The position numbers and the translations under genes were made by a program. Under the pieces are notes generated by a model that saw only the letters and a list, made by a program, of their open reading frames with translations, made no database searches and was not told the origin of the DNA. 64,000 bases of DNA from Saprospiraceae bacterium (lineage in GTDB: Bacteria; Bacteroidota; Bacteroidia; Chitinophagales; Saprospiraceae), in contig JABAQQ010000002.1 of assembly GCA_019187225.1 (NCBI GenBank), positions 1 through 64,000 on the forward strand, read 5' to 3'. Positions within the stretch are counted from its first letter, which is position 1; every line of letters starts with the position of its first letter. This document shows positions 1-64,000 of this stretch, in pieces.

Positions 1-72
1 GACGCGCTTGTCCTTGTGCTTGCGTTGCAGCACCCGAAGACGTTTAATCGTGTCAGCATCAAGGTGAATCAT
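1..72 (-). CDS. Partial CDS at window edge, probable transposase N-terminus
   Basis: An ATG at 72 on the minus strand opens a frame that stays open for 24 codons to the window edge. The visible peptide starts MIHLDADTIKRLRVLQRK and is rich in Lys and Arg, like the short N-terminal helix that precedes the helix-turn-helix in some IS630-type transposases. The family is an inference from 24 residues and is weak. Context supports a mobile element: the neighbouring FN3/T9SS reading frame on the plus strand is cut off at this point, as expected if an element had inserted there. Confidence 0.4.
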   Translation of the reverse strand, partial: MIHLDADTIKRLRVLQRKHKDKRV

Positions 73-92
73 CCTACAAAGTTAAATTATGC

Positions 93-851
93 TGGCTTTT
101 CGCAAACCACTTTCCGCCGGGTATAACGGCAACCTCTGTCGTACTCAGTGGCCTGGAGTGCTATAAAGCGCATGAGGTTAAAGTGAGGGCTAATTTCCCG
201 TCAGGCGCCCAGGGCGTTTTCTCGGATGTTATTCCTTTTTCCACGCCTTGCGGAGCACCTGCCAATCTGACCAACGACAATGTCGCGCCTACGTCGGCAA
301 CCGTATCCTGGACGGCATCACCCTGCGCTTATTTGTACAATGTGATCATTACGGGTCCGGGATTGTACAAGAACTTTTGGACTGCCGGAACCACGACCAC
401 ATTCAGCAATTTGCAGCCATCCACTACATACCTGTGGCGCATTCGCACGATTTGCACATCGAGTGGTTCGGTTGCAAGCGGGTTCGTGACGAAGTCTTTC
501 ACTACTCCCGCTGCCCTGCCAGGCGGTCACGAAACCGGTAACGATGACCGCGATGCTGCATCACCTGAAGGTCCACTCGAAGTGAAATACGAAGAAGTAA
601 CGCTGCGAATTCCTTATCCCAACCCCTCGTATGATTTCGTCACAATCCCCTATATTTTGCCTGAAAAAGATGTTGTCCGGATTGAACTATTCGATTTAAC
701 AGGAGAAATCGTCCGCAGCATCCTTTCGGTTGAAAAAGATGCTGGCGCTTATTCGGAACAAGTGGATGTCAGGGGTCTGACACCCGGAGTATATATGGTT
801 TACCTGCACACCAATCGCACTGCCAGGTGCCAACGGATCATTGTGCTGTAA
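93..851 (+). pseudogene. 5'-truncated FN3-domain protein with T9SS sorting domain
   Basis: The plus-strand frame ending at 851 reads through fibronectin type III sequence that continues upstream of the only plausible start (GTG at 183) as far as about position 111, so the N-terminus is missing. Seen in order: the tail of one FN3 domain, a complete second FN3 domain (about 185-520, ending in TKSFTTP), a short acidic linker, and a typical T9SS type-A sorting domain at the C-terminus (IPYPNPSYDFVTIPY ... GLTPGVYMVYLHT). The intact protein would have been a secreted or cell-surface protein. No signal peptide or ribosome site is present, so the remnant is probably not exported. The break falls next to the putative transposase start at 72. 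Confidence 0.75.
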
Positions 852-928
852 GCTTCTTTTGGGACCGGCGATTCACGCCGGAACACCACTCTTCTCAATT
901 TCCTTTAACAAAATTCAATCTAAAAATT

Positions 929-1705
929 ATGAAAAACGCATCCTTCCGGCGCATCAGCGCCCTGCTCGCCCTTTGCCTTTCGCTTTCCTCTATCTATGCC
1001 CAGGTTCGCATAGGAATTGCAGGCGGCGTGAACCTAGCCAAAATGAACTTCAATGGATTTGCGCTTGGTAGCGACGCTATTGTTACAAGCACCAGCGAAA
1101 CCGGCTTACGACTGGCGCTACCGGTCGAGATCAGTTTCGGTCCGCACTTCGCGATTCAACCGGAAGTATTGTATGGTCAACAGGGTACTTACGTAGTAAG
1201 CCGCAGAGAGGAACAATTTGGCGGCTGGACTTACCGCGATCGAGTGTCGGGTACCATTCACTACGAGTCGTTGGAAATTCCATTGCTGGCTAAATTTCGG
1301 TTGGGTGCCGGGAAATTTAAAGTTCACTTCATGGCCGGCCCTTCCATCGCGCTTGCTCTGAGCGGCGAATCAACCTTTTCAGAACACTATCAGGTGTTTG
1401 ACTATTACAACTATCTTGTTCATAATGCATCTTATCAAGGTGTTTCCAACCTGGTGTTCACATCCGACGGATATGATGATGATTTTGGCTCGCAAATGCC
1501 CTTTTCACAGATTGCTTACAACGCGCACGTCGGAGGAGGTTTGGAATACAATTTCGGTCATTTCGGTTTGTTTCTCGACGCGCGCTACGTTGTGGGTTTG
1601 AACGACTTGCTTCCCGACGCCCTCAATGCCGAAGAAAAATGGTCGGGCAAACAACGCACCATCGGCCTGGGACTGGGCGCATTCGTATCGCTTAACGGTC
1701 AATAA
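929..1705 (+). CDS. Outer-membrane beta-barrel protein (PorT-like)
   Basis: 258 residues. The ATG at 929 gives a clear Sec signal peptide (about residues 1-24, ending SSIYAQ) followed directly by VRIGIAGGVNLAK, the typical first strand of Bacteroidota PF13568-type barrels. Alternating hydrophobic strands and Gly/aromatic turns continue to the end (LDARYVVGLNDLL, TIGLGLGAFVSL). An upstream ATG in the same frame (827) would place the signal peptide internally and overlap the preceding remnant, so it was rejected. Role in the outer membrane is inferred from family only; no ligand can be named. It is followed 43 bases later by another secreted protein gene on the same strand, possibly cotranscribed. 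Confidence 0.8.
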   Translation: MKNASFRRISALLALCLSLSSIYAQVRIGIAGGVNLAKMNFNGFALGSDAIVTSTSETGLRLALPVEISFGPHFAIQPEVLYGQQGTYVVSRREEQFGGWTYRDRVSGTIHYESLEIPLLAKFRLGAGKFKVHFMAGPSIALALSGESTFSEHYQVFDYYNYLVHNASYQGVSNLVFTSDGYDDDFGSQMPFSQIAYNAHVGGGLEYNFGHFGLFLDARYVVGLNDLLPDALNAEEKWSGKQRTIGLGLGAFVSLNGQ

Positions 1706-1748
1706 TACTCTTGAAAATCATTTCATTACACTTTTAAAAAAAACAATC

Positions 1749-2171
1749 ATGAAACGCCATCTTTTTTTCGCAGCCACACTGTTTACAGCTGCTTTTTTCC
1801 TCTGCCTCCCGGCTCAATCCCTTTTTGCCCAGGCCCGCATGGAAGTTTTCATCACCGACGACGAACCATTTCACCTGATCGTCAACGGGAAAAAAATCAA
1901 TGACGAACCCTCGACCAATGCATCAACCGAACTGATCGGCGCTGTCTGGAGTGTAAAAGTCAAGTTTGTCAACGAGAAACTCGACGCTGTCTCAGAACGC
2001 ATCATCTCCACCACTCCCGGTACCGACATGCAGTTCGAATTGGTGCGGGAAAATGACCAGTACAAATTGTGTAACCTTCAGACAGTCATACAAACCAAAG
2101 CTCTGATAGAAGACGCTACCCGCCAGTCGGTAGATATTCTGCTCGGGCAGATCAGGTACAAAAAAGACTAA
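1749..2171 (+). CDS. Small secreted protein, DUF4476-like N-terminal fold
   Basis: 140 residues. Residues 1-27 form a signal peptide (phenylalanine-rich core, cleavage after SLFAQA). The mature part begins MEVFITDDEPFHLIVNGKK and continues with a strand-rich segment on inserted loops resembling the first domain of Bacteroidota DUF4476 proteins, in which a surface-exposed beta domain reads out 'force, lubricate or bind' type PEGA-like strands; this resemblance is by eye and function is unknown. It has the same strand as the barrel gene ending 43 bases upstream. The downstream side is occupied by a short-unit repeat (2183-2222). Confidence 0.65.
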   Translation: MKRHLFFAATLFTAAFFLCLPAQSLFAQARMEVFITDDEPFHLIVNGKKINDEPSTNASTELIGAVWSVKVKFVNEKLDAVSERIISTTPGTDMQFELVRENDQYKLCNLQTVIQTKALIEDATRQSVDILLGQIRYKKD

Positions 2172-2182
2172 GAGTTTGGGAC

Positions 2183-2222
2183 TTTGGACCCTGGATTTTT
2201 GGACGTTGGACCATTGGAAGTT
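2183..2222. repeat. Heptamer-like tandem repeat, TTGGAC family
   Basis: Degenerate tandem copies of a 7-8 nt unit related to TTGGACN (ttggacc, ttggacg, ttggacc) start 11 bases after the stop codon at 2171. The same unit recurs at 14750-14817 and 41957-41988. The remainder of the gap to 2440 is AT-rich with no recognisable gene. Confidence 0.7.
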
Positions 2223-2440
2223 GGCTGAAGGATGATTTTATCAAAAACCAAATGTCAATGAGTCCGACGTCCAATTGATTTTCGATTTTTGAAGTACAGC
2301 CACATTCCTGGTATTTTCTTATGCAGGCATCAAAAATCATCCTTATTACATTTACTTCGATAGTCTGAAATCATGTAATCAACATTCGGAAATCAAAAGA
2401 TCATCATGCTGAATCTTGATGCATTTGCCCTTCCCGGTCC

Positions 2441-3421
2441 CTATTCCCCATCCACTTCCTGCTCCTTGTGTCGCAGCGACACTACCACGCCGACTAAAAG
2501 GAACAACCCGATAACCCCCAGCGACAACCCGATAGGAATGTGGACTTTCAGTGGCATGAGCATCATTTTTGCTCCGATAAAAAACAGGATGGCAATGAGG
2601 CTGTAATGCAGGTATTTGAAGCGGTCGAGCACATTGGCCAGCACGAAATAGAGCGAGCGCAGCCCCAGAATGGCAAAAATATTGGAAGAAAAAACCAGAA
2701 ATGCGTCGGTCGTAATAGAGAACACCGCAGGTACCGAGTCGAATGCGAACAGGATGTCGGTCGTTTCGATCACCATAAGCGCCACGAACATCGGCGTCAC
2801 GGCACGACGTCCGTTCTCGATGGTAAAAAAATGTCCCTCGTCGTAACGGCTGCTGACCGGGTAAAACTTCCGGATGAGCCGGACTACTGTACGTTTGTTG
2901 ACATCCTGCTCTTCGCCATCCTGCTGGTGGCGCAACATCTTGAACGCCGAGTATATCAGCAACAACCCGAAGATATAGAACAGCCACGTGAAATGATGCA
3001 CCAATGCCACGCCTACGCCGATCAGGATGCCCCGGAATACCAGTACGCCCAAAATGCCCCAAAAAAGGATGCGATGCTGGTATTTTTTCGGTACCCGGAA
3101 CTGCGCGAACACCAATGCCATCACAAAAAGGTTGTCAATGCTCAGCGATTCTTCCAGCAAATAACCCGTAAAAAATTTGAGCGCAGCCTCGGCGCCGTCC
3201 ATTGGTTCATGGGGATCGGTACCGAGCCCCCACCAATGCTTTTCGTAAGCGTAATAGATAAAGACATTGAACGCCAAAGCCAGACCTATCCAGCCGAATG
3301 TCATGTACAGGGCTTCCCTGGCAGAGGGAGAGTGCGCTTTTTTATTAAAAACGCCGAGGTCAACTGCCATGAGTACCAGTACCAGGGCAATAAAAGAAAT
3401 CCAAACGATAGGGTCTATCAT
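2441..3421 (-). CDS. TerC/Alx-family integral membrane protein
   Basis: 326 residues with about nine hydrophobic segments. Family landmarks are visible: VDLGVFNK near residue 20, ESLSIDNLFV at 91-100 and ETTDILFAFDSVPAVF in the second half; the acidic residues in these segments are the conserved intramembrane carboxylates of TerC/Alx proteins. Family members are implicated in manganese export or in loading metal onto exported proteins; which applies here is not known. The start at 3421 (MIDPIVW) is preferred over an ATG 39 bases upstream because the first transmembrane helix then begins directly. It stands alone, with a small inverted repeat (GCGCAAA/TTTGCGC, 3477-3498) in the gap before the divergent protease. 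Confidence 0.9.
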   Translation of the reverse strand: MIDPIVWISFIALVLVLMAVDLGVFNKKAHSPSAREALYMTFGWIGLALAFNVFIYYAYEKHWWGLGTDPHEPMDGAEAALKFFTGYLLEESLSIDNLFVMALVFAQFRVPKKYQHRILFWGILGVLVFRGILIGVGVALVHHFTWLFYIFGLLLIYSAFKMLRHQQDGEEQDVNKRTVVRLIRKFYPVSSRYDEGHFFTIENGRRAVTPMFVALMVIETTDILFAFDSVPAVFSITTDAFLVFSSNIFAILGLRSLYFVLANVLDRFKYLHYSLIAILFFIGAKMMLMPLKVHIPIGLSLGVIGLFLLVGVVVSLRHKEQEVDGE

Positions 3422-3658
3422 ATCAGCGTGAAGTGAGGGTGCTTTGCAGGATTTTAGCAAACCTTATTGTAAAACGGCGCAAAGTTCGTCGTTTGCGCAA
3501 ACAATCCTACATTTGGCACAAAGAAGGAAATAAATTGCGGAAAAATGACGGAGCATGAGCCGTCGGGCTTGGAATGACGGATATTGGCTAAGGCCGGATA
3601 TTTTACCCCGAAAACCCCAGAGCTATGTAATCGTATTTTTAAAACCGCTTTTGCATAT

Positions 3659-6600
3659 ATGAAAAAAATCTACGTGCTGTTGCTCCCGGCAGTTTTGGCG
3701 ATCCCGCTTTACGGCCAACAAACATTTCCCGTTCGCTTTGAATCAGGGACGGAATATTTTCCCGAAAACTATCCTGAAGTCAGGAAAAACCCTGCCGTGA
3801 ATGCAAACGAGATCATCAACGGTTATTACGTCCGTTATGTTCAATGTACTCAAATTCCGCTCGCCACCGAGCGCGCCGTATTGGAGGCCGAAGGGGTGCA
3901 ATTCATTGAATATGTGTCATTCGGCACCTATCTGACGGCCATTCCCAAACATTTTGACCTGGGAAAATTTGAAAAGATACGCGTGCGGAGCATCGTACCG
4001 GTAAAGACTTGGTGGAAGCTTGCCCGCAGCCTCCGCGAGCAACCTTACGGCGACTGGGCAGTGCACGGCGATTGGCTCGACGTGAATGTGCAGGTGTACC
4101 CCCACGTCAGCATTACACAGGGCGCAGAACGGTGCAGGCAAAATGGAATGACCGTTCGCTTCGAGGGCAATCAAAACGGTTTTTTGCAGGTGCGCCTGCT
4201 GAAAGACAAATTGGAATCCGCCGCCGCCCTGCCCTGGGTGCGCAGTCTCGAACTCGTGCCGCCACCCTCCCAACCCGACGATACGCGCGGACGGTCGCTC
4301 CACCGCGCCAACGGCCTCGACAGCGACCACACGCTGGGGAAAAAATACAACGGCGAGGGGGTGAGCATCCTCGTGCGCGACGACGGCCCCATTGGCCCGC
4401 ACATTGATTTCAAGGGACGGCTGAGCAACCTGACCGGATCCGGTAGCGATGGCAACCACGGCGACGGTGTGGGGGGTATTTTCGCAGGCGCCGGCAACCT
4501 CGATCCTTCGGTTAAAGGCATGGCTGCCGGAGCGACCGTTTACGCGATCCGCTACACGCCCGAATTTCAAGACCAAACACTGCCGCTCCATTTGAACCAA
4601 AACGTTACCATCACCAACACTTCCTACTCCAATGGCTGCAATGCCGGATATACGATGGCGGCGCAAACCGTTGACCAGCAATTGTTCCAGCACCCGACGC
4701 TGATGCACGTTTTTTCTGCCGGCAACTCCAACAACATTTCCAATTGCCAGAGTTATGGCGCCGGCAATCAATGGGGCAACATCACCGGTGGCCACAAAAT
4801 GGCGAAAAACGCCATCGCTACCGCCAACCTGAACCCCGACGCGACCCTCGTGTCCAGCTCCAGCCGGGGCCCTGCCTACGACGGGCGACTCAAACCCGAT
4901 ATTTCAGCCAATGGCAACGAACAGGCATCTACCGATCCTAATAATGCCTATATCACGTTCAGCGGGACCTCCGCCGCCGCTCCCGGCATCGCGGGTTGCC
5001 TGGCGCAACTGACGCATGCCTACAAGCAACTGACCAACGGCCAGGAACCGGAAACGGCGCTTCTGAAAGCCGCAATACTCAATACGGCCAACGACCTGGG
5101 CAATACAGGCCCCGATTTCAAATTCGGTTGGGGACACGTGAACGCATCCCGGGCGCTGCGCCTGCTCGAAGAAAATCGCTTCCTCTGGGGACAGGCGGAT
5201 CATGGCCAGCAGATTACACACACCCTGCAAATTCCCGCCAATGTGCGCGAGGCGCGCTTGATGGTGTACTGGGCCGACCCACCCGCTGCCATCAACGCCG
5301 ACAAGGCCCTGCTCAACGACCTCGATCTGAGCGTGACGGCCACCGACGACGCCATTCATCTTCCCTGGAAACTCAATCCAACGCCCAACGCCATCATCCT
5401 GGCGCAGCCGGCTGGCCGGGGTCGGGACTCGCTTAACAATACCGAGCAGGTAGTCATTGAAAATCCGGTTCCTGGCGCTTATACGGTGCAGATCAACGGC
5501 GCGGAAGTGCCTTTCGGACCGCAGGAGTACGTCCTGGTATGGGAATTTCTGACCGAGGAGGTCAGGATTACCTACCCTGCTGGCGGCGAAGGCTTTGTGC
5601 CGGGTGAAACGGAGCGCATCCACTGGGACGCCTACGGAGAACAGGGGACTTTTTCGCTGCGCTATTCGACCGACGGCGGTTTCAGCTGGCAACAAATCGC
5701 CGACCTGCCGGGCAACCAGCGCATGTACGATTGGCAGGTGCCCAACGTCGCAAGCGGGAGGGTGCGCCTCTTGCTGCAAAGGGGATTGAACAGCCATACA
5801 ACGGAATTGCCGCTGACCATTGCGCCGCTTCCGACCGAGATCGAGATAGAGAAAGTTTGTCCCACCTTTATGAGGGTCAGTTGGAAACCAGCCAATGATA
5901 CCTTGTCGAGCCAGGTTTATTTGCTGGGCAATAAATATATGGAGATCAAAGGCAACACCGCTTCCAATACTTTCGACATTCCCCTGCAAAACGGCGGTAG
6001 CGAACAGTGGGTATCCGTGCGCGCCGTCGGAGCGAACGGTCTGACCGGTCGCCGCGCCGTCGCCGTACAATGGCCGGGGGAACTGAAAAACTGCATTCAA
6101 CCCGACGACCTCGGCGTACGGTCAATAGAATCGCCGGACGAAACGACTAAGATCCGCTGCAGTGCTTTTTCCATACCGGTTACGATTCAACTAAAAAACG
6201 AAGGAACAAACGCCGTTTCAGGCGCCATGCTCAATTACCAGGCCAACAATAACCCTGTCGTTTCGCAAAATGTCCCGGTGATACCGCCGGGGCAAACCAC
6301 AATTTTCACCTTCCAGACACCCATTACAGTGAATGCGAACGGACCGATTGACTTGAAGGTTTGGTCCACTTATGCCGCCGAGGATGCGTTTTTCAACGAT
6401 ACGCTGCGCCGCAATTTTATAGCCATCGTCCAACCGGCCAACGGTTATTTCACAGAGGATTTCGAGGGCTCCGACTTCCCGCCTTTTGGCTGGCGCATCA
6501 CGAACCCCGACGCCGGTTTTACCTGGTCGAAAACAGGTCTGAATATCACCGGGCTCGATGGACAACCTACCCGCGCAGTGTTTTTGAACACTTTTTACTA

Positions 6601-7732
6601 TACCAGCCCCGGCGAGGAAGATTATCTCGATCTGATGCCGATGGATCTGAACGGCATAAACAAACCGGCCATCGCTTTCGACCTTGCCCATGTGGGCGAC
6701 GACAATGACGGCGAAACGCTTCGGGTGGAAGTGTTTCCGGCCTGCGACCTCGAAGCGCCGCCTGTGGTGGTGTGGGAAAAAAGCGACCTCGAACTGGCGA
6801 CGGCTGCATTCACCAGCGCTTCTTTTACCCCGAACGAGGCAGTAGACTGGCGCCGGGAGGTTGCCGATCTGAGCGGATTTGCAGGACAAAAGATCATCAT
6901 CCGCTTCGTCTCCGTCAACGGACCGGGAAACAACATTTTTTTGGATAACATCGGAATTGTAGAGTACAACATCAGCCAACCGGAGGCGGTGTTCGTGGCA
7001 TTTGCCGATTCTATATGTCCCGGCGATACGGTGTTATTTGCCGCTGCTCCGACCGGCGGGGACTTCACCAATTACGATTGGCATTTTGGTTATCTCTCAG
7101 AACCTGTCTCAGCTTCCGGCCCCGGTCCCCACACTGTCTCGTACCTCACAGCCGGCGATAAGAACGTCCGGCTGATCGTCTACAACGCGCTTGGCGCGGA
7201 CACCATCCTCCAGATTGCCAAGGTACTGATCGCGCCGTCGCCCAACTATGCCGTTCAACTCGACGGCCTGACCGCGACGTTCACCAATTCCAGCCAGAAC
7301 GCGTTGTCCTATCTATGGGAATTTGGCGACGGGAACACGAGTACGGCCGTCAATCCGGTGCATACCTATTTGACGCCGGGTAATTACACGGTCAAATTGT
7401 TGGCCACCAATCAATGCAAGACGAGCACCAAATCCCTCAACCTGCCCGTTACGGTCGGCGTGGAAGACCTCGCCACGCGCCTCGGCATTCGCATTTCGCC
7501 CAACCCAACAGCGGGCGATTTTCGGGTGGAAATGGACAGCCAGACGGATGCGGGCACAATCCGGTTCTCGCTGTTCGATGCGCAGGGACGTTTGATAAAA
7601 GAAGTGGAAACGACTGTTAAACAGGGATTTAATCAAGTGACATTTGAAAATCTGCAACTTCCTAAAGGCGTGTACCAACTCAACGTACAGGCAGGGAACG
7701 GGTGGCAGGGATTTGCAGTGGTAGTGCAGTAG
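3659..7732 (+). CDS. Secreted S8 (subtilisin-family) protease with PKD and T9SS domains
   Basis: 1357 residues. Signal peptide at 1-20 (ending IPLYGQ), a propeptide, then an S8 catalytic domain with the triad visible: Asp in VSILVRDDG (about 239), His in DGNHGDGVGG (about 266) and Ser in SGTSAAAPG (about 435). After it come a P-domain-like segment, Ig-like domains, a choice-of-anchor/MAM-like jelly roll (EDFEGSDFPPFGW, about 935), at least one clear PKD domain (YLWEFGDGNTST, about 1217) and a T9SS type-A sorting domain (ISPNPTAGDF ... LPKGVYQLNV). It should be exported across the outer membrane by T9SS and act extracellularly on proteins. The start at 3659 is chosen because it heads the signal peptide. 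A hexamer-repeat block begins at the base after its stop codon. Confidence 0.92.
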   Translation: MKKIYVLLLPAVLAIPLYGQQTFPVRFESGTEYFPENYPEVRKNPAVNANEIINGYYVRYVQCTQIPLATERAVLEAEGVQFIEYVSFGTYLTAIPKHFDLGKFEKIRVRSIVPVKTWWKLARSLREQPYGDWAVHGDWLDVNVQVYPHVSITQGAERCRQNGMTVRFEGNQNGFLQVRLLKDKLESAAALPWVRSLELVPPPSQPDDTRGRSLHRANGLDSDHTLGKKYNGEGVSILVRDDGPIGPHIDFKGRLSNLTGSGSDGNHGDGVGGIFAGAGNLDPSVKGMAAGATVYAIRYTPEFQDQTLPLHLNQNVTITNTSYSNGCNAGYTMAAQTVDQQLFQHPTLMHVFSAGNSNNISNCQSYGAGNQWGNITGGHKMAKNAIATANLNPDATLVSSSSRGPAYDGRLKPDISANGNEQASTDPNNAYITFSGTSAAAPGIAGCLAQLTHAYKQLTNGQEPETALLKAAILNTANDLGNTGPDFKFGWGHVNASRALRLLEENRFLWGQADHGQQITHTLQIPANVREARLMVYWADPPAAINADKALLNDLDLSVTATDDAIHLPWKLNPTPNAIILAQPAGRGRDSLNNTEQVVIENPVPGAYTVQINGAEVPFGPQEYVLVWEFLTEEVRITYPAGGEGFVPGETERIHWDAYGEQGTFSLRYSTDGGFSWQQIADLPGNQRMYDWQVPNVASGRVRLLLQRGLNSHTTELPLTIAPLPTEIEIEKVCPTFMRVSWKPANDTLSSQVYLLGNKYMEIKGNTASNTFDIPLQNGGSEQWVSVRAVGANGLTGRRAVAVQWPGELKNCIQPDDLGVRSIESPDETTKIRCSAFSIPVTIQLKNEGTNAVSGAMLNYQANNNPVVSQNVPVIPPGQTTIFTFQTPITVNANGPIDLKVWSTYAAEDAFFNDTLRRNFIAIVQPANGYFTEDFEGSDFPPFGWRITNPDAGFTWSKTGLNITGLDGQPTRAVFLNTFYYTSPGEEDYLDLMPMDLNGINKPAIAFDLAHVGDDNDGETLRVEVFPACDLEAPPVVVWEKSDLELATAAFTSASFTPNEAVDWRREVADLSGFAGQKIIIRFVSVNGPGNNIFLDNIGIVEYNISQPEAVFVAFADSICPGDTVLFAAAPTGGDFTNYDWHFGYLSEPVSASGPGPHTVSYLTAGDKNVRLIVYNALGADTILQIAKVLIAPSPNYAVQLDGLTATFTNSSQNALSYLWEFGDGNTSTAVNPVHTYLTPGNYTVKLLATNQCKTSTKSLNLPVTVGVEDLATRLGIRISPNPTAGDFRVEMDSQTDAGTIRFSLFDAQGRLIKEVETTVKQGFNQVTFENLQLPKGVYQLNVQAGNGWQGFAVVVQ

Positions 7733-7893
7733 GCAGTGGGCAGTGGCAGTGGGCAGTGGCAGTAGCAGCTGGCCAATGCTACTGCCACTGCCACTGCCCA
7801 CTGCCCACTGCCACTGCCCACTGCCTACTGCCACTGCCACTGCCACTGCCACTGCCACTGCCACTGCCACTGCCACTGCCACTGCCCACTGTA
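7733..7893. repeat. CACTGCC hexamer/heptamer repeat with inverted arm
   Basis: The whole 161-base gap between two convergent genes is made of degenerate GGCAGT / ACTGCC units. The first about 40 bases are in one orientation (gcagtgggcagtggcagt) and the rest in the opposite one, separated by a short loop near 7770-7780, so the segment can fold into a long hairpin. It begins immediately after the protease stop codon and ends at the GH31 stop codon. A second block of the same unit is at 42185-42309. Confidence 0.9.
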
Positions 7894-10437
7894 TCAACTC
7901 TTCCACTCGATCCTTTCAAATCCCGGCTCCACCGTCAGCGTATACAGCGAGCGGTCGCGCAGGCGGATTTCCTTGATGGGCAATTCTTTGCCGTCCACTG
8001 CGCAGTGTTTGACGAAAGTAGGGAAACCGACGAGGTAAATTTTAACGTTGCTATAGGAAGGTTCAAAATCGCCCTCTTTGCGCTGACGGAGCGTAAAATC
8101 ACCGTTTTTACCTTCGGTTTCAAAAATTTTAAGGCTGAATTCGTTGTTGCGGTAAGCGTAACCTTCGCCCGCATCTTCGTACAAGTGGCTGGTTTCGAGG
8201 CCGTTTTTGTAATAGACGTACAGCATCAGTTCGTCTAGTGGTTGACCTGTCCATTGCCGGATGGGATACACCGGCAACACAGCGCCCTCGCGGATAAAGA
8301 AAGGAATTTGATCGGGCATGGTGTTGACAAACATCTCGCCATTGGATTGCTGACCCGTCCAGAAATAGTACCAGTTGCCTTTCGGCAGATAGACGCCCTG
8401 ACGCTGCGTTTTGGGCTGAATGACCGGGCTGACCAACAGGTGTTCGCCAAACAGAAAGTCGCGTTCCTGTTCGAACAGGCGCGGGTCATTTGCATCGGCA
8501 AAAGCGAGGTGGCGGATCACAGGTGTGCCGTCGAGGGTGTGCAGCCACATCGCCGAGTACAGGCATGGCAAGAGCGCGTAACGCAATTCGATGGCTTTTT
8601 TGGCCAGTTCCGTCCATTTATCGCCGAACGACCAGGGCTCCTGTTCGGCGACGTGCAGTTTCGGGTTGCTCAGTTCGGCTTCGTCAGCTGGCAGGGTGTC
8701 GCCGCTGGTGTGCTGGCCCATGCTGTGCACACGCATCAACGGATGAAAAACAGCGAGTTGCAGCCAGCGCACGAACAATTCTCCGTCGGCTGAACCGGCG
8801 AAACCGCCGATGTCGGTTCCGCAAAACGAAAAACCGGAAACCGACAGCCGCTGGCATTGGATGTTGGCAATTTGAAGGTGTTCCCAGGTGGAGAAGTTGT
8901 CGCCCGTCCAAACGGCGGCATAACGTTGCCCTCCGCTGAAGGTCGCGCGGGTCAGCAGGTAGGGGCGTTTGTCCGGGATCAGGTTTTTGAAGCCATCCCA
9001 CGAAGCGCGCGCCATTTGCTGTCCGTAAATGTTGTGCGCCTTGCGATGGCTGCACGTGTGGCCGTCGTGGTGGTGCAATACGTTGTCGGGCAGCGTTTTG
9101 TGGTGCACGTGAAAAACGGCAGGTTCGTTCATGTCGTTCCAGAAGCCGCTTGCGCCGAGGTCGCAATACAGTTCCTTGTACAATTGCCCCCACCATTCGC
9201 GCGCGGCCGGATGCGTGAAATCGGGGAAGGCGCAAAAGCCCGGCCATACGGGGGCTTTGGCCACTTCGCCGTCTGCCGTTTTGACGAACATTCCTTTTTC
9301 CAAACCTTCTTTGTATACACCGTATTCCGGGTCTTCTTTCACGCCGGGGTCAATCATGACCACCGTCGCGAAACCCTGAGCGCGGAGGTCTTCGATCAGG
9401 CGTTTGGGCTCGGGGAAATGCGCTTCGTCCCAGGTAAAGACCCGGAAGCCGTCCATGTAATCTATGTCGAGGTAAATGGCGTCGCAGGGAATCTCGCGTT
9501 CGCGAAATTCACGGGCAATGTCGCGCACCCGGCTTTCGGGATAATAACTCCAGCGGCATTGATGGTAGCCGAGGGCCCATAAAGGCGGCAGTTCGTGCAC
9601 GCCCGTCAGGTGCGCATAAGCGCGGCTGACTTCGGCAAGCGAGGGGCCGTTGAGGAAATAATAATTCATCTCGCCGCCTTCAGCGGAAAAATACACCGTT
9701 CCCGTTTCTTCGGAGTCGAAGTCGAAGTGCGTTCTGAAAGTATTGTCGAAAAAAATGCCGTAGGCGAGCCCCTGGTGCAGCGAATAATAAAACGGCACTG
9801 CCCGGTAAAGCGGATCGGTTTCGCGTCCGAATCCATAAGCGTCGGTGCACCAGTTGCTGAATTGTTGGCCTGCCAGGTTAGTGCCGCAGGTTTTGTCGCC
9901 GAGGCCGAAAAACACTTCTTTGCGGTGGCATTTCTTTTCCATTTTTACTTCGCACCAACCGCGCAGAATAGTCCTTTTAGCCGAAAAGCCACCCGCGTCC
10001 TCGCACAACACCCGGTCGTCGGGGTCGTACATTTTTACCTGCAAATTGGTTTTGGAAACGACTACCTGCAATTGCTCCGACACGATGAGGTATTCATTGT
10101 CGTTTTCGTTGAGCGTCACTGTGACTTTTTCCGGACGGAAAAGTGGGTCAACGGCATAGGAAAAATCGGGCGCGAAAACGCCGTCCGGTGAATAACGCAG
10201 CCGGATGATGCCGGCTGTCAGCACCTGGACGCGCAAGCTCACGGCGTTGCGGCACACGAACTCGTAGGCACCGTCGCGCCAGCGCACTGCACTTATTTCG
10301 TCGGGCGCCACGATCTGAAACACATCATCGTAACGCTGGCTGACGCTGGCTTCGGCGAAGGAGATTTCGGAAGGGACGGCGAGTGCCTCCGCTTCAGGCT
10401 CCGGTTCGGGAAGTTTGTCGGGTTGTTTTTTCATCAT
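7894..10437 (-). CDS. Glycoside hydrolase family 31 alpha-glucosidase
   Basis: 847 residues. GH31 landmarks: N-terminal beta domain, DIDYMDGFRVFTWD at the start of the barrel, the nucleophile motif WNDMNEPAVF (Asp near residue 434), the acid/base region GGQRYAAVWTGDNFSTW (Asp near 510), and the following FCGTDIGGFAG. A C-terminal DUF5110-like beta region follows. It hydrolyses alpha-linked glucosides such as maltose or starch fragments. There is no signal peptide, so a cytoplasmic or periplasm-independent role is likely. The start at 10437 (MMKKQPDKL, Pro/Glu-rich leader) is favoured: the frame extends upstream but would run over the terminator and the next gene. Confidence 0.93.
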   Translation of the reverse strand: MMKKQPDKLPEPEPEAEALAVPSEISFAEASVSQRYDDVFQIVAPDEISAVRWRDGAYEFVCRNAVSLRVQVLTAGIIRLRYSPDGVFAPDFSYAVDPLFRPEKVTVTLNENDNEYLIVSEQLQVVVSKTNLQVKMYDPDDRVLCEDAGGFSAKRTILRGWCEVKMEKKCHRKEVFFGLGDKTCGTNLAGQQFSNWCTDAYGFGRETDPLYRAVPFYYSLHQGLAYGIFFDNTFRTHFDFDSEETGTVYFSAEGGEMNYYFLNGPSLAEVSRAYAHLTGVHELPPLWALGYHQCRWSYYPESRVRDIAREFREREIPCDAIYLDIDYMDGFRVFTWDEAHFPEPKRLIEDLRAQGFATVVMIDPGVKEDPEYGVYKEGLEKGMFVKTADGEVAKAPVWPGFCAFPDFTHPAAREWWGQLYKELYCDLGASGFWNDMNEPAVFHVHHKTLPDNVLHHHDGHTCSHRKAHNIYGQQMARASWDGFKNLIPDKRPYLLTRATFSGGQRYAAVWTGDNFSTWEHLQIANIQCQRLSVSGFSFCGTDIGGFAGSADGELFVRWLQLAVFHPLMRVHSMGQHTSGDTLPADEAELSNPKLHVAEQEPWSFGDKWTELAKKAIELRYALLPCLYSAMWLHTLDGTPVIRHLAFADANDPRLFEQERDFLFGEHLLVSPVIQPKTQRQGVYLPKGNWYYFWTGQQSNGEMFVNTMPDQIPFFIREGAVLPVYPIRQWTGQPLDELMLYVYYKNGLETSHLYEDAGEGYAYRNNEFSLKIFETEGKNGDFTLRQRKEGDFEPSYSNVKIYLVGFPTFVKHCAVDGKELPIKEIRLRDRSLYTLTVEPGFERIEWKS

Positions 10438-10496
10438 ATTTGGTTTGCCCGCCAAAAGTCTGCCGATTTTCACAAAAACGAACAAACTTAGTTGCC

Positions 10497-10530
10497 GTAA
10501 AAAACAAAGGGCGGGTTGCCACACCCGCCC
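10497..10530 (-). terminator. Rho-independent terminator of sigma/anti-sigma operon
   Basis: On the minus strand a perfect 8-bp stem GGGCGGGT/ACCCGCCC with a 6-base loop (10509-10530) is followed by TTTGTTTTTT. It lies 35 bases past the stop codon at 10565 and ends the transcript that includes the ECF sigma factor. Confidence 0.85.
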
Positions 10531-10564
10531 TCGTTCCATTACTTCATACGAGAATGAAGAAATA

Positions 10565-11938
10565 TCAGAAAAACCAGATGCCGTTGAGAAGGAAAAAATG
10601 GGATGCGCCGGCATTGTCAGCGGGCTGCGAAGGAGAGGGGTCGTATTGTCCGTTTTGGTCGAGCGTGATTGGATCTGCTGCTGTTTGCGGGAAACCGTAC
10701 CTGTAAAAAGCGTCCAGTTCAAAACGCCTGCTGATGCGGACGCCGGCACCCGTCTGCAGGTGCATCTGCCAGCGCGACAATGTGCTGGAAGTCAGGTCGT
10801 CGAGGTTTTTTTGAGCGGCTTTATCGGCGGTCAGATACGTTTGGTTGTTGGCATAACTCGTGTTCGAAGCCTCCGCCGAAAGGGCGTAGGATGTTGTGAT
10901 GCCTGCGAATATCCGCAGGGGGAGCAACGGCTGCCAGTAAGCCAGCAAGGGCATTTCGAGTTGCCGGAGTTGTTCTACCGGAACAAGCACTTCAGGTGAT
11001 GACACATTGGGGGATGGAGTGCCGGATCCGCCGGTGTTCAAATTGACTATATTTCCGGTAGCATCGGCATATTCCAGGGCATCCAGTGTCACGACCGGGC
11101 GCTCGTCGCCCGGGAACCGGTATTGAGCGTATTGTATTCCGCTGCGCAACCCCCATTTGCGGTGGAATTGCCAGTTGGCAACCGCTCCTCCCGTAAATCC
11201 ATTGAGGGAGGATAATTGTTCGGAAGACAGTCCGGCGGTGAGACCGAACGACCAGCGTTCCGGTCCGGTGTGCTTTTTGGTCGGAGCAACCGCGTAAGGC
11301 CCGACCGTTGGCAGTTCGGGTGCGTTTATTATTTCATTTTCAACAAATTGTGGAATGACGGGCAAATAGTTGAGGCCCCGGCTGTGCGTGGCGTTTTCAC
11401 CGGGCGCGGCATCGTCAGGCGTTGGGATTTGAGTTGTCGCGTCAGACACGTTTGGCGTTCTCAGCAAGCGTGAAGGGAAGTCCGTTGAAGCGGACGCTGC
11501 GTGATTGGACGCTTGTTCGGCCGGTGTGTGTGCAAGGATTGGTTCCGGCAAAGTATGTCCGGACGGAAATCCTGCTCCAGACACTCTTTTTTCATCCGGT
11601 GCATTACCTGCCTTTTCAGAAAAATCGGAGGCGGGTGCGTTTTGTGGAAAGCCGGCTTCGTTTGTATTCAAAATACGGTTTGATTTCTTATCTTCTGTGC
11701 CGCCTCCCGCCACGGGGTCGGAGACAACAGGCGTCGCTGCCGGCGCTTGCTCCACCTGTTCCGGTGTGCTTTGCCGGCAGAGCCACCAACCGCCTGCTAC
11801 GGCCAGCGGGAGCAGGAACAGCGCGAGCGGCCACCAAACGAAGCGGCGGCGGCGCTGTTCCGGCATTTCGCGGTCGAGCAGGCGGCGCATGGACTGCCAG
11901 CCTTTTTCGGTCACTTTGTTGTCAAACTCGTTTTTCAT
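10565..11938 (-). CDS. TM-anchored putative anti-sigma protein with C-terminal barrel domain
   Basis: 457 residues. A short basic cytoplasmic N-terminus (VTEKGWQSMRRLLDREMPEQRRRR) precedes one transmembrane helix (about 34-54), a Pro/Ala/Glu-rich linker of roughly 150 residues, and a C-terminal domain of about 230 residues patterned as a PorT-like outer-membrane beta-barrel (SFGLTAGLSSEQL, WGLRSGIQYAQYRF, ending in FFLLNGIWFF with a terminal Phe). Its ATG overlaps the sigma-factor stop codon (ATGA), the usual arrangement for a sigma factor and its regulator. I infer that the N-terminal segment holds the sigma factor and that the barrel senses the envelope. No biochemical role is established from sequence. 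Confidence 0.75.
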   Translation of the reverse strand: MKNEFDNKVTEKGWQSMRRLLDREMPEQRRRRFVWWPLALFLLPLAVAGGWWLCRQSTPEQVEQAPAATPVVSDPVAGGGTEDKKSNRILNTNEAGFPQNAPASDFSEKAGNAPDEKRVSGAGFPSGHTLPEPILAHTPAEQASNHAASASTDFPSRLLRTPNVSDATTQIPTPDDAAPGENATHSRGLNYLPVIPQFVENEIINAPELPTVGPYAVAPTKKHTGPERWSFGLTAGLSSEQLSSLNGFTGGAVANWQFHRKWGLRSGIQYAQYRFPGDERPVVTLDALEYADATGNIVNLNTGGSGTPSPNVSSPEVLVPVEQLRQLEMPLLAYWQPLLPLRIFAGITTSYALSAEASNTSYANNQTYLTADKAAQKNLDDLTSSTLSRWQMHLQTGAGVRISRRFELDAFYRYGFPQTAADPITLDQNGQYDPSPSQPADNAGASHFFLLNGIWFF

Positions 11939-12513
11939 GTCGCGGTGTTGAATCGTTGGTTTGGAGGGGCCATTTGAGCACTCAATATTTCACGCAGTTT
12001 TTGTCGCGCCGTGCTCAGGTGCCATTTGGATGTGCCCTCACTGATGCTCAGGTTCTCCGCAATTTCTGCGTGGGAATATCCTTCTATGGCGAAAAGCCGG
12101 AACACTTCCTGCGAAACCGGCGGGAGGGTGCGCACTGCCCGCAGGATGTCTTCCTCGTAAAAAACTTCGTGGCCGCGTTCGGGTACCGCCTCATCGCGTT
12201 CTTCGAGCACCAAGAAATGCAGGTAACGCGCATTGTCACGGAAATAGTCGGCCATGCTGTGGTACACTAAGCGTCGTACCCATCCTTCGAGGCTTCCCTT
12301 GAAGGCGAACGTGTGTATTTTTTTGAATACGCGCAAAAAGCCGTTGTTGGCGATTTCGATGGCAGTGTCTTCGTCGCGGGTGTAGCGTCGGCACATGCGC
12401 AGCATTTCAGGGAAAAAACGGCGGTACAGCGCCTCCTGGGCGCGGCGCTCGTTGCGGGCGCAGCCCTCCACGAGTTCCTGTTCCGTGTAATTTTTTTTCC
12501 CGAAAAAAGCCAT
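11935..12513 (-). CDS. ECF-family RNA polymerase sigma factor
   Basis: 192 residues with region 2 at about 25-95 (ALYRRFFPEMLRMCRRY, EIANNGFLRVFKKI, YHSMADYFRDN) and region 4 at about 125-180 (LPPVSQEVFRLFAIEGYSHAEIAENLSISEGTSKWHLSTA read as a helix-turn-helix). It directs RNA polymerase to a regulon that cannot be read from this window. The start at 12513 (MAFFGKKNY) is preferred; an ATG at 12555 would abut the upstream stop. It follows the envelope protein gene by 42 bases and overlaps the downstream TM/barrel gene by 4 bases, so the three are probably one operon. Confidence 0.92.
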   Translation of the reverse strand: MAFFGKKNYTEQELVEGCARNERRAQEALYRRFFPEMLRMCRRYTRDEDTAIEIANNGFLRVFKKIHTFAFKGSLEGWVRRLVYHSMADYFRDNARYLHFLVLEERDEAVPERGHEVFYEEDILRAVRTLPPVSQEVFRLFAIEGYSHAEIAENLSISEGTSKWHLSTARQKLREILSAQMAPPNQRFNTAT

Positions 12514-12555
12514 TCGATTGGTTCCGATTAAATCCGATTGATTCGAATCAAGCAA

Positions 12556-13314
12556 TTATAATATTACGCCGATCCCCACTTCCAGGCGTTTGTGCAGGAT
12601 ACGGTCTTGTCCCCGGTCGTTGCCCCAGACGGATTGCCAATTGCGGATTTTCTTTTGCAGGCTCAGACCTCCATGCAGGGTGAAATGGTTGCCTAAGCGG
12701 TAGCCGAATTGTATTTTGGTCATCCAACCACCCTTCCAGTCTTCCGTAAAACCCTGTTGCTCGTCCCCGTTTTTTCCGGTAAACGCCCAGCCTCCGCCAA
12801 CCGTATAAAAAGGCGCAATGTTTTTGGCCAGCAAATATCCGCGTACTTCGGCAAAAATGGGATAGGTAGCGGCCTCATAACCGCCGGGGTCGAAAATTTC
12901 CACCCCGCCGCCGATGCCGGCGCCCATCCAGCGCCTGAACATCCACCCGAGGCTGTGGCAGAGCGAATATCCGCTGGTATTATCGCGATAATAGGTTTCT
13001 CCGGCCAGGACGCCCAACCGGGTGGCGTTATACAACCCGCGTTCCCTGAAGTCGTATATTCCCTTTTGTCTTTTATCCTCTTTGCAGCGTTGTACGATGC
13101 GTTTGACGTTGTCGGCAGGTACGGTCATGTTCACGCCACTCCAGGTGACAAGGACAAGATTGCCGCCGGGTGCGTATTCGATGATCTTGCCCCGGAATTC
13201 CGAGCCGTTGCGCAAATAAACGATATCGGTGCAGTCGCCGGAATTTTGTTGCGCAGGCAGCGGCGCAAAGGCAAGCAACAGATTGAAAACGAGAAGTATA
13301 CGGAATGCTTTCAT
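12556..13314 (-). CDS. Secreted envelope protein with N-terminal KIIEYAPG-type domain
   Basis: 252 residues. Signal peptide at 1-22 (ending PLPAQQ). The next 50 residues (DIVYLRNGSEFRGKIIEY ... VKRIVQ) match a small beta domain common in Bacteroidota envelope proteins, where a 'make more of X' type strand pair is followed by a barrel. The remaining part has alternating aromatic/Gly strands suggesting an outer-membrane barrel (FTLHGGLSLQKKI, VGIGVIL). It is the first gene of the cassette with the ECF sigma factor, so it may be part of the stress that the sigma factor reads, but this is inference. Confidence 0.7.
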   Translation of the reverse strand: MKAFRILLVFNLLLAFAPLPAQQNSGDCTDIVYLRNGSEFRGKIIEYAPGGNLVLVTWSGVNMTVPADNVKRIVQRCKEDKRQKGIYDFRERGLYNATRLGVLAGETYYRDNTSGYSLCHSLGWMFRRWMGAGIGGGVEIFDPGGYEAATYPIFAEVRGYLLAKNIAPFYTVGGGWAFTGKNGDEQQGFTEDWKGGWMTKIQFGYRLGNHFTLHGGLSLQKKIRNWQSVWGNDRGQDRILHKRLEVGIGVIL

Positions 13315-13353
13315 ATTTGAATCTTATCAACCCTCATAAACATTCATCAACTT

Positions 13354-14619
13354 TTATTTCACCACCGGTATCCGGCTCAATTGTTCCGGATGTTCCGGAT
13401 CACTGGCGTCGAATTGGTAGAAACCGTCGGCGCCGATAACGAGCAGTTGGCCGGCGCCGAGCGCGATGATATCGTATGCGTCGAAACCTGTGGTATGGCT
13501 CTTTTGCTTCAGGTCGAGCGGGTTGGTTTTATCGAATATTTTCAGACCGTCGTCGCATAGATACAGATAATCGTTGGTGACGGACAATCCCATCGGCCGC
13601 TTCATTTGGTACACTTTGAGCAATTCGGTGGAAGGCAGATTTTCGATACCGATGACGTCGAGTTGGTTGAAGGTGCCATTGCAGGTAGTACCGTCGTGGA
13701 TGGTGACATAAGCGTATTTGTCGTCGCAAACAACCGGATCGCAACCGGTGGCGTGGGAGAATTGCGTTTCCAGCACCGGGCGTTGCGGGTTGGAATTGTT
13801 GAAAATGAACACACCGGTTTGGGAGCCGATGAACAGGCGGTCTTTCCAGGGGAAAATGGTTTCGATGTTCCAGCCGACGAGCACGGAATCGAGGCGGGCA
13901 GGGCAGGCGGATGCCACCGACCAACTGCGCAGGATCGAGTTGTCAATGGTATACAGGTATTCGTCTACCAGGGTAAAACGCGCGAAAGACCCGCCGATGC
14001 CGATGGAGGCGAGCGCATCGGAGCCGGATTTGATGCCGCTGGCATCGAACAATCCGCTGTTCACAAAGACGACATCGCCTTCGAAGAACCATTGATTGCT
14101 CCAACGAGAATCTTCGCAAGACAACGTTTCCTTTATTTCGGTTTCCACATACTCGATGAGATAACCCTGTTGCGGATCGTATCCGTAGGGTTGGAACGCA
14201 CTTTCAGAGCGGCAAACGATCTGCGGATTTTGCATGTCGCTGATATCTATGGTCAGCAGGTCTACGTATTGGTTGGCGTACAGGTACTGGCCCCGAATGG
14301 CCATATCGCCGTTGCCGGGGATACTCCAGAAAGCGACGGGTTTTGGGTTGGAGGGGTCGGCATTGTCCACGATGTGGATGCCCTCATTGCGTTCGTTGAT
14401 AAAAAGATAATGTCCGAAAACGTAAATCTTGCCGGGCTCGCGCAATTCGCGCGCTGCCTGGACGCTCATGCCCACCCGGACTTCAGCGGGCAATTTGTAC
14501 ACCGGGTCAAAACGGACGAAGGTCCGGGTGGTTTCACATTCGTCGCGCAGGCAGCCGCTGAGCGCAGCGGCCACTGCGATACCGAGAAAAGCAAAGCGAA
14601 GGAGTGATCTGTGTTTCAT
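13354..14619 (-). CDS. LVIVD-repeat beta-propeller lipoprotein
   Basis: 421 residues. The N-terminus is a lipoprotein signal peptide with lipobox LSGC (Cys near residue 23). The body contains repeated units of the LVIVD type (GIHIVDNADPSNPKPVAF, LLTIDISDMQNPQIV, VFIFNNSNPQRPV, LKIFDKTNPLDL, YQFDASDPEHPEQL), consistent with a beta-propeller displayed on the envelope. The function of LVIVD propellers is generally unknown. The start at 14619 places the lipobox correctly; an upstream ATG adds 13 residues before the signal peptide. It is transcribed in the same direction as the sigma cassette but separated by 40 bases. Confidence 0.85.
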   Translation of the reverse strand: MKHRSLLRFAFLGIAVAAALSGCLRDECETTRTFVRFDPVYKLPAEVRVGMSVQAARELREPGKIYVFGHYLFINERNEGIHIVDNADPSNPKPVAFWSIPGNGDMAIRGQYLYANQYVDLLTIDISDMQNPQIVCRSESAFQPYGYDPQQGYLIEYVETEIKETLSCEDSRWSNQWFFEGDVVFVNSGLFDASGIKSGSDALASIGIGGSFARFTLVDEYLYTIDNSILRSWSVASACPARLDSVLVGWNIETIFPWKDRLFIGSQTGVFIFNNSNPQRPVLETQFSHATGCDPVVCDDKYAYVTIHDGTTCNGTFNQLDVIGIENLPSTELLKVYQMKRPMGLSVTNDYLYLCDDGLKIFDKTNPLDLKQKSHTTGFDAYDIIALGAGQLLVIGADGFYQFDASDPEHPEQLSRIPVVK

Positions 14620-14749
14620 TGCAAAACGGTTGAGTGAACGAAAATACTGTTGTTGCACCGGTTTGCCGTGAAAGACAGGGTAGGGCGGGGGAAGGGTTGG
14701 GTTAGAGAGGGGAAATCATTTGAGTTATTTTTTTGCCAGATTCCTGAAA

Positions 14750-14817
14750 TTGAAATTTGGACATTGTCCATCGTCCAATGTCCAATGTCTAATTTCCAAT
14801 TTCCAATTTCCAATGCT
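14750..14817. repeat. CCAATGT/TTGGACA heptamer repeat with inverted arm
   Basis: Heptamers related to ccaatgt and ccaattt run in tandem from 14776 to 14815, preceded by an inverted arm (ttggacattg, 14756-14765), so a hairpin is possible. The block ends two bases before the tyrS stop codon. Confidence 0.8.
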
Positions 14818-14818
14818 G

Positions 14819-16096
14819 TCAACCCACCTGCACCAAAAACTTGTTCTTTTTTCCGTTTTCCACCATGATAAACTTGCCGTGCAACAGATCGGCAGATGAA
14901 ACGGCCGCTCCCAGGTCGCTGATCTTCTGTTTGTTGACAGAAATGGCGTTGTTCTGGATGGCTTTTTTCGCTTCGCTGCGGCTGGGAAGTATGCCCGTGT
15001 ATTCGGAGAGGAAATCGAGGATATTGACTCCGTTTTGCACGGCGGAAAGCGGCGCCGGCGGCGCGGGAATTTCCTCTGCCACCTGCGCCAGCGTGCGGGC
15101 GTCGAGGCTGCGCAAAGTGGCGGCGTCGGCTTTCGGGTCGAACAACAATTGCGACACCGCGAGCACGGTATCGAACTCTTTCTGGCCGTGGATGCGCACG
15201 GTGATCTCTTCGGCGAATACCCGTTTGATTTCCTGCGGCCCGGCACTTGCCTCTAGCGCTTCGATTTCCGCGCGGCTTTTCAGCGAAAAATAGCGCAGGA
15301 ACTTGGGCAGGTCGCGGTCGTCGGCGTTCAGCCAGAACTGGTAGAAGCGGTACGGACTGGTCAGGTTCGGGTCGAGCCAGATGTTGCCCGATGTGCTTTT
15401 ACCGAATTTGGTGCCGTCGGCTTTCGTCAGCAGGGGCGTGGTGAGGGCGTGCAGTTTGGCGTCGTCAATTTTTCGACCCAGTTCCACGCCGGCGGTGATG
15501 TTGCCGTACTGATCGGAGCCACCCATTTGCAGGGAGATGCCGTATTTGCGGTGGAGCAGCACGAAGTCGTAGCCTTGCAGCAACTGGTAACTGAACTCGG
15601 TGAACGAAATGCCCGTCTCGCTCTCGATGCGTCGTCTCACACTTTCCTTGGAAAGCATGTAATTGACCGTCAGGTACTTACCTACATCGCGCAAGAATTC
15701 GAGCACGTTCATATTTTGCCAGAATTCGAGATTGTTCACGAGCAGGGCATGGTTAGGGCCAGCTTCGTTGAAATCGAGTAGTTTTTTGACCTGCTCCATT
15801 TGGAACGCTGTATTTCGGTCGAGTTCGTCGTAACTTTTGAGTTCGCGTTCCGCGTCTTTGCCGCTGGGGTCGCCGATGCGTCCGGTAGCGCCGCCCATGA
15901 GCACCACAGGCTGGTGGCCGGCGCGCTGCAGAAAGGTGAGCAGCATGATCTGGACGTAATTACCTATGGTGAGCGAAGGCGCGGTGGGATCGAAGCCGAT
16001 GTAGCCACGCACGATGCCGCTTTTCAGATGCTCTTCTATGCCGGGCGTGGAGTCGTGGATGAGACCACGCCATTTGAGTTCGGAGAAAAAATCCAT
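14819..16096 (-). CDS. tyrS: Tyrosine--tRNA ligase
   Basis: 425 residues, normal TyrRS length. It charges tRNA-Tyr with tyrosine in the cytoplasm. Class I features: GFDPTAPSLTIGN at residues about 34-46, GRIGDPSGKD, the tyrosine-specificity loop (YQLLQGYDFVLL, GGSDQYGNI), the KMSKS-equivalent KFGKS near residue 230, and a C-terminal S4 RNA-binding domain (KKAIQNNAISVNK). The signature HIGH motif reads TIGN (residues 43-46), so both histidines are replaced although the preceding Thr is kept. Start MDFFSELKWRGL matches family N-termini. Confidence 0.95.
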   Translation of the reverse strand: MDFFSELKWRGLIHDSTPGIEEHLKSGIVRGYIGFDPTAPSLTIGNYVQIMLLTFLQRAGHQPVVLMGGATGRIGDPSGKDAERELKSYDELDRNTAFQMEQVKKLLDFNEAGPNHALLVNNLEFWQNMNVLEFLRDVGKYLTVNYMLSKESVRRRIESETGISFTEFSYQLLQGYDFVLLHRKYGISLQMGGSDQYGNITAGVELGRKIDDAKLHALTTPLLTKADGTKFGKSTSGNIWLDPNLTSPYRFYQFWLNADDRDLPKFLRYFSLKSRAEIEALEASAGPQEIKRVFAEEITVRIHGQKEFDTVLAVSQLLFDPKADAATLRSLDARTLAQVAEEIPAPPAPLSAVQNGVNILDFLSEYTGILPSRSEAKKAIQNNAISVNKQKISDLGAAVSSADLLHGKFIMVENGKKNKFLVQVG

Positions 16097-16425
16097 GTTC
16101 GGGTTGGTAGTTATCGGTAATTAGTTATTGGCAATTGGTTGACTGGTATTCGCGACACCTATGAAGAATTTTATTTTGTGAATGAAAGTTTCCGAATAGG
16201 GCGGCAAAATTAGTTTTTGAAATAAAAGTTCAAGGCATTGCAGTTCGCCTTTTCTTCTAAGCAGAAAAAATGCCGGATTGAGAGGCTGGCGCATTTTTAA
16301 CCCTAAAAACCAGAATAATCTTTTGACCGAACCGAATTTAATGGAAACATGGATTGAACAGCCACGTTGGAATACCGGCATTTCCGACATCGCCGATACC
16401 CCCACCTGTGGATGACAAAATTGAT
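16097..16425. other. 329-base gap with possible terminator hairpin
   Basis: No gene recognised. Close to the tyrS start (16108-16145) there is a weak AT-rich repeat of the ggtaatta/ttggcaattgg kind. At 16264-16302 a minus-strand hairpin (AAAAATGC ... GCATTTTT) followed by a T-run could end transcription of the SH3 protein gene, 125 bases past its stop codon. Confidence 0.5.
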
Positions 16426-17412
16426 TTAACAGCACCCCGAAAAAATGTAGCGGGACACTTCCCGGAACCATTGACCGGGAGGCGCCCCTTTGCTCAGGAA
16501 CAGATACCAGGTCATTTCGATATCCTGGAATCTGCCCAGTATAAAATCCATCACACCGTCGCCGTCCAGGTCGCCTTCCCAGACAATTTGATCGGGCGGA
16601 AAATGCTCGACGACAAGCGCTTGCGTTTGACCGGTGTGGCGATTGGTCAACCTTGTGTGTCGCATCAGATGATCGTTCTCCACAAGGAAGGGTTTGATTT
16701 CAAATATCCAGGGGCTGGCCGGTATCGTTTCCCGGGCGAATGGTTGTTCGACGGCGGGGTTTCCTGAAAAATATCCCCGGCGGTTGGTGGCTGGTATTTC
16801 ACCTTCCGGCATCGGCATGCGCGAAGCGATCAGGAACAGTGGCTGCCGGCCTCTCACTTTGATCTTTCCGTAATTGGCGACGCCGAACAAGGCGGTCCAA
16901 TGCACCGAAAATACCGGCTCGACGGATCGCCGTACCCATGTGCTGTCTTTTTCGGGAAAAATGCCGTAGAAGTGATAACTCTTTGAAACATAGGAGTCAT
17001 CACTGCACCAGGAGCCGTTGGCGGAGAGCAGGTGATAGTCCGCCGTCATTTTTTTGATCGTACTGCCGAGGTAGGCACTGAAGGCATACCCCACCTGCTT
17101 CCCATAGCGGACTTTCAGCCAACTGCCGTAAATACTGTCGGGCGAATATTCCCCGATGTGATCTCCGGGTTCATTGAAACGTGGCAGAGTCAGGAGTTTC
17201 ACTTTTTGGGCGAAGGGCATCAGGGCAATGGTTTTTCCCCGGAAAGAGGGCTGGTCGCGCATTTTCAGCCCGCTTAAAGCCGTGACAACGACCGTGCTGT
17301 CGAAATCCGGTTCACCAGGGTAGGGGCACCTGACAGCGAACTCCGTTTCCGGCTGGGCGAACAACGCGGGCAGGAATCCCGAAAAGCAGATAAAAAGACA
17401 AAGATTTTTCAT
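16426..17412 (-). CDS. Secreted SH3-domain protein of unknown function
   Basis: 328 residues. Signal peptide at 1-19 (ending PALFAQ). Residues about 40-115 resemble a bacterial SH3 domain (ALSGLKMRDQPSFRGKTIALMPFAQ, then GSWLKVRYGKQVGYAFSAYLG), a fold often found in envelope proteins that bind peptides or cell wall. The C-terminal part includes VWEGDLDGDGVMDFILG, an EF-hand-like Asp-rich loop of the kind seen in FG-GAP/VCBS-type Ca-binding repeats. The start at 17412 heads the signal peptide. It is divergent from the permease gene starting about 130 bases away. Specific role unknown. Confidence 0.75.
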   Translation of the reverse strand: MKNLCLFICFSGFLPALFAQPETEFAVRCPYPGEPDFDSTVVVTALSGLKMRDQPSFRGKTIALMPFAQKVKLLTLPRFNEPGDHIGEYSPDSIYGSWLKVRYGKQVGYAFSAYLGSTIKKMTADYHLLSANGSWCSDDSYVSKSYHFYGIFPEKDSTWVRRSVEPVFSVHWTALFGVANYGKIKVRGRQPLFLIASRMPMPEGEIPATNRRGYFSGNPAVEQPFARETIPASPWIFEIKPFLVENDHLMRHTRLTNRHTGQTQALVVEHFPPDQIVWEGDLDGDGVMDFILGRFQDIEMTWYLFLSKGAPPGQWFREVSRYIFSGCC

Positions 17413-17509
17413 GTTTGAAATATCCAATTTTGCCGGTAAAATTGAAGAAAGTTTTAGTGCCGGCATGTCTTGTTCTATTATCCGTCGGTATTGCCCTATT
17501 TTTGCCCCG

Positions 17510-17542
17510 CAATCCGCAATCCGCAATCCGCAATCCGCAATC
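17510..17542. repeat. CCGCAAT heptamer tandem repeat at a start codon
   Basis: Four near-perfect head-to-tail copies of the heptamer ccgcaat end two bases before the TTG codon proposed as the permease start. The same unit occurs in coding sequence at 27146-27243 and at 28849-28868. Confidence 0.9.
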
Positions 17543-17544
17543 AC

Positions 17545-18840
17545 TTGAACCTTCCCTTTTTCATCGCCCGCCGCATCGCTTTTTCCGGAGGAAAGAATTT
17601 TTCCCGGATCATCATCCGCATTGCCATTGTGGCGGTCGCGCTCAGCGTGGCCGTGATGATAGCGGCGACGGCGCTGATCGCGGGTTTTAAAAGCGAGATC
17701 AGCCGCAAGATATTCGAGTTTTGGGGGCATATCCACATTTCGGATACGGCCTATTCGCTGTCGTTCGAACCGGCGCCCATCGAGCGCGAGCAGGACTTTT
17801 ATCCTTCGCTCGATACCCTGAGAGGCGTGTACTACAAGGAACCGCAGACCATTCTCGGTTTTGAAACGGGCCGCGAAGTAGAAATCCACACGTACGGCGG
17901 CGTCCGGCACATCCAGGTGTTCGCCCACAAACCAGGCATCATCCGCACCAAAACGGCGATGGAGGGCATCATACTGAAAGGAATAGGCAAAGATTTCGAC
18001 TGGAGCAACCTGACACCTTATCTGCTGGAAGGTCAACCCATCGCGCTCGGCGACACGGTCTCGCGCGATATTATCATCAGCCGCCAGACGGCCGACCGCT
18101 TGCAGGTGGGTGTGGGCGATCGGTTCATTGTACACTTTGTAAAAGCGGGCGAACAACTCCGTCGCCGCTTCCAGGTCTGCGGCATTTACAAAACCGGCCT
18201 CGAAGAATACGACCGCAAATTCGCGATCTGCGACATCCGCCAGACGCAGGAACTGCTCGGCTGGACGGAGAACGAAGTGGCGGGCTTCGAGATCTGGCTC
18301 GACGACCTGCGCGATCTCGATATTTACAACGACTACATTTATTCGGAGGTATTGCCGCCCGAACTGCTGTGCACGAGCATCCGCTCGAAATTTCCCGCTA
18401 TTTTCGAGTGGTTGTCGCTGCAAGACCTGAATGAAGTCGTCATCCTCGGCCTGATGCTCGCTGTCGCCATCGTGAACATGATCACGGCGCTGCTGGTGCT
18501 GGTGTTAGAGCGCACCACGATGATCGGCGTGCTCAAAGCTTTGGGCGAGACCAACCGCCGCATTCGCCGCATTTTTCTCTACTATGCTGCTGTCATTACG
18601 CTGACCGGCATGTTCTGGGGCAACCTCCTTGGCCTGGGCTTTTGCTTTTTGCAGGACAAATTCCGCTTTATCCAGCTCAACGAAGCGGATTATTATCTCT
18701 CCTATGCACCGGTGAAAATCAACTGGCTGGCCGTTGCGGGGGTGAATACCGGCACCCTCGCGGTCACGCTGTTGTTCCTTATTTTGCCGTCGCTGCTGGT
18801 GTCGAAAATCGCGCCGGTGAAGGCCATTCAATTCAAGTAA
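17545..18840 (+). CDS. LolC/E-type ABC transporter permease (FtsX family)
   Basis: 431 residues. N-terminal LNLPFFIARRIAF followed by a first transmembrane helix (IVAVALSVAVMIAATALIAGF), a large periplasmic MacB-like domain, and three C-terminal helices (LGLMLAVAIVNMITALLVLVL, IFLYYAAVITLTGMFWGNLLG, VTLLFLILPSLLV), the four-helix layout of lipoprotein-releasing permeases. The family sends lipoproteins from the inner membrane to LolA. The start is probably TTG at 17545, which gives the usual family N-terminus; an ATG at 17470 would add 25 residues encoded by the CCGCAAT repeat. No ATPase gene lies next to it. Confidence 0.85.
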   Translation: MNLPFFIARRIAFSGGKNFSRIIIRIAIVAVALSVAVMIAATALIAGFKSEISRKIFEFWGHIHISDTAYSLSFEPAPIEREQDFYPSLDTLRGVYYKEPQTILGFETGREVEIHTYGGVRHIQVFAHKPGIIRTKTAMEGIILKGIGKDFDWSNLTPYLLEGQPIALGDTVSRDIIISRQTADRLQVGVGDRFIVHFVKAGEQLRRRFQVCGIYKTGLEEYDRKFAICDIRQTQELLGWTENEVAGFEIWLDDLRDLDIYNDYIYSEVLPPELLCTSIRSKFPAIFEWLSLQDLNEVVILGLMLAVAIVNMITALLVLVLERTTMIGVLKALGETNRRIRRIFLYYAAVITLTGMFWGNLLGLGFCFLQDKFRFIQLNEADYYLSYAPVKINWLAVAGVNTGTLAVTLLFLILPSLLVSKIAPVKAIQFK

Positions 18841-18980
18841 TGGAGGTGAATTTATTGTAACCAATTCCCCGTTTTTCTTAATGACAACTTAGCTGTCTTC
18901 TCCGGCCTCCCTACCCGTTTTCCCCCTTCCTTTGTATGGCAAGTTCACTAATTTTTCAAACAATAAAAAACAGTCCTGCC

Positions 18981-19166
18981 ATGCAATTGGAAGATCAACC
19001 CGAAGGAACGGAACCCGAAACGCTGACCGAAGAAACCACTGAAATCCTTGTTTCTGAATTCGACGGCGAAGAGCCGGAAAGCGAAGAAACGGACGAAGAG
19101 GAAGTAGCGGAAGCAATCGAAGAAGTGGAGGAAACGAAAGAACAAACTGAAGAAAGCGAGGGTTGA
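18981..19166 (+). CDS. Small glutamate-rich acidic protein
   Basis: 61 residues from ATG 18981, with an alternative ATG at 18936 giving 76. More than a third of residues are Glu, with no hydrophobic core and no signal peptide, so it is likely disordered. No family was recognised. Support for a real gene: it is on the same strand as the permease upstream and is followed 26 bases later by a good plus-strand terminator. It could also be a chance frame in a purine-rich stretch. Confidence 0.45.
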   Translation: MQLEDQPEGTEPETLTEETTEILVSEFDGEEPESEETDEEEVAEAIEEVEETKEQTEESEG

Positions 19167-19192
19167 ACTGTGTTCCCGGTTTGTGATGTTGT

Positions 19193-19230
19193 CCCGTTCT
19201 GAACCCGTCAGGACGGGGCAATTTTTTTTA
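19193..19230 (+). terminator. Rho-independent terminator
   Basis: Stem CCCGTTCTG / CAGGACGGG (9 bp with one G-U pair), 7-base loop, followed by CAATTTTTTTT. It ends the plus-strand transcript carrying the permease and the acidic small protein. Confidence 0.8.
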
Positions 19231-19316
19231 GCGCCATAAAATGCCCGTTCGGGCAAAAACTTCGCAAAGGGGCCGCAAAGTGTGAAAGGTTTTTGATTTT
19301 TGGGAAAAAATTTGAA

Positions 19317-20918
19317 ATGATGAGAATATTCTTCTTCGTGGCGTTTACCCTTGTTGCAGCCTGCCCAATATCCGCCCAACTTTACCCGCCTTTTCAGGCA
19401 CAGGTGTTCGACTCCACCGCTACGGGCTACTATTTTTTAAGTCCGGTCAAAGTGCCGAACCCCGGTGGCGCTTTCCGTAACCATCACCTGATCCTCGACG
19501 GCAAAGGCCATGTCGTTTATTACCGGCGATTTCCGCAAGGCGTCACGTCGGGAGATTTTAAACTGCATCCCAACGGCCGGATGTCCTATGCCTTAATGGG
19601 GCGGTTTTTCTTTATGGACAGCACTTTTACCGTCATGGATTCTGCCTGGTGCCAAAACGGCGTTTTTCCCGACGGCCACGACGTGCAGCTCTTGCCGAAC
19701 GGACATTTTCTGCTGCTCGGCTTCGAAAACATAACCATGGACCTGAGCACCTACCCCTTTTTTAATCAAAACGGCAGTCCTGGCAGTCCGAACGCAACAG
19801 TGAAGAGTGGCGTTATTCAGGTACTTGACGCCGCCAAAAATGTCGTGTTCGAATGGCGCGCCATTGACCACTACGATTTCGCGGATGTTGACCCAAAACA
19901 GCTGAACAGTCCTGTGAATGTGGACTGGACCCACTTCAATTCGGTGGCGCAGGACGCCGACGGCAATCTCCTCGTGTCGCCGCGGCATTTCAACGAGATC
20001 ACCAAGATCAGCCGCAGCGACGGCTCCATCCTCTGGCGGCTCGGCGGAAAAGCCAATCAGTTCGATTTTTTAAACGACCCCGCGCAGTTCGTCGCCCAGC
20101 ACGACGCGCGGCGCATCGCCAACGGCAACCTTACCCTTTTCGACAACGGCTTCAATGGGCAGCCCATTCATCCGGCTGCCGCGAAGGAATACGAACTCGA
20201 CGAGTCGGCGCTGACTGCCGATCTGGTCTGGAGTCATGTGGAAAACCCTGATTGGTTCAGCCGCGCACTCGGCAATGTACAGCGTCTCGACAACGGGAAT
20301 ACGCTGATCAATTACGGCTGGCTGAACAAGGGAAACATCGTGTTCAACGTGGTGGACACAGGAGGCGACAAGGCGTTCGAGATCAGTTTCGACGATACGC
20401 TCACTTCTTACCGCTCTTTTTTCTATCCTGAACTACCCTGGCAATTGGACAGACCTTCGATCTCCTGTTTTCAGAACAACGGCCAGTATTTCCTCGAAGC
20501 GGAAAGCGGTCACGACAGTTATTCGTGGTCCGACGGTAGTACCACTCAAACAATACCAATCGGCGCTGCCGGCACGTATTTCGTATTTGTGCCCATTGGT
20601 CAGGGATTCGTCAGCTCCGAACCCTTCGTCGTTGAAGACACGGACAATCCGTGCGGGATTTCACCGGCAACGGAAGTGGAACCCGGCCCTTTATTTTCCC
20701 TGACACCCAATCCTGTTGGCGACATTGCTGTGCTGCGTTTTTCGGATAAAGATCACGCGGAAGGTATTGTTGAGATCGCCGGTTTATCCGGTAAAAAATG
20801 GCTCTCTCAAAGGGTATCAGCGGCTACCGGAGAATGTACGCTCGAGGTGGAGCAGTTGCCACCGGGCGTCTATATCGTTCAATTGGGCGCTTATACCGCT
20901 AAACTGATCAAGTTGTAG
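19317..20918 (+). CDS. Arylsulfotransferase-like secreted protein with T9SS domain
   Basis: 533 residues. Signal peptide (about 1-20, ending PISAQ), then a beta-propeller with arylsulfotransferase (ASST) family motifs: HLILDGKGHVVYYRRF, FPDGHDVQLLPNGHFLLLG, VDWTHFNSVAQDADGNLLVS and FVAQHDARRIANGNLTLFDNG, where the repeated His residues correspond to the catalytic-site histidines of the family. The C-terminus is a T9SS type-A sorting domain (LTPNPVGDIAVLRFS ... LPPGVYIVQLGAYTAKLIKL). The family transfers sulfate between phenols; a role in this organism is inferred only by homology. ATG 19317 and 19320 are both possible starts. Its stop overlaps the next gene on the opposite strand. Confidence 0.85.
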   Translation: MMRIFFFVAFTLVAACPISAQLYPPFQAQVFDSTATGYYFLSPVKVPNPGGAFRNHHLILDGKGHVVYYRRFPQGVTSGDFKLHPNGRMSYALMGRFFFMDSTFTVMDSAWCQNGVFPDGHDVQLLPNGHFLLLGFENITMDLSTYPFFNQNGSPGSPNATVKSGVIQVLDAAKNVVFEWRAIDHYDFADVDPKQLNSPVNVDWTHFNSVAQDADGNLLVSPRHFNEITKISRSDGSILWRLGGKANQFDFLNDPAQFVAQHDARRIANGNLTLFDNGFNGQPIHPAAAKEYELDESALTADLVWSHVENPDWFSRALGNVQRLDNGNTLINYGWLNKGNIVFNVVDTGGDKAFEISFDDTLTSYRSFFYPELPWQLDRPSISCFQNNGQYFLEAESGHDSYSWSDGSTTQTIPIGAAGTYFVFVPIGQGFVSSEPFVVEDTDNPCGISPATEVEPGPLFSLTPNPVGDIAVLRFSDKDHAEGIVEIAGLSGKKWLSQRVSAATGECTLEVEQLPPGVYIVQLGAYTAKLIKL

Positions 20919-21420
20919 ATTTTTCGGTTTGTACCTCTAATTGCAGGATCAATCCCGAGTGCAGGCATTGGTGTATCTCCACGTTCTGGCCGGGCATCAC
21001 CTGGCGGAATTTTTTCAGCACGGGCGACAACTCACCTAACTCGAACCGGTACGGGCCGATGTCGTAAACCTGGGTAGCCTTTCGGCCGTCTTCCTGCTGG
21101 AAATGCGCCTGTTCCACCCTGCCGAAGATGACCCTTTTTTTCCCGGCGGATAAATCGCGCCATAGCCGGAGGGTGAGATTGGGGCGTTTTTCGAGCAGGC
21201 ACAGTGCGAGCATGATCACAAAACTGGCGATCGCCGCCCCGCCCAGGAAATGAAACCAGTCGTGGTGATAAGAGAGCAGAAAGGCAAAGAGCAGCAGCAA
21301 AGCAGCCAGCAGATACAAGGCGCTCATCGCCAATTGCCATTGCAAGTTTCTCGTTATCAAGCGTTTGTCCTTTTTGGAAAAGGGGATGATGCGTTCGCCG
21401 TTCTTCATTTCGGAAGCCAA
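20908..21420 (-). CDS. Two-helix membrane protein of unknown function
   Basis: 170 residues. Two hydrophobic segments near 32-52 (MSALYLLAALLLLFAFLL) and 56-78 (FHFLGGAAIASFVIMLALCLL) are followed by a soluble basic domain with strands such as RVIFGRVEQAHFQQEDG and YRFELGELSPVLKKF. This layout suggests a membrane-anchored cytoplasmic beta domain. The family was not recognised. It converges on the ASST-like gene with an 11-base overlap of the two coding ends. Confidence 0.75.
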   Translation of the reverse strand: MASEMKNGERIIPFSKKDKRLITRNLQWQLAMSALYLLAALLLLFAFLLSYHHDWFHFLGGAAIASFVIMLALCLLEKRPNLTLRLWRDLSAGKKRVIFGRVEQAHFQQEDGRKATQVYDIGPYRFELGELSPVLKKFRQVMPGQNVEIHQCLHSGLILQLEVQTEKSTT

Positions 21421-21483
21421 AATCGGGCGATTACAGGCTTCGTTTCCCCGGCTAAATCAAACTTTACGATAATTTAACCTGGC

Positions 21484-22344
21484 TCATTCCGCCACAGGTA
21501 CCGGTGGCAAGACCGGCCGCACTGCCAGCACCGTCCGCCGGTTTTTCTGACGGCCTTCGGTGGTTGCATTGGACGTGACGGGATAAAATTCGCCCCGTCC
21601 GACCGGCGTGAGTTGGTTGGCATTCACGTTGAAATCACTGATCAGCAGGCGGGTAAGATTGGTGGCGCGGCGCAGGCTCCAGTCCCAGGTGTCGAGCAAA
21701 GTTTTGTCCTTGGGCAACACATTGTCCGTGTGACAGATCACTTCGACATCCAGCTCGGGGCGGGCGGTCAATACCCCCGACAAAGATTGGAGCAGCGTTT
21801 TGCCGGAAGCGCTGATCTCCTGCCCCTTTGCATCGAACAATAACTTGTCCGGTAGGGTAAGCAGCACCGTTTCCGCCTCCTCCGTCACTGTCACATCGGC
21901 CTGGCCGGCGTAGATTTTCGAGAGTTCTTCCCGCAGATCGCCCAATATTTTTTTCTGTTCCTGCCGCACCGTTCTGATGCGATGCAGGAGCGCGTTGCGC
22001 TGGTCGAGTTCAGCTTGGACGGAAGCCAGTTCTTTTTCCAGAGCCGCTTTTTCCGAGGCGAGTTTGCTCGACGATTCGCCAAGTTTCTGGGTGCGGGCGG
22101 AAAGCTCCGCGTTCAGATCTTTGATCTCCGCTTCCTGATTGCCGATGGTACGGTTCAGTTCGCCCACCTGTTTGATGAGGTCAGCGCTTTCCCTTTTGCG
22201 GTCGAGTAATTCTTTTACCAGCACTTTTTCGCGGGCTTCAGCGGATTGCCGGGTGGCGACTTCGGCGTGGTATATTTTGGGTTTGACGCAAGCATCGAGG
22301 ATCAAAAACAGGCTCAAAAGAATGAGAAACCGGATATTCCGCAT
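21484..22344 (-). CDS. OmpA-family peptidoglycan-binding lipoprotein with coiled coil
   Basis: 286 residues. Lipoprotein signal peptide with lipobox LDAC (Cys near residue 19), then an uninterrupted coiled coil (about 35-150, heptads such as SADLIKQVGELNRTI and LASVQAELDQRNALL), then an OmpA/MotB C-terminal domain (about 165-275) with DVEVICHTDNV, WSLRRATNLTRLL and GRGEFYPV, which binds diaminopimelate in peptidoglycan. It would tether the outer membrane to the wall. The start at 22344 places the lipobox correctly. A repeat block begins 8 bases upstream of the start codon. Confidence 0.9.
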   Translation of the reverse strand: MRNIRFLILLSLFLILDACVKPKIYHAEVATRQSAEAREKVLVKELLDRKRESADLIKQVGELNRTIGNQEAEIKDLNAELSARTQKLGESSSKLASEKAALEKELASVQAELDQRNALLHRIRTVRQEQKKILGDLREELSKIYAGQADVTVTEEAETVLLTLPDKLLFDAKGQEISASGKTLLQSLSGVLTARPELDVEVICHTDNVLPKDKTLLDTWDWSLRRATNLTRLLISDFNVNANQLTPVGRGEFYPVTSNATTEGRQKNRRTVLAVRPVLPPVPVAE

Positions 22345-22351
22345 GATAGAA

Positions 22352-22411
22352 ACAATTGAAATTAAAGTAATTGAAGTCATTGAGGGTCATTAGGGGTCAT
22401 TAGAGTCATTA
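22352..22411. repeat. GGTCATTAG repeat, left arm of a split hairpin
   Basis: Degenerate 9-10 nt units (gtcattgag, ggtcattag, gggtcattag, agtcatt). Its reverse complement follows at 22643-22691, so the two arms would pair; a 214-bp element now sits in the loop. Confidence 0.85.
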
Positions 22412-22415
22412 CTCA

Positions 22416-22629
22416 GGGACTGTTCAAAATATTGTATTTCTGTTCGTTGTTTTTTTATTTAGTAACGGCTAAAAAACAAGTACCTGACTTTCCCTGTCCA
22501 CCGTGCCTCGGAATGGCACGGTGGTTAAGAAAATGAGAACTTATTTTTTGATCGTTACGTAAAGTGTTGAATAAAAAATATTTGAATATTGTAATTATAT
22601 AAATTTGGGACAAATTTTAGAGCAGTCCC
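22416..22629. mobile_element. MITE-like element with 8-bp target duplication
   Basis: The 214-bp segment starts GGGACTGTTC-AAAATATTG and its end, read on the other strand, is GGGACTGCTCTAAAATTT-G, giving about 17 of 20 matching terminal positions. It is flanked by an exact 8-bp direct repeat, ATTACTCA, at 22408-22415 and 22630-22637. It codes for no protein. A 10-bp perfect stem (CCACCGTGCC/GGCACGGTGG, 22498-22524) lies inside. The terminal sequence and 8-bp duplication fit non-autonomous derivatives of IS6- or IS256-type elements. No related transposase gene is in the window. Confidence 0.85.
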
Positions 22630-22642
22630 ATTACTCATGAAT

Positions 22643-22691
22643 GCCTTTCAACGACCCCTAATGACTCTAAATGACCCCTAATGACTCTTAA
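22643..22691. repeat. ATGACCCCTA repeat, right arm of the split hairpin
   Basis: Units acgacccct, aatgactct, aaatgacccct and aatgactctt in tandem, the reverse complement of the left arm at 22352-22411. Confidence 0.85.
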
Positions 22692-22778
22692 TACCCCCGC
22701 GGCAAAGATTTTGAAAATTCCTCACCGCCCCAATCCGCCGGACAGTTTTTCTAATTTCGCCGCAGATTTTTGACACTT

Positions 22779-23141
22779 ATGAAAATCGTTCTTGCTTTGT
22801 TTCCGCTGTTGCTGGCTACCTGTACACTCGATGTGAACCGCCTGGTGGGCCGGTGGCGCGCCATCGCGTTTTATGAACAAGGCCAGTCGCATGCTGCGCC
22901 GCTGGATTCGGTGGTGCTCGCTTTTACCAGTAGCGGTCATTACGAGTTTCGATCTGCAGGTTTTTACCGCGAAAACGGGCCGTTCCGCGTGTCCGGCCAA
23001 CATTTGTTTCTGACCGATACCACCGAACACCCGGCGAAGGAACATATACTGAAAGTCCTGTTCCTTTCCGGCGATACATTAAAAATTCAGATGCAAAAGG
23101 GCGACAACGAGCAGGTGTTGTTCTTTGAAAAACAACTTTAA
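22779..23141 (+). CDS. Small lipocalin-like lipoprotein
   Basis: 120 residues. A short signal peptide ends in lipobox LATC (Cys near 15). The mature part (LVGRWRAIAFYEQG ... FTSSGHYEFRSAGFY ... LFLTDTTEH ... LFLSGDTLKIQMQKGD) has the GxWrxxx opening and repeated strands of small bacterial lipocalin-like domains. It is probably on the periplasmic face of the outer membrane, with an unknown ligand. Start 22779 is used because an ATG nine bases upstream weakens the signal peptide. The Dabb-domain gene follows 10 bases later. Confidence 0.75.
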   Translation: MKIVLALFPLLLATCTLDVNRLVGRWRAIAFYEQGQSHAAPLDSVVLAFTSSGHYEFRSAGFYRENGPFRVSGQHLFLTDTTEHPAKEHILKVLFLSGDTLKIQMQKGDNEQVLFFEKQL

Positions 23142-23151
23142 CTTATTGAAA

Positions 23152-23565
23152 ATGAAAAAGATGTCAAGACGCGGCTTTGTGAAAAACAGTGCGCTGGCCG
23201 TCGCGGCCGCCACTACGCCTCTGGCGGCGGCCGGCGCTGAAACCCGGAAAAAAGAACTGTTCGTGCACCATGTGTATTTCTGGCTCAAAAACCCCGGCAG
23301 CGAAGCGGACAGGAACAAACTCATCGAAGGTTTGCAGGCGCTGGCCAAAGTGAAACCCATTCGCATGGCGCACATCGGCACGCCCGCCGCGACCAACCGC
23401 AGCGTGATTGACCGCTCTTACGCGGTTTCCTGGCTGTTGTTTTTCGACAATCTCGAAGACGAAGAAATTTACCAGAAGCATCCGGAACACCTCAAATTCG
23501 TGGAGCAGTACTCGCACCTTTGGGAGAAGGTCATTGTGTACGACTCGGTGGGAAGGAAACAGTGA
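23152..23565 (+). CDS. Tat-exported Dabb (stress-responsive alpha/beta barrel) domain protein
   Basis: 137 residues. A Tat-type signal (MSRRGFVKNSALAVAAATTP) precedes a single Dabb domain of about 100 residues beginning LFVHHVYFWLK and including DRSYAVSWLLFFDNLEDEEIY and HPEHLKFVEQY, which match the family (PF07876). Dabb proteins are dimeric ferredoxin-like barrels; some bind small hydrophobic compounds, but many have no assigned role. The start at 23152 heads the twin-arginine region; an in-frame ATG upstream overlaps the previous gene end. Confidence 0.88.
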   Translation: MKKMSRRGFVKNSALAVAAATTPLAAAGAETRKKELFVHHVYFWLKNPGSEADRNKLIEGLQALAKVKPIRMAHIGTPAATNRSVIDRSYAVSWLLFFDNLEDEEIYQKHPEHLKFVEQYSHLWEKVIVYDSVGRKQ

Positions 23566-23566
23566 G

Positions 23567-24010
23567 TTAGGTCCGGTACACGTCCGGCTCATGCAATTCC
23601 ATCCAACGCTCAGGCTTGGCCAATGGTTTGAATCCGGATTGGGCGTACAATCCGTGTGCATCGGCGGTTGCCAGTATCCAGCGCCGGAAGCCCTGTAATT
23701 CCGGGTGTGCCAAAATGCTCTGCATCAGCCACTTGGAAAGTCCTCTGCCCCTGTATGCTTCGAGGATAAACACGTCGCCCACGTAGCTAAAAGTCGCTTT
23801 GTCGGTCGTCACACGGGCAAAGCCCACCTGATCATCGCCTTCGTAGACACCGAAGCAGACCGAGTTCTCGATGGATGTCCGTACGACTTCGAGCGGGATA
23901 TTTTTTGCCCAATACGACGACTCGCTGAGAAAGTGGTGCACGAGCGCCACGTCAATTTTCTCTTTGTCGGTTGAAATGAGGAACGGATCGCGGCGAACTT
24001 CGTAAATCAT
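23567..24010 (-). CDS. GNAT-family N-acetyltransferase
   Basis: 147 residues, the usual single-domain GNAT length. Motif A is clear in DVFILEAYRGRGLSKWLM (acetyl-CoA pyrophosphate loop), motif B in RRWILATADAHGLYAQSGF. N-terminal VRRDPFLISTDKEKID is typical of the family. The acceptor substrate cannot be named. The adjacent TPR-like membrane protein gene ends 4 bases before its start codon in the same direction, so the two are likely cotranscribed. Confidence 0.9.
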   Translation of the reverse strand: MIYEVRRDPFLISTDKEKIDVALVHHFLSESSYWAKNIPLEVVRTSIENSVCFGVYEGDDQVGFARVTTDKATFSYVGDVFILEAYRGRGLSKWLMQSILAHPELQGFRRWILATADAHGLYAQSGFKPLAKPERWMELHEPDVYRT

Positions 24011-24014
24011 TGAT

Positions 24015-24626
24015 TCAGCGCATTTTGGGCTGCCGGCGTTTGCTGCCGGGGCGGAAGCCTCGGCCCCCCATCATCGCCAACATGGAAGGATTCATGGCTT
24101 GGCTGGCCTGTTTCATTTGTTTTTCCACTTCCTTGATCTGCTCTTTGAGCATCGGCTCGGTCACATTCATTTTTTTCACTTCGGCGAAGTGTACCTGCGC
24201 CTGTTTGAAGTTGTTTTTGTTGGCCGCGATCATCACCAGTTGCAGCATCGCGGTGGCCTTTTCATTTTCGGAAGGCAAGCCCGCTTCGAGCGATTTTTTG
24301 ATCCACGCTTCGGCGGTATTGAAATCGCGTTTCTGCATCGCCAGCGCGCCGTGTGTCATGAAATAAACGCCTTTATAACCGACGAGCAGTATCTTGGGAA
24401 AAAAAGTCAGTTTCAGTCGCTTTTCGGCCTCGTCGAGGCGCTGCTGCGCGATGAGTTGGTTGGTGGACATGATGGTGCCGAGCATCAGGTAACCCGCCAG
24501 CATGAAAATGCCCACGAGCAAAAACGGGAAGCCGTACCAAAAGCCGAAGGCAGCCCACAAGGCGGCGCCGCCGAAGATACCGCCCGCGATCAGGGCAAAA
24601 CGAAGGTAAATATTGATAGTAAACAT
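24015..24626 (-). CDS. Membrane protein with TPR-like C-terminal helices
   Basis: 203 residues. Two adjacent transmembrane helices at the N-terminus (about 8-50, FALIAGGIFGGAALWAAFG and PFLLVGIFMLAGYLMLG), then a helical region with TPR-like spacing (GVYFMTHGALAMQKRDFNTAEAWIKKS, AMLQLVMIAANKNNFKQAQ) and a basic, Met/Gly-rich tail. Such proteins often scaffold partners at the membrane; no partner is visible. It precedes the GNAT gene by 4 bases. Confidence 0.75.
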   Translation of the reverse strand: MFTINIYLRFALIAGGIFGGAALWAAFGFWYGFPFLLVGIFMLAGYLMLGTIMSTNQLIAQQRLDEAEKRLKLTFFPKILLVGYKGVYFMTHGALAMQKRDFNTAEAWIKKSLEAGLPSENEKATAMLQLVMIAANKNNFKQAQVHFAEVKKMNVTEPMLKEQIKEVEKQMKQASQAMNPSMLAMMGGRGFRPGSKRRQPKMR

Positions 24627-24698
24627 GGTGTCGCTTGAAAATTCGGCGCAAAATTATGAAAGCCTGCCGGGGTTCAGTGTCTTTGTGGCGAAAAAGAA

Positions 24699-25562
24699 AT
24701 GCTCGTCCGAAAAATGCTGAAAGAGATTTACCGCTTCCTTCATCCGCGTTTCAAAACGCTTTCCCTCGAATACAACGTGGATTTCAAACCGCGTTATGGT
24801 CACGGCAAACCGCCGCATCATAAACTGAACGAGATCATCGGAGCGAACCGTGCAGAATATGCCGAAAATCTCCAATTGATGCTGGCTTTCAGGGAAAACC
24901 TGCATGCCATCCGGCAGTTTAAAGACGAACAGAATCCGGACAACCCGGCCTGGAACAACGGCTTCCTGCCCGGCCTCGACATCGCGGGTATCTATGCCAT
25001 GCTGGCGAAATACCGCCCGGCACGTTACGTGGAAGTCGGCTCCGGCAATTCCACCAAAGTGGCATACAAGGCAAAAAAAGAACAAAATCTGGCGACAGAG
25101 ATCATTTCGATTGACCCTTTTCCGCGCGCTGAAATTGACCACCTGGCCGACCGAATCATCCGACAACCCTTTGAAAACGTGGACTTTACCCCACTGCTTT
25201 CCGAATTTAAGGCAGGCGATATGCTGTTCATTGACAACTCGCACCGCATCCTGCCTAATTCGGATGTGATGGTGTTTTTCCTCGAAGTGTTGCCGCGCCT
25301 CCCCAAGGGTGTGATCGTCCACATCCACGACATTTACCTGCCTTACGATTATCCCCAATTCATGTGCGACCGTTTTTATTCCGAACAATACGGTCTGGCC
25401 ATGTTCCTGCTGGCCGATCCCGTACGTTACAAGACCATTTTGCCCAACTATTTCATTTCGGAAGACGCCGAACTGAGCAGCATGTTGGAGCCGCTGTGGC
25501 AACACCCGAACTTAGAAGGTGTGGAGCGGCACGGCGGGTCGTATTGGCTGGAGATCAATTGA
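24699..25562 (+). CDS. Class I SAM-dependent methyltransferase (Methyltransf_24 type)
   Basis: 287 residues. The SAM-binding motif I is YVEVGSGNSTKVAYK (about 108-122), followed by the acidic strand IISIDPFPRAEID and a motif with a metal- or substrate-facing DNSHRILPNSD and IHIHDIYLPYDYP. The layout is that of small-molecule or sugar O-methyltransferases; the acceptor is unknown. Its start is divergent from the TPR-like gene, 72 bases away. Confidence 0.85.
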   Translation: MLVRKMLKEIYRFLHPRFKTLSLEYNVDFKPRYGHGKPPHHKLNEIIGANRAEYAENLQLMLAFRENLHAIRQFKDEQNPDNPAWNNGFLPGLDIAGIYAMLAKYRPARYVEVGSGNSTKVAYKAKKEQNLATEIISIDPFPRAEIDHLADRIIRQPFENVDFTPLLSEFKAGDMLFIDNSHRILPNSDVMVFFLEVLPRLPKGVIVHIHDIYLPYDYPQFMCDRFYSEQYGLAMFLLADPVRYKTILPNYFISEDAELSSMLEPLWQHPNLEGVERHGGSYWLEIN

Positions 25563-25591
25563 AGCACAGTGTTATAGACTGTCTTTCCGGC

Positions 25592-26677
25592 TTAATGTTT
25601 TTGCCAGTGCAAGGTGCGTATCGCTTTCCCATCCGTCAGGGTCAGGAAATATGCTCCCGTACCGAGGTGACCAACCGGCAACGACAGGAGATTTTCACCC
25701 GCGTTCAGCGTCAGCGAGCGTGTTTCCACAACGCGGCCACCGGCGTCGGTCAGCAACATTTGCAAAGGCTCGTTTGCGTTTTCAATGGAGATACGGAGCG
25801 AGAGTTCATCACTAACGGGATTCGCGCCGGCGAAAGCGATGTTCACGCCGGTAAGTTCTTCGGGCCGGTCGAATGTGCCGACAGAAAGATTGTCAATAAA
25901 ATTGACCGATTTGAAGACGCCCGAATCCTCGATGATGGTATCCAAACCGGGAAAGCGGGTTTCAGAGATGATGCGGGTGTAATACACTGAAACGAGCACA
26001 CCCGGCTGGTTGGGCACTACCCAGTCGTACACCGTAAAGCTCGTGCGAATGATCGTCGAACCCACGCCAAAGTCGGCAGAGTCCACCTGCGATGATATGC
26101 CTTTGAGGCGCATGGCGTTCTGGAATGTTCCGGCAGGCGTTATCAGGGTGCCATAGGCGTCGTAAGTAATGGTGCGCGAGCCGCTTCCGTAAAAAATAAA
26201 TCCCGTACCCGCGTCGGTCGTGTTGGTGAAATCATCCGAGAAGGAGCCGTTGTACGAGAGGTTTTTCAGTTGGATGTCCGTGTTGGAATATTCCTGGATC
26301 ACGTCTTCGGAGGCTATACCGAGGATTGAGAACTGGTTTGCTTCCTTTTTGGTGTAGGAATACACCGCAGTGTCGCCTTCACCGACCCGGAGCGCAAAAT
26401 TAGCGCCCGGGAATTGAGATGCATATTGAGAAGGCGTATTGGAGGGAGCAATATAGTGGTACAGCGTACCTGCGACACCGGCCAAAGGCTCGAGGTCGGA
26501 AAAATCCCAGTTTTGATTGGCGCCGGCACTGCCCTGGCTGACGTCGTTGGTGTCGGCTTCGTAGAACGTGACCACGTCGCCGATGTTGGGCAATACGTTC
26601 ATTTGAAGTTGCGGTTGCGCCAGCAGCGCGGCGCTGAAAAACAATGCGAAAAGAGGCAGGAAAAGAGATTTTTTCAT
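25592..26677 (-). CDS. T9SS-sorted secreted protein of unknown function
   Basis: 361 residues. Signal peptide at 1-20 (SAALLAQ). The middle is a strand-rich domain of about 240 residues (NQNWDFSDLEPLAG, FALRVGEGDTAVYSYTK, GTLITPAGTFQNAMRLKG, SFTVYDWVVPNQPGVLV) similar to other Bacteroidota secreted proteins without an assigned activity. The last 75 residues are a T9SS type-A sorting domain (AGANPVSDELSLRISIE ... LGTGAYFLTLTDGKAIRTLHW). It is monocistronic and converges on the methyltransferase gene. Confidence 0.8.
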   Translation of the reverse strand: MKKSLFLPLFALFFSAALLAQPQLQMNVLPNIGDVVTFYEADTNDVSQGSAGANQNWDFSDLEPLAGVAGTLYHYIAPSNTPSQYASQFPGANFALRVGEGDTAVYSYTKKEANQFSILGIASEDVIQEYSNTDIQLKNLSYNGSFSDDFTNTTDAGTGFIFYGSGSRTITYDAYGTLITPAGTFQNAMRLKGISSQVDSADFGVGSTIIRTSFTVYDWVVPNQPGVLVSVYYTRIISETRFPGLDTIIEDSGVFKSVNFIDNLSVGTFDRPEELTGVNIAFAGANPVSDELSLRISIENANEPLQMLLTDAGGRVVETRSLTLNAGENLLSLPVGHLGTGAYFLTLTDGKAIRTLHWQKH

Positions 26678-26818
26678 TGGAAGTCAGTTTGTTAAATCAG
26701 TTTGTGATAGATGGATGTGTTCCGGAGGCTCCGCGAAGCAGTGCCTTTGGGCGCGCAAGTTTAAGCGCTTTTCCCGCTTTATCTGAAAAATTAACCATAG
26801 TTCTATCGCTGCAAAAAA

Positions 26819-26826
26819 TAACTTTG
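26819..26826 (+). promoter_or_regulatory. Possible Bacteroidota -7 box for the MpaB gene
   Basis: TAACTTTG matches the TAnnTTTG -7 consensus and lies 20 bases before the ATG at 26846. A -33 element is not convincing (TTAACC at about 22 bases upstream). Confidence 0.35.
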
Positions 26827-26845
26827 CATCACAAAGTGAATTTCG

Positions 26846-27874
26846 ATGAACGCGCAAAACTCCCTCTCCGATGCCACCGGTTATTTCGGCCCGGATACGA
26901 TTACCTGGCACCTTTACCGGGAACCCATTTTCGTTTTAGGCGGCGTCCGCGCCTTGCTCCTGCAAATCGCGCATCCAGCAGTGGCCGACGGCGTGGCGCG
27001 GTACAGCGGCTTTCAGGCGGATCCCTTCGGTCGTGGTTACCGCACTTTCGCGGCGATGGCGATGATCTATTTCGGCAACAGAAAACAGGCGGAAGCGACG
27101 GCGCAGCGCCTTTGGCGCATCCATTCGGCCATTCGGGGAACGTATCCGATTGGGGATTGGGGATTTCGGATTGCGGATTCGACGGCCCCTGAATCCGCAA
27201 TCCGAAATCCCCAATCCCCAATCCGCAATCCGAAATCCGAAACCCCCTATTCCGCCAACGACCCCGACTTGCTCTTTTGGGTGTTGGCGACACTCACCGA
27301 AACGACCTTACAAGTATACGAACGATTGCCTTTTTTGAATTTGCCACCCGACTGGAAAGAGCGGTTTTACGAAGAAAGCAAAATTGCCGCTCACTTACTC
27401 GGTATTCCCGATTCGGCTTATCCGCCTGATCTACAATCATTTTATTACCAATTTAAAGAAATCCTGAACGGCAAATTGCCCGGCAGCACCGCGACTTGCC
27501 GCGAAATGGCGCAGGCGATCGTCCGGCATCCCCGCGCGCCGAAAAAGTGGGCGACCTTATTTGCAGCCGGCTGGCTGCCAGCCTCACTATGCAACCGGCT
27601 TGGCATCGAAGCGGGCGAAAATCCGGAGATCAGACTGGAAAAATGGATCCGTCGTTTTGGTCGGGTGTATTGTCTTATACCGGTATGGTTGCGCTACAAT
27701 CCCGCATATCACCAGGCGCAATACCGGATCGCGAAAGCGAATGGCAAAGCGCCGACGCCGGCGGGGCGTTTTTTTACATGGCTGGGCAGGAGGATGAAGG
27801 TGCCGATGGGGTTGGAGGTAAGCCGGAAGTCTGTTCCGGAGATATCGCCGGAACAGACTTCCGGCTTACTTTAG
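26846..27874 (+). CDS. MpaB/DUF2236-family oxygenase with in-frame repeat insertion
   Basis: 342 residues. Matches the oxygenase MpaB family (heme-binding fold shared with latex-clearing protein) in [56 protein letters not shown] and [16 protein letters not shown]. Between GTYP (about residue 98) and PYSANDPDL, about 33 residues ([13 protein letters not shown]) are encoded by the CCGCAAT repeat at 27146-27243; family members have a short loop here. The last 18 residues come from a perfect palindrome. It ends overlapping the thyA stop codon by 4 bases. Confidence 0.85.
27146..27243. repeat. CCGCAAT repeat with inverted arm inside coding sequence
   Basis: A first arm (gattgggg, gatttcgg, attgcgg) and its reverse complement (ccgcaat, ccgaaat, ccccaat units) flank a short loop near 27181-27192. 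Length is a multiple of three overall, so the MpaB reading frame continues through it. Confidence 0.9.
27818..27869. repeat. 22-bp perfect palindrome, copy 1
   Basis: Arms 27818-27839 and 27848-27869 are exact reverse complements with an 8-base loop. The outer parts (GTAA.CCGGAA and GTTCCGG) match the copy at 45102-45156 while four inner bases differ on both arms together. It lies in the 3' end of the MpaB gene, next to the thyA stop codon. Confidence 0.95.
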
Positions 27875-28665
27875 ACCGCCACCGGCGCTTTGATCCCCGG
27901 CCAGGGTTTGTAGTTCAGCAACTCGAAATCCTCATATCGAAAAGAAAATATATCGCGCACGGCGGGGTTGATTTTCATTAGGGGCAGCGGCCTCGGCTCG
28001 CGGGAAAGTTGTAGTTCCACTTGTTCCAAATGGTTGACATACAAATGCGTATCGCCGCCCGTCCACACAAAATCACCCGGATCGAGGTCGCACACCCTGG
28101 CGAGCATCAGGGTCAGAAGGGCGTAGGAAGCAATGTTGAACGGCACGCCGAGGAACACGTCGGCGCTGCGCTGGTAGAGTTGGCAGGATAGTTTGCCGTC
28201 GGCCACATAAAACTGGAACAGGCAATGACACGGCGCCAAAGCCATAGCCGGGACATCCGCCGGATTCCAGGCCGATACGATGATGCGGCGGCTGTCGGGG
28301 TTCTTTTTCAGCGTGTTCACCACTTCGCTGATCTGGTCAATCGTACGTCCATCGGGCGCAGCCCAGGAGCGCCATTGCTTGCCATACACCGGCCCAAGGT
28401 CTCCGTTGGCATCCGCCCATTCGTCCCAGATGCTCACGCCGTTGTCTTTCAGGTATTTAATATTGGTGTCGCCCTTCAGGAACCACAGCAGTTCGTAGAT
28501 GACGCTTTTTAAATGTATTTTCTTTGTAGTAATGAGCGGGAATCCGTCCTGCAGATCAAAACGCATCTGGTAGCCGAACACTGAAAGGGTGCCTGTGCCG
28601 GTGCGGTCGGATTTTTTCGCGCCGTGTTGGAGTATGTGCCGGAGGAGATCGTGGTAGGCTTGCAT
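27871..28665 (-). CDS. thyA: Thymidylate synthase
   Basis: 264 residues, the same length as E. coli ThyA. It converts dUMP to dTMP with methylene-tetrahydrofolate in the cytoplasm. Catalytic Cys146 sits in [10 protein letters not shown]; folate and dUMP contacts are visible in [20 protein letters not shown] and [12 protein letters not shown], and Arg in [13 protein letters not shown] (about 20). No dihydrofolate reductase gene follows in the window. Its stop codon lies two bases from a palindrome, and a short ATATTG-type repeat starts 8 bases before its start codon. Confidence 0.98.
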
Positions 28666-28672
28666 AGTTGCA

Positions 28673-28711
28673 ATATTGAGATATTTCGATATTGGGATAT
28701 CTCCGCAAATA
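28673..28711. repeat. ATATTGRG octamer repeat in the thyA leader
   Basis: Four 8-nt units, atattgag, atatttcg, atattggg, atatctcc, directly upstream of the thyA start. Confidence 0.6.
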
Positions 28712-28848
28712 TCAAATGAATTTGTGGTTCGGAGTTATTTTTAGCGAAGTAGTCGAAACCTTCAAGATTTTATCTGAAAACCTCCATTTTTGCCCTTCCA
28801 AAAACATTTCAATGAAAAAAACGTCTAAGTCAGCCCTGCGATTCCGCA

Positions 28849-28868
28849 ATCCGAACTCCGCAATCACG
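28849..28868. repeat. CCGCAAT-type repeat before the BatA-like gene
   Basis: Units ccgcaat, ccgaact, ccgcaat end two bases before the ATG at 28871. Confidence 0.75.
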
Positions 28869-28870
28869 AT

Positions 28871-30955
28871 ATGCAATTTGTTTTTCCCGCGTTTCTCGCC
28901 GCCCTGGCTGTTTTGGCGATCCCTGTCATCATCCACCTGTTTTATTTCCGGCGCTTCAAAAAAGTGTATTTCACCAACGTGCGTTTTTTGAAGGAGGTAA
29001 AAGAAGAGACCAGCAACCGCCAGAAATTGCGTAACCTGCTGGTGCTGCTGATGCGTTGCCTGGCGATCGCTGCGATGGTGCTGGCGTTCGCGCAGCCCTT
29101 TATCCCGCTGTCGTCGGGAGTGAAGAAAGGTGAAAGAGCTGTGAGTGTATATGTGGATAATTCGTTCAGCATGAACTCTTTGTCCAAAGACGCACCGCTG
29201 CTCGAACTGGCCAGGCAACGCGCCCGCGACATCGTGAACGCTTTCGGCGTGGAAGACCGTTTTCAAATTCTGACCAATGACTTCGAGGGCCGCGACCAGC
29301 GTCTGGTGAGCAAGGAAGATGCCCTCGACCGCATCGAGGAAATCCGGTCCGGCCCGGCTTCGCGCGACCTCTCTAAAGTACTCACCCGGCAACAGCAATG
29401 CCTCAACAACGGCATACAAGAAAACAAAATCGCTTATGTCGTGAGCGATTTCCAGAACAACATCGCCGATGTGACAAACTTCAGGGACTCTCTCATCGAA
29501 GTCAATCTGGTGCCGATGCGCGCCGTACAGGAACGCAACGTATCGGTAGACAGCGTGTGGTTCGAGAGTCCGGTACAGATACTCAACCAGCCCGCCAACC
29601 TGCTGGTGAAACTCAGCAACCGCAGCGACGAGGACGCTTCTGAGATACGCCTCAGCCTTCGTCACGACGGGCAGGCGAAGCCCGTCGGCTCCGTCAGCAT
29701 ACCGGCCCGCAGCAGCAAACTCGATACGGTGAGTTTTAATATCCTGCATCCCGGCTGGCACGAAGCCAAACTTTCGATAACGGATTACCCGGTCCAGTTC
29801 GACGACGATTACTACCTTTCGTTTCACGTCGCCGAGCGTATCAATGTTTTGTCCATTAATGGTTTACAGCCAAATAAGTATCTGAACAACGCGTTTTTGG
29901 GCGCCAAATATTTTCACCTCGACAACGCCAATGCAGGGGCGCTGGATTATTCAAAGTTCCCGGATTATCAATTGATCGTCCTCAACGAGTTGGGGGCTAT
30001 TTCCTCCGGTCTCGCGACGGAATTGAAATCATTTGCTCAAAATGGCGGCAATGTGCTCGTTTTTCCCGCGCCCACCGCCGATCTGAATTCCTACAACGCG
30101 TTTCTGCAAAACTTCGGAGTGGGCAACATAGGTGCATACGAACCGACACCCCGCCAGGCCAGCCAGATCAATACCGACGAATTTGTCTTTAAAGACGTAT
30201 TCCTGAACAAAAGCGCTAACCTCCGCCTGCCCGCCACCCAGGGCAACTTCAAACTCGCGCCGGCCAGCGGCGAACACATCCTTACTTATCGCGATGGTAT
30301 GGCCATGCTGGCAAAATATCCGCAGGGCGAAGGCGCGCTGTATTGCTCCGCGGCGCCGCTCAGCGAACAGGTGAACGACCTTGTCCGCAACGGAGAGATA
30401 TTCGTGCCCATGTTGTTCAAAATGGCCATCGCCGGCACCAAAGGCAGACAGATCGCATATACCATCGGAAAAGACGAAGTGCTGGAGGCCAAACACCAGG
30501 TGGCCGCTTCCGGTGAAAGTATTTACAAGTTGCAACAAGTAGCTGAGGACGCCGCACCGTCCACCATCCGCCGTCCACCGTCCACCGTCTCATCGTCAAC
30601 CGTAGAAGAGTTCATCCCCGAACAACGCATACTCGGCTCGAAAGTGCTGCTCACACCCGGTACGCAGGTGCGCGACGCGGGCTGGTACCGTCTGCATCTG
30701 CAGGGCGACAGCACGCTGGCAGAGTATGCTTTTAACTACGACCGTAAGGAAAGCGACCTGAGTTATAAAACCGACGACGCACTCGCGGAGGGCTTGCCGA
30801 AAAACATGAAAGTGCTCGCCGAAAACGCCGAAGCCAACTTCGGCCAGGTGGTGGGCGAGCAGGAGCGCGGCATCGTGTTGTGGCGCTGGTGCGTCGTTTT
30901 TGCCCTGCTGTTTTTGGCGTTGGAGGTGCTGTTTTTGAGGTTGTGGAAGGTGTGA
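28871..30955 (+). CDS. BatA-domain protein with von Willebrand-type region
   Basis: 694 residues. It starts with a BatA/aerotolerance N-terminal hairpin of two helices (FLAALAVLAIPVIIHLFYF and LVLLMRCLAIAAMVLAFA), has a VWA-like segment with MIDAS-type residues in VYVDNSFSMNS (about 96), a long periplasmic region of Ig-like and glutamine-amidotransferase-like strands, and a C-terminal helix (WCVVFALLFLALEVLFLRLW). Bat proteins are linked to stress tolerance in Bacteroidota. Residues about 561-578 (APSTIRRPPSTVSSSTVEE) are encoded by a heptamer repeat. It converges on dnaN, whose stop codon is the next base. Confidence 0.85.
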   Translation: MQFVFPAFLAALAVLAIPVIIHLFYFRRFKKVYFTNVRFLKEVKEETSNRQKLRNLLVLLMRCLAIAAMVLAFAQPFIPLSSGVKKGERAVSVYVDNSFSMNSLSKDAPLLELARQRARDIVNAFGVEDRFQILTNDFEGRDQRLVSKEDALDRIEEIRSGPASRDLSKVLTRQQQCLNNGIQENKIAYVVSDFQNNIADVTNFRDSLIEVNLVPMRAVQERNVSVDSVWFESPVQILNQPANLLVKLSNRSDEDASEIRLSLRHDGQAKPVGSVSIPARSSKLDTVSFNILHPGWHEAKLSITDYPVQFDDDYYLSFHVAERINVLSINGLQPNKYLNNAFLGAKYFHLDNANAGALDYSKFPDYQLIVLNELGAISSGLATELKSFAQNGGNVLVFPAPTADLNSYNAFLQNFGVGNIGAYEPTPRQASQINTDEFVFKDVFLNKSANLRLPATQGNFKLAPASGEHILTYRDGMAMLAKYPQGEGALYCSAAPLSEQVNDLVRNGEIFVPMLFKMAIAGTKGRQIAYTIGKDEVLEAKHQVAASGESIYKLQQVAEDAAPSTIRRPPSTVSSSTVEEFIPEQRILGSKVLLTPGTQVRDAGWYRLHLQGDSTLAEYAFNYDRKESDLSYKTDDALAEGLPKNMKVLAENAEANFGQVVGEQERGIVLWRWCVVFALLFLALEVLFLRLWKV
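30551..30605. repeat. CCGTCCA/GACGGTG heptamer repeat in coding sequence
   Basis: Tandem heptamers of the kind ccgtcca, ccatccg, ccgtcca, ccgtcca, ccgtctc, cgtcaac within the BatA-like gene, keeping the frame open. The same unit occurs in coding sequence at 51244-51278 and 63344-63373. Confidence 0.85.
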
Positions 30956-32074
30956 TCAGTTATTCAGCATCACCGGCATCACCAGCATCAGAATTTCCCG
31001 ATCCGTATTTTCCTCTTCCACCGGCGTCAGGATACCCGCTCGGCTGGGCGAGCTGAATTCCATTTTCACTTCGTCGGAGGCGAGCACGCCGAGCATTTCC
31101 ACCAAAAACTTGGCGTTGAAGGCGATCTTCATCGGGCTGCCTTCGAAGGTGCAGGCCATTTGTTCGGTTGCTTCGTTGGAGAAATCGAGGTCCTGAGCGC
31201 TGACCGTCAGGCTTTTGTCGGTCACGTCGAGCACGACCTGGTTGGTTGTTTTGTTGGCATAGATGGCGATGCGTTTGAGCGAGTTCTGGAAGTCGGTGCG
31301 GTTCACCGTCATGACATTAGGATTGTCCACCGGGATAACGGCGTTGTAGTCCGGATAGCGCGCATCTATGAGGCGGCACACGAGGTGGATGTCGCCGAAG
31401 GTGAAAAAAGCGTTGGCCTTGTTGAAAGCGAGGGTCACGGCGTCGTTGGCGGGCAGGGCGTTTTTAAGCAGGTTGAGGGCTTTTTTCGGCACGATGAAAC
31501 TGGTGCTGACGTCGCCTGCCAGGTGGTGCGTGGTGTATTTCACCAATTTGTGGGCATCGGTGGCGACGCAGATCAATTTGTTCTGTTCCACTGAAAAATA
31601 CACGCCCGTCATGGCGGGGCGCAGTTCGTCGCTGGAGGTGGCGAACGCCGTATTGTTGATGGCCTCGAGCAGGTACTGGCTGTTGATTTTCACCGTTTCC
31701 ACTGAGTCGGGTTCGGGGATGTTGGGAAAATCCGCTCCGTTTTCGCCTGCCAGTTTGTATTTGCCGTAGGAAGAAGTGATCTCGATGCCCCAGTTCTCTT
31801 CATTCACCGTAAATGTGATGGGCTGTTGAGGCAGGGCTTTCAGCGTATCGAGCAGGATTTTGGCGGGTACGGCCACGGAAAAATCGTCGTCGGCCAGCAC
31901 CTCGATGGTCGTGGCGATACTCGTTTCGAGGTCGGTAGCGGCGATGGTGAGTTTTTTATTCTCTATGTTGAACAAAAAATCTTCCAGGATGGGCAGCACC
32001 GGGTTGGAACCGATGGCGCCGGAAGCGATCTGGAGTTGTTTCAGAAGTTCGGAAGAAGAGACGCTGAATTTCAT
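30956..32074 (-). CDS. dnaN: DNA polymerase III beta subunit (sliding clamp)
   Basis: 372 residues, normal length for the three-domain clamp. It begins MKFSVSSSELLKQLQ and shows the usual clamp segments LPILEDFLFNIENKKLTIAATDLE, PAKILLDTLKALPQQPI and, at the end, MKIAFNAKFLVEMLGVL with the C-terminal MLVMPVMLNN. It encircles DNA and holds polymerase and other partners. Neither dnaA nor recF is adjacent, as often in Bacteroidota. Ten bases before its start codon a repeat block (32084-32140) begins, so the leader is largely repeat. Confidence 0.97.
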   Translation of the reverse strand: MKFSVSSSELLKQLQIASGAIGSNPVLPILEDFLFNIENKKLTIAATDLETSIATTIEVLADDDFSVAVPAKILLDTLKALPQQPITFTVNEENWGIEITSSYGKYKLAGENGADFPNIPEPDSVETVKINSQYLLEAINNTAFATSSDELRPAMTGVYFSVEQNKLICVATDAHKLVKYTTHHLAGDVSTSFIVPKKALNLLKNALPANDAVTLAFNKANAFFTFGDIHLVCRLIDARYPDYNAVIPVDNPNVMTVNRTDFQNSLKRIAIYANKTTNQVVLDVTDKSLTVSAQDLDFSNEATEQMACTFEGSPMKIAFNAKFLVEMLGVLASDEVKMEFSSPSRAGILTPVEEENTDREILMLVMPVMLNN

Positions 32075-32083
32075 GGAAAAGAA

Positions 32084-32140
32084 GGTTTACGGGTTTCAGG
32101 TTGACGGGTTCGCGTGTTTACGGGTTAGCTGGTTAACGGG
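32084..32140. repeat. GGGTTNNC octamer repeat in the dnaN leader
   Basis: Degenerate 7-8 nt units (gggtttca, ggttgac, gggttcgcg, gggttagc, ggttaacg) starting 10 bases upstream of the dnaN ATG. Reverse complement of the block at 32555-32640. Confidence 0.8.
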
Positions 32141-32388
32141 AAACGCGGCAAATGTATATCCCTCTGCGCGGCTTTTTTTTCTAAAAAATTAACAACCTGT
32201 GGAAAAAAACGGAAAAATCTACCTTCGCACTCCCGATCTGAAACCACGGGGTTGTGTCAAAGGTCTTTAAAGTGTCCTGTTGTTGAAAACGAAAAGAATT
32301 ATAATTGGTTGTTAGGGTTGTTTCAGAAGTCCAATGTTTAAAAGATTGTTTTTTGATTGCCAAATTATTATCGCCAAACGCAATTGAA

Positions 32389-32421
32389 AAATTTAACAAC
32401 TTTTTAAAAGTTGTCAAATTT
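32389..32421. repeat. 16-bp AT-rich hairpin
   Basis: AAATTTAACAACTTTT and AAAAGTTGTCAAATTT are reverse complements with one mismatch, separated by a single T. It lies at the centre of the dnaN upstream gap. Confidence 0.8.
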
Positions 32422-32554
32422 GGCACGGTGGGCAAACTTTATTCGGCTTAATTTCCCAAAATCTTAAAGATTGGGCTGTGACTCAACCCTTGCGAACGAT
32501 TCGAAAGAGCATATTTTGCAATTCGGATGATTTACGGCTATTCTGACTTTCGTA

Positions 32555-32640
32555 CAACCCGTTAACCCGCAAACCCGCAAACCCGCAAACCCGCAAACCC
32601 GCAAACCCGTTAACCCGCCAACCCGTCAACCCGCAAACCT
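32555..32640. repeat. CCCGNNAA octamer tandem repeat
   Basis: Ten head-to-tail 8-nt units (cccgttaa, cccgcaaa repeated, cccgccaa, cccgtcaa, cccgcaaa) end 6 bases before the ATG of the M16-like gene. Confidence 0.95.
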
Positions 32641-32646
32641 GTACAA

Positions 32647-33924
32647 ATGCTCAACCGCAAATCCGCTCCACCCATTCACGAAGTCCGGCACCTGGTGTTG
32701 CCTGATCCGCAAACGGTCAGGCTCGACAACGGCGTCCCGGTTTACGTATTGGATTTTCCCGGACAAGAGATCGTCAAAATTGAAGCCGTTTTTCGGGCGG
32801 GCAGGCCGGAAGAGGACAAACACCTCGTCGCCCGTGCCACGGCGCGGTTGTTACGAGAGGGAACGGCCAACCGGAAGGGGGCAGAGATTGCCGAATACAT
32901 TGATTTTTACGGCGGCTCGCTGAGCGTACCGACCAACCTGGATACGGCTGGTTTCATGTTGTTCTCATTGAAAAAATATGCCGCCGAACTCATTCCCTTG
33001 TTCGCAGAAGTATTGCAGGAACCTGTTTTCCCGGAACTCGAACTCGAAACCTTCAAGCGCACCAGCGTACAGGAATTGCTGGTCGAACTGGAAAAAGTGG
33101 AAGTGCTCGCTTACCGGAAAGTCACAGAATTCATTTTCGGCGAAGAACATCCGTACGGATACAATTCTGTTCCGGACGACTATTGGGCACTTCAACGCGC
33201 TGATCTCCAGCATTTTTTCGACACCTGGTATCATCCGTCCAACCTGTTGCTTTTCGCTAGCGGCCGGGTGGATGAGGAGGTGCTGACACTGCTGAACCGG
33301 CACCTGGGCCAAAACAATAGAACCGGCAAAATGCCTTTTTTCCAAGCGCCGCAGGCGCAAAATCTCCATCCTTCACCCTCCAACTTCAACCTTCCCCGCC
33401 CCGGCTCTCTTCAAACAGCTATTAAGATCGGCCGCCGGACGTTCAATCGCCGGCATCCGGATTTTAACGGATTTTTTGTGCTCAATACCATCCTGGGAGG
33501 TTATTTCGGTTCGCGGTTGATGATGAACATCCGTGAAAAAAAGGGTTTTACATACAATATTTACTCTACGCTCGATACCTATCTGTACGACGGTTGTTTT
33601 TATATTGCTACCGAAGTGAACCCCGGCAAAGCTGACGCAACCATAAGGGAAATCTATTCGGAAATGAAAAAAATGCGCGAAAAACCCGTCAGCGAGGATG
33701 AACTCGGCATGGTGCGCAATTATTTGCTGGGCATGCTGCTCAACGGGCTCGACGGCCCGCTCAATACCTCCGATGTGGTGCGCAGTCTCATTGTGGAAGG
33801 TCTGTCGCATGAGGCGTTCGACAGTCTGGTCGAAACGATCCGCAGTATCACCCCCGTGCAATTGCAAACACTGGCCGATCGTTATCTGCGACCTGAAGAT
33901 TACTGGACGGTGCGCGTGGGCTGA
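32647..33924 (+). CDS. Non-catalytic M16-family peptidase homologue
   Basis: 425 residues with the M16 fold (VRLDNGVPVYVLDFPGQ, EAVFRAGRPEEDKHLVAR, FYGGSLSVPTNLDT, FIFGEEHPYGYNSVPDDY, and in the second half GYFGSRLMMNIREKKGFTYN, which carries the RxxKGxxY segment). The zinc-site HxxEH, expected near residues 63-70, reads TARLLREGT, so the metal ligands are absent. Such subunits normally pair with an active M16 partner encoded next to them; here both neighbours are unrelated, so the partner must be elsewhere. It likely acts in the periplasm or cytosol; no signal peptide is visible. Confidence 0.88.
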   Translation: MLNRKSAPPIHEVRHLVLPDPQTVRLDNGVPVYVLDFPGQEIVKIEAVFRAGRPEEDKHLVARATARLLREGTANRKGAEIAEYIDFYGGSLSVPTNLDTAGFMLFSLKKYAAELIPLFAEVLQEPVFPELELETFKRTSVQELLVELEKVEVLAYRKVTEFIFGEEHPYGYNSVPDDYWALQRADLQHFFDTWYHPSNLLLFASGRVDEEVLTLLNRHLGQNNRTGKMPFFQAPQAQNLHPSPSNFNLPRPGSLQTAIKIGRRTFNRRHPDFNGFFVLNTILGGYFGSRLMMNIREKKGFTYNIYSTLDTYLYDGCFYIATEVNPGKADATIREIYSEMKKMREKPVSEDELGMVRNYLLGMLLNGLDGPLNTSDVVRSLIVEGLSHEAFDSLVETIRSITPVQLQTLADRYLRPEDYWTVRVG

Positions 33925-34016
33925 ATTCGGTTGCGCCCCGGCGGCCCGCCGGTTTTCTAAAAAAACGAATTTTTTTTCTGGTTTTTATTTTGACTGAAAT
34001 TCCCCAAATAAGTGTG

Positions 34017-34024
34017 TAATTTTG
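34017..34024 (+). promoter_or_regulatory. Possible -7 box of the mre operon
   Basis: TAATTTTG fits TAnnTTTG and lies 55 bases before the mreB start codon; TTTTGAC at 33988-33993 could be the -33 element but the 24-base spacing is longer than usual. Confidence 0.4.
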
Positions 34025-34078
34025 CACGTTTTTTGACAAAAAGACCAATCGTACCTCACTTACTTAAATAATCAAACT

Positions 34079-35110
34079 TTGAACTTCTTTAAGTTATTCA
34101 GACAGGAATTAGCTGTTGACCTGGGAACCGCGAATACGCTCATCATGGTAGACGATCAAGTGGTTGTGGACGAACCTTCTATCGTAGCCATGAACCGCCG
34201 CACCGGCGAGACCATTGCTGTCGGTCACCGTGCAATGCAAATGCACGAAAAAACCCACGAAAACATCAAGACGGTTCGCCCGCTCAAAGACGGAGTGATC
34301 GCCGACTTCCAGGCTGCGGAAGCCATGATCCAGCACATGATCAAGATGGTGGGCCGGAAAAGCAGTTTTTTCAGCCACCTCAAAATGGTGATCTGCATCC
34401 CCAGCGGCATTACGGAAGTGGAAAAACGCGCCGTGTTCGATTCTGCCGATCACGTGGACAGCAAAGAAACCTACCTGGTGCACGAACCCATGGCCGCAGC
34501 CCTTGGTATCGGCCTGAACATCGAGGAGCCGGTGGGCAACATGATCATAGACATCGGCGGTGGCACTACTGAAATCGCCGTTATCGCATTGTCGGGCATT
34601 GTTTGCGACGAAAGTATCCGGATCGCGGGTGACGAACTGACGAATGACATCATGGGCTACATGAAGCGCGAACACAATATCCTGATCGGCGAACGCACAG
34701 CCGAACAGATCAAGATACATGCAGGTTCGGCGTTGCACGAACTCGACAACCCACCGCCGGACTACGCCGTGAATGGTCGCGACCTGATGACAGGTATCCC
34801 CAAACAGATCAAGATCAGTTACCAGGAAGTCGCCTACGCGCTCGACAAAAGTGTGAGCAAAATCGAAGACGCGGTACTCCGGGCTCTCGAATCCACGCCG
34901 CCGGAGCTGGCATCCGATATATACAAAACCGGTCTTTATCTCACCGGTGGCGGCGCTCTTTTGCGCGGGCTGGACAAACGCCTGGAGCAAAAAACCAAAC
35001 TTGCCGTCCACATCGCCGACGATCCCTTGCGCGCAGTGGTGCGCGGCACCGGTATGGCGCTCCGCAATACCCACCAGTTTTCATTCCTGATTGACCGTAA
35101 AAGCGTGTAA
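34079..35110 (+). CDS. mreB: Rod-shape-determining actin homologue MreB
   Basis: 343 residues, family length. MreB filaments position the cell-wall elongation machinery under the inner membrane. Actin-fold motifs: phosphate 1 AVDLGTANTLIMV, connect 1 and phosphate 2 MIIDIGGGTTEIAVI, adenosine motif GLYLTGGGALLRGL. The N-terminal amphipathic MNFFKLFRQEL is the membrane-binding helix of the family. The start codon is TTG at 34079 because no ATG or GTG gives this conserved N-terminus. It heads an operon with mreC, mreD and mrdA. Confidence 0.97.
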   Translation: MNFFKLFRQELAVDLGTANTLIMVDDQVVVDEPSIVAMNRRTGETIAVGHRAMQMHEKTHENIKTVRPLKDGVIADFQAAEAMIQHMIKMVGRKSSFFSHLKMVICIPSGITEVEKRAVFDSADHVDSKETYLVHEPMAAALGIGLNIEEPVGNMIIDIGGGTTEIAVIALSGIVCDESIRIAGDELTNDIMGYMKREHNILIGERTAEQIKIHAGSALHELDNPPPDYAVNGRDLMTGIPKQIKISYQEVAYALDKSVSKIEDAVLRALESTPPELASDIYKTGLYLTGGGALLRGLDKRLEQKTKLAVHIADDPLRAVVRGTGMALRNTHQFSFLIDRKSV

Positions 35111-35116
35111 ATCAAG

Positions 35117-35213
35117 GATGAATGATGAATGAAGAATGATGAATGATGAACTATAAGCGACAGTTTGTATCATCATTCATCATTTATCATTCATCATTTA
35201 TCATTCATCTTTC
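35117..35213. repeat. GATGAAT heptamer hairpin between mreB and mreC
   Basis: Heptamers gatgaat (five units, 35117-35151) and, after a short loop, their reverse complement (catcattcat, catttatcatt, 35171-35213). Up to 34 bases could pair. It lies in the operon gap, 6 bases after the mreB stop codon and 6 before mreC. Confidence 0.95.
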
Positions 35214-35219
35214 TAATCC

Positions 35220-36101
35220 ATGGGTCGTCTCCTCCAACTCATCATCCGAAATGGCGGTTTTTTTACCTTCCTGCTGGTGGAGGCCTTTTGTTTCTATGTC
35301 GTTATCCAATATAATACAAAACAAAACGCCATATTTACCCATTCGATGGGTTTAGCGGCAGGACATATGTTGGAAAAGCGGCGGGAATGGGTCAATTACT
35401 TTTCCTTGCAGCAGCGTGCCGATAGTTTGCAAAGTGCCAATGCGCAATTGCTCGCTGATCTTGCCCTTGCCCAGGCCGTACAGCTGCCTTATCGCGATAC
35501 ATTTTTCACAATTCGGACCGATACCATTCGTTTGGGCGATTCGATGGCTATTCACAAGATCGCCCGGCCACAGTACCGTTTTATTGCTGCGAGGGTCATC
35601 GGCAATACCATTAACAGTGCGAACAACTGGCTTTTCATCAACCGCGGAAGCAACGACGGCCTAAGACCCGGCATGGGAGTGGTGACCGGCAAAGGGATCG
35701 TCGGCATTGTGCGGCACGTGGACCCCAATTTTTCAGCGGTCATGTCCGTTCTGCACCGGGAAGCCAAAATTTCGGTGACGTTGAAAAAAGAAAAGGCGCT
35801 CGGTTCATTGGTGTGGGAAGGCGGTGATCCTTCTATCATGACACTCAAATTCGTGCCCAGGCATTTCAGTGTGAAGGTAGGCGACGAAATTGTCACAAGC
35901 GGCTACTCGGAGTTGTTTCCAAAGGGGATACCGGTGGGCCGCATAGCGGGTGAACCCATTCCGGACAAGGAAAACCAATATTTCTGGATTCTGAAGGTCA
36001 ACCTGAGCCAGGATATGTCGTCTGTCAGCGATATATATGCAGTAGACAATATTTTTCAAACCGAATTGGACAGCCTGAAACAGAAAGTGAAAGATGAATA
36101 A
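35220..36101 (+). CDS. mreC: Rod-shape-determining protein MreC
   Basis: 293 residues. One N-terminal membrane helix (FFTFLLVEAFCFYVVIQY), a coiled-coil (about 60-90, SLQSANAQLLADLALAQ) and the periplasmic beta domain of MreC with RVIGNTINSANNWLFINRGSNDGLRPGMGVV and VGDEIVTSGYSELFPKGIPVG. It links MreB to the penicillin-binding protein and stimulates elongation. Its gene overlaps mreD by 8 bases. The upstream gap of about 110 bases from mreB is filled by the hairpin repeat. Confidence 0.96.
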   Translation: MGRLLQLIIRNGGFFTFLLVEAFCFYVVIQYNTKQNAIFTHSMGLAAGHMLEKRREWVNYFSLQQRADSLQSANAQLLADLALAQAVQLPYRDTFFTIRTDTIRLGDSMAIHKIARPQYRFIAARVIGNTINSANNWLFINRGSNDGLRPGMGVVTGKGIVGIVRHVDPNFSAVMSVLHREAKISVTLKKEKALGSLVWEGGDPSIMTLKFVPRHFSVKVGDEIVTSGYSELFPKGIPVGRIAGEPIPDKENQYFWILKVNLSQDMSSVSDIYAVDNIFQTELDSLKQKVKDE

Positions 36102-36612
36102 AAGTTTGTTACCAAGTGTATGGCGGTTCATCGGGCTTGTAGCGGTACAAGGGTTGTTGTTGCACCAGGTAGGTTCGGCGGTCAACGAATACTTCAACGT
36201 TCTGCTATACCCGCTCTTCATCCTGTTTCTGCCCATTCAGATTTCTACGACGGTGGCGGTTTTGTTGGGGGCCCTGATCGGCATGGCGGTGGATATGTTT
36301 TACGCCTCGCCCGGAGTACATGCCAGCGCCGGCGCGTTTTCCGGAATGGCACGTTCGGTGATCCTCGCAGGTTTCAAACCGAAAGGAGGCTATAGCGGTA
36401 AAGAACCCATCCCGGCGCCGGAATATTTCGGTTGGCCCTGGTTCCTGCAGGTGTCCGGTGTGTTTTTTGCCGTGCATTTGTTCTGGTACTTTTCAGTAAA
36501 TGCCTTTTCATTCGTTTATTTTACAACTATTACGGCAAAAACCCTTGCCGCATTGGCGCTAACCATGATATTTGTGGTATTGTATTGCATCTTGTTTAAT
36601 CCGAAAAATTAA
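36094..36612 (+). CDS. mreD: Rod-shape-determining membrane protein MreD
   Basis: 172 residues with about five transmembrane helices (FIGLVAVQGLLLHQVG, LYPLFILFLPIQIST, AVLLGALIGMAVDMFY, VSGVFFAVHLFWYF, LAALALTMIFVVLYCIL), which is the usual MreD topology. It completes the MreBCD complex in the inner membrane. Overlap with mreC and the 5-base gap to mrdA mark an operon. Confidence 0.93.
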   Translation: MNKSLLPSVWRFIGLVAVQGLLLHQVGSAVNEYFNVLLYPLFILFLPIQISTTVAVLLGALIGMAVDMFYASPGVHASAGAFSGMARSVILAGFKPKGGYSGKEPIPAPEYFGWPWFLQVSGVFFAVHLFWYFSVNAFSFVYFTTITAKTLAALALTMIFVVLYCILFNPKN

Positions 36613-36617
36613 AAAAT

Positions 36618-38591
36618 ATGAACATCGGCGCACAACGGCAACGCACCATCCAGATCGTGTTCATCGTATCGGCTATTGCCCTGGTGGCACAGGCTGCCTA
36701 TTTGCAATTGATCAACGATTCATTCCGCCGTCGCGCCGACGATACGACCATCGAAAAACTTACCGTATACCCGCCACGCGGCCTCGTATACGACCGGCAT
36801 GGCCGCCTTATCGTGAACAATGAAGCCATGTACGACCTCATGGTCACGTACAATCAGGTGGATACCAATGCCATTGATCTCGATAAGTTTTGTGAATTGG
36901 TAGGCATCGACAGGGCCGGCTTCCGGACCCGTTTTGAAAAAGACTGGAAAAGCGGAAAATTTTCCAGATCGGTGCCTTATGTATTTGAGAAAAAACTTTC
37001 CATCGAACAATACGCCCGCCTGCAGGAGAGCCTCTACGAATTTCCCGGCTTTTTCGTTCAACCGCGCAACATTCGCGGGTATCCTTACAACGCAGGAGCG
37101 CATGTGCTGGGCTACATCAACGAGGTGGATTCCCGCGACATCGAACGGAACAAAGATGTGTACGAATCGGGCGATTATATCGGCGCAGCAGGTCTGGAAT
37201 CCCAATACGAAAAAGAATTGAGGGGTAAAAAAGGCTATACCTCGCTTTTGAAAGACCACCTTGGCCGGATCGTGGGAAAGTACATGGACGGCGCATTCGA
37301 CTCGGTCGCCACACCCGGCAAAGACCTGATCTCTTCCATAGACATCGAGTTGCAGCAATACGGCGAATACCTGATGCAGAACAAAACCGGTTCCGTGGTG
37401 GCCATCGAGCCGCGCACCGGCCAGGTATTGTGCATGCTCAGCGCGCCTTCCTACAATCCGAACCTGCTGGCCATGACCCAGGAACGCGGCAAAATCTTCA
37501 GCGATCTGCTGACCGATTCGCTCAAGCCATTTTTCGACCGCACTGTAATGGCCAAATACCCCCCCGGATCTATTTTTAAAACCGTCGTAACCCTTGTCGG
37601 TTTGCAGGAAGGAACGCTCAACCCGGATCGCGGCCAGAGTTGCAACGGCGGCTATTTTTATGCCGGACGATTGTACAAGTGTCACAACCACGGTCATGTA
37701 GGCAATGTGGTAGATGCCATCGCCTATTCCTGCAATACTTACTATTTCAATGAGTTCCGCAACGAAATTGACAAATTCGGCTTCTCGAACGCCAGTCAGG
37801 GGCTCGATTTGTTCACCGAATATTGCCACCAGTTCGGGTTGAGTACCCAACTCGGCATTGATTACCCGAATGAAAGTGCGGGCAATGTGCCAAATACGGC
37901 CTACTACGACAAGATCTATCCGAAGCGGCTTGGCGGCTGGCGCTCGCCCACCATCATGTCGGTCGCTATCGGTCAGGGAGAATTGCAGTTGACGACCCTG
38001 CAAATGGCTAATCTTGCCGCTTGTATCGCCAACGGCGGTTTTTGGTATACGCCGCATTTGGCGCAGCAGTTCAAGGACGGTACTCCCATACCGGGCAAAT
38101 ACGTCCAGCGCCACGACGTGAAGATAGACAAGCACTGGTTCGAACTCGTTCAGGAAGGTATGGCCGAATGCGTCAACCGCGGCACGGCGCGCATCGCCCA
38201 GGTACCGGGCATCCAGGTTTGCGGCAAGACCGGCACCAGCCAAAACCCGCACGGCGAAGACCACTCCGTCTTTTTCGCTTTCGCGCCGAAGGAAAATCCG
38301 CGCATCGCCGTCGCCGTCTACGTCGAAAATGCCGGTTGGGGAGCCTCCTACGCCGCTCCCATCGCGGGACTTATGATCGAGAAGTACATCAACGATACCA
38401 TCGCCGCAGCCCGCTTGCCAGTGGAGGAACGCATGGTCAAAGCCGATCTGATCCACCGTACGAAAGCTGGCAAACCGGCCATTCAGGCGCAGAAAAAAAC
38501 GCCGGTCAAACCGGAAGAAGTGCCGAGCGACGTGCAGGATCAGCCCGTGTTGGGCGCGACGACGGGGCAGCAGGGGCAGAGGAAGCGTTAA
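36618..38591 (+). CDS. mrdA: Penicillin-binding protein 2, elongation-specific transpeptidase
   Basis: 657 residues. A short cytoplasmic start and a membrane helix (TIQIVFIVSAIALVAQAAYLQL) lead into the pedestal (YPPRGLVYDRHGRLIVNNEA) and a transpeptidase domain with the catalytic SxxK motif SIFK (Ser318), SCN (Ser371) and KTGTS (Lys537). It crosslinks peptidoglycan during elongation with RodA. RodA, which often follows in such operons, is not here: the next gene is on the opposite strand and overlaps the stop by 4 bases. A Lys/Pro-rich tail follows the domain. Confidence 0.97.
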   Translation: MNIGAQRQRTIQIVFIVSAIALVAQAAYLQLINDSFRRRADDTTIEKLTVYPPRGLVYDRHGRLIVNNEAMYDLMVTYNQVDTNAIDLDKFCELVGIDRAGFRTRFEKDWKSGKFSRSVPYVFEKKLSIEQYARLQESLYEFPGFFVQPRNIRGYPYNAGAHVLGYINEVDSRDIERNKDVYESGDYIGAAGLESQYEKELRGKKGYTSLLKDHLGRIVGKYMDGAFDSVATPGKDLISSIDIELQQYGEYLMQNKTGSVVAIEPRTGQVLCMLSAPSYNPNLLAMTQERGKIFSDLLTDSLKPFFDRTVMAKYPPGSIFKTVVTLVGLQEGTLNPDRGQSCNGGYFYAGRLYKCHNHGHVGNVVDAIAYSCNTYYFNEFRNEIDKFGFSNASQGLDLFTEYCHQFGLSTQLGIDYPNESAGNVPNTAYYDKIYPKRLGGWRSPTIMSVAIGQGELQLTTLQMANLAACIANGGFWYTPHLAQQFKDGTPIPGKYVQRHDVKIDKHWFELVQEGMAECVNRGTARIAQVPGIQVCGKTGTSQNPHGEDHSVFFAFAPKENPRIAVAVYVENAGWGASYAAPIAGLMIEKYINDTIAAARLPVEERMVKADLIHRTKAGKPAIQAQKKTPVKPEEVPSDVQDQPVLGATTGQQGQRKR

Positions 38592-39808
38592 TAGACCACC
38601 AGTTTTCCAACGGTTAGCAGGCGCTGATTTTCAGGCTTTATTGTGATAAAATATATTCCCGGAGGCAGATTGACCGGTAATAATGTGCTGGTTCCTGCCA
38701 GCACTTCCGTTGTGGTTTGCTGTGCAAGCAAGCCGTTTGCGTGGAAAATCCGGATTTCGACCTGGCCTGAAAAGTCGTCACTCATTTTTATTCGAAGGTC
38801 CGAACCCTTCGATATGGGGTTGGGCGTGATGAGAATCTCCGGAGAACTGATCTGCTCATTTTTTGTGCTGCTTAAATCTCCCGATCTAAAAATAAGGCGC
38901 CATGTAGCCATCCACACACTCCCATCTTTTTCTTCAAATTCATGGACGTGACTGCCATTCCATGTCACAGGTTGTGCTTCCCAGGTGAGGCCGCCATTAG
39001 TAGTTTTATCCAGGGTATGAATATAATCAAAAGAAGTTGGCGGATGCATCCAGCGGCTGCGAAAACCGATATTCTCATCGATATAATATTCATTGTTATA
39101 ATAAACATTTTGGCGAATATTAACCCAATCCGGACCAACGCCGGGTACACCGGCCAAAAGCCATGTTTTGCCATAATCATTGGTAGTTAATATCTCTCCG
39201 GGGACGTATTGATTATTATCAACGAAATTGGTCAATACCACTCCGCGCCCGTCGGAACTAAAACCAACGCCTCTTACGTGGTAGGTAGAAAAGGTGTCTC
39301 GCATTTGCCAACTTAAGCCGCCATCATCGGTAGTCTGTGCATACTTGCTCCAAATCATGACTCCTTCTTCTTCATTGAAGAAATAAATTTTGTGTATTAA
39401 GGCGATAGAGCCATTGACGGGTGGGGAAAGATCAATCCAGGAGTTGCCGCCATCAGTTGTTTTTATCACCCAGGGGCTATGACCACCACCGGCGTATGAG
39501 CCACCGCCATAAAGCCAATGCCCCCATATATATCCAACTTCTTCATTCAGGAACTGAATACCGTCTGGAGAAAGACCGGGATAGCCAAAAGTTGGCACAT
39601 CCGACTTTTCCCAATTTACTCCTCCATCTGTAGTATGATAAAGCGTAAGCAAGGGGTAAGAGTCGTACCCGATTGTGAAAGCGCTGTGTGATGAAACGAC
39701 CGAAATACCTAAAAAATGAGCACTGTCGGGCGTCACCTCCATCCACTGTGCATAAGATTGAACAAATAGCGAAGAAAATATAGTGCAAGCGAAGAAGATT
39801 CTTTTCAT
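38588..39808 (-). CDS. T9SS-sorted BNR/photosystem-II-stability-like repeat protein
   Basis: 406 residues. Signal peptide at 1-20 (VQSYAQ). The body is a beta-propeller of Asp-box repeats: TTDGGVNWEKS, TTDGGNSWIDLS, TTDDGGLSWQMRD, TNDYGKTWLLAG, TTNGGLTWEAQP. A T9SS type-A sorting domain closes it (ITPNPISKGSDLRIKMS ... LPPGIYFITIKPENQRLLTVGKL). It is exported to the cell surface or medium; its partner is unknown. Start 39808 heads the signal peptide. It converges on mrdA with a 4-base overlap. Confidence 0.85.
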   Translation of the reverse strand: MKRIFFACTIFSSLFVQSYAQWMEVTPDSAHFLGISVVSSHSAFTIGYDSYPLLTLYHTTDGGVNWEKSDVPTFGYPGLSPDGIQFLNEEVGYIWGHWLYGGGSYAGGGHSPWVIKTTDGGNSWIDLSPPVNGSIALIHKIYFFNEEEGVMIWSKYAQTTDDGGLSWQMRDTFSTYHVRGVGFSSDGRGVVLTNFVDNNQYVPGEILTTNDYGKTWLLAGVPGVGPDWVNIRQNVYYNNEYYIDENIGFRSRWMHPPTSFDYIHTLDKTTNGGLTWEAQPVTWNGSHVHEFEEKDGSVWMATWRLIFRSGDLSSTKNEQISSPEILITPNPISKGSDLRIKMSDDFSGQVEIRIFHANGLLAQQTTTEVLAGTSTLLPVNLPPGIYFITIKPENQRLLTVGKLVVY

Positions 39809-39866
39809 AATTGGTTGAAATTTAAGTAAAAACAAAACGAATATTTCTCCTCAAAAATAAATCCAC

Positions 39867-39901
39867 GTTTACCGGATGCCTTCCGGTATAACGTATATTT
39901 G
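39867..39901 (+). promoter_or_regulatory. Likely promoter of the MFS symporter gene
   Basis: TATATTTG (39894-39901) fits the -7 consensus TAnnTTTG, and a GTTTAC block near 39867 is at a suitable -33 distance of about 22 bases. The start codon is 86 bases further. Confidence 0.45.
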
Positions 39902-39986
39902 TCGTTATTCTTCCATTCTCAAGCGATATTGCAAATCTTTCGTTCTTCTGTTAGTGGCAAATCACCGAGCGCCGATTGCATTAAAA

Positions 39987-41375
39987 ATGGCAAAACGAAA
40001 AACACCCGATTCCGAACCCCATCAGCCCATTGTCCCCATCAGCCCGCCGCTCAGCGCCCTGATCTTGTATGCCATGGGCCAACTCGGTTGGTCTTTAGCC
40101 AGTTTTGGCGTGGGCAACCTGCTGATCTATTTCTACATGCCGCCCGAACAGGGGCAGCCTGTATTCCCTTCTTTTTTGTACCAGGGCGTGGTGTTGGGCG
40201 TGTTGACGCTCATCGGCATTCTCAGCGCGGCGGGTCGCGTGTTCGACGGACTGATTGATCCGCTGATAGCCAACTGGAGCGACAACAAAGCGGCTCCCGG
40301 CGGCAAACGGCGCTGGTTCCTGCTGCGGGGAGCGCTGCCGTTCGCATTGTTTGGCGCGCTCGCATTCTATCCAGTCGCGTCTTCTGAAAGCGGCGAGAAT
40401 TTCGCCTGGCTGGCGCTGATACTGGCGTTGTATTATTTCTTTTTTGCCTTTTACGTCATTCCTTACAACGCTTTGCTCGCCGAGCTCGGGCATACGCCGG
40501 AAGACCGCCTGCGCATCAGCACGCTGCTCTCCATTACCTGGGCGCTCGGTTTTGTGGCGGGCAACAGTGCCTATGCGCTGCAAGGTCTTTTTGAAGAAAT
40601 GGGAAAGACGCCGGTGCAGGCTTTTCAATACTCCGTTGCGCTGTTGAATGGCATCGCGCTGATCTTTATGTTATTGCCTGCGCTGTTTTTAAATGAAAAA
40701 CGATATGCCCGCCAGGCACCGGGACAACACAGCATCCGCCAGGCCCTGGGCGCCGTGTTGGGCAACGCGAATTTCAGGTGGTTCCTGGCTTCCTTTCTGC
40801 TCTACTGGCTGGCGTTGACTTTCGTCCAGCTGGGCATCGGTTTTTATACCACCTTGTTGCTGGAACTGGACAAAAGCATGGCCTTCACATTTTCACTGGT
40901 GAGTTTTGCGGCCAGTTTTGTGCTGTATTTTCCGGTAAATTTTTTGAGCCGCAAATGGGGGAAAAAATGGGTGATGCTCGCTGCTTACCTACTGTTCGGC
41001 CTGATCTTCAGCGTTTTGGTATTTGTAAAAATAATACCGGTGCCGAAAGAATGGCTGGTGTATGCATTGGGCGTGGCGGCAGCGTTCCCCCTCGCCACTT
41101 TCGGCATTTTGCCCAACGCCGTCATCGGCGATGAAGTGGAGCGCGAGGAGCGGGCGAGCGGCAGGCAGTTGGCCGGAATGTTTTTCGGGGTGAGCGCCTT
41201 TACGATGAAAGTTGGTATTTCGGTTGCCAACCTGGTTTTTCCTTCCCTGTTGTTGTTCGGAAAAAGCAGCGAAAATCCACTGGGCGTGCAACTGACGGCA
41301 GCGGCGGCATTGCTGTTTTGTATAGCAGGGTGGGGGGCGTTCCGGCGATACGAAGAGCATGCTCCCGGTTATTGA
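39987..41375 (+). CDS. MFS transporter of the GPH (MelB-like) sugar:cation symporter family
   Basis: 462 residues, about twelve membrane helices. Family features include LILYAMGQLGWSLASFGVG at the N-terminus, the GRVFDGLIDPLIANWSDN segment with the conserved Asp of GPH proteins, and YVIPYNALLAELGHTPEDR after helix 4. It likely takes up a sugar or glycoside with sodium or protons across the inner membrane. The start at 39987 matches the cytoplasmic tail and first helix; a frame extension upstream has no family match. Substrate unknown. Confidence 0.88.
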   Translation: MAKRKTPDSEPHQPIVPISPPLSALILYAMGQLGWSLASFGVGNLLIYFYMPPEQGQPVFPSFLYQGVVLGVLTLIGILSAAGRVFDGLIDPLIANWSDNKAAPGGKRRWFLLRGALPFALFGALAFYPVASSESGENFAWLALILALYYFFFAFYVIPYNALLAELGHTPEDRLRISTLLSITWALGFVAGNSAYALQGLFEEMGKTPVQAFQYSVALLNGIALIFMLLPALFLNEKRYARQAPGQHSIRQALGAVLGNANFRWFLASFLLYWLALTFVQLGIGFYTTLLLELDKSMAFTFSLVSFAASFVLYFPVNFLSRKWGKKWVMLAAYLLFGLIFSVLVFVKIIPVPKEWLVYALGVAAAFPLATFGILPNAVIGDEVEREERASGRQLAGMFFGVSAFTMKVGISVANLVFPSLLLFGKSSENPLGVQLTAAAALLFCIAGWGAFRRYEEHAPGY

Positions 41376-41791
41376 AACGGCTCCACCTTATACACAATAT
41401 AGTCTGTGTCGCCCTGCCAGGGAAAAGCATCCACTTTTTCGCGGTAGTAGCATTTCACGTTTTTGCCTTCATATTTTTGAAGATCTTCATATACTCTGGC
41501 ATTTTGGGCAGAGAAATCCCAGGTGCTCTGCGAGGTGATCATCACGCTGCCTACGAGGTGCAACTGACCCTCATACGTTTTAAAAACCACACCTTTCTTT
41601 GAAATTTTGAAAAGCGTCCCGGTGCGAGTGCCTTCGCTGATGGTGTAATTGCGATAAATATAATAACCGATGCAGAAAAGGAGCCCTGCAATAAGCAGCG
41701 ACCACATAGTGAATCGAAAGGCGCGGCGGGCCCTTACTTTGGCGTGGTCGAGCGTGTTGGATACGTTGTCGCGGAAAGAATTGGCAGACAT
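41369..41791 (-). CDS. Single-helix membrane protein of unknown function
   Basis: 140 residues. A basic N-terminus (VSNTLDHAKVRARRAFRF) precedes one transmembrane helix (WSLLIAGLLFCIGYYIY) and an extracytoplasmic beta domain (GTLFKISKKGVVFKTYEGQLHLVG, YEGKNVKCYYREKVDAFPW). The layout is common in Bacteroidota, but no function is assigned. Start 41791 is used because a longer frame begins in AT-rich sequence. It converges on the symporter gene with a 7-base overlap. Confidence 0.75.
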   Translation of the reverse strand: MSANSFRDNVSNTLDHAKVRARRAFRFTMWSLLIAGLLFCIGYYIYRNYTISEGTRTGTLFKISKKGVVFKTYEGQLHLVGSVMITSQSTWDFSAQNARVYEDLQKYEGKNVKCYYREKVDAFPWQGDTDYIVYKVEPFQ

Positions 41792-41956
41792 GGCTGTTTT
41801 GTTTTTGTAAGGGCAAATGTTAGAAAAAAGCGGCGATTTATTTAATTTTATCTGCAACAAAAATCAAGTTTTGCCCCGCCTTCGTTCAGGCTACGGCGGG
41901 CTTGCCCGCCCGCTGAAACGGATGATATGCCTATAAGCAGGTGGACAAAATGAATT

Positions 41957-41988
41957 GACATTGGACGTTGGACTGTTGGACCTTAGAA
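41957..41988. repeat. TTGGAC heptamer repeat
   Basis: Units attggac, gttggac, tgttggac, related to those at 2183 and 14750. Confidence 0.65.
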
Positions 41989-42064
41989 ACCAATCATTTA
42001 GTCTGATATCCCATGTCAAAATCCAATGTCCTTGTGCTCATTACATTTCCTTTTAGATTGTTTT

Positions 42065-42157
42065 CCCGCAGATTTGCGCAGAAAAAATGACGCAGATGGC
42101 CGCAGATTTTGATCCCGGTTTGCGCAACTCCGCGTCATTTTCTCCGAAATCTGCGGG
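42065..42157. repeat. Compound palindrome CCCGCAGATTT ... AAATCTGCGGG
   Basis: Outer arms of 11 bp (42065-42075 with 42147-42157) and inner arms AAAATGACGC / GCGTCATTTT of 10 bp (42084-42093 with 42132-42141) pair perfectly, leaving GCGCAG-type interior copies. Confidence 0.9.
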
Positions 42158-42184
42158 TAATGGCTTCTCCAGCCTGCCCCGGAT

Positions 42185-42309
42185 TCAACCCACTGCCCAC
42201 TGCCCACTGCCACTGCCCACTGCCACTGCCCACTGCCACTGCCACTGCCCACTGCCACTGCCACTGCCACTGCCACTGCCACTGCCACTGCCACTGCCAC
42301 TGCCACTGC
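42185..42309. repeat. CACTGCC tandem repeat
   Basis: About 18 consecutive copies of a 6-7 nt unit (cccactg or ccactg) in one orientation, ending at the queE stop codon. The same unit forms the block at 7733-7893. Confidence 0.95.
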
Positions 42310-43080
42310 CTACACCCCCTTCTTCGCTCCCCATATTTGCACATGTAAGCGGTCGGAATAACGGAAACCATATGTTTTGCAAATTTCCACCAGCCATTTC
42401 CGCCGCTGGCCCAACACCCTTGCGGAAGTGCCCTCCGGCATGAGCCAGACTTTTGCGGGAGAAATGGCATAGGTGATCAGCAGCGCCAGCACTTCGTCGA
42501 GATCGTTTTTTTCGGCGATGACAAATTTGAAATTGGCTTTCGGCGATTGCGCGAAAAAACGGAGCGCCGCCGGCTTTTCGCGGAGGCGGCGTGTGTTTCC
42601 GCTGTTTTCCAATTTCGGGGACACATTGTACTGGTCAACCACCGCATCGAATTCGGCAGTTGGAACCATTGTGCCGTTCGTTTCCACCTCGAAACGGTAG
42701 TCTGCTGATCTTGAACGCAATGTGTGCATCATTGCCGTCAAAGCGGGTTGCTGGAGCATCGGTTCGCCGCCGGTAAGGATCACGTTTTTACAGGGAAATG
42801 CTGCTACAATTTCTGCCACTTCCGTTATCTCACATCGGGCGATCCATTCTTTTTTGTCAAACTTGCGATAACCGGGTTTCGCATCGTTCACATGCGGGAA
42901 CGGTGTGCCGGTCCAGTTCCAGGTGTAGTCCGTATCACACCAGATGCAGTGGAGGTTGCACAGCGAAGTGCGCACGAACACGGAGGGTATGCCAATGCTT
43001 TTTCCTTCGCCCTGGATGGAGAAGAATATTTCGGGACGTCCGTGGAGTTTGGCAAGTTTGAGCGATATGGGAATGGCCAC
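42310..43080 (-). CDS. queE: 7-carboxy-7-deazaguanine synthase
   Basis: 256 residues. Radical SAM enzyme of queuosine and 7-deazapurine synthesis, converting carboxytetrahydropterin to CDG. The cluster motif CNLHCIWC (Cys 41, 45, 48) sits right after the N-terminal strand EIFFSIQGEGKSIGIPSVFVRT that is typical of QueE; NVILTGGEPMLQQ is the SAM-binding GGEP motif. Other queuosine genes are not in the window. The stop codon adjoins the CACTGCC repeat. Confidence 0.93.
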   Translation of the reverse strand: MAIPISLKLAKLHGRPEIFFSIQGEGKSIGIPSVFVRTSLCNLHCIWCDTDYTWNWTGTPFPHVNDAKPGYRKFDKKEWIARCEITEVAEIVAAFPCKNVILTGGEPMLQQPALTAMMHTLRSRSADYRFEVETNGTMVPTAEFDAVVDQYNVSPKLENSGNTRRLREKPAALRFFAQSPKANFKFVIAEKNDLDEVLALLITYAISPAKVWLMPEGTSARVLGQRRKWLVEICKTYGFRYSDRLHVQIWGAKKGV

Positions 43081-43117
43081 TCAGCAGAATTTTGAGGCAA
43101 AGTTAGGGAGCATTCTT

Positions 43118-43972
43118 TTACCCGAACAATGCACCCTGGCCCGTCAATTCGTCCGCTTTCATCTCTTCATTTTCAGAAACTGCTGTCTCCGGCTCGTTGG
43201 GCAGCAGGCGTTTTACGATGCGCAACTGGTGGGTGTAGCGGTTCAACTCCTTGTTGAAGATGCCGAAGTGGTCGAGTTTGTCCACGCGCACCTTGCCGGA
43301 GGCGTGGATGATGTGGCAATCGGGCAGTATGATACCTACGTGGGTGATCTGGCCTTTGCTGTTGTCGAAAAATGCGAGGTCGCCGGACTGGCATTGTTCC
43401 ATGAAATCAATGGGCCTGCCCTGGGTCACCTGTTGCGCTGCATCGCGCAGGAGGCGTATGCCGGCGATCTTGAACACCATTTGCGCCAGGCCGGGGCCGT
43501 CAATCCCGAACGGAGACCGGCCGCCCCACAGGTAAGGCGCATGGAGATAACGCCGGGCGATCTTCACGACCCATTCGCTGCCGAGGCGTTGCTGGCCGGG
43601 TGTAACGACCGGCCCTGAAAACTGGAACGATTGCTCTCCCAGGGCGCAACGCAGCCCGTCGTATTGTGGCAACACCGCCCCCATGGTAAGGGGGATAAAA
43701 TGATCGGCAGCCATAAGCCCTTCCACGAGCGAGAGGTTGATCGCCTGATGTTCGGCGTAGTCGTCGAATTCGCTGGTTGTGAGGCGTTTGAGTTGTTTGG
43801 AATCCACCCATCCGGTATAACCATCCCACGCACAGACGACGTGTTTCCAGTTGTCTTTCGACTCCTGTACCTCCACTGTTTCTCCGAACAGCAATTGGGA
43901 TACCATCTCGCTCTTGTCGGAGGGATGGGCGCGCAGCGGGGCGATGGCGACTTGGCAGGCGGCGTATTCCAT
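43118..43972 (-). CDS. NlpC/P60-family protein lacking the catalytic cysteine
   Basis: 284 residues. An N-terminal SH3b-type domain (APLRAHPSDKSEMVSQLLFGE ... DGYTGWVDSKQL) is followed by an NlpC/P60 domain. The segment expected to hold the nucleophile, normally GIDCSG, reads GIDGPG, with Gly159 in place of Cys and Pro in place of Ser. The downstream His (ITHVGIILPDCHIIHAS) remains. The family cleaves peptidoglycan stem peptides; this copy may only bind. No signal peptide is seen at the chosen start (MEYAACQVAIAP); a longer frame overlaps the M42 gene. Stop at 43118. Confidence 0.85.
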   Translation of the reverse strand: MEYAACQVAIAPLRAHPSDKSEMVSQLLFGETVEVQESKDNWKHVVCAWDGYTGWVDSKQLKRLTTSEFDDYAEHQAINLSLVEGLMAADHFIPLTMGAVLPQYDGLRCALGEQSFQFSGPVVTPGQQRLGSEWVVKIARRYLHAPYLWGGRSPFGIDGPGLAQMVFKIAGIRLLRDAAQQVTQGRPIDFMEQCQSGDLAFFDNSKGQITHVGIILPDCHIIHASGKVRVDKLDHFGIFNKELNRYTHQLRIVKRLLPNEPETAVSENEEMKADELTGQGALFG

Positions 43973-43998
43973 GGCTTGGATGGTTTGGATGGTCCTTC

Positions 43999-45090
43999 TT
44001 AAATTTGAGTGAAATACCTGAAATCGTGTCCGCTTTCGATCTTTTGCAGGGCCTCGTAGATCAACCGGATCAGGTTGTTCACGTCGTCTTTGTGCGCCAT
44101 TTCCACCGTCGTGTGCATGTACCGGAGGGGTAGGGAGATGAGTGCGGACGGCACACCGCCGTTGGAGTAAGCGAAAGCATCGGTGTCCGTGCCGGTGACG
44201 CGGCTGGCTGCCTCCCGCTGAATGGGGATTTCTTTCGTTTCCGCGGTTTCGATGATCAGATCGAGCAATTTCTGGTGCACGGCCGGCGCGTAAGTGATGC
44301 CGGGGCCGTTGCCGCAGCGTACGTCGCCGTGTTTTTTCATGCTGATCATCGGAGTATGGGTGTCGTGTGTCACATCCGTTACAATGGCAACATTCGGGCA
44401 AATGGTTTCCGTGACCATTTCGGCGCCCCGCAATCCGACTTCTTCCTGTACGGAATTGACAACATAGAGTGTGTAGGGAAGTTTTATTTTGTTTTCTTTC
44501 AGCAAGCGGGCGACCTCTGCTACACAAAAGCCGCCAATGCGGTTGTCCAGGGCGCGGCCTACATAATAACGATCGTTGAGAATAGTGAATTCGTCCTGAA
44601 AAGTGACGACGCAGCCGACGTGAATGCCCATTTTTAAAACCTCGTCGCGGTCTTTGGCGCCTACATCCACCGTAATGTTGTCGAGCGCCGGAGCGAGGGA
44701 GGCATCTTTGTCGGTTCGGGTATGGATGGCAGGCCAGCCGAATACGCCGCCTACCTTTCCGCCTTTGCGCAGGTGCACCCAAACGCGCATGGAAGGGGCG
44801 ATCTGGAAGTCGCTGCCGCCATTGCGGATGACGTGAATAAAACCGTCGTCGGTGATATAATTGACGAACCAGGAAATTTCGTCGGCGTGGCCTTCGATAA
44901 CGACTTTATAGGGTTGGCCGGGATTGATGATGCCGTAAGCCGTGCCGTAATTGTCGAGTTTCCAGTCGTCAATATAGGGCTTCAGGTATTCGAGCCACAG
45001 TTTTTGCCCTGTCCATTCATAGCCGGTCGGACTGGCGTTGTTCAGGTATTCCCGAAGGAAATTCTCAGAGTTTGGTGTAATTACTTGCAT
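43999..45090 (-). CDS. M42-family metallo-aminopeptidase
   Basis: 363 residues, the usual M42 length. Metal and catalytic residues are visible: His68 in VVIEGHADEISW, Asp in GRALDNRIGG (about 185), Glu-Glu in SVQEEVGLRG (about 217), and the later MHTTVEMAHKDD. The enzymes form large tetrahedral cages that trim peptides in the cytosol; some members are glucanases. The start at 45090 matches the family N-terminus; upstream frame extension runs into the palindrome. The NlpC-like gene lies 26 bases downstream. Confidence 0.92.
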   Translation of the reverse strand: MQVITPNSENFLREYLNNASPTGYEWTGQKLWLEYLKPYIDDWKLDNYGTAYGIINPGQPYKVVIEGHADEISWFVNYITDDGFIHVIRNGGSDFQIAPSMRVWVHLRKGGKVGGVFGWPAIHTRTDKDASLAPALDNITVDVGAKDRDEVLKMGIHVGCVVTFQDEFTILNDRYYVGRALDNRIGGFCVAEVARLLKENKIKLPYTLYVVNSVQEEVGLRGAEMVTETICPNVAIVTDVTHDTHTPMISMKKHGDVRCGNGPGITYAPAVHQKLLDLIIETAETKEIPIQREAASRVTGTDTDAFAYSNGGVPSALISLPLRYMHTTVEMAHKDDVNNLIRLIYEALQKIESGHDFRYFTQI

Positions 45091-45101
45091 CCGATTAGTC
45101 T

Positions 45102-45156
45102 TGTAACCCGGAACAGCGTTCCGGTGAATTATCCCGGAACGCTGTTCCGGGTTACA
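45102..45156. repeat. 23-bp perfect palindrome, copy 2
   Basis: Arms 45102-45124 and 45134-45156 are exact reverse complements. The right arm contains the pyrE stop codon. It is a relative of the 27818-27869 copy with compensated differences (inner CAGC/GCTG in place of GTCT/AGAC). Confidence 0.95.
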
Positions 45157-45781
45157 CATAAAGCGCACCCCAGCCGTCTGGGTTTTCGCGCCATTTTTTT
45201 AAGGTACTCAGGTCTTCTTCAGAAACATAGCCGGTACGGGCTGCTTCTTGTATAAGTGAATCGTAGTTTGTAAGCGTTTGGAAATGAACTTGTTTTTCGG
45301 CAAAGGCCGCCTGCGCTTTCGCAAATCCGTATTGAAAGATCGCCAGGACGCCTACTACTTCCACCCCGGTATCACGAAGGGCATCCACTGCCAACAGGCA
45401 ACTCCCCCCCGTGCTGATCAGGTCTTCAACGACCAGTACACGCTGACCGGGGTGTAGTTCGCCTTCGATCTGGTTGCGCCGTCCGTGGTCTTTGGCGCTG
45501 CTTCGGACATAAACGAATGGTTTGTTCAACAAGTCGGCTAACAAGACGCCGTGCGGAATTCCGGCCGTCGCAACACCCGCCACAACCTCGAAATCGCCGA
45601 ATATCGCCGATTTTTCCAACAAACAATTTTTGAGGTAAGTTCTCACTCCGGGATGGGACAATGCCACGCGGTTGTCGCAGTAGATCGGCGACAATAATCC
45701 GGAAGCCCAGGTGAACGGATCGCGGGGGCTGAGTTTGACGGCTTTGATCTCGAGTAAGTTGCGGGCGACTTCAGCTTGCAT
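45152..45781 (-). CDS. pyrE: Orotate phosphoribosyltransferase
   Basis: 209 residues. It converts orotate and PRPP to OMP in pyrimidine synthesis. The PRPP motif is VLVVEDLISTGGSCL; the N-terminal LSPRDPFTWASGLLSPIYCDNR and VRSSAKDHGRRNQIEG are typical of the family, the latter being the catalytic loop. The last codons (ALYV and TAA) are in or next to the palindrome at 45102-45156, which provides the stop codon. No pyrF is next to it. Confidence 0.95.
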   Translation of the reverse strand: MQAEVARNLLEIKAVKLSPRDPFTWASGLLSPIYCDNRVALSHPGVRTYLKNCLLEKSAIFGDFEVVAGVATAGIPHGVLLADLLNKPFVYVRSSAKDHGRRNQIEGELHPGQRVLVVEDLISTGGSCLLAVDALRDTGVEVVGVLAIFQYGFAKAQAAFAEKQVHFQTLTNYDSLIQEAARTGYVSEEDLSTLKKWRENPDGWGALYV

Positions 45782-45790
45782 GTTTTTAAT

Positions 45791-45904
45791 GGTTACCGGG
45801 TTTCGGGTTGACGGGTTAGCGAGCTGTTAACTGTGCCGTGAGCGGCTTGATGGATCAATGGAATTTTTTTGACCGTTAACCCGTCAACCCGAAACCCGTT
45901 AACC
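45791..45904. repeat. GGGTTNNC octamer hairpin upstream of pyrE
   Basis: Left arm 45791-45820 and right arm 45875-45904 match as reverse complements at about 27 of 30 positions, with a 54-base loop. It belongs to the same unit family as 32084-32140 and 32555-32640. It fills most of the divergent gap between pyrE and the Nudix gene. Confidence 0.9.
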
Positions 45905-45941
45905 TTTTCAATTACTTTCGCGGCAAAAATGCTGCAAAAGA

Positions 45942-46583
45942 ATGGCGCAAAACTATAAAATCTACCATAACAGCGTGCCCGTTTTTCTAACCACGCCCGA
46001 AGAAGCCGCTGAGTTGGGTTTAAAACCGGATAAAACGACATTTGTAGCGCCTTATTCGGGCAAAAAAAAGATGCTGAAACAATACCTCGACCTGCTCGAT
46101 AAAAACCGGAGCGTTCGGGCCGTGGTACTTTTCCATGCCGATCTGGCATTGCTGTGGGCGGATTTTCAGGCGTGTTTCAAAGTGATCGGGGCAGCGGGCG
46201 GTTTCGTTCAAAATGCACAAAATGAACTGCTTGTGTTCTTCCGCCGCGGCTCGTGGGATTTGCCGAAAGGCAAAATTGATCCCGGCGAAACGCCCGAACA
46301 GGCCGCCGTCCGCGAAGTGCAGGAGGAAACGGGGCTGGTCAACCTCGTCCTGGGAGAATTTCTGGCCCACACCTACCACACCTACGAAATGAAAGACGAA
46401 CGTATTCTGAAAAAAACGTGGTGGTACCGCATGAAAACGACAGATAACCGGCTTATTCCCCAAACCGAGGAGGACATCGAAAAAATCTGCTGGGTGGAGC
46501 CGAAAGCCTGGCTGGCGAGCGACCCGGTGGTGTATCCGAATATCCGGGCGGTGATTGAAGCGGGAGTGAGTGAGGGGGTGTAA
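45942..46583 (+). CDS. Nudix hydrolase with N-terminal extension
   Basis: 213 residues. The Nudix box is complete (GKIDPGETPEQAAVREVQEETGL, read as GX5EX7REXXEEXGX, about 104-126), within a domain of about 120 residues. The N-terminal 75 residues (KIYHNSVPVFLTTPEEAAELG) form a separate segment seen in Bacteroidota Nudix proteins annotated for NTP or sugar-nucleotide cleavage; the substrate is not readable. It should use magnesium in the cytosol. Confidence 0.9.
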   Translation: MAQNYKIYHNSVPVFLTTPEEAAELGLKPDKTTFVAPYSGKKKMLKQYLDLLDKNRSVRAVVLFHADLALLWADFQACFKVIGAAGGFVQNAQNELLVFFRRGSWDLPKGKIDPGETPEQAAVREVQEETGLVNLVLGEFLAHTYHTYEMKDERILKKTWWYRMKTTDNRLIPQTEEDIEKICWVEPKAWLASDPVVYPNIRAVIEAGVSEGV

Positions 46584-46653
46584 TTTACCCAGGATGTCAT
46601 GCTGAGGCCAACATGCTACCCAAAGGCAGCAATCATAACCGAAATAACACGGC

Positions 46654-46743
46654 GTGTCATTAGCAGTGCAGCGAAGCATCTGCTAAAACATGACTGATAT
46701 TCAATCGCTTAGTCCAGATGCTTCGCTGTGCTCAGTATGACAC
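46654..46743. repeat. Palindromic repeat GTGTCAT ... CAGCGAAGCATCTG
   Basis: Arms 46654-46682 and 46715-46743 pair through a perfect 14-bp inner block (CAGCGAAGCATCTG) and a 7-bp outer block (GTGTCAT). A related TGTCATGCTGAG sits at 46594-46605. This core resembles dispersed repeats met in several bacterial phyla. The 218-base gap around it has no gene. Confidence 0.85.
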
Positions 46744-46801
46744 GGTGGGCAGGCCACTTGAGAACATAAGCAATAGCCGGCTTGTTTCCTGCGGCGGGTG
46801 C

Positions 46802-49800
46802 TCACCCTTTTTCCCATCCCTCCAACAACTCCCACCAATCCTTCCCCGCTCCACTTCCCGGCACTTTCACTTTTTCGTACTGGCGTTCAAACTCAGCCCG
46901 GTCTATCACAGATAGTGAGCGGAGTTTTTCTTTTTGCAGCCCTTTGTTGAGGGTTGCCAGTTCTTCTCCGAAAAGGGCATCGGCTTTTTGGCGCGCCTGA
47001 TGCAATTCATCCTGCACCACTTTCATCCGGTCGAGTACGGATTGGGTGGGCATTTCGTCGGATATCTCGGTGAAGACATAAAGCCTGCCCAGGCGCGCCC
47101 GGAGTTGTTGTTCGCCGGTGATGCCTTTCGATTCAATGGTTTCGGTCAGCGTTTTGCGGAAGGCTTCCAGACTGGCGCTGTATTGTAAGAGGTTGTTTTT
47201 CAAACGCTTATCTTTAGCGGTTGCGGCGCGTTGGTCAGCGCTGTCTTTGATGTTTTGCACTTGTGCCACCAACAATCCCAAGTCCTCGACGGTGCGGAAC
47301 AACTCATCGGAAACCGCGCGCCGCTCGATGTAATCGAGTTCCGGCTGCAAAGGGTCGGGGATCAGTTGCAGTTCGCCTGTGTCAGTGAAATTTCCGGCTT
47401 TCAGGCGCACCTGGTACTTGCCGGGCAGCGCCATCTGGCCGATAAAAGCCGCGAAAACGCCGAATTCGCCTTGTACCAGCACCCCTTTGGCCGCTTTAGG
47501 CGGTGCGGTGCGCATGTCCCAGCGCACAACGTTGATGCCTTTGCGCTTGGAACCGGGAAGGGTGGCGATTTTTTTTCCGCCAGGGTCGGATATCTCGATG
47601 GTCACGTCGCCGGTGTTCAGGCGGTCTTTCAGATAGTATTGGATCACGGCGTTTTCCGTCGCATTCGGGCCGGCGTAGGAATCGGTATTGGGGAACGCCT
47701 GTCCGAAGTGCCCCGTGGTCACGGGTGTCGGGCGGGTAGGCAGCAGGGAAGCATCTTTTTGCAGTAATTCCGGCGTGAGGCGGCGGAATGGCGAGATGTC
47801 GTCCACGATAAAAATACCGCGTCCGTGGGTGGCCAGCACGAGGTCGTTGGTTTGGGGCTGCACCACAATGTCGCGCACGGCTATGTATTCGGGAAGTTTG
47901 GCTTTGTAAAGCACCCAGTTTTGGCCGCTATCGTTGCTGATGTACAGGCCGAATTCCGTGCCGAGGAACAACAGGTTCGGATTGACCAGGTCTTCGACGA
48001 GCACGTGCGCGTAGCCTTGGAGGATATTGCTGTTGCTGATCAGCGCCCAGGTTTTGCCGCCGTCGGTGGATTTGGCGGCATAGGTGCGCATATCGCCGTA
48101 AGCGTGGTTGTCGAACGTGGCATACACGGTGTTGCGGTCATGTCGGCTGGGCTCCACGCGGCTTACCCACGCGCCTGCCGGCACACCCGGGATGTTTTTA
48201 GAGATCAGTTCCCAGTTTTTGCCGCCGTCGCGGGTGACCTGTATATTGCCGTCGTCGGTGCCGGTGTAGATCAGGTTTTCGTCGAGGGGCGAAGGGCCGA
48301 TGCTGAAAATGGTACAGTGGTTTTCCGCTGAAGTATTGTCTACGGTGAGGCCGCCACTGGCGTATTGTTTCTGTTTGACGGTATCGTTGGTCGTCAGGTC
48401 GGGGGAAATACGCGTCCAACTGTGTCCGCGGTCGGTGGTCTTGAACAGAAATTGGGCGCCGCAGTACAACGTCCGTGGATTGACGGGGCTTTTCACTAAA
48501 GGTGTGTTCCAGTTCCAGCGGTATTTCGGGTCGCCTTTTTGTTCCTGCGGCTGAACGATCTTTTGCTGGTTGGTTTTCAGGTTCGCACGGGAGATGGTGC
48601 CTCCCTGGCTTTCGCAGAACACGATGGAAGGATCGAGGGCATCGGGTTGCACCCAGAAGCCGTCGCCGCCGCCGATGGCTTCCCAGTCTTTGTTTTCAAT
48701 ACCGCCGGTGCTTTGCGACGGGCCGCGCCAGGAGCCGTTGTCCTGCAATCCGCCGTAGACGTTGTAGGGCGACTGGTTGTCCGTTGCGACGTGGTAGAAC
48801 TGCGATACCGGCAGCGTATTCAGGTGCGTCCAGGTGACGCCATAGTCGAGGCTCATATAGACGCCGCCATCGGTGCCGAGGTATAAGTGGTTGGTACTGT
48901 TGGGATTGATCCACAAAGCATGATGGTCGGCATGCACCCAGCCGCCCGCATCGCTCGCGTCTGAAAAAGAATAACCGCCGTCGGTGCTGATAGAAAGCGA
49001 AAAAGCGGGGCGATACACGCGTTTGGGGTCTTTCGGGTCAACGACCAGCGTACTAAAATAAAAAGGCCGGGCGGTCACATTGGAAGTAGCGCTTTGGTAT
49101 TTCCAGTTTTCGCCGCCGTCGGTTGAGATCAGCAGGCTGGTGTTTTCGCTTTCGACGATGGCGAGCACGTTGTCCGGCGCGCTGGGCGCCAATGCCAGCG
49201 CGATGCGTCCGAATTCACCGGCTGGCAAACCGTTGGTGATCCTGCGCCAGGTCTTGCCGCCGTCGGTACTTTTGTGGAGGGCGCTACCGGGACCGCCGGA
49301 AACGAAAGAGTAAGGGGTGCGGCGCACCTGCCACATCGAAGCCAGCAACACATCGGGGTTGCGCGGGTCCATGATGACGTCGGCACAGCCCGTTTTTTCG
49401 TTCGTGTAGAGGATTTTTTCCCAGGTTTTACCGCCGTCGGTCGTCTTGTACAGACCTCTGTCGGCGCTGTCGCTCCACAGCGGCCCCGGCACGGCGACAT
49501 AAACAACATTTGGATCGGCGGGGTGAATGATGATCTTGGAAATGTGCTCGCTTTTTTCCAGGCCCATGCCTTTCCAATTGCGTCCGCCGTCGGTGCTGAG
49601 AAAAATGCCCAGGCCGATGGCAACGCTGTTGCGCATGTTGCTTTCGCCCGTTCCGACCCATACCGTATCCGGCCGCGCCTGGTCAATGGCCAGGGCCCCG
49701 ATGGACTGGGGATGTTTGTCAAAAACAGGCTCGAATGTCATGCCGGCGGTGGTGGATTTCCACACGCCGCCACCGGCCGTACCGACGTACAGAATTTTTG

Positions 49801-49966
49801 GAGACCTTTCCACACCTTCAATGGCGGTGATGCGCCCGCCCATGACGGCCGGACCGATGCCGCGGGCCTCGATGGCGCCGAAAGTGGCAGAGGAGAGTTT
49901 TACCTGCGCCTCCGCCCGGAAGGCGAACAATGAAATGATTGAAAGATATAAAGGCAATTGCTTCAT
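46802..49966 (-). CDS. Large BNR/VPS10-like repeat protein
   Basis: 1054 residues. Signal peptide at 1-20 (AFRAEAQ). Two propellers of Asp-box repeats fill residues about 30-720 (for example STDGGRNWKGMG, TTDGGKTWEKI, STDGGENWKYQS, TRDGGKNWELIS), with VYMSLDYGVTWTHLNT between them. The last 300 residues form an Ig-like strand region (TLPGSKRKGINVVRWDMRT) and a helical tail (LYVFTEISDEMPTQSVLDRM). It is related to sortilin-like or glycosyl-hydrolase-type 'BNR' proteins of Bacteroidota. There is no T9SS sorting domain, so it probably stays in the periplasm. A repeat and a terminator lie upstream. Confidence 0.85.
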   Translation of the reverse strand: MKQLPLYLSIISLFAFRAEAQVKLSSATFGAIEARGIGPAVMGGRITAIEGVERSPKILYVGTAGGGVWKSTTAGMTFEPVFDKHPQSIGALAIDQARPDTVWVGTGESNMRNSVAIGLGIFLSTDGGRNWKGMGLEKSEHISKIIIHPADPNVVYVAVPGPLWSDSADRGLYKTTDGGKTWEKILYTNEKTGCADVIMDPRNPDVLLASMWQVRRTPYSFVSGGPGSALHKSTDGGKTWRRITNGLPAGEFGRIALALAPSAPDNVLAIVESENTSLLISTDGGENWKYQSATSNVTARPFYFSTLVVDPKDPKRVYRPAFSLSISTDGGYSFSDASDAGGWVHADHHALWINPNSTNHLYLGTDGGVYMSLDYGVTWTHLNTLPVSQFYHVATDNQSPYNVYGGLQDNGSWRGPSQSTGGIENKDWEAIGGGDGFWVQPDALDPSIVFCESQGGTISRANLKTNQQKIVQPQEQKGDPKYRWNWNTPLVKSPVNPRTLYCGAQFLFKTTDRGHSWTRISPDLTTNDTVKQKQYASGGLTVDNTSAENHCTIFSIGPSPLDENLIYTGTDDGNIQVTRDGGKNWELISKNIPGVPAGAWVSRVEPSRHDRNTVYATFDNHAYGDMRTYAAKSTDGGKTWALISNSNILQGYAHVLVEDLVNPNLLFLGTEFGLYISNDSGQNWVLYKAKLPEYIAVRDIVVQPQTNDLVLATHGRGIFIVDDISPFRRLTPELLQKDASLLPTRPTPVTTGHFGQAFPNTDSYAGPNATENAVIQYYLKDRLNTGDVTIEISDPGGKKIATLPGSKRKGINVVRWDMRTAPPKAAKGVLVQGEFGVFAAFIGQMALPGKYQVRLKAGNFTDTGELQLIPDPLQPELDYIERRAVSDELFRTVEDLGLLVAQVQNIKDSADQRAATAKDKRLKNNLLQYSASLEAFRKTLTETIESKGITGEQQLRARLGRLYVFTEISDEMPTQSVLDRMKVVQDELHQARQKADALFGEELATLNKGLQKEKLRSLSVIDRAEFERQYEKVKVPGSGAGKDWWELLEGWEKG

Positions 49967-49983
49967 TTTCAGTAAAATATTTT

Positions 49984-50025
49984 AAAAAAAAGCAAGCCGA
50001 CCCATTTGGATAGAGCCGGCTTGCT
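49984..50025 (-). terminator. Rho-independent terminator of the LolA-like gene
   Basis: On the minus strand, a 9-bp stem AGCAAGCCG / CGGCTTGCT (49991-49999 with 50017-50025) is followed by TTTTTTT. It lies about 45 bases past the stop at 50071 and separates it from the large BNR gene. Confidence 0.85.
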
Positions 50026-50031
50026 CACTTT

Positions 50032-50070
50032 AACGACGTCAAACGACATCAAACAATTTCAAACGATCAT
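50032..50070. repeat. AACGACNTCA decamer repeat
   Basis: Four 10-nt units (aacgacgtca, aacgacatca, aacaatttca, aacgatcat) end at the LolA-like stop codon. Confidence 0.75.
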
Positions 50071-50799
50071 CTACTTCTTCGCCGGCATCTCGAATATCTT
50101 CTCGTCTACTGTCGGGTTGAGGGTAACGGCAGTAACGGTGATCGTGGAATTGCCCATCATCGGATTGGCCTGTTGCATGGTAAAGGGGAAAACGATGTTG
50201 TCCTGGGTTTTAAAGTTGGAATACACCGTCGCGGTTTGCATTTCCTTGCCGTCCACTTCTTCTACCTGGACATTTTTGATCTCGTAGTAGGTCTCAGGAT
50301 CGTAAAAGGCGTACTCGATTTTTTTATCGCCTTTGTTGATCTTGATCTTCAGTGCTTCGGTACCGTCCACGTCTTCTTTGCCGACATACTCGACGGTGTA
50401 GCCTTTTTCTTTGTAACCGACAATGGCGCCGTCAATATCGGTCATGCTGGTCATGGCTTTCACCTGGTCGGCGGTCATGGGTTCGGGGTCGGTTTTGCCC
50501 ATGAAGGGATTGTTGGACCAGCCCTTGTCTCCGTTGATGACCGAAGTTTGGACCATACCCATCACCGAAACATCCATACGTGCAGCTTTATCGCGTACGG
50601 CTACCATCGTCCAGCCGATGGCCATGCCGGCAGCGGCTTCCGATGTGATGTTGGCTTCCATCTTGATGGCTTTTACGTCCTTCCAGTGTTGCGCGCCGGT
50701 GGCTTCGATGTGTTTGGTAATGATGTCTTCAGCGGTTTGGGCTGAGGCGAAAGTGTTGATAATCAGGAGCAATGCTGCTGCTAAGAGCGTTTTTTTCAT
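50071..50799 (-). CDS. LolA-like periplasmic protein
   Basis: 242 residues. Signal peptide at 1-21 (ending FASAQ), followed by AEDIITKHIEATGAQHW and a beta-rich fold with VYSNFKTQDNIVFPF, matching the half-barrel of outer-membrane lipoprotein-sorting proteins (LolA/MlaA-like superfamily as used in Bacteroidota annotation). It may carry a lipoprotein or lipid across the periplasm. The C-terminal TVDEKIFEMPAKK is a common ending for this group. It is a single-gene unit with its own terminator. Confidence 0.85.
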   Translation of the reverse strand: MKKTLLAAALLLIINTFASAQTAEDIITKHIEATGAQHWKDVKAIKMEANITSEAAAGMAIGWTMVAVRDKAARMDVSVMGMVQTSVINGDKGWSNNPFMGKTDPEPMTADQVKAMTSMTDIDGAIVGYKEKGYTVEYVGKEDVDGTEALKIKINKGDKKIEYAFYDPETYYEIKNVQVEEVDGKEMQTATVYSNFKTQDNIVFPFTMQQANPMMGNSTITVTAVTLNPTVDEKIFEMPAKK

Positions 50800-51144
50800 A
50801 ACAGAAAATTGATTTGAGCGATTTTTTGCCGAAATGGCTTTTTAAAAGCGGTCACAAAACAACGGGGATGAATCACAGCGCGCGCGAAAAATTCGATGAG
50901 CAATGACGGGCAGACGATGCAGGCGGGTTTTATGGGCGTTTGTGTACAGTCGCAGTGTTATTAACCCCGCTTTAATTCTGACCGCTCAAATTTCTGCAAT
51001 GCAGCGACTTTTAACAACCTCATTTGATAACAGGTTTGTCCGGCGCAATCAAATTTTATTTTTCCTGCAAAAAGGCAAAAACTATGTCCCGGAAGTTGCC
51101 TTAGTTTGCCCCTGCATTTATCGTTCCTCATTAATGTTCAAAAA
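50800..51144. other. 345-base divergent gap
   Basis: No gene, repeat or convincing promoter was recognised between the LolA-like gene and the divergent isomerase gene. Confidence 0.6.
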
Positions 51145-52041
51145 ATGCCTACTCGTCGCCGCGCACTCAAAACTTTGCTCGCCGGAGCCGCCGCCCTGAC
51201 AGCTTCGCCCAAACTCTCTTTTGCCGAGATGTCTGAAAACCAACCGTCTACCGTCTACCGTCAACAGTCCACCGTAAGGAAGGGCAACATCCGCCATTCC
51301 GTATGCCGTTGGTGTTTCAACGACACGCCGCTCGACGAACTCTGCCTCTTTGGCAAGCAGATCGGCATTTCTGCAATAGACCTTGTGGGGCCTAAAGATT
51401 GGGAAACCCTGAAAAAACACGGCCTCGACTCCTCCATGTGCAACGGCGCGGAGATCAACCTCGTGGACGGCTGGAACGACCCGAAATTCCACGACAAATT
51501 AGTTCAGAACTATTCGGAAATGATCCCGCTCGTGGCGAAAGCGGGTTACAAAAACCTCATTTGTTTCAGCGGCAACAAACGCGGCATGGACGACGAAACC
51601 GGGTTGAAAAACTGCGTGGAGGGCCTGAAAAAGATCATGTCGCTGGCGGAAAAAAACGGCGTGGTGCTCCAGATCGAAGTGTTCAACTCCAAAGTGAACC
51701 ACCCCGACTACATGGCCGACAACACGCCCTGGACGGTGGAACTCTGCAAACGCATCGGCTCCGAAAACTTCAAGATACTGTGGGACATCTACCACATGCA
51801 GATCAACGAAGGCGACGTGATCCGCACCATCCAGAACAACCACCAGTACTTCGGCCATTACCATACCGCCGGGGTGCCGGGCCGTCACGAGATTGACGAA
51901 ACGCAGGAACTCTACTATCCGGCTATTATGCGGGCTATTGTGGCGACGGGGTATAAAGGTTACGTGGCGCAGGAGTTTATTCCGACGCATGCTAACAAAC
52001 TGGCGTCGCTTGGTAGTGCGATAGACATTTGTGACGTGTAA
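51145..52041 (+). CDS. Tat-exported sugar-phosphate isomerase/epimerase-like TIM barrel
   Basis: 298 residues. A twin-arginine signal (TRRRALKTLLAGAAALTA) precedes an AP-endonuclease-2-like TIM barrel: CRWCFNDTPLDELCLF, GISAIDLVGP, LQIEVFNSKVNHPDYM, ILWDIYHMQINEGDVIR and GHYHTAGVPGRHEID, in which Glu, Asp and His residues form the metal site of hydroxypyruvate-isomerase-like enzymes. It probably works in the periplasm on an oxidised sugar. Residues about 33-45 (PSTVYRQQSTVRK), between the signal and the barrel, are encoded by a heptamer repeat. It precedes the GMC oxidoreductase by 69 bases on the same strand. Confidence 0.88.
   Translation: MPTRRRALKTLLAGAAALTASPKLSFAEMSENQPSTVYRQQSTVRKGNIRHSVCRWCFNDTPLDELCLFGKQIGISAIDLVGPKDWETLKKHGLDSSMCNGAEINLVDGWNDPKFHDKLVQNYSEMIPLVAKAGYKNLICFSGNKRGMDDETGLKNCVEGLKKIMSLAEKNGVVLQIEVFNSKVNHPDYMADNTPWTVELCKRIGSENFKILWDIYHMQINEGDVIRTIQNNHQYFGHYHTAGVPGRHEIDETQELYYPAIMRAIVATGYKGYVAQEFIPTHANKLASLGSAIDICDV
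51244..51278. repeat. CCGTCTA heptamer repeat in coding sequence
   Basis: Heptamers ccgtcta, ccgtcta, ccgtcaa, cagtcca within the isomerase gene, same family as 30551-30605. Confidence 0.8.
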
Positions 52042-52110
52042 ACATGTAAGTTTGACGGCATGGTTTCACTACATAAATAATTGATCATCAAAACTTTATC
52101 ATAAATAATA

Positions 52111-53787
52111 ATGGCTGAAAAATACGACGCGATCGTCGTCGGCTCCGGCATCGCCGGCGGCTGGGCGGCAAAAGAACTCACCGAAAAAGGTCTCAAGACC
52201 ATCATGCTCGAGCGCGGCAAGGACGTGAAACACGTCACCGATTATCCCGCCGCAACGAAAAAAATCTGGGAATTCCCGCACCGGGGCAGGCTCACCAACG
52301 AAATGAAAGCCACTCACCCGGTGCAAAAACGCGACTATCCGTACAACGAGTTCACGCCCGACTGGTGGGTCAACGACCTCGAATGTCCCTATACCGAAGT
52401 CAAGCGCTTCGACTGGTACCGAGGCTTCCACGTCGGCGGCAAATCGCTCATGTGGGGCCGCCAGAGCTACCGCCTCAGCGACTTCGACTTCGAAGCCAAC
52501 GCCAAAGAAGGCATCGCCATTGACTGGCCCATCCGCTACAAGGACATCGCACCCTGGTACGATTACGTGGAGACTTTCGCCGGCATCAGCGGCTCTTTGG
52601 ACGGTTTGCCCCAACTCCCCGACGGCAAGTTTTTGCCGCCGATGGAGATGAACATCGTGGAAAAAGAAGTCGCCGCCCGCATCAAGGCGAAGTGGGAACA
52701 CCGCCGCATGATCATCGGCCGTGTGGCCAACCTGACGCAGGAACACAAGGGTCGCGGCTCGTGCCAATACCGCAACCTCTGCGCGCGTGGCTGTCCGTTC
52801 GGAGCGTATTTCAGCACCCAATCGGCCACCTTGCCGGCAGCAGTCGCCACGGGAAATCTCACGCTGCGACCATTTTCCATTGTCAACCAGATACTCTACG
52901 ACAAGGACAAAAAACGGGCGAAAGGCGTACTGGTCATAGACGCTGAAACCTTGCAAACCATCGAGTACGAAGCGAAGATCATCTTTGTTTGCGGCTCCAC
53001 GCTCGGCTCCACCCAACTGCTGCTCAACTCCATCGAAATGGGCGGCCTGCCCGACGGCATCGGCAACTCCAGCGGCCAACTCGGCCACAACCTGATGGAC
53101 CACCACTTCCGATGCGGCGCAGGCGGCATCGTCGAAGGGTTCGAGGACAAGATCCCTTATGGCCGCCGCGCCAATGGCATTTACGTTCCGCGCTTCCGCA
53201 ACCTTTTTGGCGACAAACGCGACTACCTGCGCGGCTTCGGCTACCAGGGCGGCGCCAACCGCCAGAACTGGAGCCGCGAAGTGGCCGAACTTAGCATCGG
53301 CGCCGATTTTAAGAATGCTTTGTGCGAACCCGGCCAGTGGAGCATCGGTCTCGGCGGTTTCGGCGAAATGTTGCCCTACTACGAAAACAAAGTCACGCTC
53401 GACAAAACGAAAAAGGACAAGTGGGGCCAATATGTGCTGGCCATAGATTGCGAACTCAAAGAGAACGAGAACAAAATGCGCAAGGACATGATGGCCGACG
53501 CTGCCGAAATGCTCAATGCCGCCGGCGTGAAAAAAGTGGAAACCTACGACCGCGGCTCTTTCCCCGGTATGGCCATCCACGAAATGGGCACCATGCGCAT
53601 GGGCAACGACCCCAAGACCTCCGTGCTCAACCGCTGGAACCAGATGCACGACGTCCCCAATGTGTTCGTCACCGACGGCTCGTGCATGACTTCTATCGCG
53701 TGCGTGAATCCATCGCTGACTTTTATGGCGCTCACGGCAAGGGCGGCGGATTATGCGGTGGGGGAAATGAAGAAGGGGAATTTGTAG
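52111..53787 (+). CDS. GMC-family FAD-dependent oxidoreductase
   Basis: 558 residues. The Rossmann FAD motif is DAIVVGSGIAGGWAAKEL (residues 5-22). GMC signature regions follow (VGGKSLMWGRQSYRL near 110, and the C-terminal FPGMAIHEMGTMRMG with the catalytic His, and DGSCMTSIACVNPSL). It has no signal peptide and is presumably exported with a Tat partner, as in other gluconate-dehydrogenase-type complexes, oxidising a sugar or polyol in the periplasm. It is upstream of a gluconate-2-dehydrogenase subunit-3 relative, but about 4 kb of other genes now separates them. Confidence 0.92.
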   Translation: MAEKYDAIVVGSGIAGGWAAKELTEKGLKTIMLERGKDVKHVTDYPAATKKIWEFPHRGRLTNEMKATHPVQKRDYPYNEFTPDWWVNDLECPYTEVKRFDWYRGFHVGGKSLMWGRQSYRLSDFDFEANAKEGIAIDWPIRYKDIAPWYDYVETFAGISGSLDGLPQLPDGKFLPPMEMNIVEKEVAARIKAKWEHRRMIIGRVANLTQEHKGRGSCQYRNLCARGCPFGAYFSTQSATLPAAVATGNLTLRPFSIVNQILYDKDKKRAKGVLVIDAETLQTIEYEAKIIFVCGSTLGSTQLLLNSIEMGGLPDGIGNSSGQLGHNLMDHHFRCGAGGIVEGFEDKIPYGRRANGIYVPRFRNLFGDKRDYLRGFGYQGGANRQNWSREVAELSIGADFKNALCEPGQWSIGLGGFGEMLPYYENKVTLDKTKKDKWGQYVLAIDCELKENENKMRKDMMADAAEMLNAAGVKKVETYDRGSFPGMAIHEMGTMRMGNDPKTSVLNRWNQMHDVPNVFVTDGSCMTSIACVNPSLTFMALTARAADYAVGEMKKGNL

Positions 53788-53909
53788 TTTTTTGTCATCT
53801 GGTATGCATCTGTCCGTTCTAAGCCGGGAAAAACCGGGTGCAAAAACGCAGATCGGCTGGGCGTTTACAATTTGACAAAGGAACCTTATTTTTACAAAAA
53901 AATATCGCC

Positions 53910-54248
53910 ATGACAGCTTTGCAAAAAGTGAAAGACCTGTTACCCGAAATGTCGCCCGGTGAAAAAGCACAGGTAGCCAAGTGGATAAGCGACGACCTGA
54001 GTTATCGTTTCCCGGGCATTGAAAAAACACCGGGCTTATGCGGCGGCAGCGCATGCATTGTCCGTACCCGGATACCTGTTTGGCTGCTCGTTGAAGCCCG
54101 TCAGGCAGGTGCTTCGGAAGCCGATTTACTGAAATCATACCCTTCTCTCCGGGCGGAAGATTTGACAAACGCTTGGGCGTATTACCGCGCCAGTAAAGCA
54201 GAAGTTGAGCAAGAAATTCTTGAGAACGAAGAAGTGGAAGCAGGATAA
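53910..54248 (+). CDS. DUF433-domain antitoxin-like protein
   Basis: 112 residues. A DUF433 helix-turn-helix is visible in GGSACIVRTRIPVWLLVEARQAGASEADLLKSYPSLRAEDL. This family pairs with DUF5615 PIN-like toxins; none follows here, so it is an orphan. The N-terminal SPGEKAQVAKWISDDLSY is outside the domain. The start at 53910 is chosen because an upstream ATG adds an unmatched leader. It is first in an inserted region between the two dehydrogenase genes. Confidence 0.8.
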   Translation: MTALQKVKDLLPEMSPGEKAQVAKWISDDLSYRFPGIEKTPGLCGGSACIVRTRIPVWLLVEARQAGASEADLLKSYPSLRAEDLTNAWAYYRASKAEVEQEILENEEVEAG

Positions 54249-54293
54249 GTACAAACTCCAAGACCATTATCCTTAATCTGAATTCATTTCTCA

Positions 54294-54574
54294 ATGAAAT
54301 GCTCTAATTTTCAGTATAGTAATCATGCTGTTCTTCATATGTTCAAGCGGAGCATCTCTGCCGATGAAGTGGAAGAAGTCATAACGCACGGGGAGACGAT
54401 TAAAATTATCCTAATGACAAGCCATATCCGAGTTTTCTAAAATTGGGGACAGTAAATGGCAGGCCAATTCATGTGGTAGTTAGCAAAGACAGCCTAAGCG
54501 GAATTTGTTATGTAATTACTACTTATCTGCCCGACCCACTCATTTGGAGTTCCGATTTTAAAAACAAAATTTAA
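54294..54574 (+). pseudogene. DUF4258-type toxin gene broken by a frameshift
   Basis: From ATG 54294 the frame encodes MKCSNFQYSNHAVLHMFKR and SADEVEEVITHGETIK, the start of a DUF4258 domain. After codon 54402-54404 one base appears missing: the next frame, from 54407, continues as YPNDKPYPSFLKLGTVNGR and PIHVVVSKDSLSGICYVIT, ending TYLPDPLIWSSDFKNKI and a stop at 54572. Together the pieces form a complete domain of about 93 residues. In its own frame the product stops early at VF. The YgiT-type gene starts 4 bases later, the normal order of this toxin-antitoxin pair. Confidence 0.88.
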
Positions 54575-54578
54575 CGCG

Positions 54579-54809
54579 ATGCACCAATGTTCAATTTGCA
54601 AAATCGGCGAACTAAAGCCCGGCCATGTGACCGTGACTCTGGAGCAGAATAATTCGATTGTGCTGCTTAAAAATGTACCCGCTCAAGTATGCAGCAACTG
54701 CGCGAGTTATTTTCTCGACAGCGAAACTACTCGTGAGGTATTAAAAAAAGCCGAAAATTCTGTTCAAAATGGAGCGGAACTCGAAGTTATCAGAATGCGT
54801 GCAGCTTGA
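54579..54809 (+). CDS. YgiT-type zinc-finger antitoxin-like protein
   Basis: 76 residues. Two CxxC pairs (CSICKIG near residue 4 and CSNCASYF near 38) form the zinc finger of YgiT/MqsA-type proteins; the C-terminal helix-turn-helix of MqsA is absent, as in the short forms that pair with DUF4258 toxins. It is 4 bases after the broken toxin gene. The pair would have been a type II system; with the toxin frame broken it may now only be a relic. Confidence 0.9.
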   Translation: MHQCSICKIGELKPGHVTVTLEQNNSIVLLKNVPAQVCSNCASYFLDSETTREVLKKAENSVQNGAELEVIRMRAA

Positions 54810-54906
54810 CTTTTTAGTGCCGATGTGGCTTTCCGCCAACAACAACTCGTGTGAGAAACCGGACAAAATGTCCCGTTCTTAGTGCATGGCCGCTCACTCC
54901 GCCGCT

Positions 54907-54930
54907 TGTTGTCGGCGGGGAGGCCGACAA
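54907..54930. repeat. 9-bp hairpin GTTGTCGGC/GCCGACAAC
   Basis: Perfect stem with a 6-base loop, 49 bases upstream of the delta-60 gene start. A nearby ACCGGACA (54858-54865) also occurs downstream of that gene at 57761. Confidence 0.7.
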
Positions 54931-54978
54931 CGGCAAAAAACAGTCAACAACTCATTTGTTTTCAAAATTACTCAAAAA

Positions 54979-57741
54979 ATGAAAAAAAAACAAACTATCC
55001 GGCGCATCATCAGGAACATTAGTTCCGGCAGTTGTTTTCTGGCACTGCTTATCTTGTTTGCAATTTCAACTGCCCGGGCACAAAATGGCGGCGATATTGA
55101 CCCCGGCTTTGGCGATGCCGGCCGGGTCATTGAAAACCTGGGGCAGAGTTACGAATTGGCCTATGGTGCGGTGGTGCAACCCGATGGCAAGATCATTACT
55201 GTGGGCGACTTGTGGACGGGTCTGAATGACTACGTTTTCGTTGCCCGCCACAACGCCGACGGTACATTGGACAGTACTTTTGCTACCAACGGTTTCGCCC
55301 AGTTCGGCAGTGATACGACCGACCTGCTGCCGACCGGAGGGGGGGCGCTGCAGGCTGACGGTAAAATTCTGGTTGCAGGATTGGCGCTGGTGCACAACGG
55401 ATTGAGGGGGTTTATGCTGCGCCTGCTCCCCGACGGTACGCCTGACCCCGGCTTCGGCAACAATGGACTGGTGGTGTACAATACCGGTACAACCAGCCGC
55501 TTTTATGCAGTGGCAGCGGCGCCGGGTGGCAGAATTCTGGCGGCAGGAAGCGTCAGTACAGGAGCGGGTAGCAATTCTGCTGTGGTGCGTTTTCTGAACG
55601 ACGGTTCATTAGACCCCGACTTTGGCGATAACGGCCTTGCCGAGGTGGCGGTCAATACTTTTACGACCGATATTTTTTACAGTCTCGCTTTTTTCCCCAA
55701 CGGAGATATCTTGGCTACCGGCGCCAGCAATATCGTCGGTACCGGTGTAGCCGTACGGCTGACATCGAACGGGTCCCCGGCAGCAGGTTTTGGAACCAAT
55801 GGCATTGCTGAAATTGAAGTGCCCGACCATACCATTTTTTTCTACGGCTCCGCAGTGCAACCTGATGGAAAAGTCCTGTTGGGAGGCTACCGCAGCAAGG
55901 TGCCGAACCGCGATGTTATGGTTACACGGCTTTTGTCCGACGGCACCCCGGATGCGGGCTTCGGCAGCGCAGGTACTGCCTTTACCGATGTAGGTGTCTC
56001 TGACATATTACGCGCTCTGACCCTGCTGCCCGATGGAAAAATACTGGGGGCAGGCTATCAGGCTTCGACTGGTGGTCCCGCGCAGGCGCTGCTCCTGCGC
56101 TATACTGCCGCAGGCAACCTCGATGCTTCTTTCGGGGACAACGGTATCGTCACCGACTTCAGCGATACTGAGGTGTCGCGTTTTTATGCCCTTGCACTGC
56201 GCTCTAATGGCAACCTGCTTGCCGCTGGCCATCGTCAGAACGCCCGGAACCACTATGACCTGGCCCTGGCCGGGTTTCAGGCCAATGGTTCGGCAGACCC
56301 GGCTTTTGGCATTACAGACGATGGCTGGCAGAGCGACAACCTGGCTTCTGCCGACAATGTAGTGAATGCGGTATTGCCTGGGGAAAACGGCCATATTATT
56401 GTGGTTGGCAGCACCCCCGTTGCCGTGGAGTTCAATGTTTCGCAGTATTCATCCGAAGGGACCCGGCTGAGTTTCGATTCACTGGATGCTATGTCCAATA
56501 TTCAAAATGTCATGCCGATAGACGGTGGAGGATTTATGGTGCATGGCATATCCTTCGATACCTGCATCGTTTGGAAATTCAAAACCGATGGCACATTGGA
56601 CGGGGCATTCGGGGACCTGGGCATTTTGCGAATTGTATTACCGGATATGAGCAGCCTTACATTCGTGGATGCAGCCATGCTGCCCGACGGTAAAGTCCTT
56701 TTGTGTGGCGGCGGCATTGATCAGAATAACAACTACCTGAATTTTATCGCCCGGGTATTGCCCGACGGCAGCCCGGATATGGGTTGGAACGGCACGGGCA
56801 TATTGGAACTGCCATCATCTATTAGCGCAATCGGCCATGTGCTGTGCTTACAGCCCGACGGCAAGCTATTGGTTGGCGGGCGCGCTTCCACGGACAACAA
56901 ATTCTTTTTGGCTCGTTATGAGATCAACGGTGCGACAGACGCCGGATTTGGCATCAATGGCATTCAACTCCAGGAAGCAGGTGGACCCGACGAAGTTGTT
57001 CGGGATATAGTACTCGATCCGGTGGGGCGAATCGTGGTCGCTGTATCAGTTACGTCATCAGTTGATGTGTTGCAGAATGTCGTGTTGCGTTTTTCCCCTT
57101 CCGGCTTTTTGGAGTCGGGGTTTGGCGACGGCGGAGCGGTTATCTTCCCTATTGGCAGCGGCATCAATAATTACTACGAATTCAAGTGTAATTATCGTTT
57201 GGGTGTACAGGCCGATAGCAAAATCCTGCTCAGTAGTTTTGCGGACAACGATATGGTATTGTACCGGCTGTTGCCCAATGGCATGTCAGACAGCGATTTC
57301 GGGGTCAATGGCGCCGTAAAGACCGATATATTTGGGAAGGTTGACATACCGGGACATTTGCTGGTTCAATCCGATCATAAAATCCTGCAATCCGGTATGG
57401 CTTATAATGGCGCCGACTACGATGCCGTTTTGCTGCGCTATTTGCCCGGTTTGGTTGTCGGGACTAAAGACCTCACACCGGAGGGCAGTTTGTGGCTGAT
57501 CTACCCCAACCCGGTGCGCGAAATTGCAACGCTGCGTTTTCAAAACCCGGTCGCTGGCAATGTGACTGTACAATTGGAAACAACAGGAGGACAAGTGTTG
57601 CAAACTTTATTCAACGCACCGCGAACTGCAGGCGAACAAACCCTCGAATTGCGGATGAATAGCAATCTGCCAGCAGGCGCCTACGTGTGCAGGGTGGTGA
57701 CACCGGGAGGCCAGGTAGCTATCCGACTCTTTCGACTATAA
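54979..57741 (+). CDS. Delta-60-repeat surface protein with T9SS domain
   Basis: 920 residues. Signal peptide (about 1-35, ISTARAQ). Then about 13 delta-60 (DxxFGxxG) repeats of 50-60 residues, for example DGTLDSTFATNGFAQFG, DGTPDPGFGNNGLVVYN, DGSLDPDFGDNGLAEVA, NGSPAAGFGTNGIAEIE, DGTPDAGFGSAG, AGNLDASFGDNG, DGTLDGAFGDLG and SGFLESGFGDGG, each preceded by a QPDGKxL strand, consistent with a beta-propeller array. It ends in a T9SS type-A domain (YPNPVREIATLRFQNP ... LPAGAYVCRVVTPGG). Function unknown. It lies inside the region that separates the dehydrogenase genes. Confidence 0.9.
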   Translation: MKKKQTIRRIIRNISSGSCFLALLILFAISTARAQNGGDIDPGFGDAGRVIENLGQSYELAYGAVVQPDGKIITVGDLWTGLNDYVFVARHNADGTLDSTFATNGFAQFGSDTTDLLPTGGGALQADGKILVAGLALVHNGLRGFMLRLLPDGTPDPGFGNNGLVVYNTGTTSRFYAVAAAPGGRILAAGSVSTGAGSNSAVVRFLNDGSLDPDFGDNGLAEVAVNTFTTDIFYSLAFFPNGDILATGASNIVGTGVAVRLTSNGSPAAGFGTNGIAEIEVPDHTIFFYGSAVQPDGKVLLGGYRSKVPNRDVMVTRLLSDGTPDAGFGSAGTAFTDVGVSDILRALTLLPDGKILGAGYQASTGGPAQALLLRYTAAGNLDASFGDNGIVTDFSDTEVSRFYALALRSNGNLLAAGHRQNARNHYDLALAGFQANGSADPAFGITDDGWQSDNLASADNVVNAVLPGENGHIIVVGSTPVAVEFNVSQYSSEGTRLSFDSLDAMSNIQNVMPIDGGGFMVHGISFDTCIVWKFKTDGTLDGAFGDLGILRIVLPDMSSLTFVDAAMLPDGKVLLCGGGIDQNNNYLNFIARVLPDGSPDMGWNGTGILELPSSISAIGHVLCLQPDGKLLVGGRASTDNKFFLARYEINGATDAGFGINGIQLQEAGGPDEVVRDIVLDPVGRIVVAVSVTSSVDVLQNVVLRFSPSGFLESGFGDGGAVIFPIGSGINNYYEFKCNYRLGVQADSKILLSSFADNDMVLYRLLPNGMSDSDFGVNGAVKTDIFGKVDIPGHLLVQSDHKILQSGMAYNGADYDAVLLRYLPGLVVGTKDLTPEGSLWLIYPNPVREIATLRFQNPVAGNVTVQLETTGGQVLQTLFNAPRTAGEQTLELRMNSNLPAGAYVCRVVTPGGQVAIRLFRL

Positions 57742-57760
57742 TTGGCGTTTCCCCCATACC

Positions 57761-57870
57761 ACCGGACATTTTAAAATTTGCCACAAAGACAGTAAGGCCA
57801 AAAGGATTTAAGCCCCTGATTTATAATGCTTTGCGTCTTTGTCCCTTTGTGGTAGAAAAAAATGTCCGGT
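57761..57870. repeat. Long inverted repeat ACCGGACATTTT ... AAAATGTCCGGT
   Basis: Outer arms of 12 bp (57761-57772 with 57859-57870) and inner CCACAAAG / CTTTGTGG (57781-57788 with 57845-57852) pair perfectly. ACAAAG-type units fill the loop. It lies between the delta-60 gene and the subunit-3 gene. Confidence 0.9.
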
Positions 57871-57931
57871 AGCGCAGGTTGCCTCTCGTCAAAATTTATC
57901 ATCATCTTCAATGCAAAATCAACAAAAAAAT

Positions 57932-58528
57932 ATGAACCGACGCGAATTGCTCCAACGTACCTCCCTCCTCATCGGCGGCAGCCTGCTCGGCGCCGACAGC
58001 CTGCTCGCAAAAAACATTGACTGGGATGCCCTCGACGACTTGCCCGAAGACTATAAAAAGATCGGCCTGTTCAGCAAAAAACAGATCAAAATGATGAACG
58101 AGGTAGCCGACACCATCATCCCCACGACCGATACGCCGGGCGCCAAAGCCGCCAAAGTCGGGCAGTTCATGGCCGTTATGGTCAGCGACTGCTACGAACC
58201 GGACGAGCAAAAACGTTTCCTCGACGGCCTCGCTACTTTGGACGCCGAATGCAATAAACGCTACGGCAAAAAGTCGTTCGTGAAACTCTCACCCGCACAA
58301 CGCACCGAATTTCTGACAGCGATAGACAAGGAGCGCAAGGAATTTCAAAAGGACAAAAAGAAAAGAGAAGCCCCGAATCACTATTTCCAGACGCTGAAAG
58401 ACCTCGTGCTGTGGGGCTATTTCACTTCCGAGATCGGCGCGACGCAGGCGCTGCGTTTTGTGGAGTATCCGGGTAAATATACCACGATAGACTATAAGAA
58501 AGGGGATCGGGCCTGGGGCGGGTACTAA
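57932..58528 (+). CDS. Gluconate-2-dehydrogenase subunit-3-like protein
   Basis: 198 residues. A Tat-type signal (NRRELLQRTSLLIGGSLLG) is followed by a four-helix domain of the gluconate_2-dh3 family (EVADTIIPTTDTPGAKAAKVG, FMAVMVSDCYEPDEQ, LVLWGYFTSEIGATQALRF). Subunit 3 carries the GMC partner out through Tat and bridges to the electron carrier. The expected GMC gene is upstream but about 4.1 kb away (52111-53787). An ATG 21 bases further upstream is also possible. The coding end overlaps the next gene by 4 bases. Confidence 0.88.
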   Translation: MNRRELLQRTSLLIGGSLLGADSLLAKNIDWDALDDLPEDYKKIGLFSKKQIKMMNEVADTIIPTTDTPGAKAAKVGQFMAVMVSDCYEPDEQKRFLDGLATLDAECNKRYGKKSFVKLSPAQRTEFLTAIDKERKEFQKDKKKREAPNHYFQTLKDLVLWGYFTSEIGATQALRFVEYPGKYTTIDYKKGDRAWGGY

Positions 58529-59904
58529 GGTCGCGTGATCACGACTTTTTGTGCGGCTATGGGTTCGTTTTGACTGAAAATGACGAGATTATACAAGCCT
58601 GACGGAAGATTACAATCAATTTTCCAGTCTTGATCATTTTCAATTTTTATCGAGAAAACCATACGTCCGGTCATATCAAACACCCGTACATAGTGCGTTT
58701 TTCCGACAGCCAAAGCGTTGCACCTCACAATTTGTCCGGGAGCGTATGGGTTAGGTATGGTACACAATGTTTGCGGCATCGTACGGGAAACATCCTTTGC
58801 CGGCGTTGTAGCGGTGTGTTGGTACCATTTTTCATCTAAAATAGTGACAATCCATTCTGTTCCCATCAATTCCCGCAGTTCATGCCGGTAGTATACCGTG
58901 CTGTCAGGCAAATCTTCGTAAAAAAAGGTCTCATGACCAGTGTATTCGAATTGCTCATTGTGCCCCCACAGATAATGCAATACAGAGTCCGGATCGCTGC
59001 CATAGATGCCGGGGCCGGGAAAAAAAGTTTGAAGTTTCTGAGGTTTCCATGTATTGTCTGACCAGTTAAATGTTCGATTTTCAATGAGATTTCCATCGGC
59101 ATCGTAGATTGATGTCTCCATATTGTTTTTGTTCCAGGTAGCACTGCCCCAAAAAAATGTTAGGGAGGTATCGACCGCGCCCTGGGTATTGTAATGCCAA
59201 GTATTGCGTTTCCAGGGGCTTGGCGGATAGCCACTCGGGAGTAAGGTGTTGTCTATTTCTTCAATTTTCTGATTTTGACTGTCATACATGTAACTAATCT
59301 TGCGATAAAGCCGCCAATTGGTACTGTCTATATTCCAATCACGGAAATGTCGTAAAATTTCATTGCCCGCAGGATCATATTCGCGCAGCTCGCTCAAATA
59401 ATTTTGCCAGGAAGAAGACATCCAATCCCATTGCTGGAACAATCTTTCCATCATTTTTCCTGAAGGCGTGTAAGTAAAGATTGCCTGTGCAGTAGCATAC
59501 CATTCGGGCATATACCACTCTTCGTAGAGATGATGCAAAACATTGCCCGCCGGGTCGAGTGTTTGGGTAATTCTCTCTATGTTGTACGAAGTATCCGGAT
59601 CGGAGCAAGTTTCGACTAACCATGATCTTAAATTGGGTCCATAGGTATAGGTATATCGCTTGCAATCTGATATAATCGAAGGGCCATCAATTTCTTCAGT
59701 TATTTGAAACGTGTTGCGTTGTTGTTGTAACCTGCCGTAATTATCATAATCATAAGCGTCAAGTGTTCGAAAGTAGCCCCAACCGACAATACTCGAAGTA
59801 TAATCGTACCTTGAAGATGAGTCGATTTCTAATGCTATAAATGATTGGGTATTCCCATGAAGTACTCCGAAGAGGGATAAGGTAAGTATGGCAAACTGTT
59901 TCAT
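58525..59904 (-). CDS. T9SS-sorted protein with W-rich YD-like repeats
   Basis: 459 residues. Signal peptide at 1-20 (LHGNTQS). The body is built from imperfect repeats of 40-50 residues with Trp pairs, such as EWYMPEWYATAQAIFTYTPSG, DWMSSSWQNYLSELREYDPAG, DWNIDSTNWRLYRKISYMYD, PWKRNTWHYNTQGAVD and NWSDNTWKPQKLQTF, which resemble YD/RHS-type repeats without the toxin end. A T9SS type-A domain closes it (NPYAPGQIVRCNAL ... LPSGLYNLVIFSQNE). Partner and role unknown. It converges on the subunit-3 gene. Confidence 0.82.
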   Translation of the reverse strand: MKQFAILTLSLFGVLHGNTQSFIALEIDSSSRYDYTSSIVGWGYFRTLDAYDYDNYGRLQQQRNTFQITEEIDGPSIISDCKRYTYTYGPNLRSWLVETCSDPDTSYNIERITQTLDPAGNVLHHLYEEWYMPEWYATAQAIFTYTPSGKMMERLFQQWDWMSSSWQNYLSELREYDPAGNEILRHFRDWNIDSTNWRLYRKISYMYDSQNQKIEEIDNTLLPSGYPPSPWKRNTWHYNTQGAVDTSLTFFWGSATWNKNNMETSIYDADGNLIENRTFNWSDNTWKPQKLQTFFPGPGIYGSDPDSVLHYLWGHNEQFEYTGHETFFYEDLPDSTVYYRHELRELMGTEWIVTILDEKWYQHTATTPAKDVSRTMPQTLCTIPNPYAPGQIVRCNALAVGKTHYVRVFDMTGRMVFSIKIENDQDWKIDCNLPSGLYNLVIFSQNEPIAAQKVVITRP

Positions 59905-59989
59905 CGGCTGTGTTTATTTGTATGAAACAATACACAAAATTAACGGCAATTTCGTTGAGTATCAATATCCTTAATCTCATAGAGATAAT

Positions 59990-60991
59990 TTAAATCACCT
60001 GAAACCCATGCACATACGGATCCTCTTCATCAAAAATGATGTGATTGAACCCGTGAACTACCGCCCAACCCTCGATACTGGGGACGATGGCCGGTTTGCC
60101 CGCTAAAGTCGTTTCTTCTTCGATCCTGCCAATGAACTTCGAGCCGATAATGCTCTCGTGAATGAATTCCTGACCCGGTTTCAGCAGTCCCTTGGCGTGC
60201 CATTGTGCCATGCGCGCCGAGGTGCCCGTGCCGCAGGGCGAACGGTCAATGGCTTTATCGCCATAGAACACGGCGTTGCGGGCGGTAGAGGCAGGATCGA
60301 GCGTTTTGCCCGTCCATTGGACGTGGCTCATGCCGGCGATGGTCGGGTTTTCCGGGTGAACGAATGTGTGTTGCTCATTTACTTTCCTGCGGATCTCCCG
60401 CGCCCAGGCAATGAGTTGGTCCGCCGTGAAATGTTCCATACCGGGAAAATTTTCCTGCGGGTCAATGATGCCGTAAAAATTGCCGCCGTAGGCAACATCG
60501 AGTCGTAACCTTCCCAAACCTGAACATTCCACCTCGATGCTTTCGGTATGCAGGAATGATTTGACGTTCCTGATTTTCACCGACTTTACCTTGTTCCCAA
60601 CCTGTTCGTATTCGGCCAATACCAACCCGGCGGGTACTTCGAGCCGCAGCAGGCCGGGAGTTTGAGGCGTCACCAGCCCTTGCTCGATGGCGACCGTTAC
60701 CGTGCCGATGGTGCCATGTCCGCACATCGGCAGGCAGCCGCTCGTTTCGATAAACAGGATACCCGTGTCGTTGGCGGGATCGTGCGGCGGATAAAGTATA
60801 CTGCCCGACATCATGTCGTGGCCGCGCGGCTCGAACATCAATCCGCGCCGGATCCAGTCGTATTCGCGCAGGAAATGCTGGCGCTTTTCGCTCATGCCGG
60901 CGCCTTCGAGCGCCGGACCGCCGCCCGCGACTACGCGTACGGGATTGCCGCAGGTGTGGGCGTCTATGCAGAAGAATGATTTGATCGCCAA
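59990..60991 (-). CDS. Proline racemase/4-hydroxyproline epimerase family enzyme
   Basis: 333 residues from TTG 60991. Two catalytic cysteines are present: PMCGHGTIG (about Cys90) and SPCGTGTSARM (about Cys250), the pair found in proline racemase and 4-hydroxyproline 2-epimerase, so the fold is likely active. The N-terminal FFCIDAHTCGNPVRVV fits the family. There is no ATG before residue 47 of the frame; TTG at 60991 (LAIKSFFC) gives the family N-terminus, and a further TTG at 61033 lies in a palindrome. Other hydroxyproline catabolic genes are not nearby. Confidence 0.85.
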   Translation of the reverse strand: MAIKSFFCIDAHTCGNPVRVVAGGGPALEGAGMSEKRQHFLREYDWIRRGLMFEPRGHDMMSGSILYPPHDPANDTGILFIETSGCLPMCGHGTIGTVTVAIEQGLVTPQTPGLLRLEVPAGLVLAEYEQVGNKVKSVKIRNVKSFLHTESIEVECSGLGRLRLDVAYGGNFYGIIDPQENFPGMEHFTADQLIAWAREIRRKVNEQHTFVHPENPTIAGMSHVQWTGKTLDPASTARNAVFYGDKAIDRSPCGTGTSARMAQWHAKGLLKPGQEFIHESIIGSKFIGRIEEETTLAGKPAIVPSIEGWAVVHGFNHIIFDEEDPYVHGFQVI

Positions 60992-61021
60992 TGGATGGGA
61001 GGTATATGAGATGAGTGTTGC

Positions 61022-61094
61022 CCCACCGATCAATCGATGGGTTGAGTTCCAAACCCTTGGGGTTTTATCGCTCAGCCCACCGATTTATCGGTGG
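61022..61094. repeat. Palindromic repeat CCACCGAT..ATCGGTGG at a gene junction
   Basis: Two CCACCGAT-NN-ATCGGTGG-type palindromes (61023-61040 and 61077-61094) with GGGTTGAG / CTCAGCCC (61039-61046 with 61071-61078) between them form a larger inverted structure. It spans the gap between the racemase and RsmB-like genes and encodes the last residues (TTDKSVG) of the latter. Confidence 0.8.
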
Positions 61095-62346
61095 TAAAAT
61101 CGGCGGGAAAACGCGACAACAACGCGATATAAAAACCGTCAAAACCCTCGCCCTGCGGTAAAATCCGTTTTTCGTTCAATAATTTGAATGCTCTCCCGGC
61201 CTCGCTCGCCAAAAACTTTTCCACCTGCTCCTGATTTTCCGAAGGCAGAATACTGCACGTGGCGTACACCATACGTCCGCCGGGTTTTATCATGGGGCTG
61301 TACGACTGCAGGATGTCTTGTTGGACGTTGCGCAGGTTGTCAATGGCTTTGGGTGTGAGTTTCCACTTCGCGTCGGGGTTGCGGCGCAGCACGCCGAGGC
61401 CGCTGCACGGTACGTCGAGCAGGAGGCGGTCGGCAGAGCCGTAAAGGCGTTTGATGTTTTTTCGGCTTTCGATGGGGCGGGTTTCGATATTGGTGGCGCC
61501 GGCGCGGCGGGCGCGCAGGCGGAGTTCATCTAATTTCCAGGCGTGGGTATCCAGCGCGATGAGGCTGCCGCGGTTTTGCATAAGGGCCGCGAGATGGAGC
61601 GTTTTGCCGCCACCTCCTGCGCAGGCATCCACAACGCGCATACCGGGCTCGGGGGCGAGCAGTAGCGCGACTTGCTGGCTGCTGTAATCCTGCACTTCGA
61701 AGAGTCCGTTTTTAAAGGACCGGGTTTGGAATACGTTCTGGCGGCGGGTCAGCAGCAAAGCATCGCCGTCGCCGATTGGTTGGGTCTCCACGCCTTCCTG
61801 CCGGAGGGCATTCTGAAGGGCGGCGCGGTCGGTTTTCAGGCGGTTGGCGCGCAGCACGACCCGCGCTGGCTGGTTGAGGGCGGCAATGGTGGCATCCCAT
61901 TGGTCGCGGAGTTCGTTGCTGCCGAGTTCGTCGAGCCAGTCGGGAATGCTTTCGCAAAACTTTCGCTCCGTACGCAGCGTCGTGGCTTTTTCCAAAACCG
62001 TCTTCGGGTTCAGGTTTTTAAATTCTTTCCAATCAGGCAGGGTACGCATTACGGTTTCGGCAGCAGAAGCCGCCGGTACGAGGAGGTGAATCCCGATGAT
62101 TTCCCAAAAATCCGTTTCGGATAAGGGTGTTTTGCCCAGTATTTCAGTATACAAGCGGTAGTGCCGCACCACCTCGTAGGTCGTTTCAGCGATGAATGCC
62201 CGGTCGCGGCTGCCGGCTTTCGGGTTTTGCTTCAGCGTGTACTCTATGACCTTATCGGCATGGCGGTTTTCCCTGAAAATCGCATACAACGTCTGCGCGA
62301 CAGCGCGGACGAGAAGGGGATGGAGTTTTGTCGCGTTGGGTTGCAC
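61072..62346 (-). CDS. RsmB/NOP-family rRNA cytosine methyltransferase
   Basis: 424 residues. An N-terminal NusB-like helical segment (about 5-130) precedes a SAM-dependent domain with motif I DACAGGGGKTLHLAALM, motif IV LLLDVPCSGLGVLRRNPD and motif VI VYATCSILPSENQEQV, where the two Cys in PC and TC motifs are the catalytic pair of 5-methylcytosine RNA methyltransferases. The likely substrate is 16S rRNA. The last residues lie in a palindromic repeat. The gene for a small secreted protein ends next to its start. Confidence 0.93.
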   Translation of the reverse strand: MQPNATKLHPLLVRAVAQTLYAIFRENRHADKVIEYTLKQNPKAGSRDRAFIAETTYEVVRHYRLYTEILGKTPLSETDFWEIIGIHLLVPAASAAETVMRTLPDWKEFKNLNPKTVLEKATTLRTERKFCESIPDWLDELGSNELRDQWDATIAALNQPARVVLRANRLKTDRAALQNALRQEGVETQPIGDGDALLLTRRQNVFQTRSFKNGLFEVQDYSSQQVALLLAPEPGMRVVDACAGGGGKTLHLAALMQNRGSLIALDTHAWKLDELRLRARRAGATNIETRPIESRKNIKRLYGSADRLLLDVPCSGLGVLRRNPDAKWKLTPKAIDNLRNVQQDILQSYSPMIKPGGRMVYATCSILPSENQEQVEKFLASEAGRAFKLLNEKRILPQGEGFDGFYIALLSRFPADFTTDKSVG

Positions 62347-62862
62347 TCAATCTTCTTTTTTCCGGACGGTGGCAAAAGTGCCGATTACTTTCTGATACAG
62401 TCGGTCGTGTTGGGATTTGGGGTAAGTCACGTTGATGTTGAGGGTGGTGTTTTTGTCCCAGGGGCGGAGGAACATAATGGCGTAAAAATGTTCCTGGTTG
62501 GGTTCGTCGGCAGGCGGCGTGGCTTCGGTGACAACCAGATACCCCGTGATATCGTTGATTTTCAGGGAATCTTTGGAGATCAGTTTCATCCCTTCCGGCA
62601 TAGTGAGTTCTTTAAAGTCCTCCATGACACGACCGAAAGAGGCGGGTAAAGCCGTGCAGGCTACCTGGGAGCGGGTGGATGTTTCTTCCCAGCCTTGTTC
62701 CGTTTTCGTAAAAGTCGTGTCTGGTGCAGCGATGTCAAACTGCATATTGAAAATGGCCATTAATTCTTCCGTGCTGAGCTCGTCATTCTGACCAAAGGCG
62801 GAAAGACAAAGGCTTAAGATCAAGGCGTTGATAAGCAGGATTTTAGGAATGATTTTTTGCAT
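62347..62862 (-). CDS. Small secreted protein of unknown function
   Basis: 171 residues. The start at 62862 gives a clear signal peptide (IIPKILLINALILSLCLSAFGQ). The mature domain (TEELMAIFNMQFDIAAPD, GMKLISKDSLKINDITGYLVVTEA, FYAIMFLRPWDKNTTLNINVTYP) is strand-rich and resembles other Bacteroidota secreted proteins without a name. The stop codon is adjacent to the RsmB-like start codon (no gap), so the two are cotranscribed in the minus direction. Confidence 0.7.
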   Translation of the reverse strand: MQKIIPKILLINALILSLCLSAFGQNDELSTEELMAIFNMQFDIAAPDTTFTKTEQGWEETSTRSQVACTALPASFGRVMEDFKELTMPEGMKLISKDSLKINDITGYLVVTEATPPADEPNQEHFYAIMFLRPWDKNTTLNINVTYPKSQHDRLYQKVIGTFATVRKKED

Positions 62863-62955
62863 GGTGTATCTATTTTGCGTCTGCAAAAGTAGGCTTTCGA
62901 CGCGGGATTCCATCTATCCTGTTTTCACTATCTTGGCCGCATCAATTGAGCGCTT

Positions 62956-64000
62956 ATGCATTTCCGCCAGGCAATTCTGAAAATTGACAACAAGACGTAT
63001 CTGCTCGCACCGGGGCGATCGAATTCGTTCGATGAAATTTATGTTGATTTTCAAAATCAACCCGAAAGTGGCGGCGAACGCTGGTCCGTTTTTCTCCACC
63101 CCAAACAGGATGTGACGATCCAACGCCTCGAGATTCAGTTCGATCTGCCATTACCTCCCGGCGCCCGTTTCTTTGCCAACGGTTTTCAGTCGTGGAGCGA
63201 AAGCAGGCTCTACGGCCTGAACGAGACGATCCCACGGCTGCGCGCTTTTGCCGGAAAGCACATGGGTTTATATGGCGACGAACACATTCCCGGTATTCCG
63301 TACGGACGCGGTTACCTGCACTCCTGGACGTACACGTATATCACGGTTGACGGCGGACGGTTGACGGCGGACGGCAGTGAGATGTTGTTCATGGGTTCCC
63401 TGAACGAAAGCACGGGTTTTACACTTTTTCTTTATGACCGGCCGAATGCCATCTTCACTGTGCGCAAAGACATGGACGGTCTGCAACTGGCGCATTCGTT
63501 CCCGGCCCTCGATTTTTGGATAGGGCAGGGGAGGGAACCGGAGCTCTTCGACCGGTATTTTCAGATACTCGGAACGCCCCGGTTTGCTGATCCCCCTGCT
63601 CTGGGGTGGACGAGTTGGTATCGCCATTTTAACCGGATTTCGGAGGAAATCCTGCTGCAAAACCTCGACGGGGTGGCCAACAGCGGTTTGCCATTTCAGT
63701 ATTTCCAGGTGGACGACGGCTGGCAGGCTGCTGTGGGCGACTGGCTGACCGTTAAGTCAGGCTTTCCGAACGGCATGGGGGCTTTGGCGCAAACGATCAG
63801 AGCGCGCGGTCTTTCGCCCGGAATTTGGCTGGCGCCGTTTGTGGCGGCGAAAAATTCGGATTTGGTGCGAAAACACCCGGATTGGTTGTTGAAAAATGCG
63901 AAGGGGCAGCCGCTGAAAGCCGGTTGGAACCCAATGTGGGGCGGCTGGTATTACGCATTGGACTTTTATAACAATGAAGTGCGCAACCACCTTGGCGGTG
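62956..64000 (+). CDS. Alpha-galactosidase (GH36-type), truncated at window edge
   Basis: 348 residues are visible and the frame is open to the last base. It starts MHFRQAILKIDNK with no signal peptide. GH36 features: an N-terminal beta-supersandwich (FFANGFQSWSESR), LGWTSWYRHFNRISEE, and the barrel signature YFQVDDGWQAAVGDW followed by GIWLAPFVAAKNSDLVRKHPDW and GWNPMWGGWYYALDF. The catalytic Asp motifs would lie beyond the window. It hydrolyses alpha-galactosides such as melibiose or galactomannan side chains. Residues about 130-140 (VDGGRLTADG) are encoded by a repeat. Confidence 0.9.
   Translation, partial: MHFRQAILKIDNKTYLLAPGRSNSFDEIYVDFQNQPESGGERWSVFLHPKQDVTIQRLEIQFDLPLPPGARFFANGFQSWSESRLYGLNETIPRLRAFAGKHMGLYGDEHIPGIPYGRGYLHSWTYTYITVDGGRLTADGSEMLFMGSLNESTGFTLFLYDRPNAIFTVRKDMDGLQLAHSFPALDFWIGQGREPELFDRYFQILGTPRFADPPALGWTSWYRHFNRISEEILLQNLDGVANSGLPFQYFQVDDGWQAAVGDWLTVKSGFPNGMGALAQTIRARGLSPGIWLAPFVAAKNSDLVRKHPDWLLKNAKGQPLKAGWNPMWGGWYYALDFYNNEVRNHLGG
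63344..63373. repeat. GGTTGACGGCGGAC 14-nt repeat in coding sequence
   Basis: Two adjacent exact copies of a 14-nt unit (two heptamers of the GACGG family) within the alpha-galactosidase gene, in frame. Confidence 0.8.

Follow-up and report, generated by a model that had tools for sequence, protein, structure and literature searches.

Short-unit tandem arrays in the genome of an uncultured Saprospiraceae bacterium (G000, 7.18 Mb) probably form the arms of stem-loop elements that are relatives of the 23S rRNA intervening sequences, are sited between protein genes and are accompanied by gene-less copies. A complete element would consist of a G-rich tandem array, a small gene for an intervening-sequence protein (IVP, or S23p; PF05635/TIGR02436, a four-helix bundle) and a C-rich array of the same unit inverted. 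Each IVP subfamily would tend to have its own unit. The majority of copies, including those of the window (the whole 64,000-nt stretch of DNA analysed here), would be gene-less hairpins or single arms.

Arrays were counted in a 1.264 Mb sample of the genome (17.6%), in which genes were called with a simple home-made model and 87% of bases were coding. The sample contained 253 short-unit tandem arrays compared to 11 in one Markov-1 control, with periods of 6–10 nt and not 7 alone. By placement, 149 arrays were intergenic, 56 straddled a gene edge and 48 were fully coding; 205 of the 253 were at least in part outside called genes. The exact 14-mer CCGCAATCCGCAAT occurred 193 times genome-wide and its read-backwards control 0 times, and among the genomes tested it was present in 2 of 24 from the same genus and 2 of 15 from the same order. 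TRF analysis of the 64-kb window returned 50 rows at a score of at least 30. The 14-mer and array counts bear out a preliminary description of this DNA, which had proposed genome-wide enrichment of the repeat units, and together with the edge distances given below they uphold its picture of a many-family, boundary-biased system that is far above chance and STRR-like in form. Its estimate of about nine families was an undercount, judged by the arrays of the 1.264 Mb sample.

Intergenic arrays were concentrated at gene edges. Within 5 nt of an edge lay 69 of 147 intergenic arrays, compared to 22.6 upon random placement within the same intergenic region (maximum 38 in 1000 placements). At the laxer threshold used for edge classes (232 arrays), 37 of 118 arrays at stop edges overlapped the gene and 34 lay at 0–5 nt, while 7 of 114 at start edges overlapped and 22 lay at 0–5 nt. 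No excess at gene edges was observed for the outer hairpin ends of paired stems (15 of 30 versus 11.4, maximum 18) or for plain stems (35 of 140 versus 37.8 expected). The proposed non-random distance to codons is therefore correct for arrays and not for paired stems. TRF rows were found at or near most loci of the preliminary description, with the exception of 28868, which had no array, and 2183, which had no TRF row. In nine of its ten boundary examples, a called gene edge has an array or an arm nearby; the one at 17542 counts as a boundary case only if the gene starts near 17545, which the Pfam domains allow. Fixation at gene boundaries is not universal, since four of the listed arrays are inside called ORFs (27148–27239, 30555–30603, 51243–51275 and 63349–63375).

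Several hairpins of the window fill or border intergenic regions. The GCAGTG/CACTGCC hairpin at 7715–7891, identified by TRF and stem search, lies between convergent genes with stops at 7732 (+) and 7894 (−), and its left arm runs over the last codons and the stop. Its GGCAGT unit also flanks two G000 IVP genes (L210 and L212). A TTGGACA/TGTCCAA hairpin and array at 14746–14815 (TRF row 14765–14815) ends 3 nt before the end of the tyrosyl-tRNA ligase gene (14819, −); related units (GTTGGACT and GGACTGTT) flank the IVP genes C3a and L215, and TTGGACA arrays were under the match threshold against own-genome IVP arms. Arms of GGTCATTAG/CTAATGACC at 22376–22692 (rows 22376–22411 and 22659–22692) surround a 247-nt core between divergent genes, and a similar unit flanks IVP genes of the relatives G007 and G009 (L226 and L227). 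At 32084–32639, GGTTTACG/AACCCGCA arms (32084–32140 and 32558–32615, with array to 32639; TRF rows 32083–32140 and 32556–32639) enclose a 417-nt core and lie 9 and 7 nt from the start codons of dnaN (−, 32074) and an M16 peptidase gene (+, 32647). The related unit GGTTGGCG/AACCCGTC flanks the IVP gene L214. A GATGAAT/ATTCATC hairpin (35117–35213; TRF rows 35117–35150 and 35170–35213) fills the mreB–mreC intergenic region, which holds other hairpin units in relatives (L056, L065, L066 and L067). Between divergent genes, a GGTTNNCGGG/CCCGNNAACC hairpin occupies 45791–45904; only 45873–45904 is a TRF row, and the partner arm (45791–45818) was found as a stem. A degenerate TTGGAC hairpin at 2199–2274 (arms 2199–2216 and 2256–2274) was detected by stem search and has no TRF row.

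Among the remaining arrays, (CCGCAAT)5 at 17507–17542 (+) is directly before a MacB/FtsX-like gene with domains in 17545–18840; no own-genome IVP arm matched the ATTGCGG arrays of this family. A CAGTGG array (gene sense; 42190–42310, −) starts at the stop of a radical-SAM gene (42310–43080), and a TGATGTCGTT array (50032–50071, −) directly follows the stop of the gene at 50071–50799. Located inside ORFs are a GATTGCG/CGCAATC hairpin (27148–27239, in the MPAB_Lcp-domain ORF 26846–27874), a CACCGTC array (30555–30603, +, in the BatA-domain ORF 28871–30955), an ACCGTCT array (51243–51275, +, in the N-terminal part of ORF 51145–52041) and a GACGGYK array (63343–63374, +, in ORF 62956–63999), whose GACGGT unit flanks the IVP gene L209. 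A further TRF row, 28673–28700, lies near a place listed in the preliminary description. Neither a tRNA nor an RNA family at gathering score was found in the window. None of the 11 G000 IVP genes is on its contig (C6), and its hairpins are gene-less. Degenerate IVP genes were sought in long-loop hairpins, and the IVP profile found only 3 intact genes in 1.264 Mb, with the next match at E ~3. By this profile search, the cores at 32140–32558 (417 nt) and 22411–22659 (247 nt) are not recognisable dead IVP genes.

An inverted repeat with a score of at least 12 was present in 62 of 113 testable array-bearing intergenic regions, a slight majority where "most" had been claimed, and in 108 of 575 array-free regions. 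The 5' arm was G-rich in 58 of the 62 and C-rich in 4. All 30 tandem-armed hairpins of G000 had a G-rich 5' arm, and the same polarity was observed in relatives for 83 of 103 arrays and 32 of 35 pairs. Part of this polarity may be general composition, because array-free intergenic regions share the lean (G-rich on the left, 218:112; C-rich on the right, 105:229). Both the polarity and the S23/IVP gene of complete copies had been missed in the preliminary description.

Complete copies have a defined layout and polarity, and their arms are complementary in a locus-specific manner. G000 contains 11 IVP genes (the TIGR02436 match of one protein scores 118 bits), at least one match was found in 39 of 42 genus genomes, and PF05635 proteins occur in 298 of 395 sampled genomes of the phylum. 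The G000 IVP proteins have a relative with a solved structure in XCC0516 (2gsc), a protein of Xanthomonas campestris. All 11 G000 IVP genes have an array within 300 bp, with a G array on the left in 10 and a C array on the right in 9. Arm complementarity of at least 15 was found in 10 of the 11, compared to 5 of 869 ordinary G000 genes; a G array upstream with a C array downstream was found at 16 of 876 ordinary genes. The genus set comprised 30 IVP loci, one per genome, with 23 mreC loci as controls. Flank complementarity of at least 12 was observed at 27 of the 30 loci versus 6.2% of 870 cross-locus pairs and 0 of 23 mreC loci. Arrays were present on at least one side of all 30 IVP loci and on both sides of 21, and at mreC in 12 of 23 and 1 of 23, respectively; an array alone is a weaker sign of an IVP element than complementary arms. 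Left arrays occurred at 25 of 30 loci, every one including a G array, and right arrays at 26, of which 24 included a C array. A C array was also present on the left at 5 of 30 loci and a G array on the right at 5 of 30, two of these without a C array.

Beyond the genus, a set of 21 plasmid loci, for the most part from cyanobacteria, was used in place of named cyanobacterial or Xanthomonas chromosomes. Right arrays were C in 14 and G in 0, left arrays were G in 16 and C in 7, and complementarity of at least 12 was found in 13 of 21 versus 6.0% of 420 cross pairs. Of the first 16 plasmid loci, the 15 with annotation were beside or between protein genes, the remaining record being without annotation; no insertion in a 23S rRNA gene was found in these 15 or in the RNA-family scan of the window. 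Complementary arms were found at 8 of 12 viral-contig loci, with left arrays G in only 5 of 8. Of 30 best-scoring IVP matches across the phylum, a flanking array was present at 11, and complementary arms likewise at 11.

The unit co-varies with the protein. In cross-genome IVP pairs with a bit-score ratio above 0.7, unit cosine exceeded 0.3 in 16 of 16, and 6 of these 16 pairs had no detectable flank homology. A shared unit was found in 37% of 54 pairs at ratios of 0.5–0.7, showing that similar IVP proteins do not always share a unit, and in 0.9% of 743 pairs below 0.2. The Mantel rho between unit and protein was 0.215 (null maximum 0.177 of 2000). About half of the gene-less G000 arrays use units of the genome's own IVP genes: 66 of 140 matched own IVP arms, compared to a mean of 31 and a maximum of 62 in 2000 sets of 11 random foreign IVP arms. 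In G046, 7 of 14 matched versus 1.4 (maximum 4), and a weak or no excess was seen in G022 (3 of 21), G043 (2 of 13) and G006 (5 of 16). Among the 140 solo arrays of G000, the 74 without a counterpart among its own IVP arms include ATTGCGG, GTCATTAG, GATGAAT and TTGGACA; a set of 45 foreign IVP arms provided a match for 79 of the 140. The 11 IVP genes of G000 stand against an extrapolated thousand or more arrays. Across 22 genomes IVP count correlated with array load (Spearman 0.80), a correlation that weakened to r = 0.38 (p ~0.04) after phylogenetic contrasts, the loads being from small samples.

Gain, loss or replacement of whole intergenic regions was observed between relatives with 94–95% identity. 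At one site G009 carries an IVP block of ~1.3 kb where G007 has a mini-hairpin; at a second, an IVP element in G007 corresponds to a different hairpin in G009, and at a third the roles of G007 and G009 are exchanged. No target-site duplication was seen by eye at these three sites, where the whole intergenic region differs.

Replication slippage with fold-back template switching could build and rebuild arrays and hairpins in the places where selection tolerates them, namely between genes, with IVP genes merely landing in the loops. As this account expects, copy numbers differ between relatives, the two arms of a hairpin are often unequal, and complementarity within a locus is kept across species that have different units there. 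Intergenic regions with arrays also diverge faster, with median identities of 0.61 and 0.60 versus 0.84 and 0.82 in two comparisons. It does not predict that the unit tracks the IVP subfamily, including at sites that lack homologous flanks, nor complementary flanks at most IVP genes and almost no ordinary genes, nor the uniform polarity of the tandem-armed hairpins, and as the main account it is unlikely. As a secondary process slippage and template switching are likely, and they probably still act on the arms, because arm copy numbers are often unequal. A telomere-like or fold-back-only origin was dropped as main account since units follow IVP subfamilies.

Selection on the hairpins as transcription or RNA-processing signals (terminators, attenuators or insulators), with incidental units, would account for the retention of long complementary-arm hairpins at the same intergenic region across species and for the higher frequency of inverted repeats between convergent genes (42 of 100, compared to 103 of 445 tandem and 25 of 143 divergent). 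It is improbable given that array occupancy is about equal in tandem (79 of 521, 15.2%), convergent (18 of 137, 13.1%) and divergent regions (20 of 153, 13.1%), that some regions are shorter or lack the array in close relatives, and that the IVP gene is left unexplained. Intrinsic terminators would favour gene ends above divergent promoters, a bias that the occupancies do not show, and terminators alone were rejected on this basis. Slightly less probable still is movement of REP-like or MITE-like elements by an ordinary transposase, for example of the Y1 (IS200/RAYT) family. One G009 element does have a REP-like palindrome within its arms, also present at the corresponding G007 site, and Y1 genes occur in 34 of 42 genus genomes, but Y1 count, the one family examined, did not track array load (Spearman 0.22, p 0.32, 22 genomes), and G053 has arrays and no Y1 match. 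On these counts the Y1/RAYT transposase is an unlikely mover.

The preliminary description had left the mechanism among slippage, template switching and a mobile process; the IVP gene in complete copies now gives a specific mobile-element hypothesis. Under the IVP stem-loop reading the elements would move, and the IVP protein would recognise its own unit in DNA or RNA. An element may replace an entire intergenic region, with reading then starting or ending at the first available codon, as seen at one site; the tight fit to gene ends would arise from such replacement. The long hairpin may be cut by RNase III, and insertion between operon genes would hence be tolerated. Counting against movement, no target-site duplication, catalytic enzyme or movement event was seen.

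Cyanobacterial STRR heptamers are degenerate tandem heptamers between genes. G000 likewise has degenerate tandem heptamers in intergenic regions at many loci, and arrays of this kind also flank IVP genes on plasmids of cyanobacteria; unlike STRR hosts, G000 is not a cyanobacterium and belongs to a different phylum. The literature searched held no link of STRRs to IVP genes, and no paper in it connected short-unit arrays with IVP/S23p genes. According to an abstract on STRR fingerprinting, heptamer arrays are used for strain fingerprinting. As described in the available portion of one report, the Coxiella intervening sequence is a stem-loop with an S23p ORF in its loop, is cut by RNase III in vitro and is called a selfish element (PMC4990558). 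Complete copies, and not the gene-less hairpins of the window, resemble it in having complementary ends around a PF05635-type ORF. Unlike what is described there, the G000 elements lie between protein genes, their arms are tandem 6–10-nt arrays, the unit varies by protein subfamily, and several copies occur per genome with gene-less copies dominating.

In the accessible text of PMC4692102, GGGAATC and GGGGA(C/T)T heptamers of Xanthomonas and Nostoc are preferentially within 50 bp upstream of genes in antisense orientation or downstream in sense orientation. Each genus is represented there by a single consensus, the heptamers are studied for forming G-quadruplexes, and inverted pairs number 70 and 75 in two genomes of Xanthomonas. 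These units are G-rich with the same polarity as the G000 arrays. The accessible main text makes no mention of a four-helix bundle, S23, intervening sequences or xcc0516. Its Nostoc strain has few inverted pairs and lacks the pattern on plasmids, which tells against a simple extension of the IVP-element reading. The TAACTGA repeats of Beggiatoaceae, in the sections available of PMC4679880, are heptamer arrays mostly directly before start codons; the unit is common to Beggiatoaceae, some cyanobacteria and Bacteroidetes, and it forms a single family, interpreted there as regulating translation, with an inverted arrangement in one case in that genome. G000 also has heptamer arrays at gene starts, and unlike TAACTGA it has many families and inverted arms. 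Four-helix, S23 or intervening sequences are not mentioned in those sections. A broader proposal is that IVP/S23p proteins are the agents of bacterial heptamer repeats, forming minimal mobile stem-loop elements in several phyla in which each subfamily recognises and propagates, and perhaps templates the growth of, its own unit; 23S rRNA intervening sequences, cyanobacterial STRRs, Xanthomonas GGGAATC pairs and Beggiatoa TAACTGA sets would then be one system. This proposal is tentative and leans toward doubtful, its standing lowered by the few inverted pairs and lack of a plasmid pattern in the Nostoc strain of PMC4692102.

The IVP link provides a suspect for repeat families of several bacterial groups that had no known maker. 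We know of no accepted account of the origin of heptamer arrays, which are abundant in several bacterial groups, and to our knowledge PF05635 proteins have no established purpose. Joining the two makes both testable: it would imply a protein–repeat recognition code, a class of elements able to rewrite the ends of genes and the sequence between them, and, within operons, candidate sites for RNase III.

The 50 TRF rows obtained for the window at a score of at least 30 bear on the preliminary description, which had listed hairpin repeats at gene boundaries: most of the listed loci carry arrays, while TRF found none at 28868 and 2183. Arrays were then surveyed in a 1.264-Mb sample of the host genome (G000; 7,183,558 bases, 73 contigs), in which start codons are approximate because genes were called with a simple dicodon model of our own making. 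The sample contained 253 arrays with a period of 5–30, compared to 11 in one Markov-1 control; 149 were intergenic, 56 straddling and 48 fully coding, with a coding share of 87% of bases. A gene lay at most 5 nt from 69 of 147 intergenic arrays (period 5–12, score of at least 45), compared to 22.6 expected and a maximum of 38 among 1000 placements randomised inside each array's own intergenic region. With array blocks taken whole, 62 of 117 were close to a gene (34.6 expected; random maximum 46). This closeness was stronger at stops than at starts in G000 and, when paired stems were tested in place of arrays, was no higher than chance. Median intergenic length was 189 nt with arrays and 103.5 nt without; since the former regions retain a median of 92 nt outside the array block, arrays look like additions to ordinary intergenic regions.

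Within genes, an array hairpin at 27148-27239 keeps an open frame inside ORF 26846-27874, a conserved MPAB_Lcp-domain gene (domain residues 24-271), and is possibly an in-gene insertion resembling an rRNA intervening sequence (IVS). An ACCGTCT array at 51243-51275 lies in the N-terminal part of another gene, ahead of the sequence for its xylose-isomerase-like TIM barrel. A non-tandem palindrome of 23 perfect pairs was also observed at 45102-45156, overlapping the end of gene 45152-45781.

On the plus strand of G000, G-rich arrays lay beside the left gene and C-rich arrays beside the right gene in 182 of 232 cases. This polarity was kept by 71 of 88 lone and 53 of 58 paired arrays, and by some pairs with unlike arm units (for example on contigs C1 at 246790, C2 at 200412 and C3 at 187611). 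All 30 tandem-armed hairpins had a G-rich 5' arm (A.215, C.079, G.358, T.349), and plain hairpins showed the same polarity (91 for, 33 against, 16 tied). In stretches of 22 relatives, 8 of which contained no noncoding array, it was displayed by 83 of the 103 arrays found and by 32 of the 35 paired sets. Array-free regions of G000 leaned likewise, more weakly (218:112 left, 229:105 right, of 357), and therefore composition or decayed arrays may account for some of the polarity.

In a same-genus genome, G009, the core of a roughly 1.3-kb array block encodes a small protein recognised as IVP-like, with a PF05635 match at G009:C1:992079. IVP denotes the four-helix-bundle 23S rRNA intervening-sequence protein (S23p), and XCC0516 (2gsc) is a solved relative of the G000 proteins (E 1.9e-19). 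PF05635 matches were found in 39 of 42 genus genomes (G000 and a comparison set of 41) and, phylum-wide, in 298 of the 395 genomes sampled. Several matches (L162, L163, L167, L177, L190) lie fewer than 250 bases from a contig end, as expected if arrays break assemblies.

Taking the best-scoring IVP locus from each of 30 genus genomes, an array was present within 300 bp at 30 of 30 loci, on both sides at 21. Left arrays occurred at 25 loci, with a G array among them in all 25, and right arrays at 26, with a C array among them in 24; a left C array was also present at five and a right G array at five. Flank complementarity of at least 12 was observed at 27 of 30 loci compared to 6.2% of 870 cross-locus pairs. 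Of the 23 control mreC loci, 12 had an array on one or both sides, 1 had arrays on both, and none reached a complementarity of 12; the sole named relative found with MreC was a Saprospiraceae MAG (68% identical to that of G000). The 11 IVP loci of G000, one of them shared with the 30-locus set, all had an array on some side (left G 10, right C 9), and 10 had complementarity of at least 15. Among ordinary G000 genes, arrays lay within 300 bp upstream in 183 and downstream in 165 of 876, an upstream G array was combined with a downstream C array in 16 of 876, and complementarity of at least 15 occurred in 5 of 869. Fourteen further IVP loci, hand-chosen from the match list in five genomes, had arrays in 14 and complementarity of at least 12 in 13.

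Across genomes, similarity of the repeat unit (5-mer cosine, 56 distinct genus IVP loci) climbed with protein similarity, from a mean of 0.034 at a bit ratio below 0.2 (743 pairs) through 0.050 (537 pairs), 0.140 (96) and 0.298 (54) to 0.798 above 0.7, where 16 of 16 pairs exceeded 0.3. Flanks of these 16 pairs were homologous on the same side in 9, matched oddly on one side in 1 and did not match in 6, the last an upper bound for unrelated sites because contig ends shorten some flanks. The GACGGT unit accompanies the MG[KN]FK.LRVW subfamily in G000, G022, G053 and G045, with exceptions in G009 (AGGGTAG) and G056 (TTCACGG), and TTGGACT-like units accompany MKHNFR.LQIWK proteins in G000 and G052. 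Of 140 gene-less arrays of G000, 66 matched an IVP arm of the same genome; drawing 11 foreign arms at random 2000 times gave 31 matches on average and 62 at most, and all 45 foreign arms pooled gave 79. Own-arm matching was 7 of 14 in G046 compared to 1.4 by chance (maximum 4), and at or barely over chance in G022 (3/21), G043 (2/13) and G006 (5/16). The window families GGCAGT, GACGGT, GGTTNNCGGG and GATATTGG have the same or a related unit at a G000 IVP gene, TTGGACN has a less close counterpart, and CCGCAAT, GATGAAT and GTCATTAG have none there.

Arrays turn over between relatives. In the mreB-mreC region units differ among species, and other species have no array; between G043 and G046 (88% identical) hairpins persist in several regions with different units, cores and copy numbers. 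Median identity was 0.61 (n = 12) for array-bearing and 0.84 (n = 21) for array-free regions in one comparison, and 0.60 (n = 8) and 0.82 (n = 5) in another, these being the two with enough cases (a third comparison offered just two array-bearing regions). Gain or loss was seen at three sites between G007 and G009, which are about 94–95% identical: the 1.3-kb block of G009 faces a short hairpin in G007; an IVP element in G007 faces an unrelated hairpin in G009; and an IVP element in G009 (L280, G009:C1:394520-396745), interrupted by IS3-like transposase frames read from translations, faces another hairpin in G007. At this third site one array adjoins the start codon of the neighbouring gene, which lacks seven codons of G007, and a second abuts the stop codon of the next gene; the element itself therefore sets the gene ends. 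Two more hairpin families, around GGCTTGYCCGGCCAAGCGGAGCGGACGG and around TTTGTCATYCTGTCGG, were seen at L125/L142 (G009/G007), the latter filling the site in the species without the IVP element at 2 of the 3 sites.

Searches by tblastn with two IVP proteins returned 25 plasmid records, mostly cyanobacterial, and 22, four of them Riemerella. After near-duplicates and most partial matches were left out, 21 places remained. At these, left arrays included G in 16 and C in 7, right arrays were C in 14 and G in none, and 2 places had no array; the TRF threshold was lax, yielding an array in 27 of 210 flanks after shuffling. Complementarity of at least 12 occurred at 13 of 21 compared to 6.0% of 420 cross pairs. 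Several plasmid IVP genes occur within operons: between ribonucleotide reductase genes in the opposite direction, between cas6 and cas4 in two cases from different cyanobacteria (L193, L200), and between cas10 and cmr3. Viral-contig loci (12 usable of 13) had complementary arms in 8 compared to 6.9% of cross pairs, with mixed polarity. The 30 best-scoring Bacteroidota matches had arrays in 11 and complementary arms in 11 compared to 3.9% of cross pairs; the link between IVP and arrays is therefore not universal.

Array load correlated with IVP count (Spearman 0.80, n = 22; 0.76, n = 23), more weakly under phylogenetic contrasts (r = 0.38, p = 0.039). Its correlation with the count of Y1 (IS200/RAYT) transposases (0.22 and 0.21) was not significant. 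Excerpts of PMC4692102 describe Xanthomonas and Nostoc heptamers with the same polarity as the arrays here, no general association with mobile elements, and, in Nostoc, few inverted pairs and absence of the pattern from that strain's plasmids. Among the open-licence PMC papers listed by the searches, none was seen to join S23/IVP proteins to tandem-repeat arrays. What the present analysis shows for the elements is their layout, their polarity, the complementarity of the arms, the co-variation of unit and protein, and their turnover. Excerpts of PMC4990558 describe the 23S rRNA IVS, cut by RNase III in vitro, as a stem of complementary ends with an S23p ORF in the loop, which is the layout of the IVP elements. 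By this analogy, the anatomy of the element is that of a 23S rRNA intervening sequence, but one placed between genes and with tandem-repeated arms.
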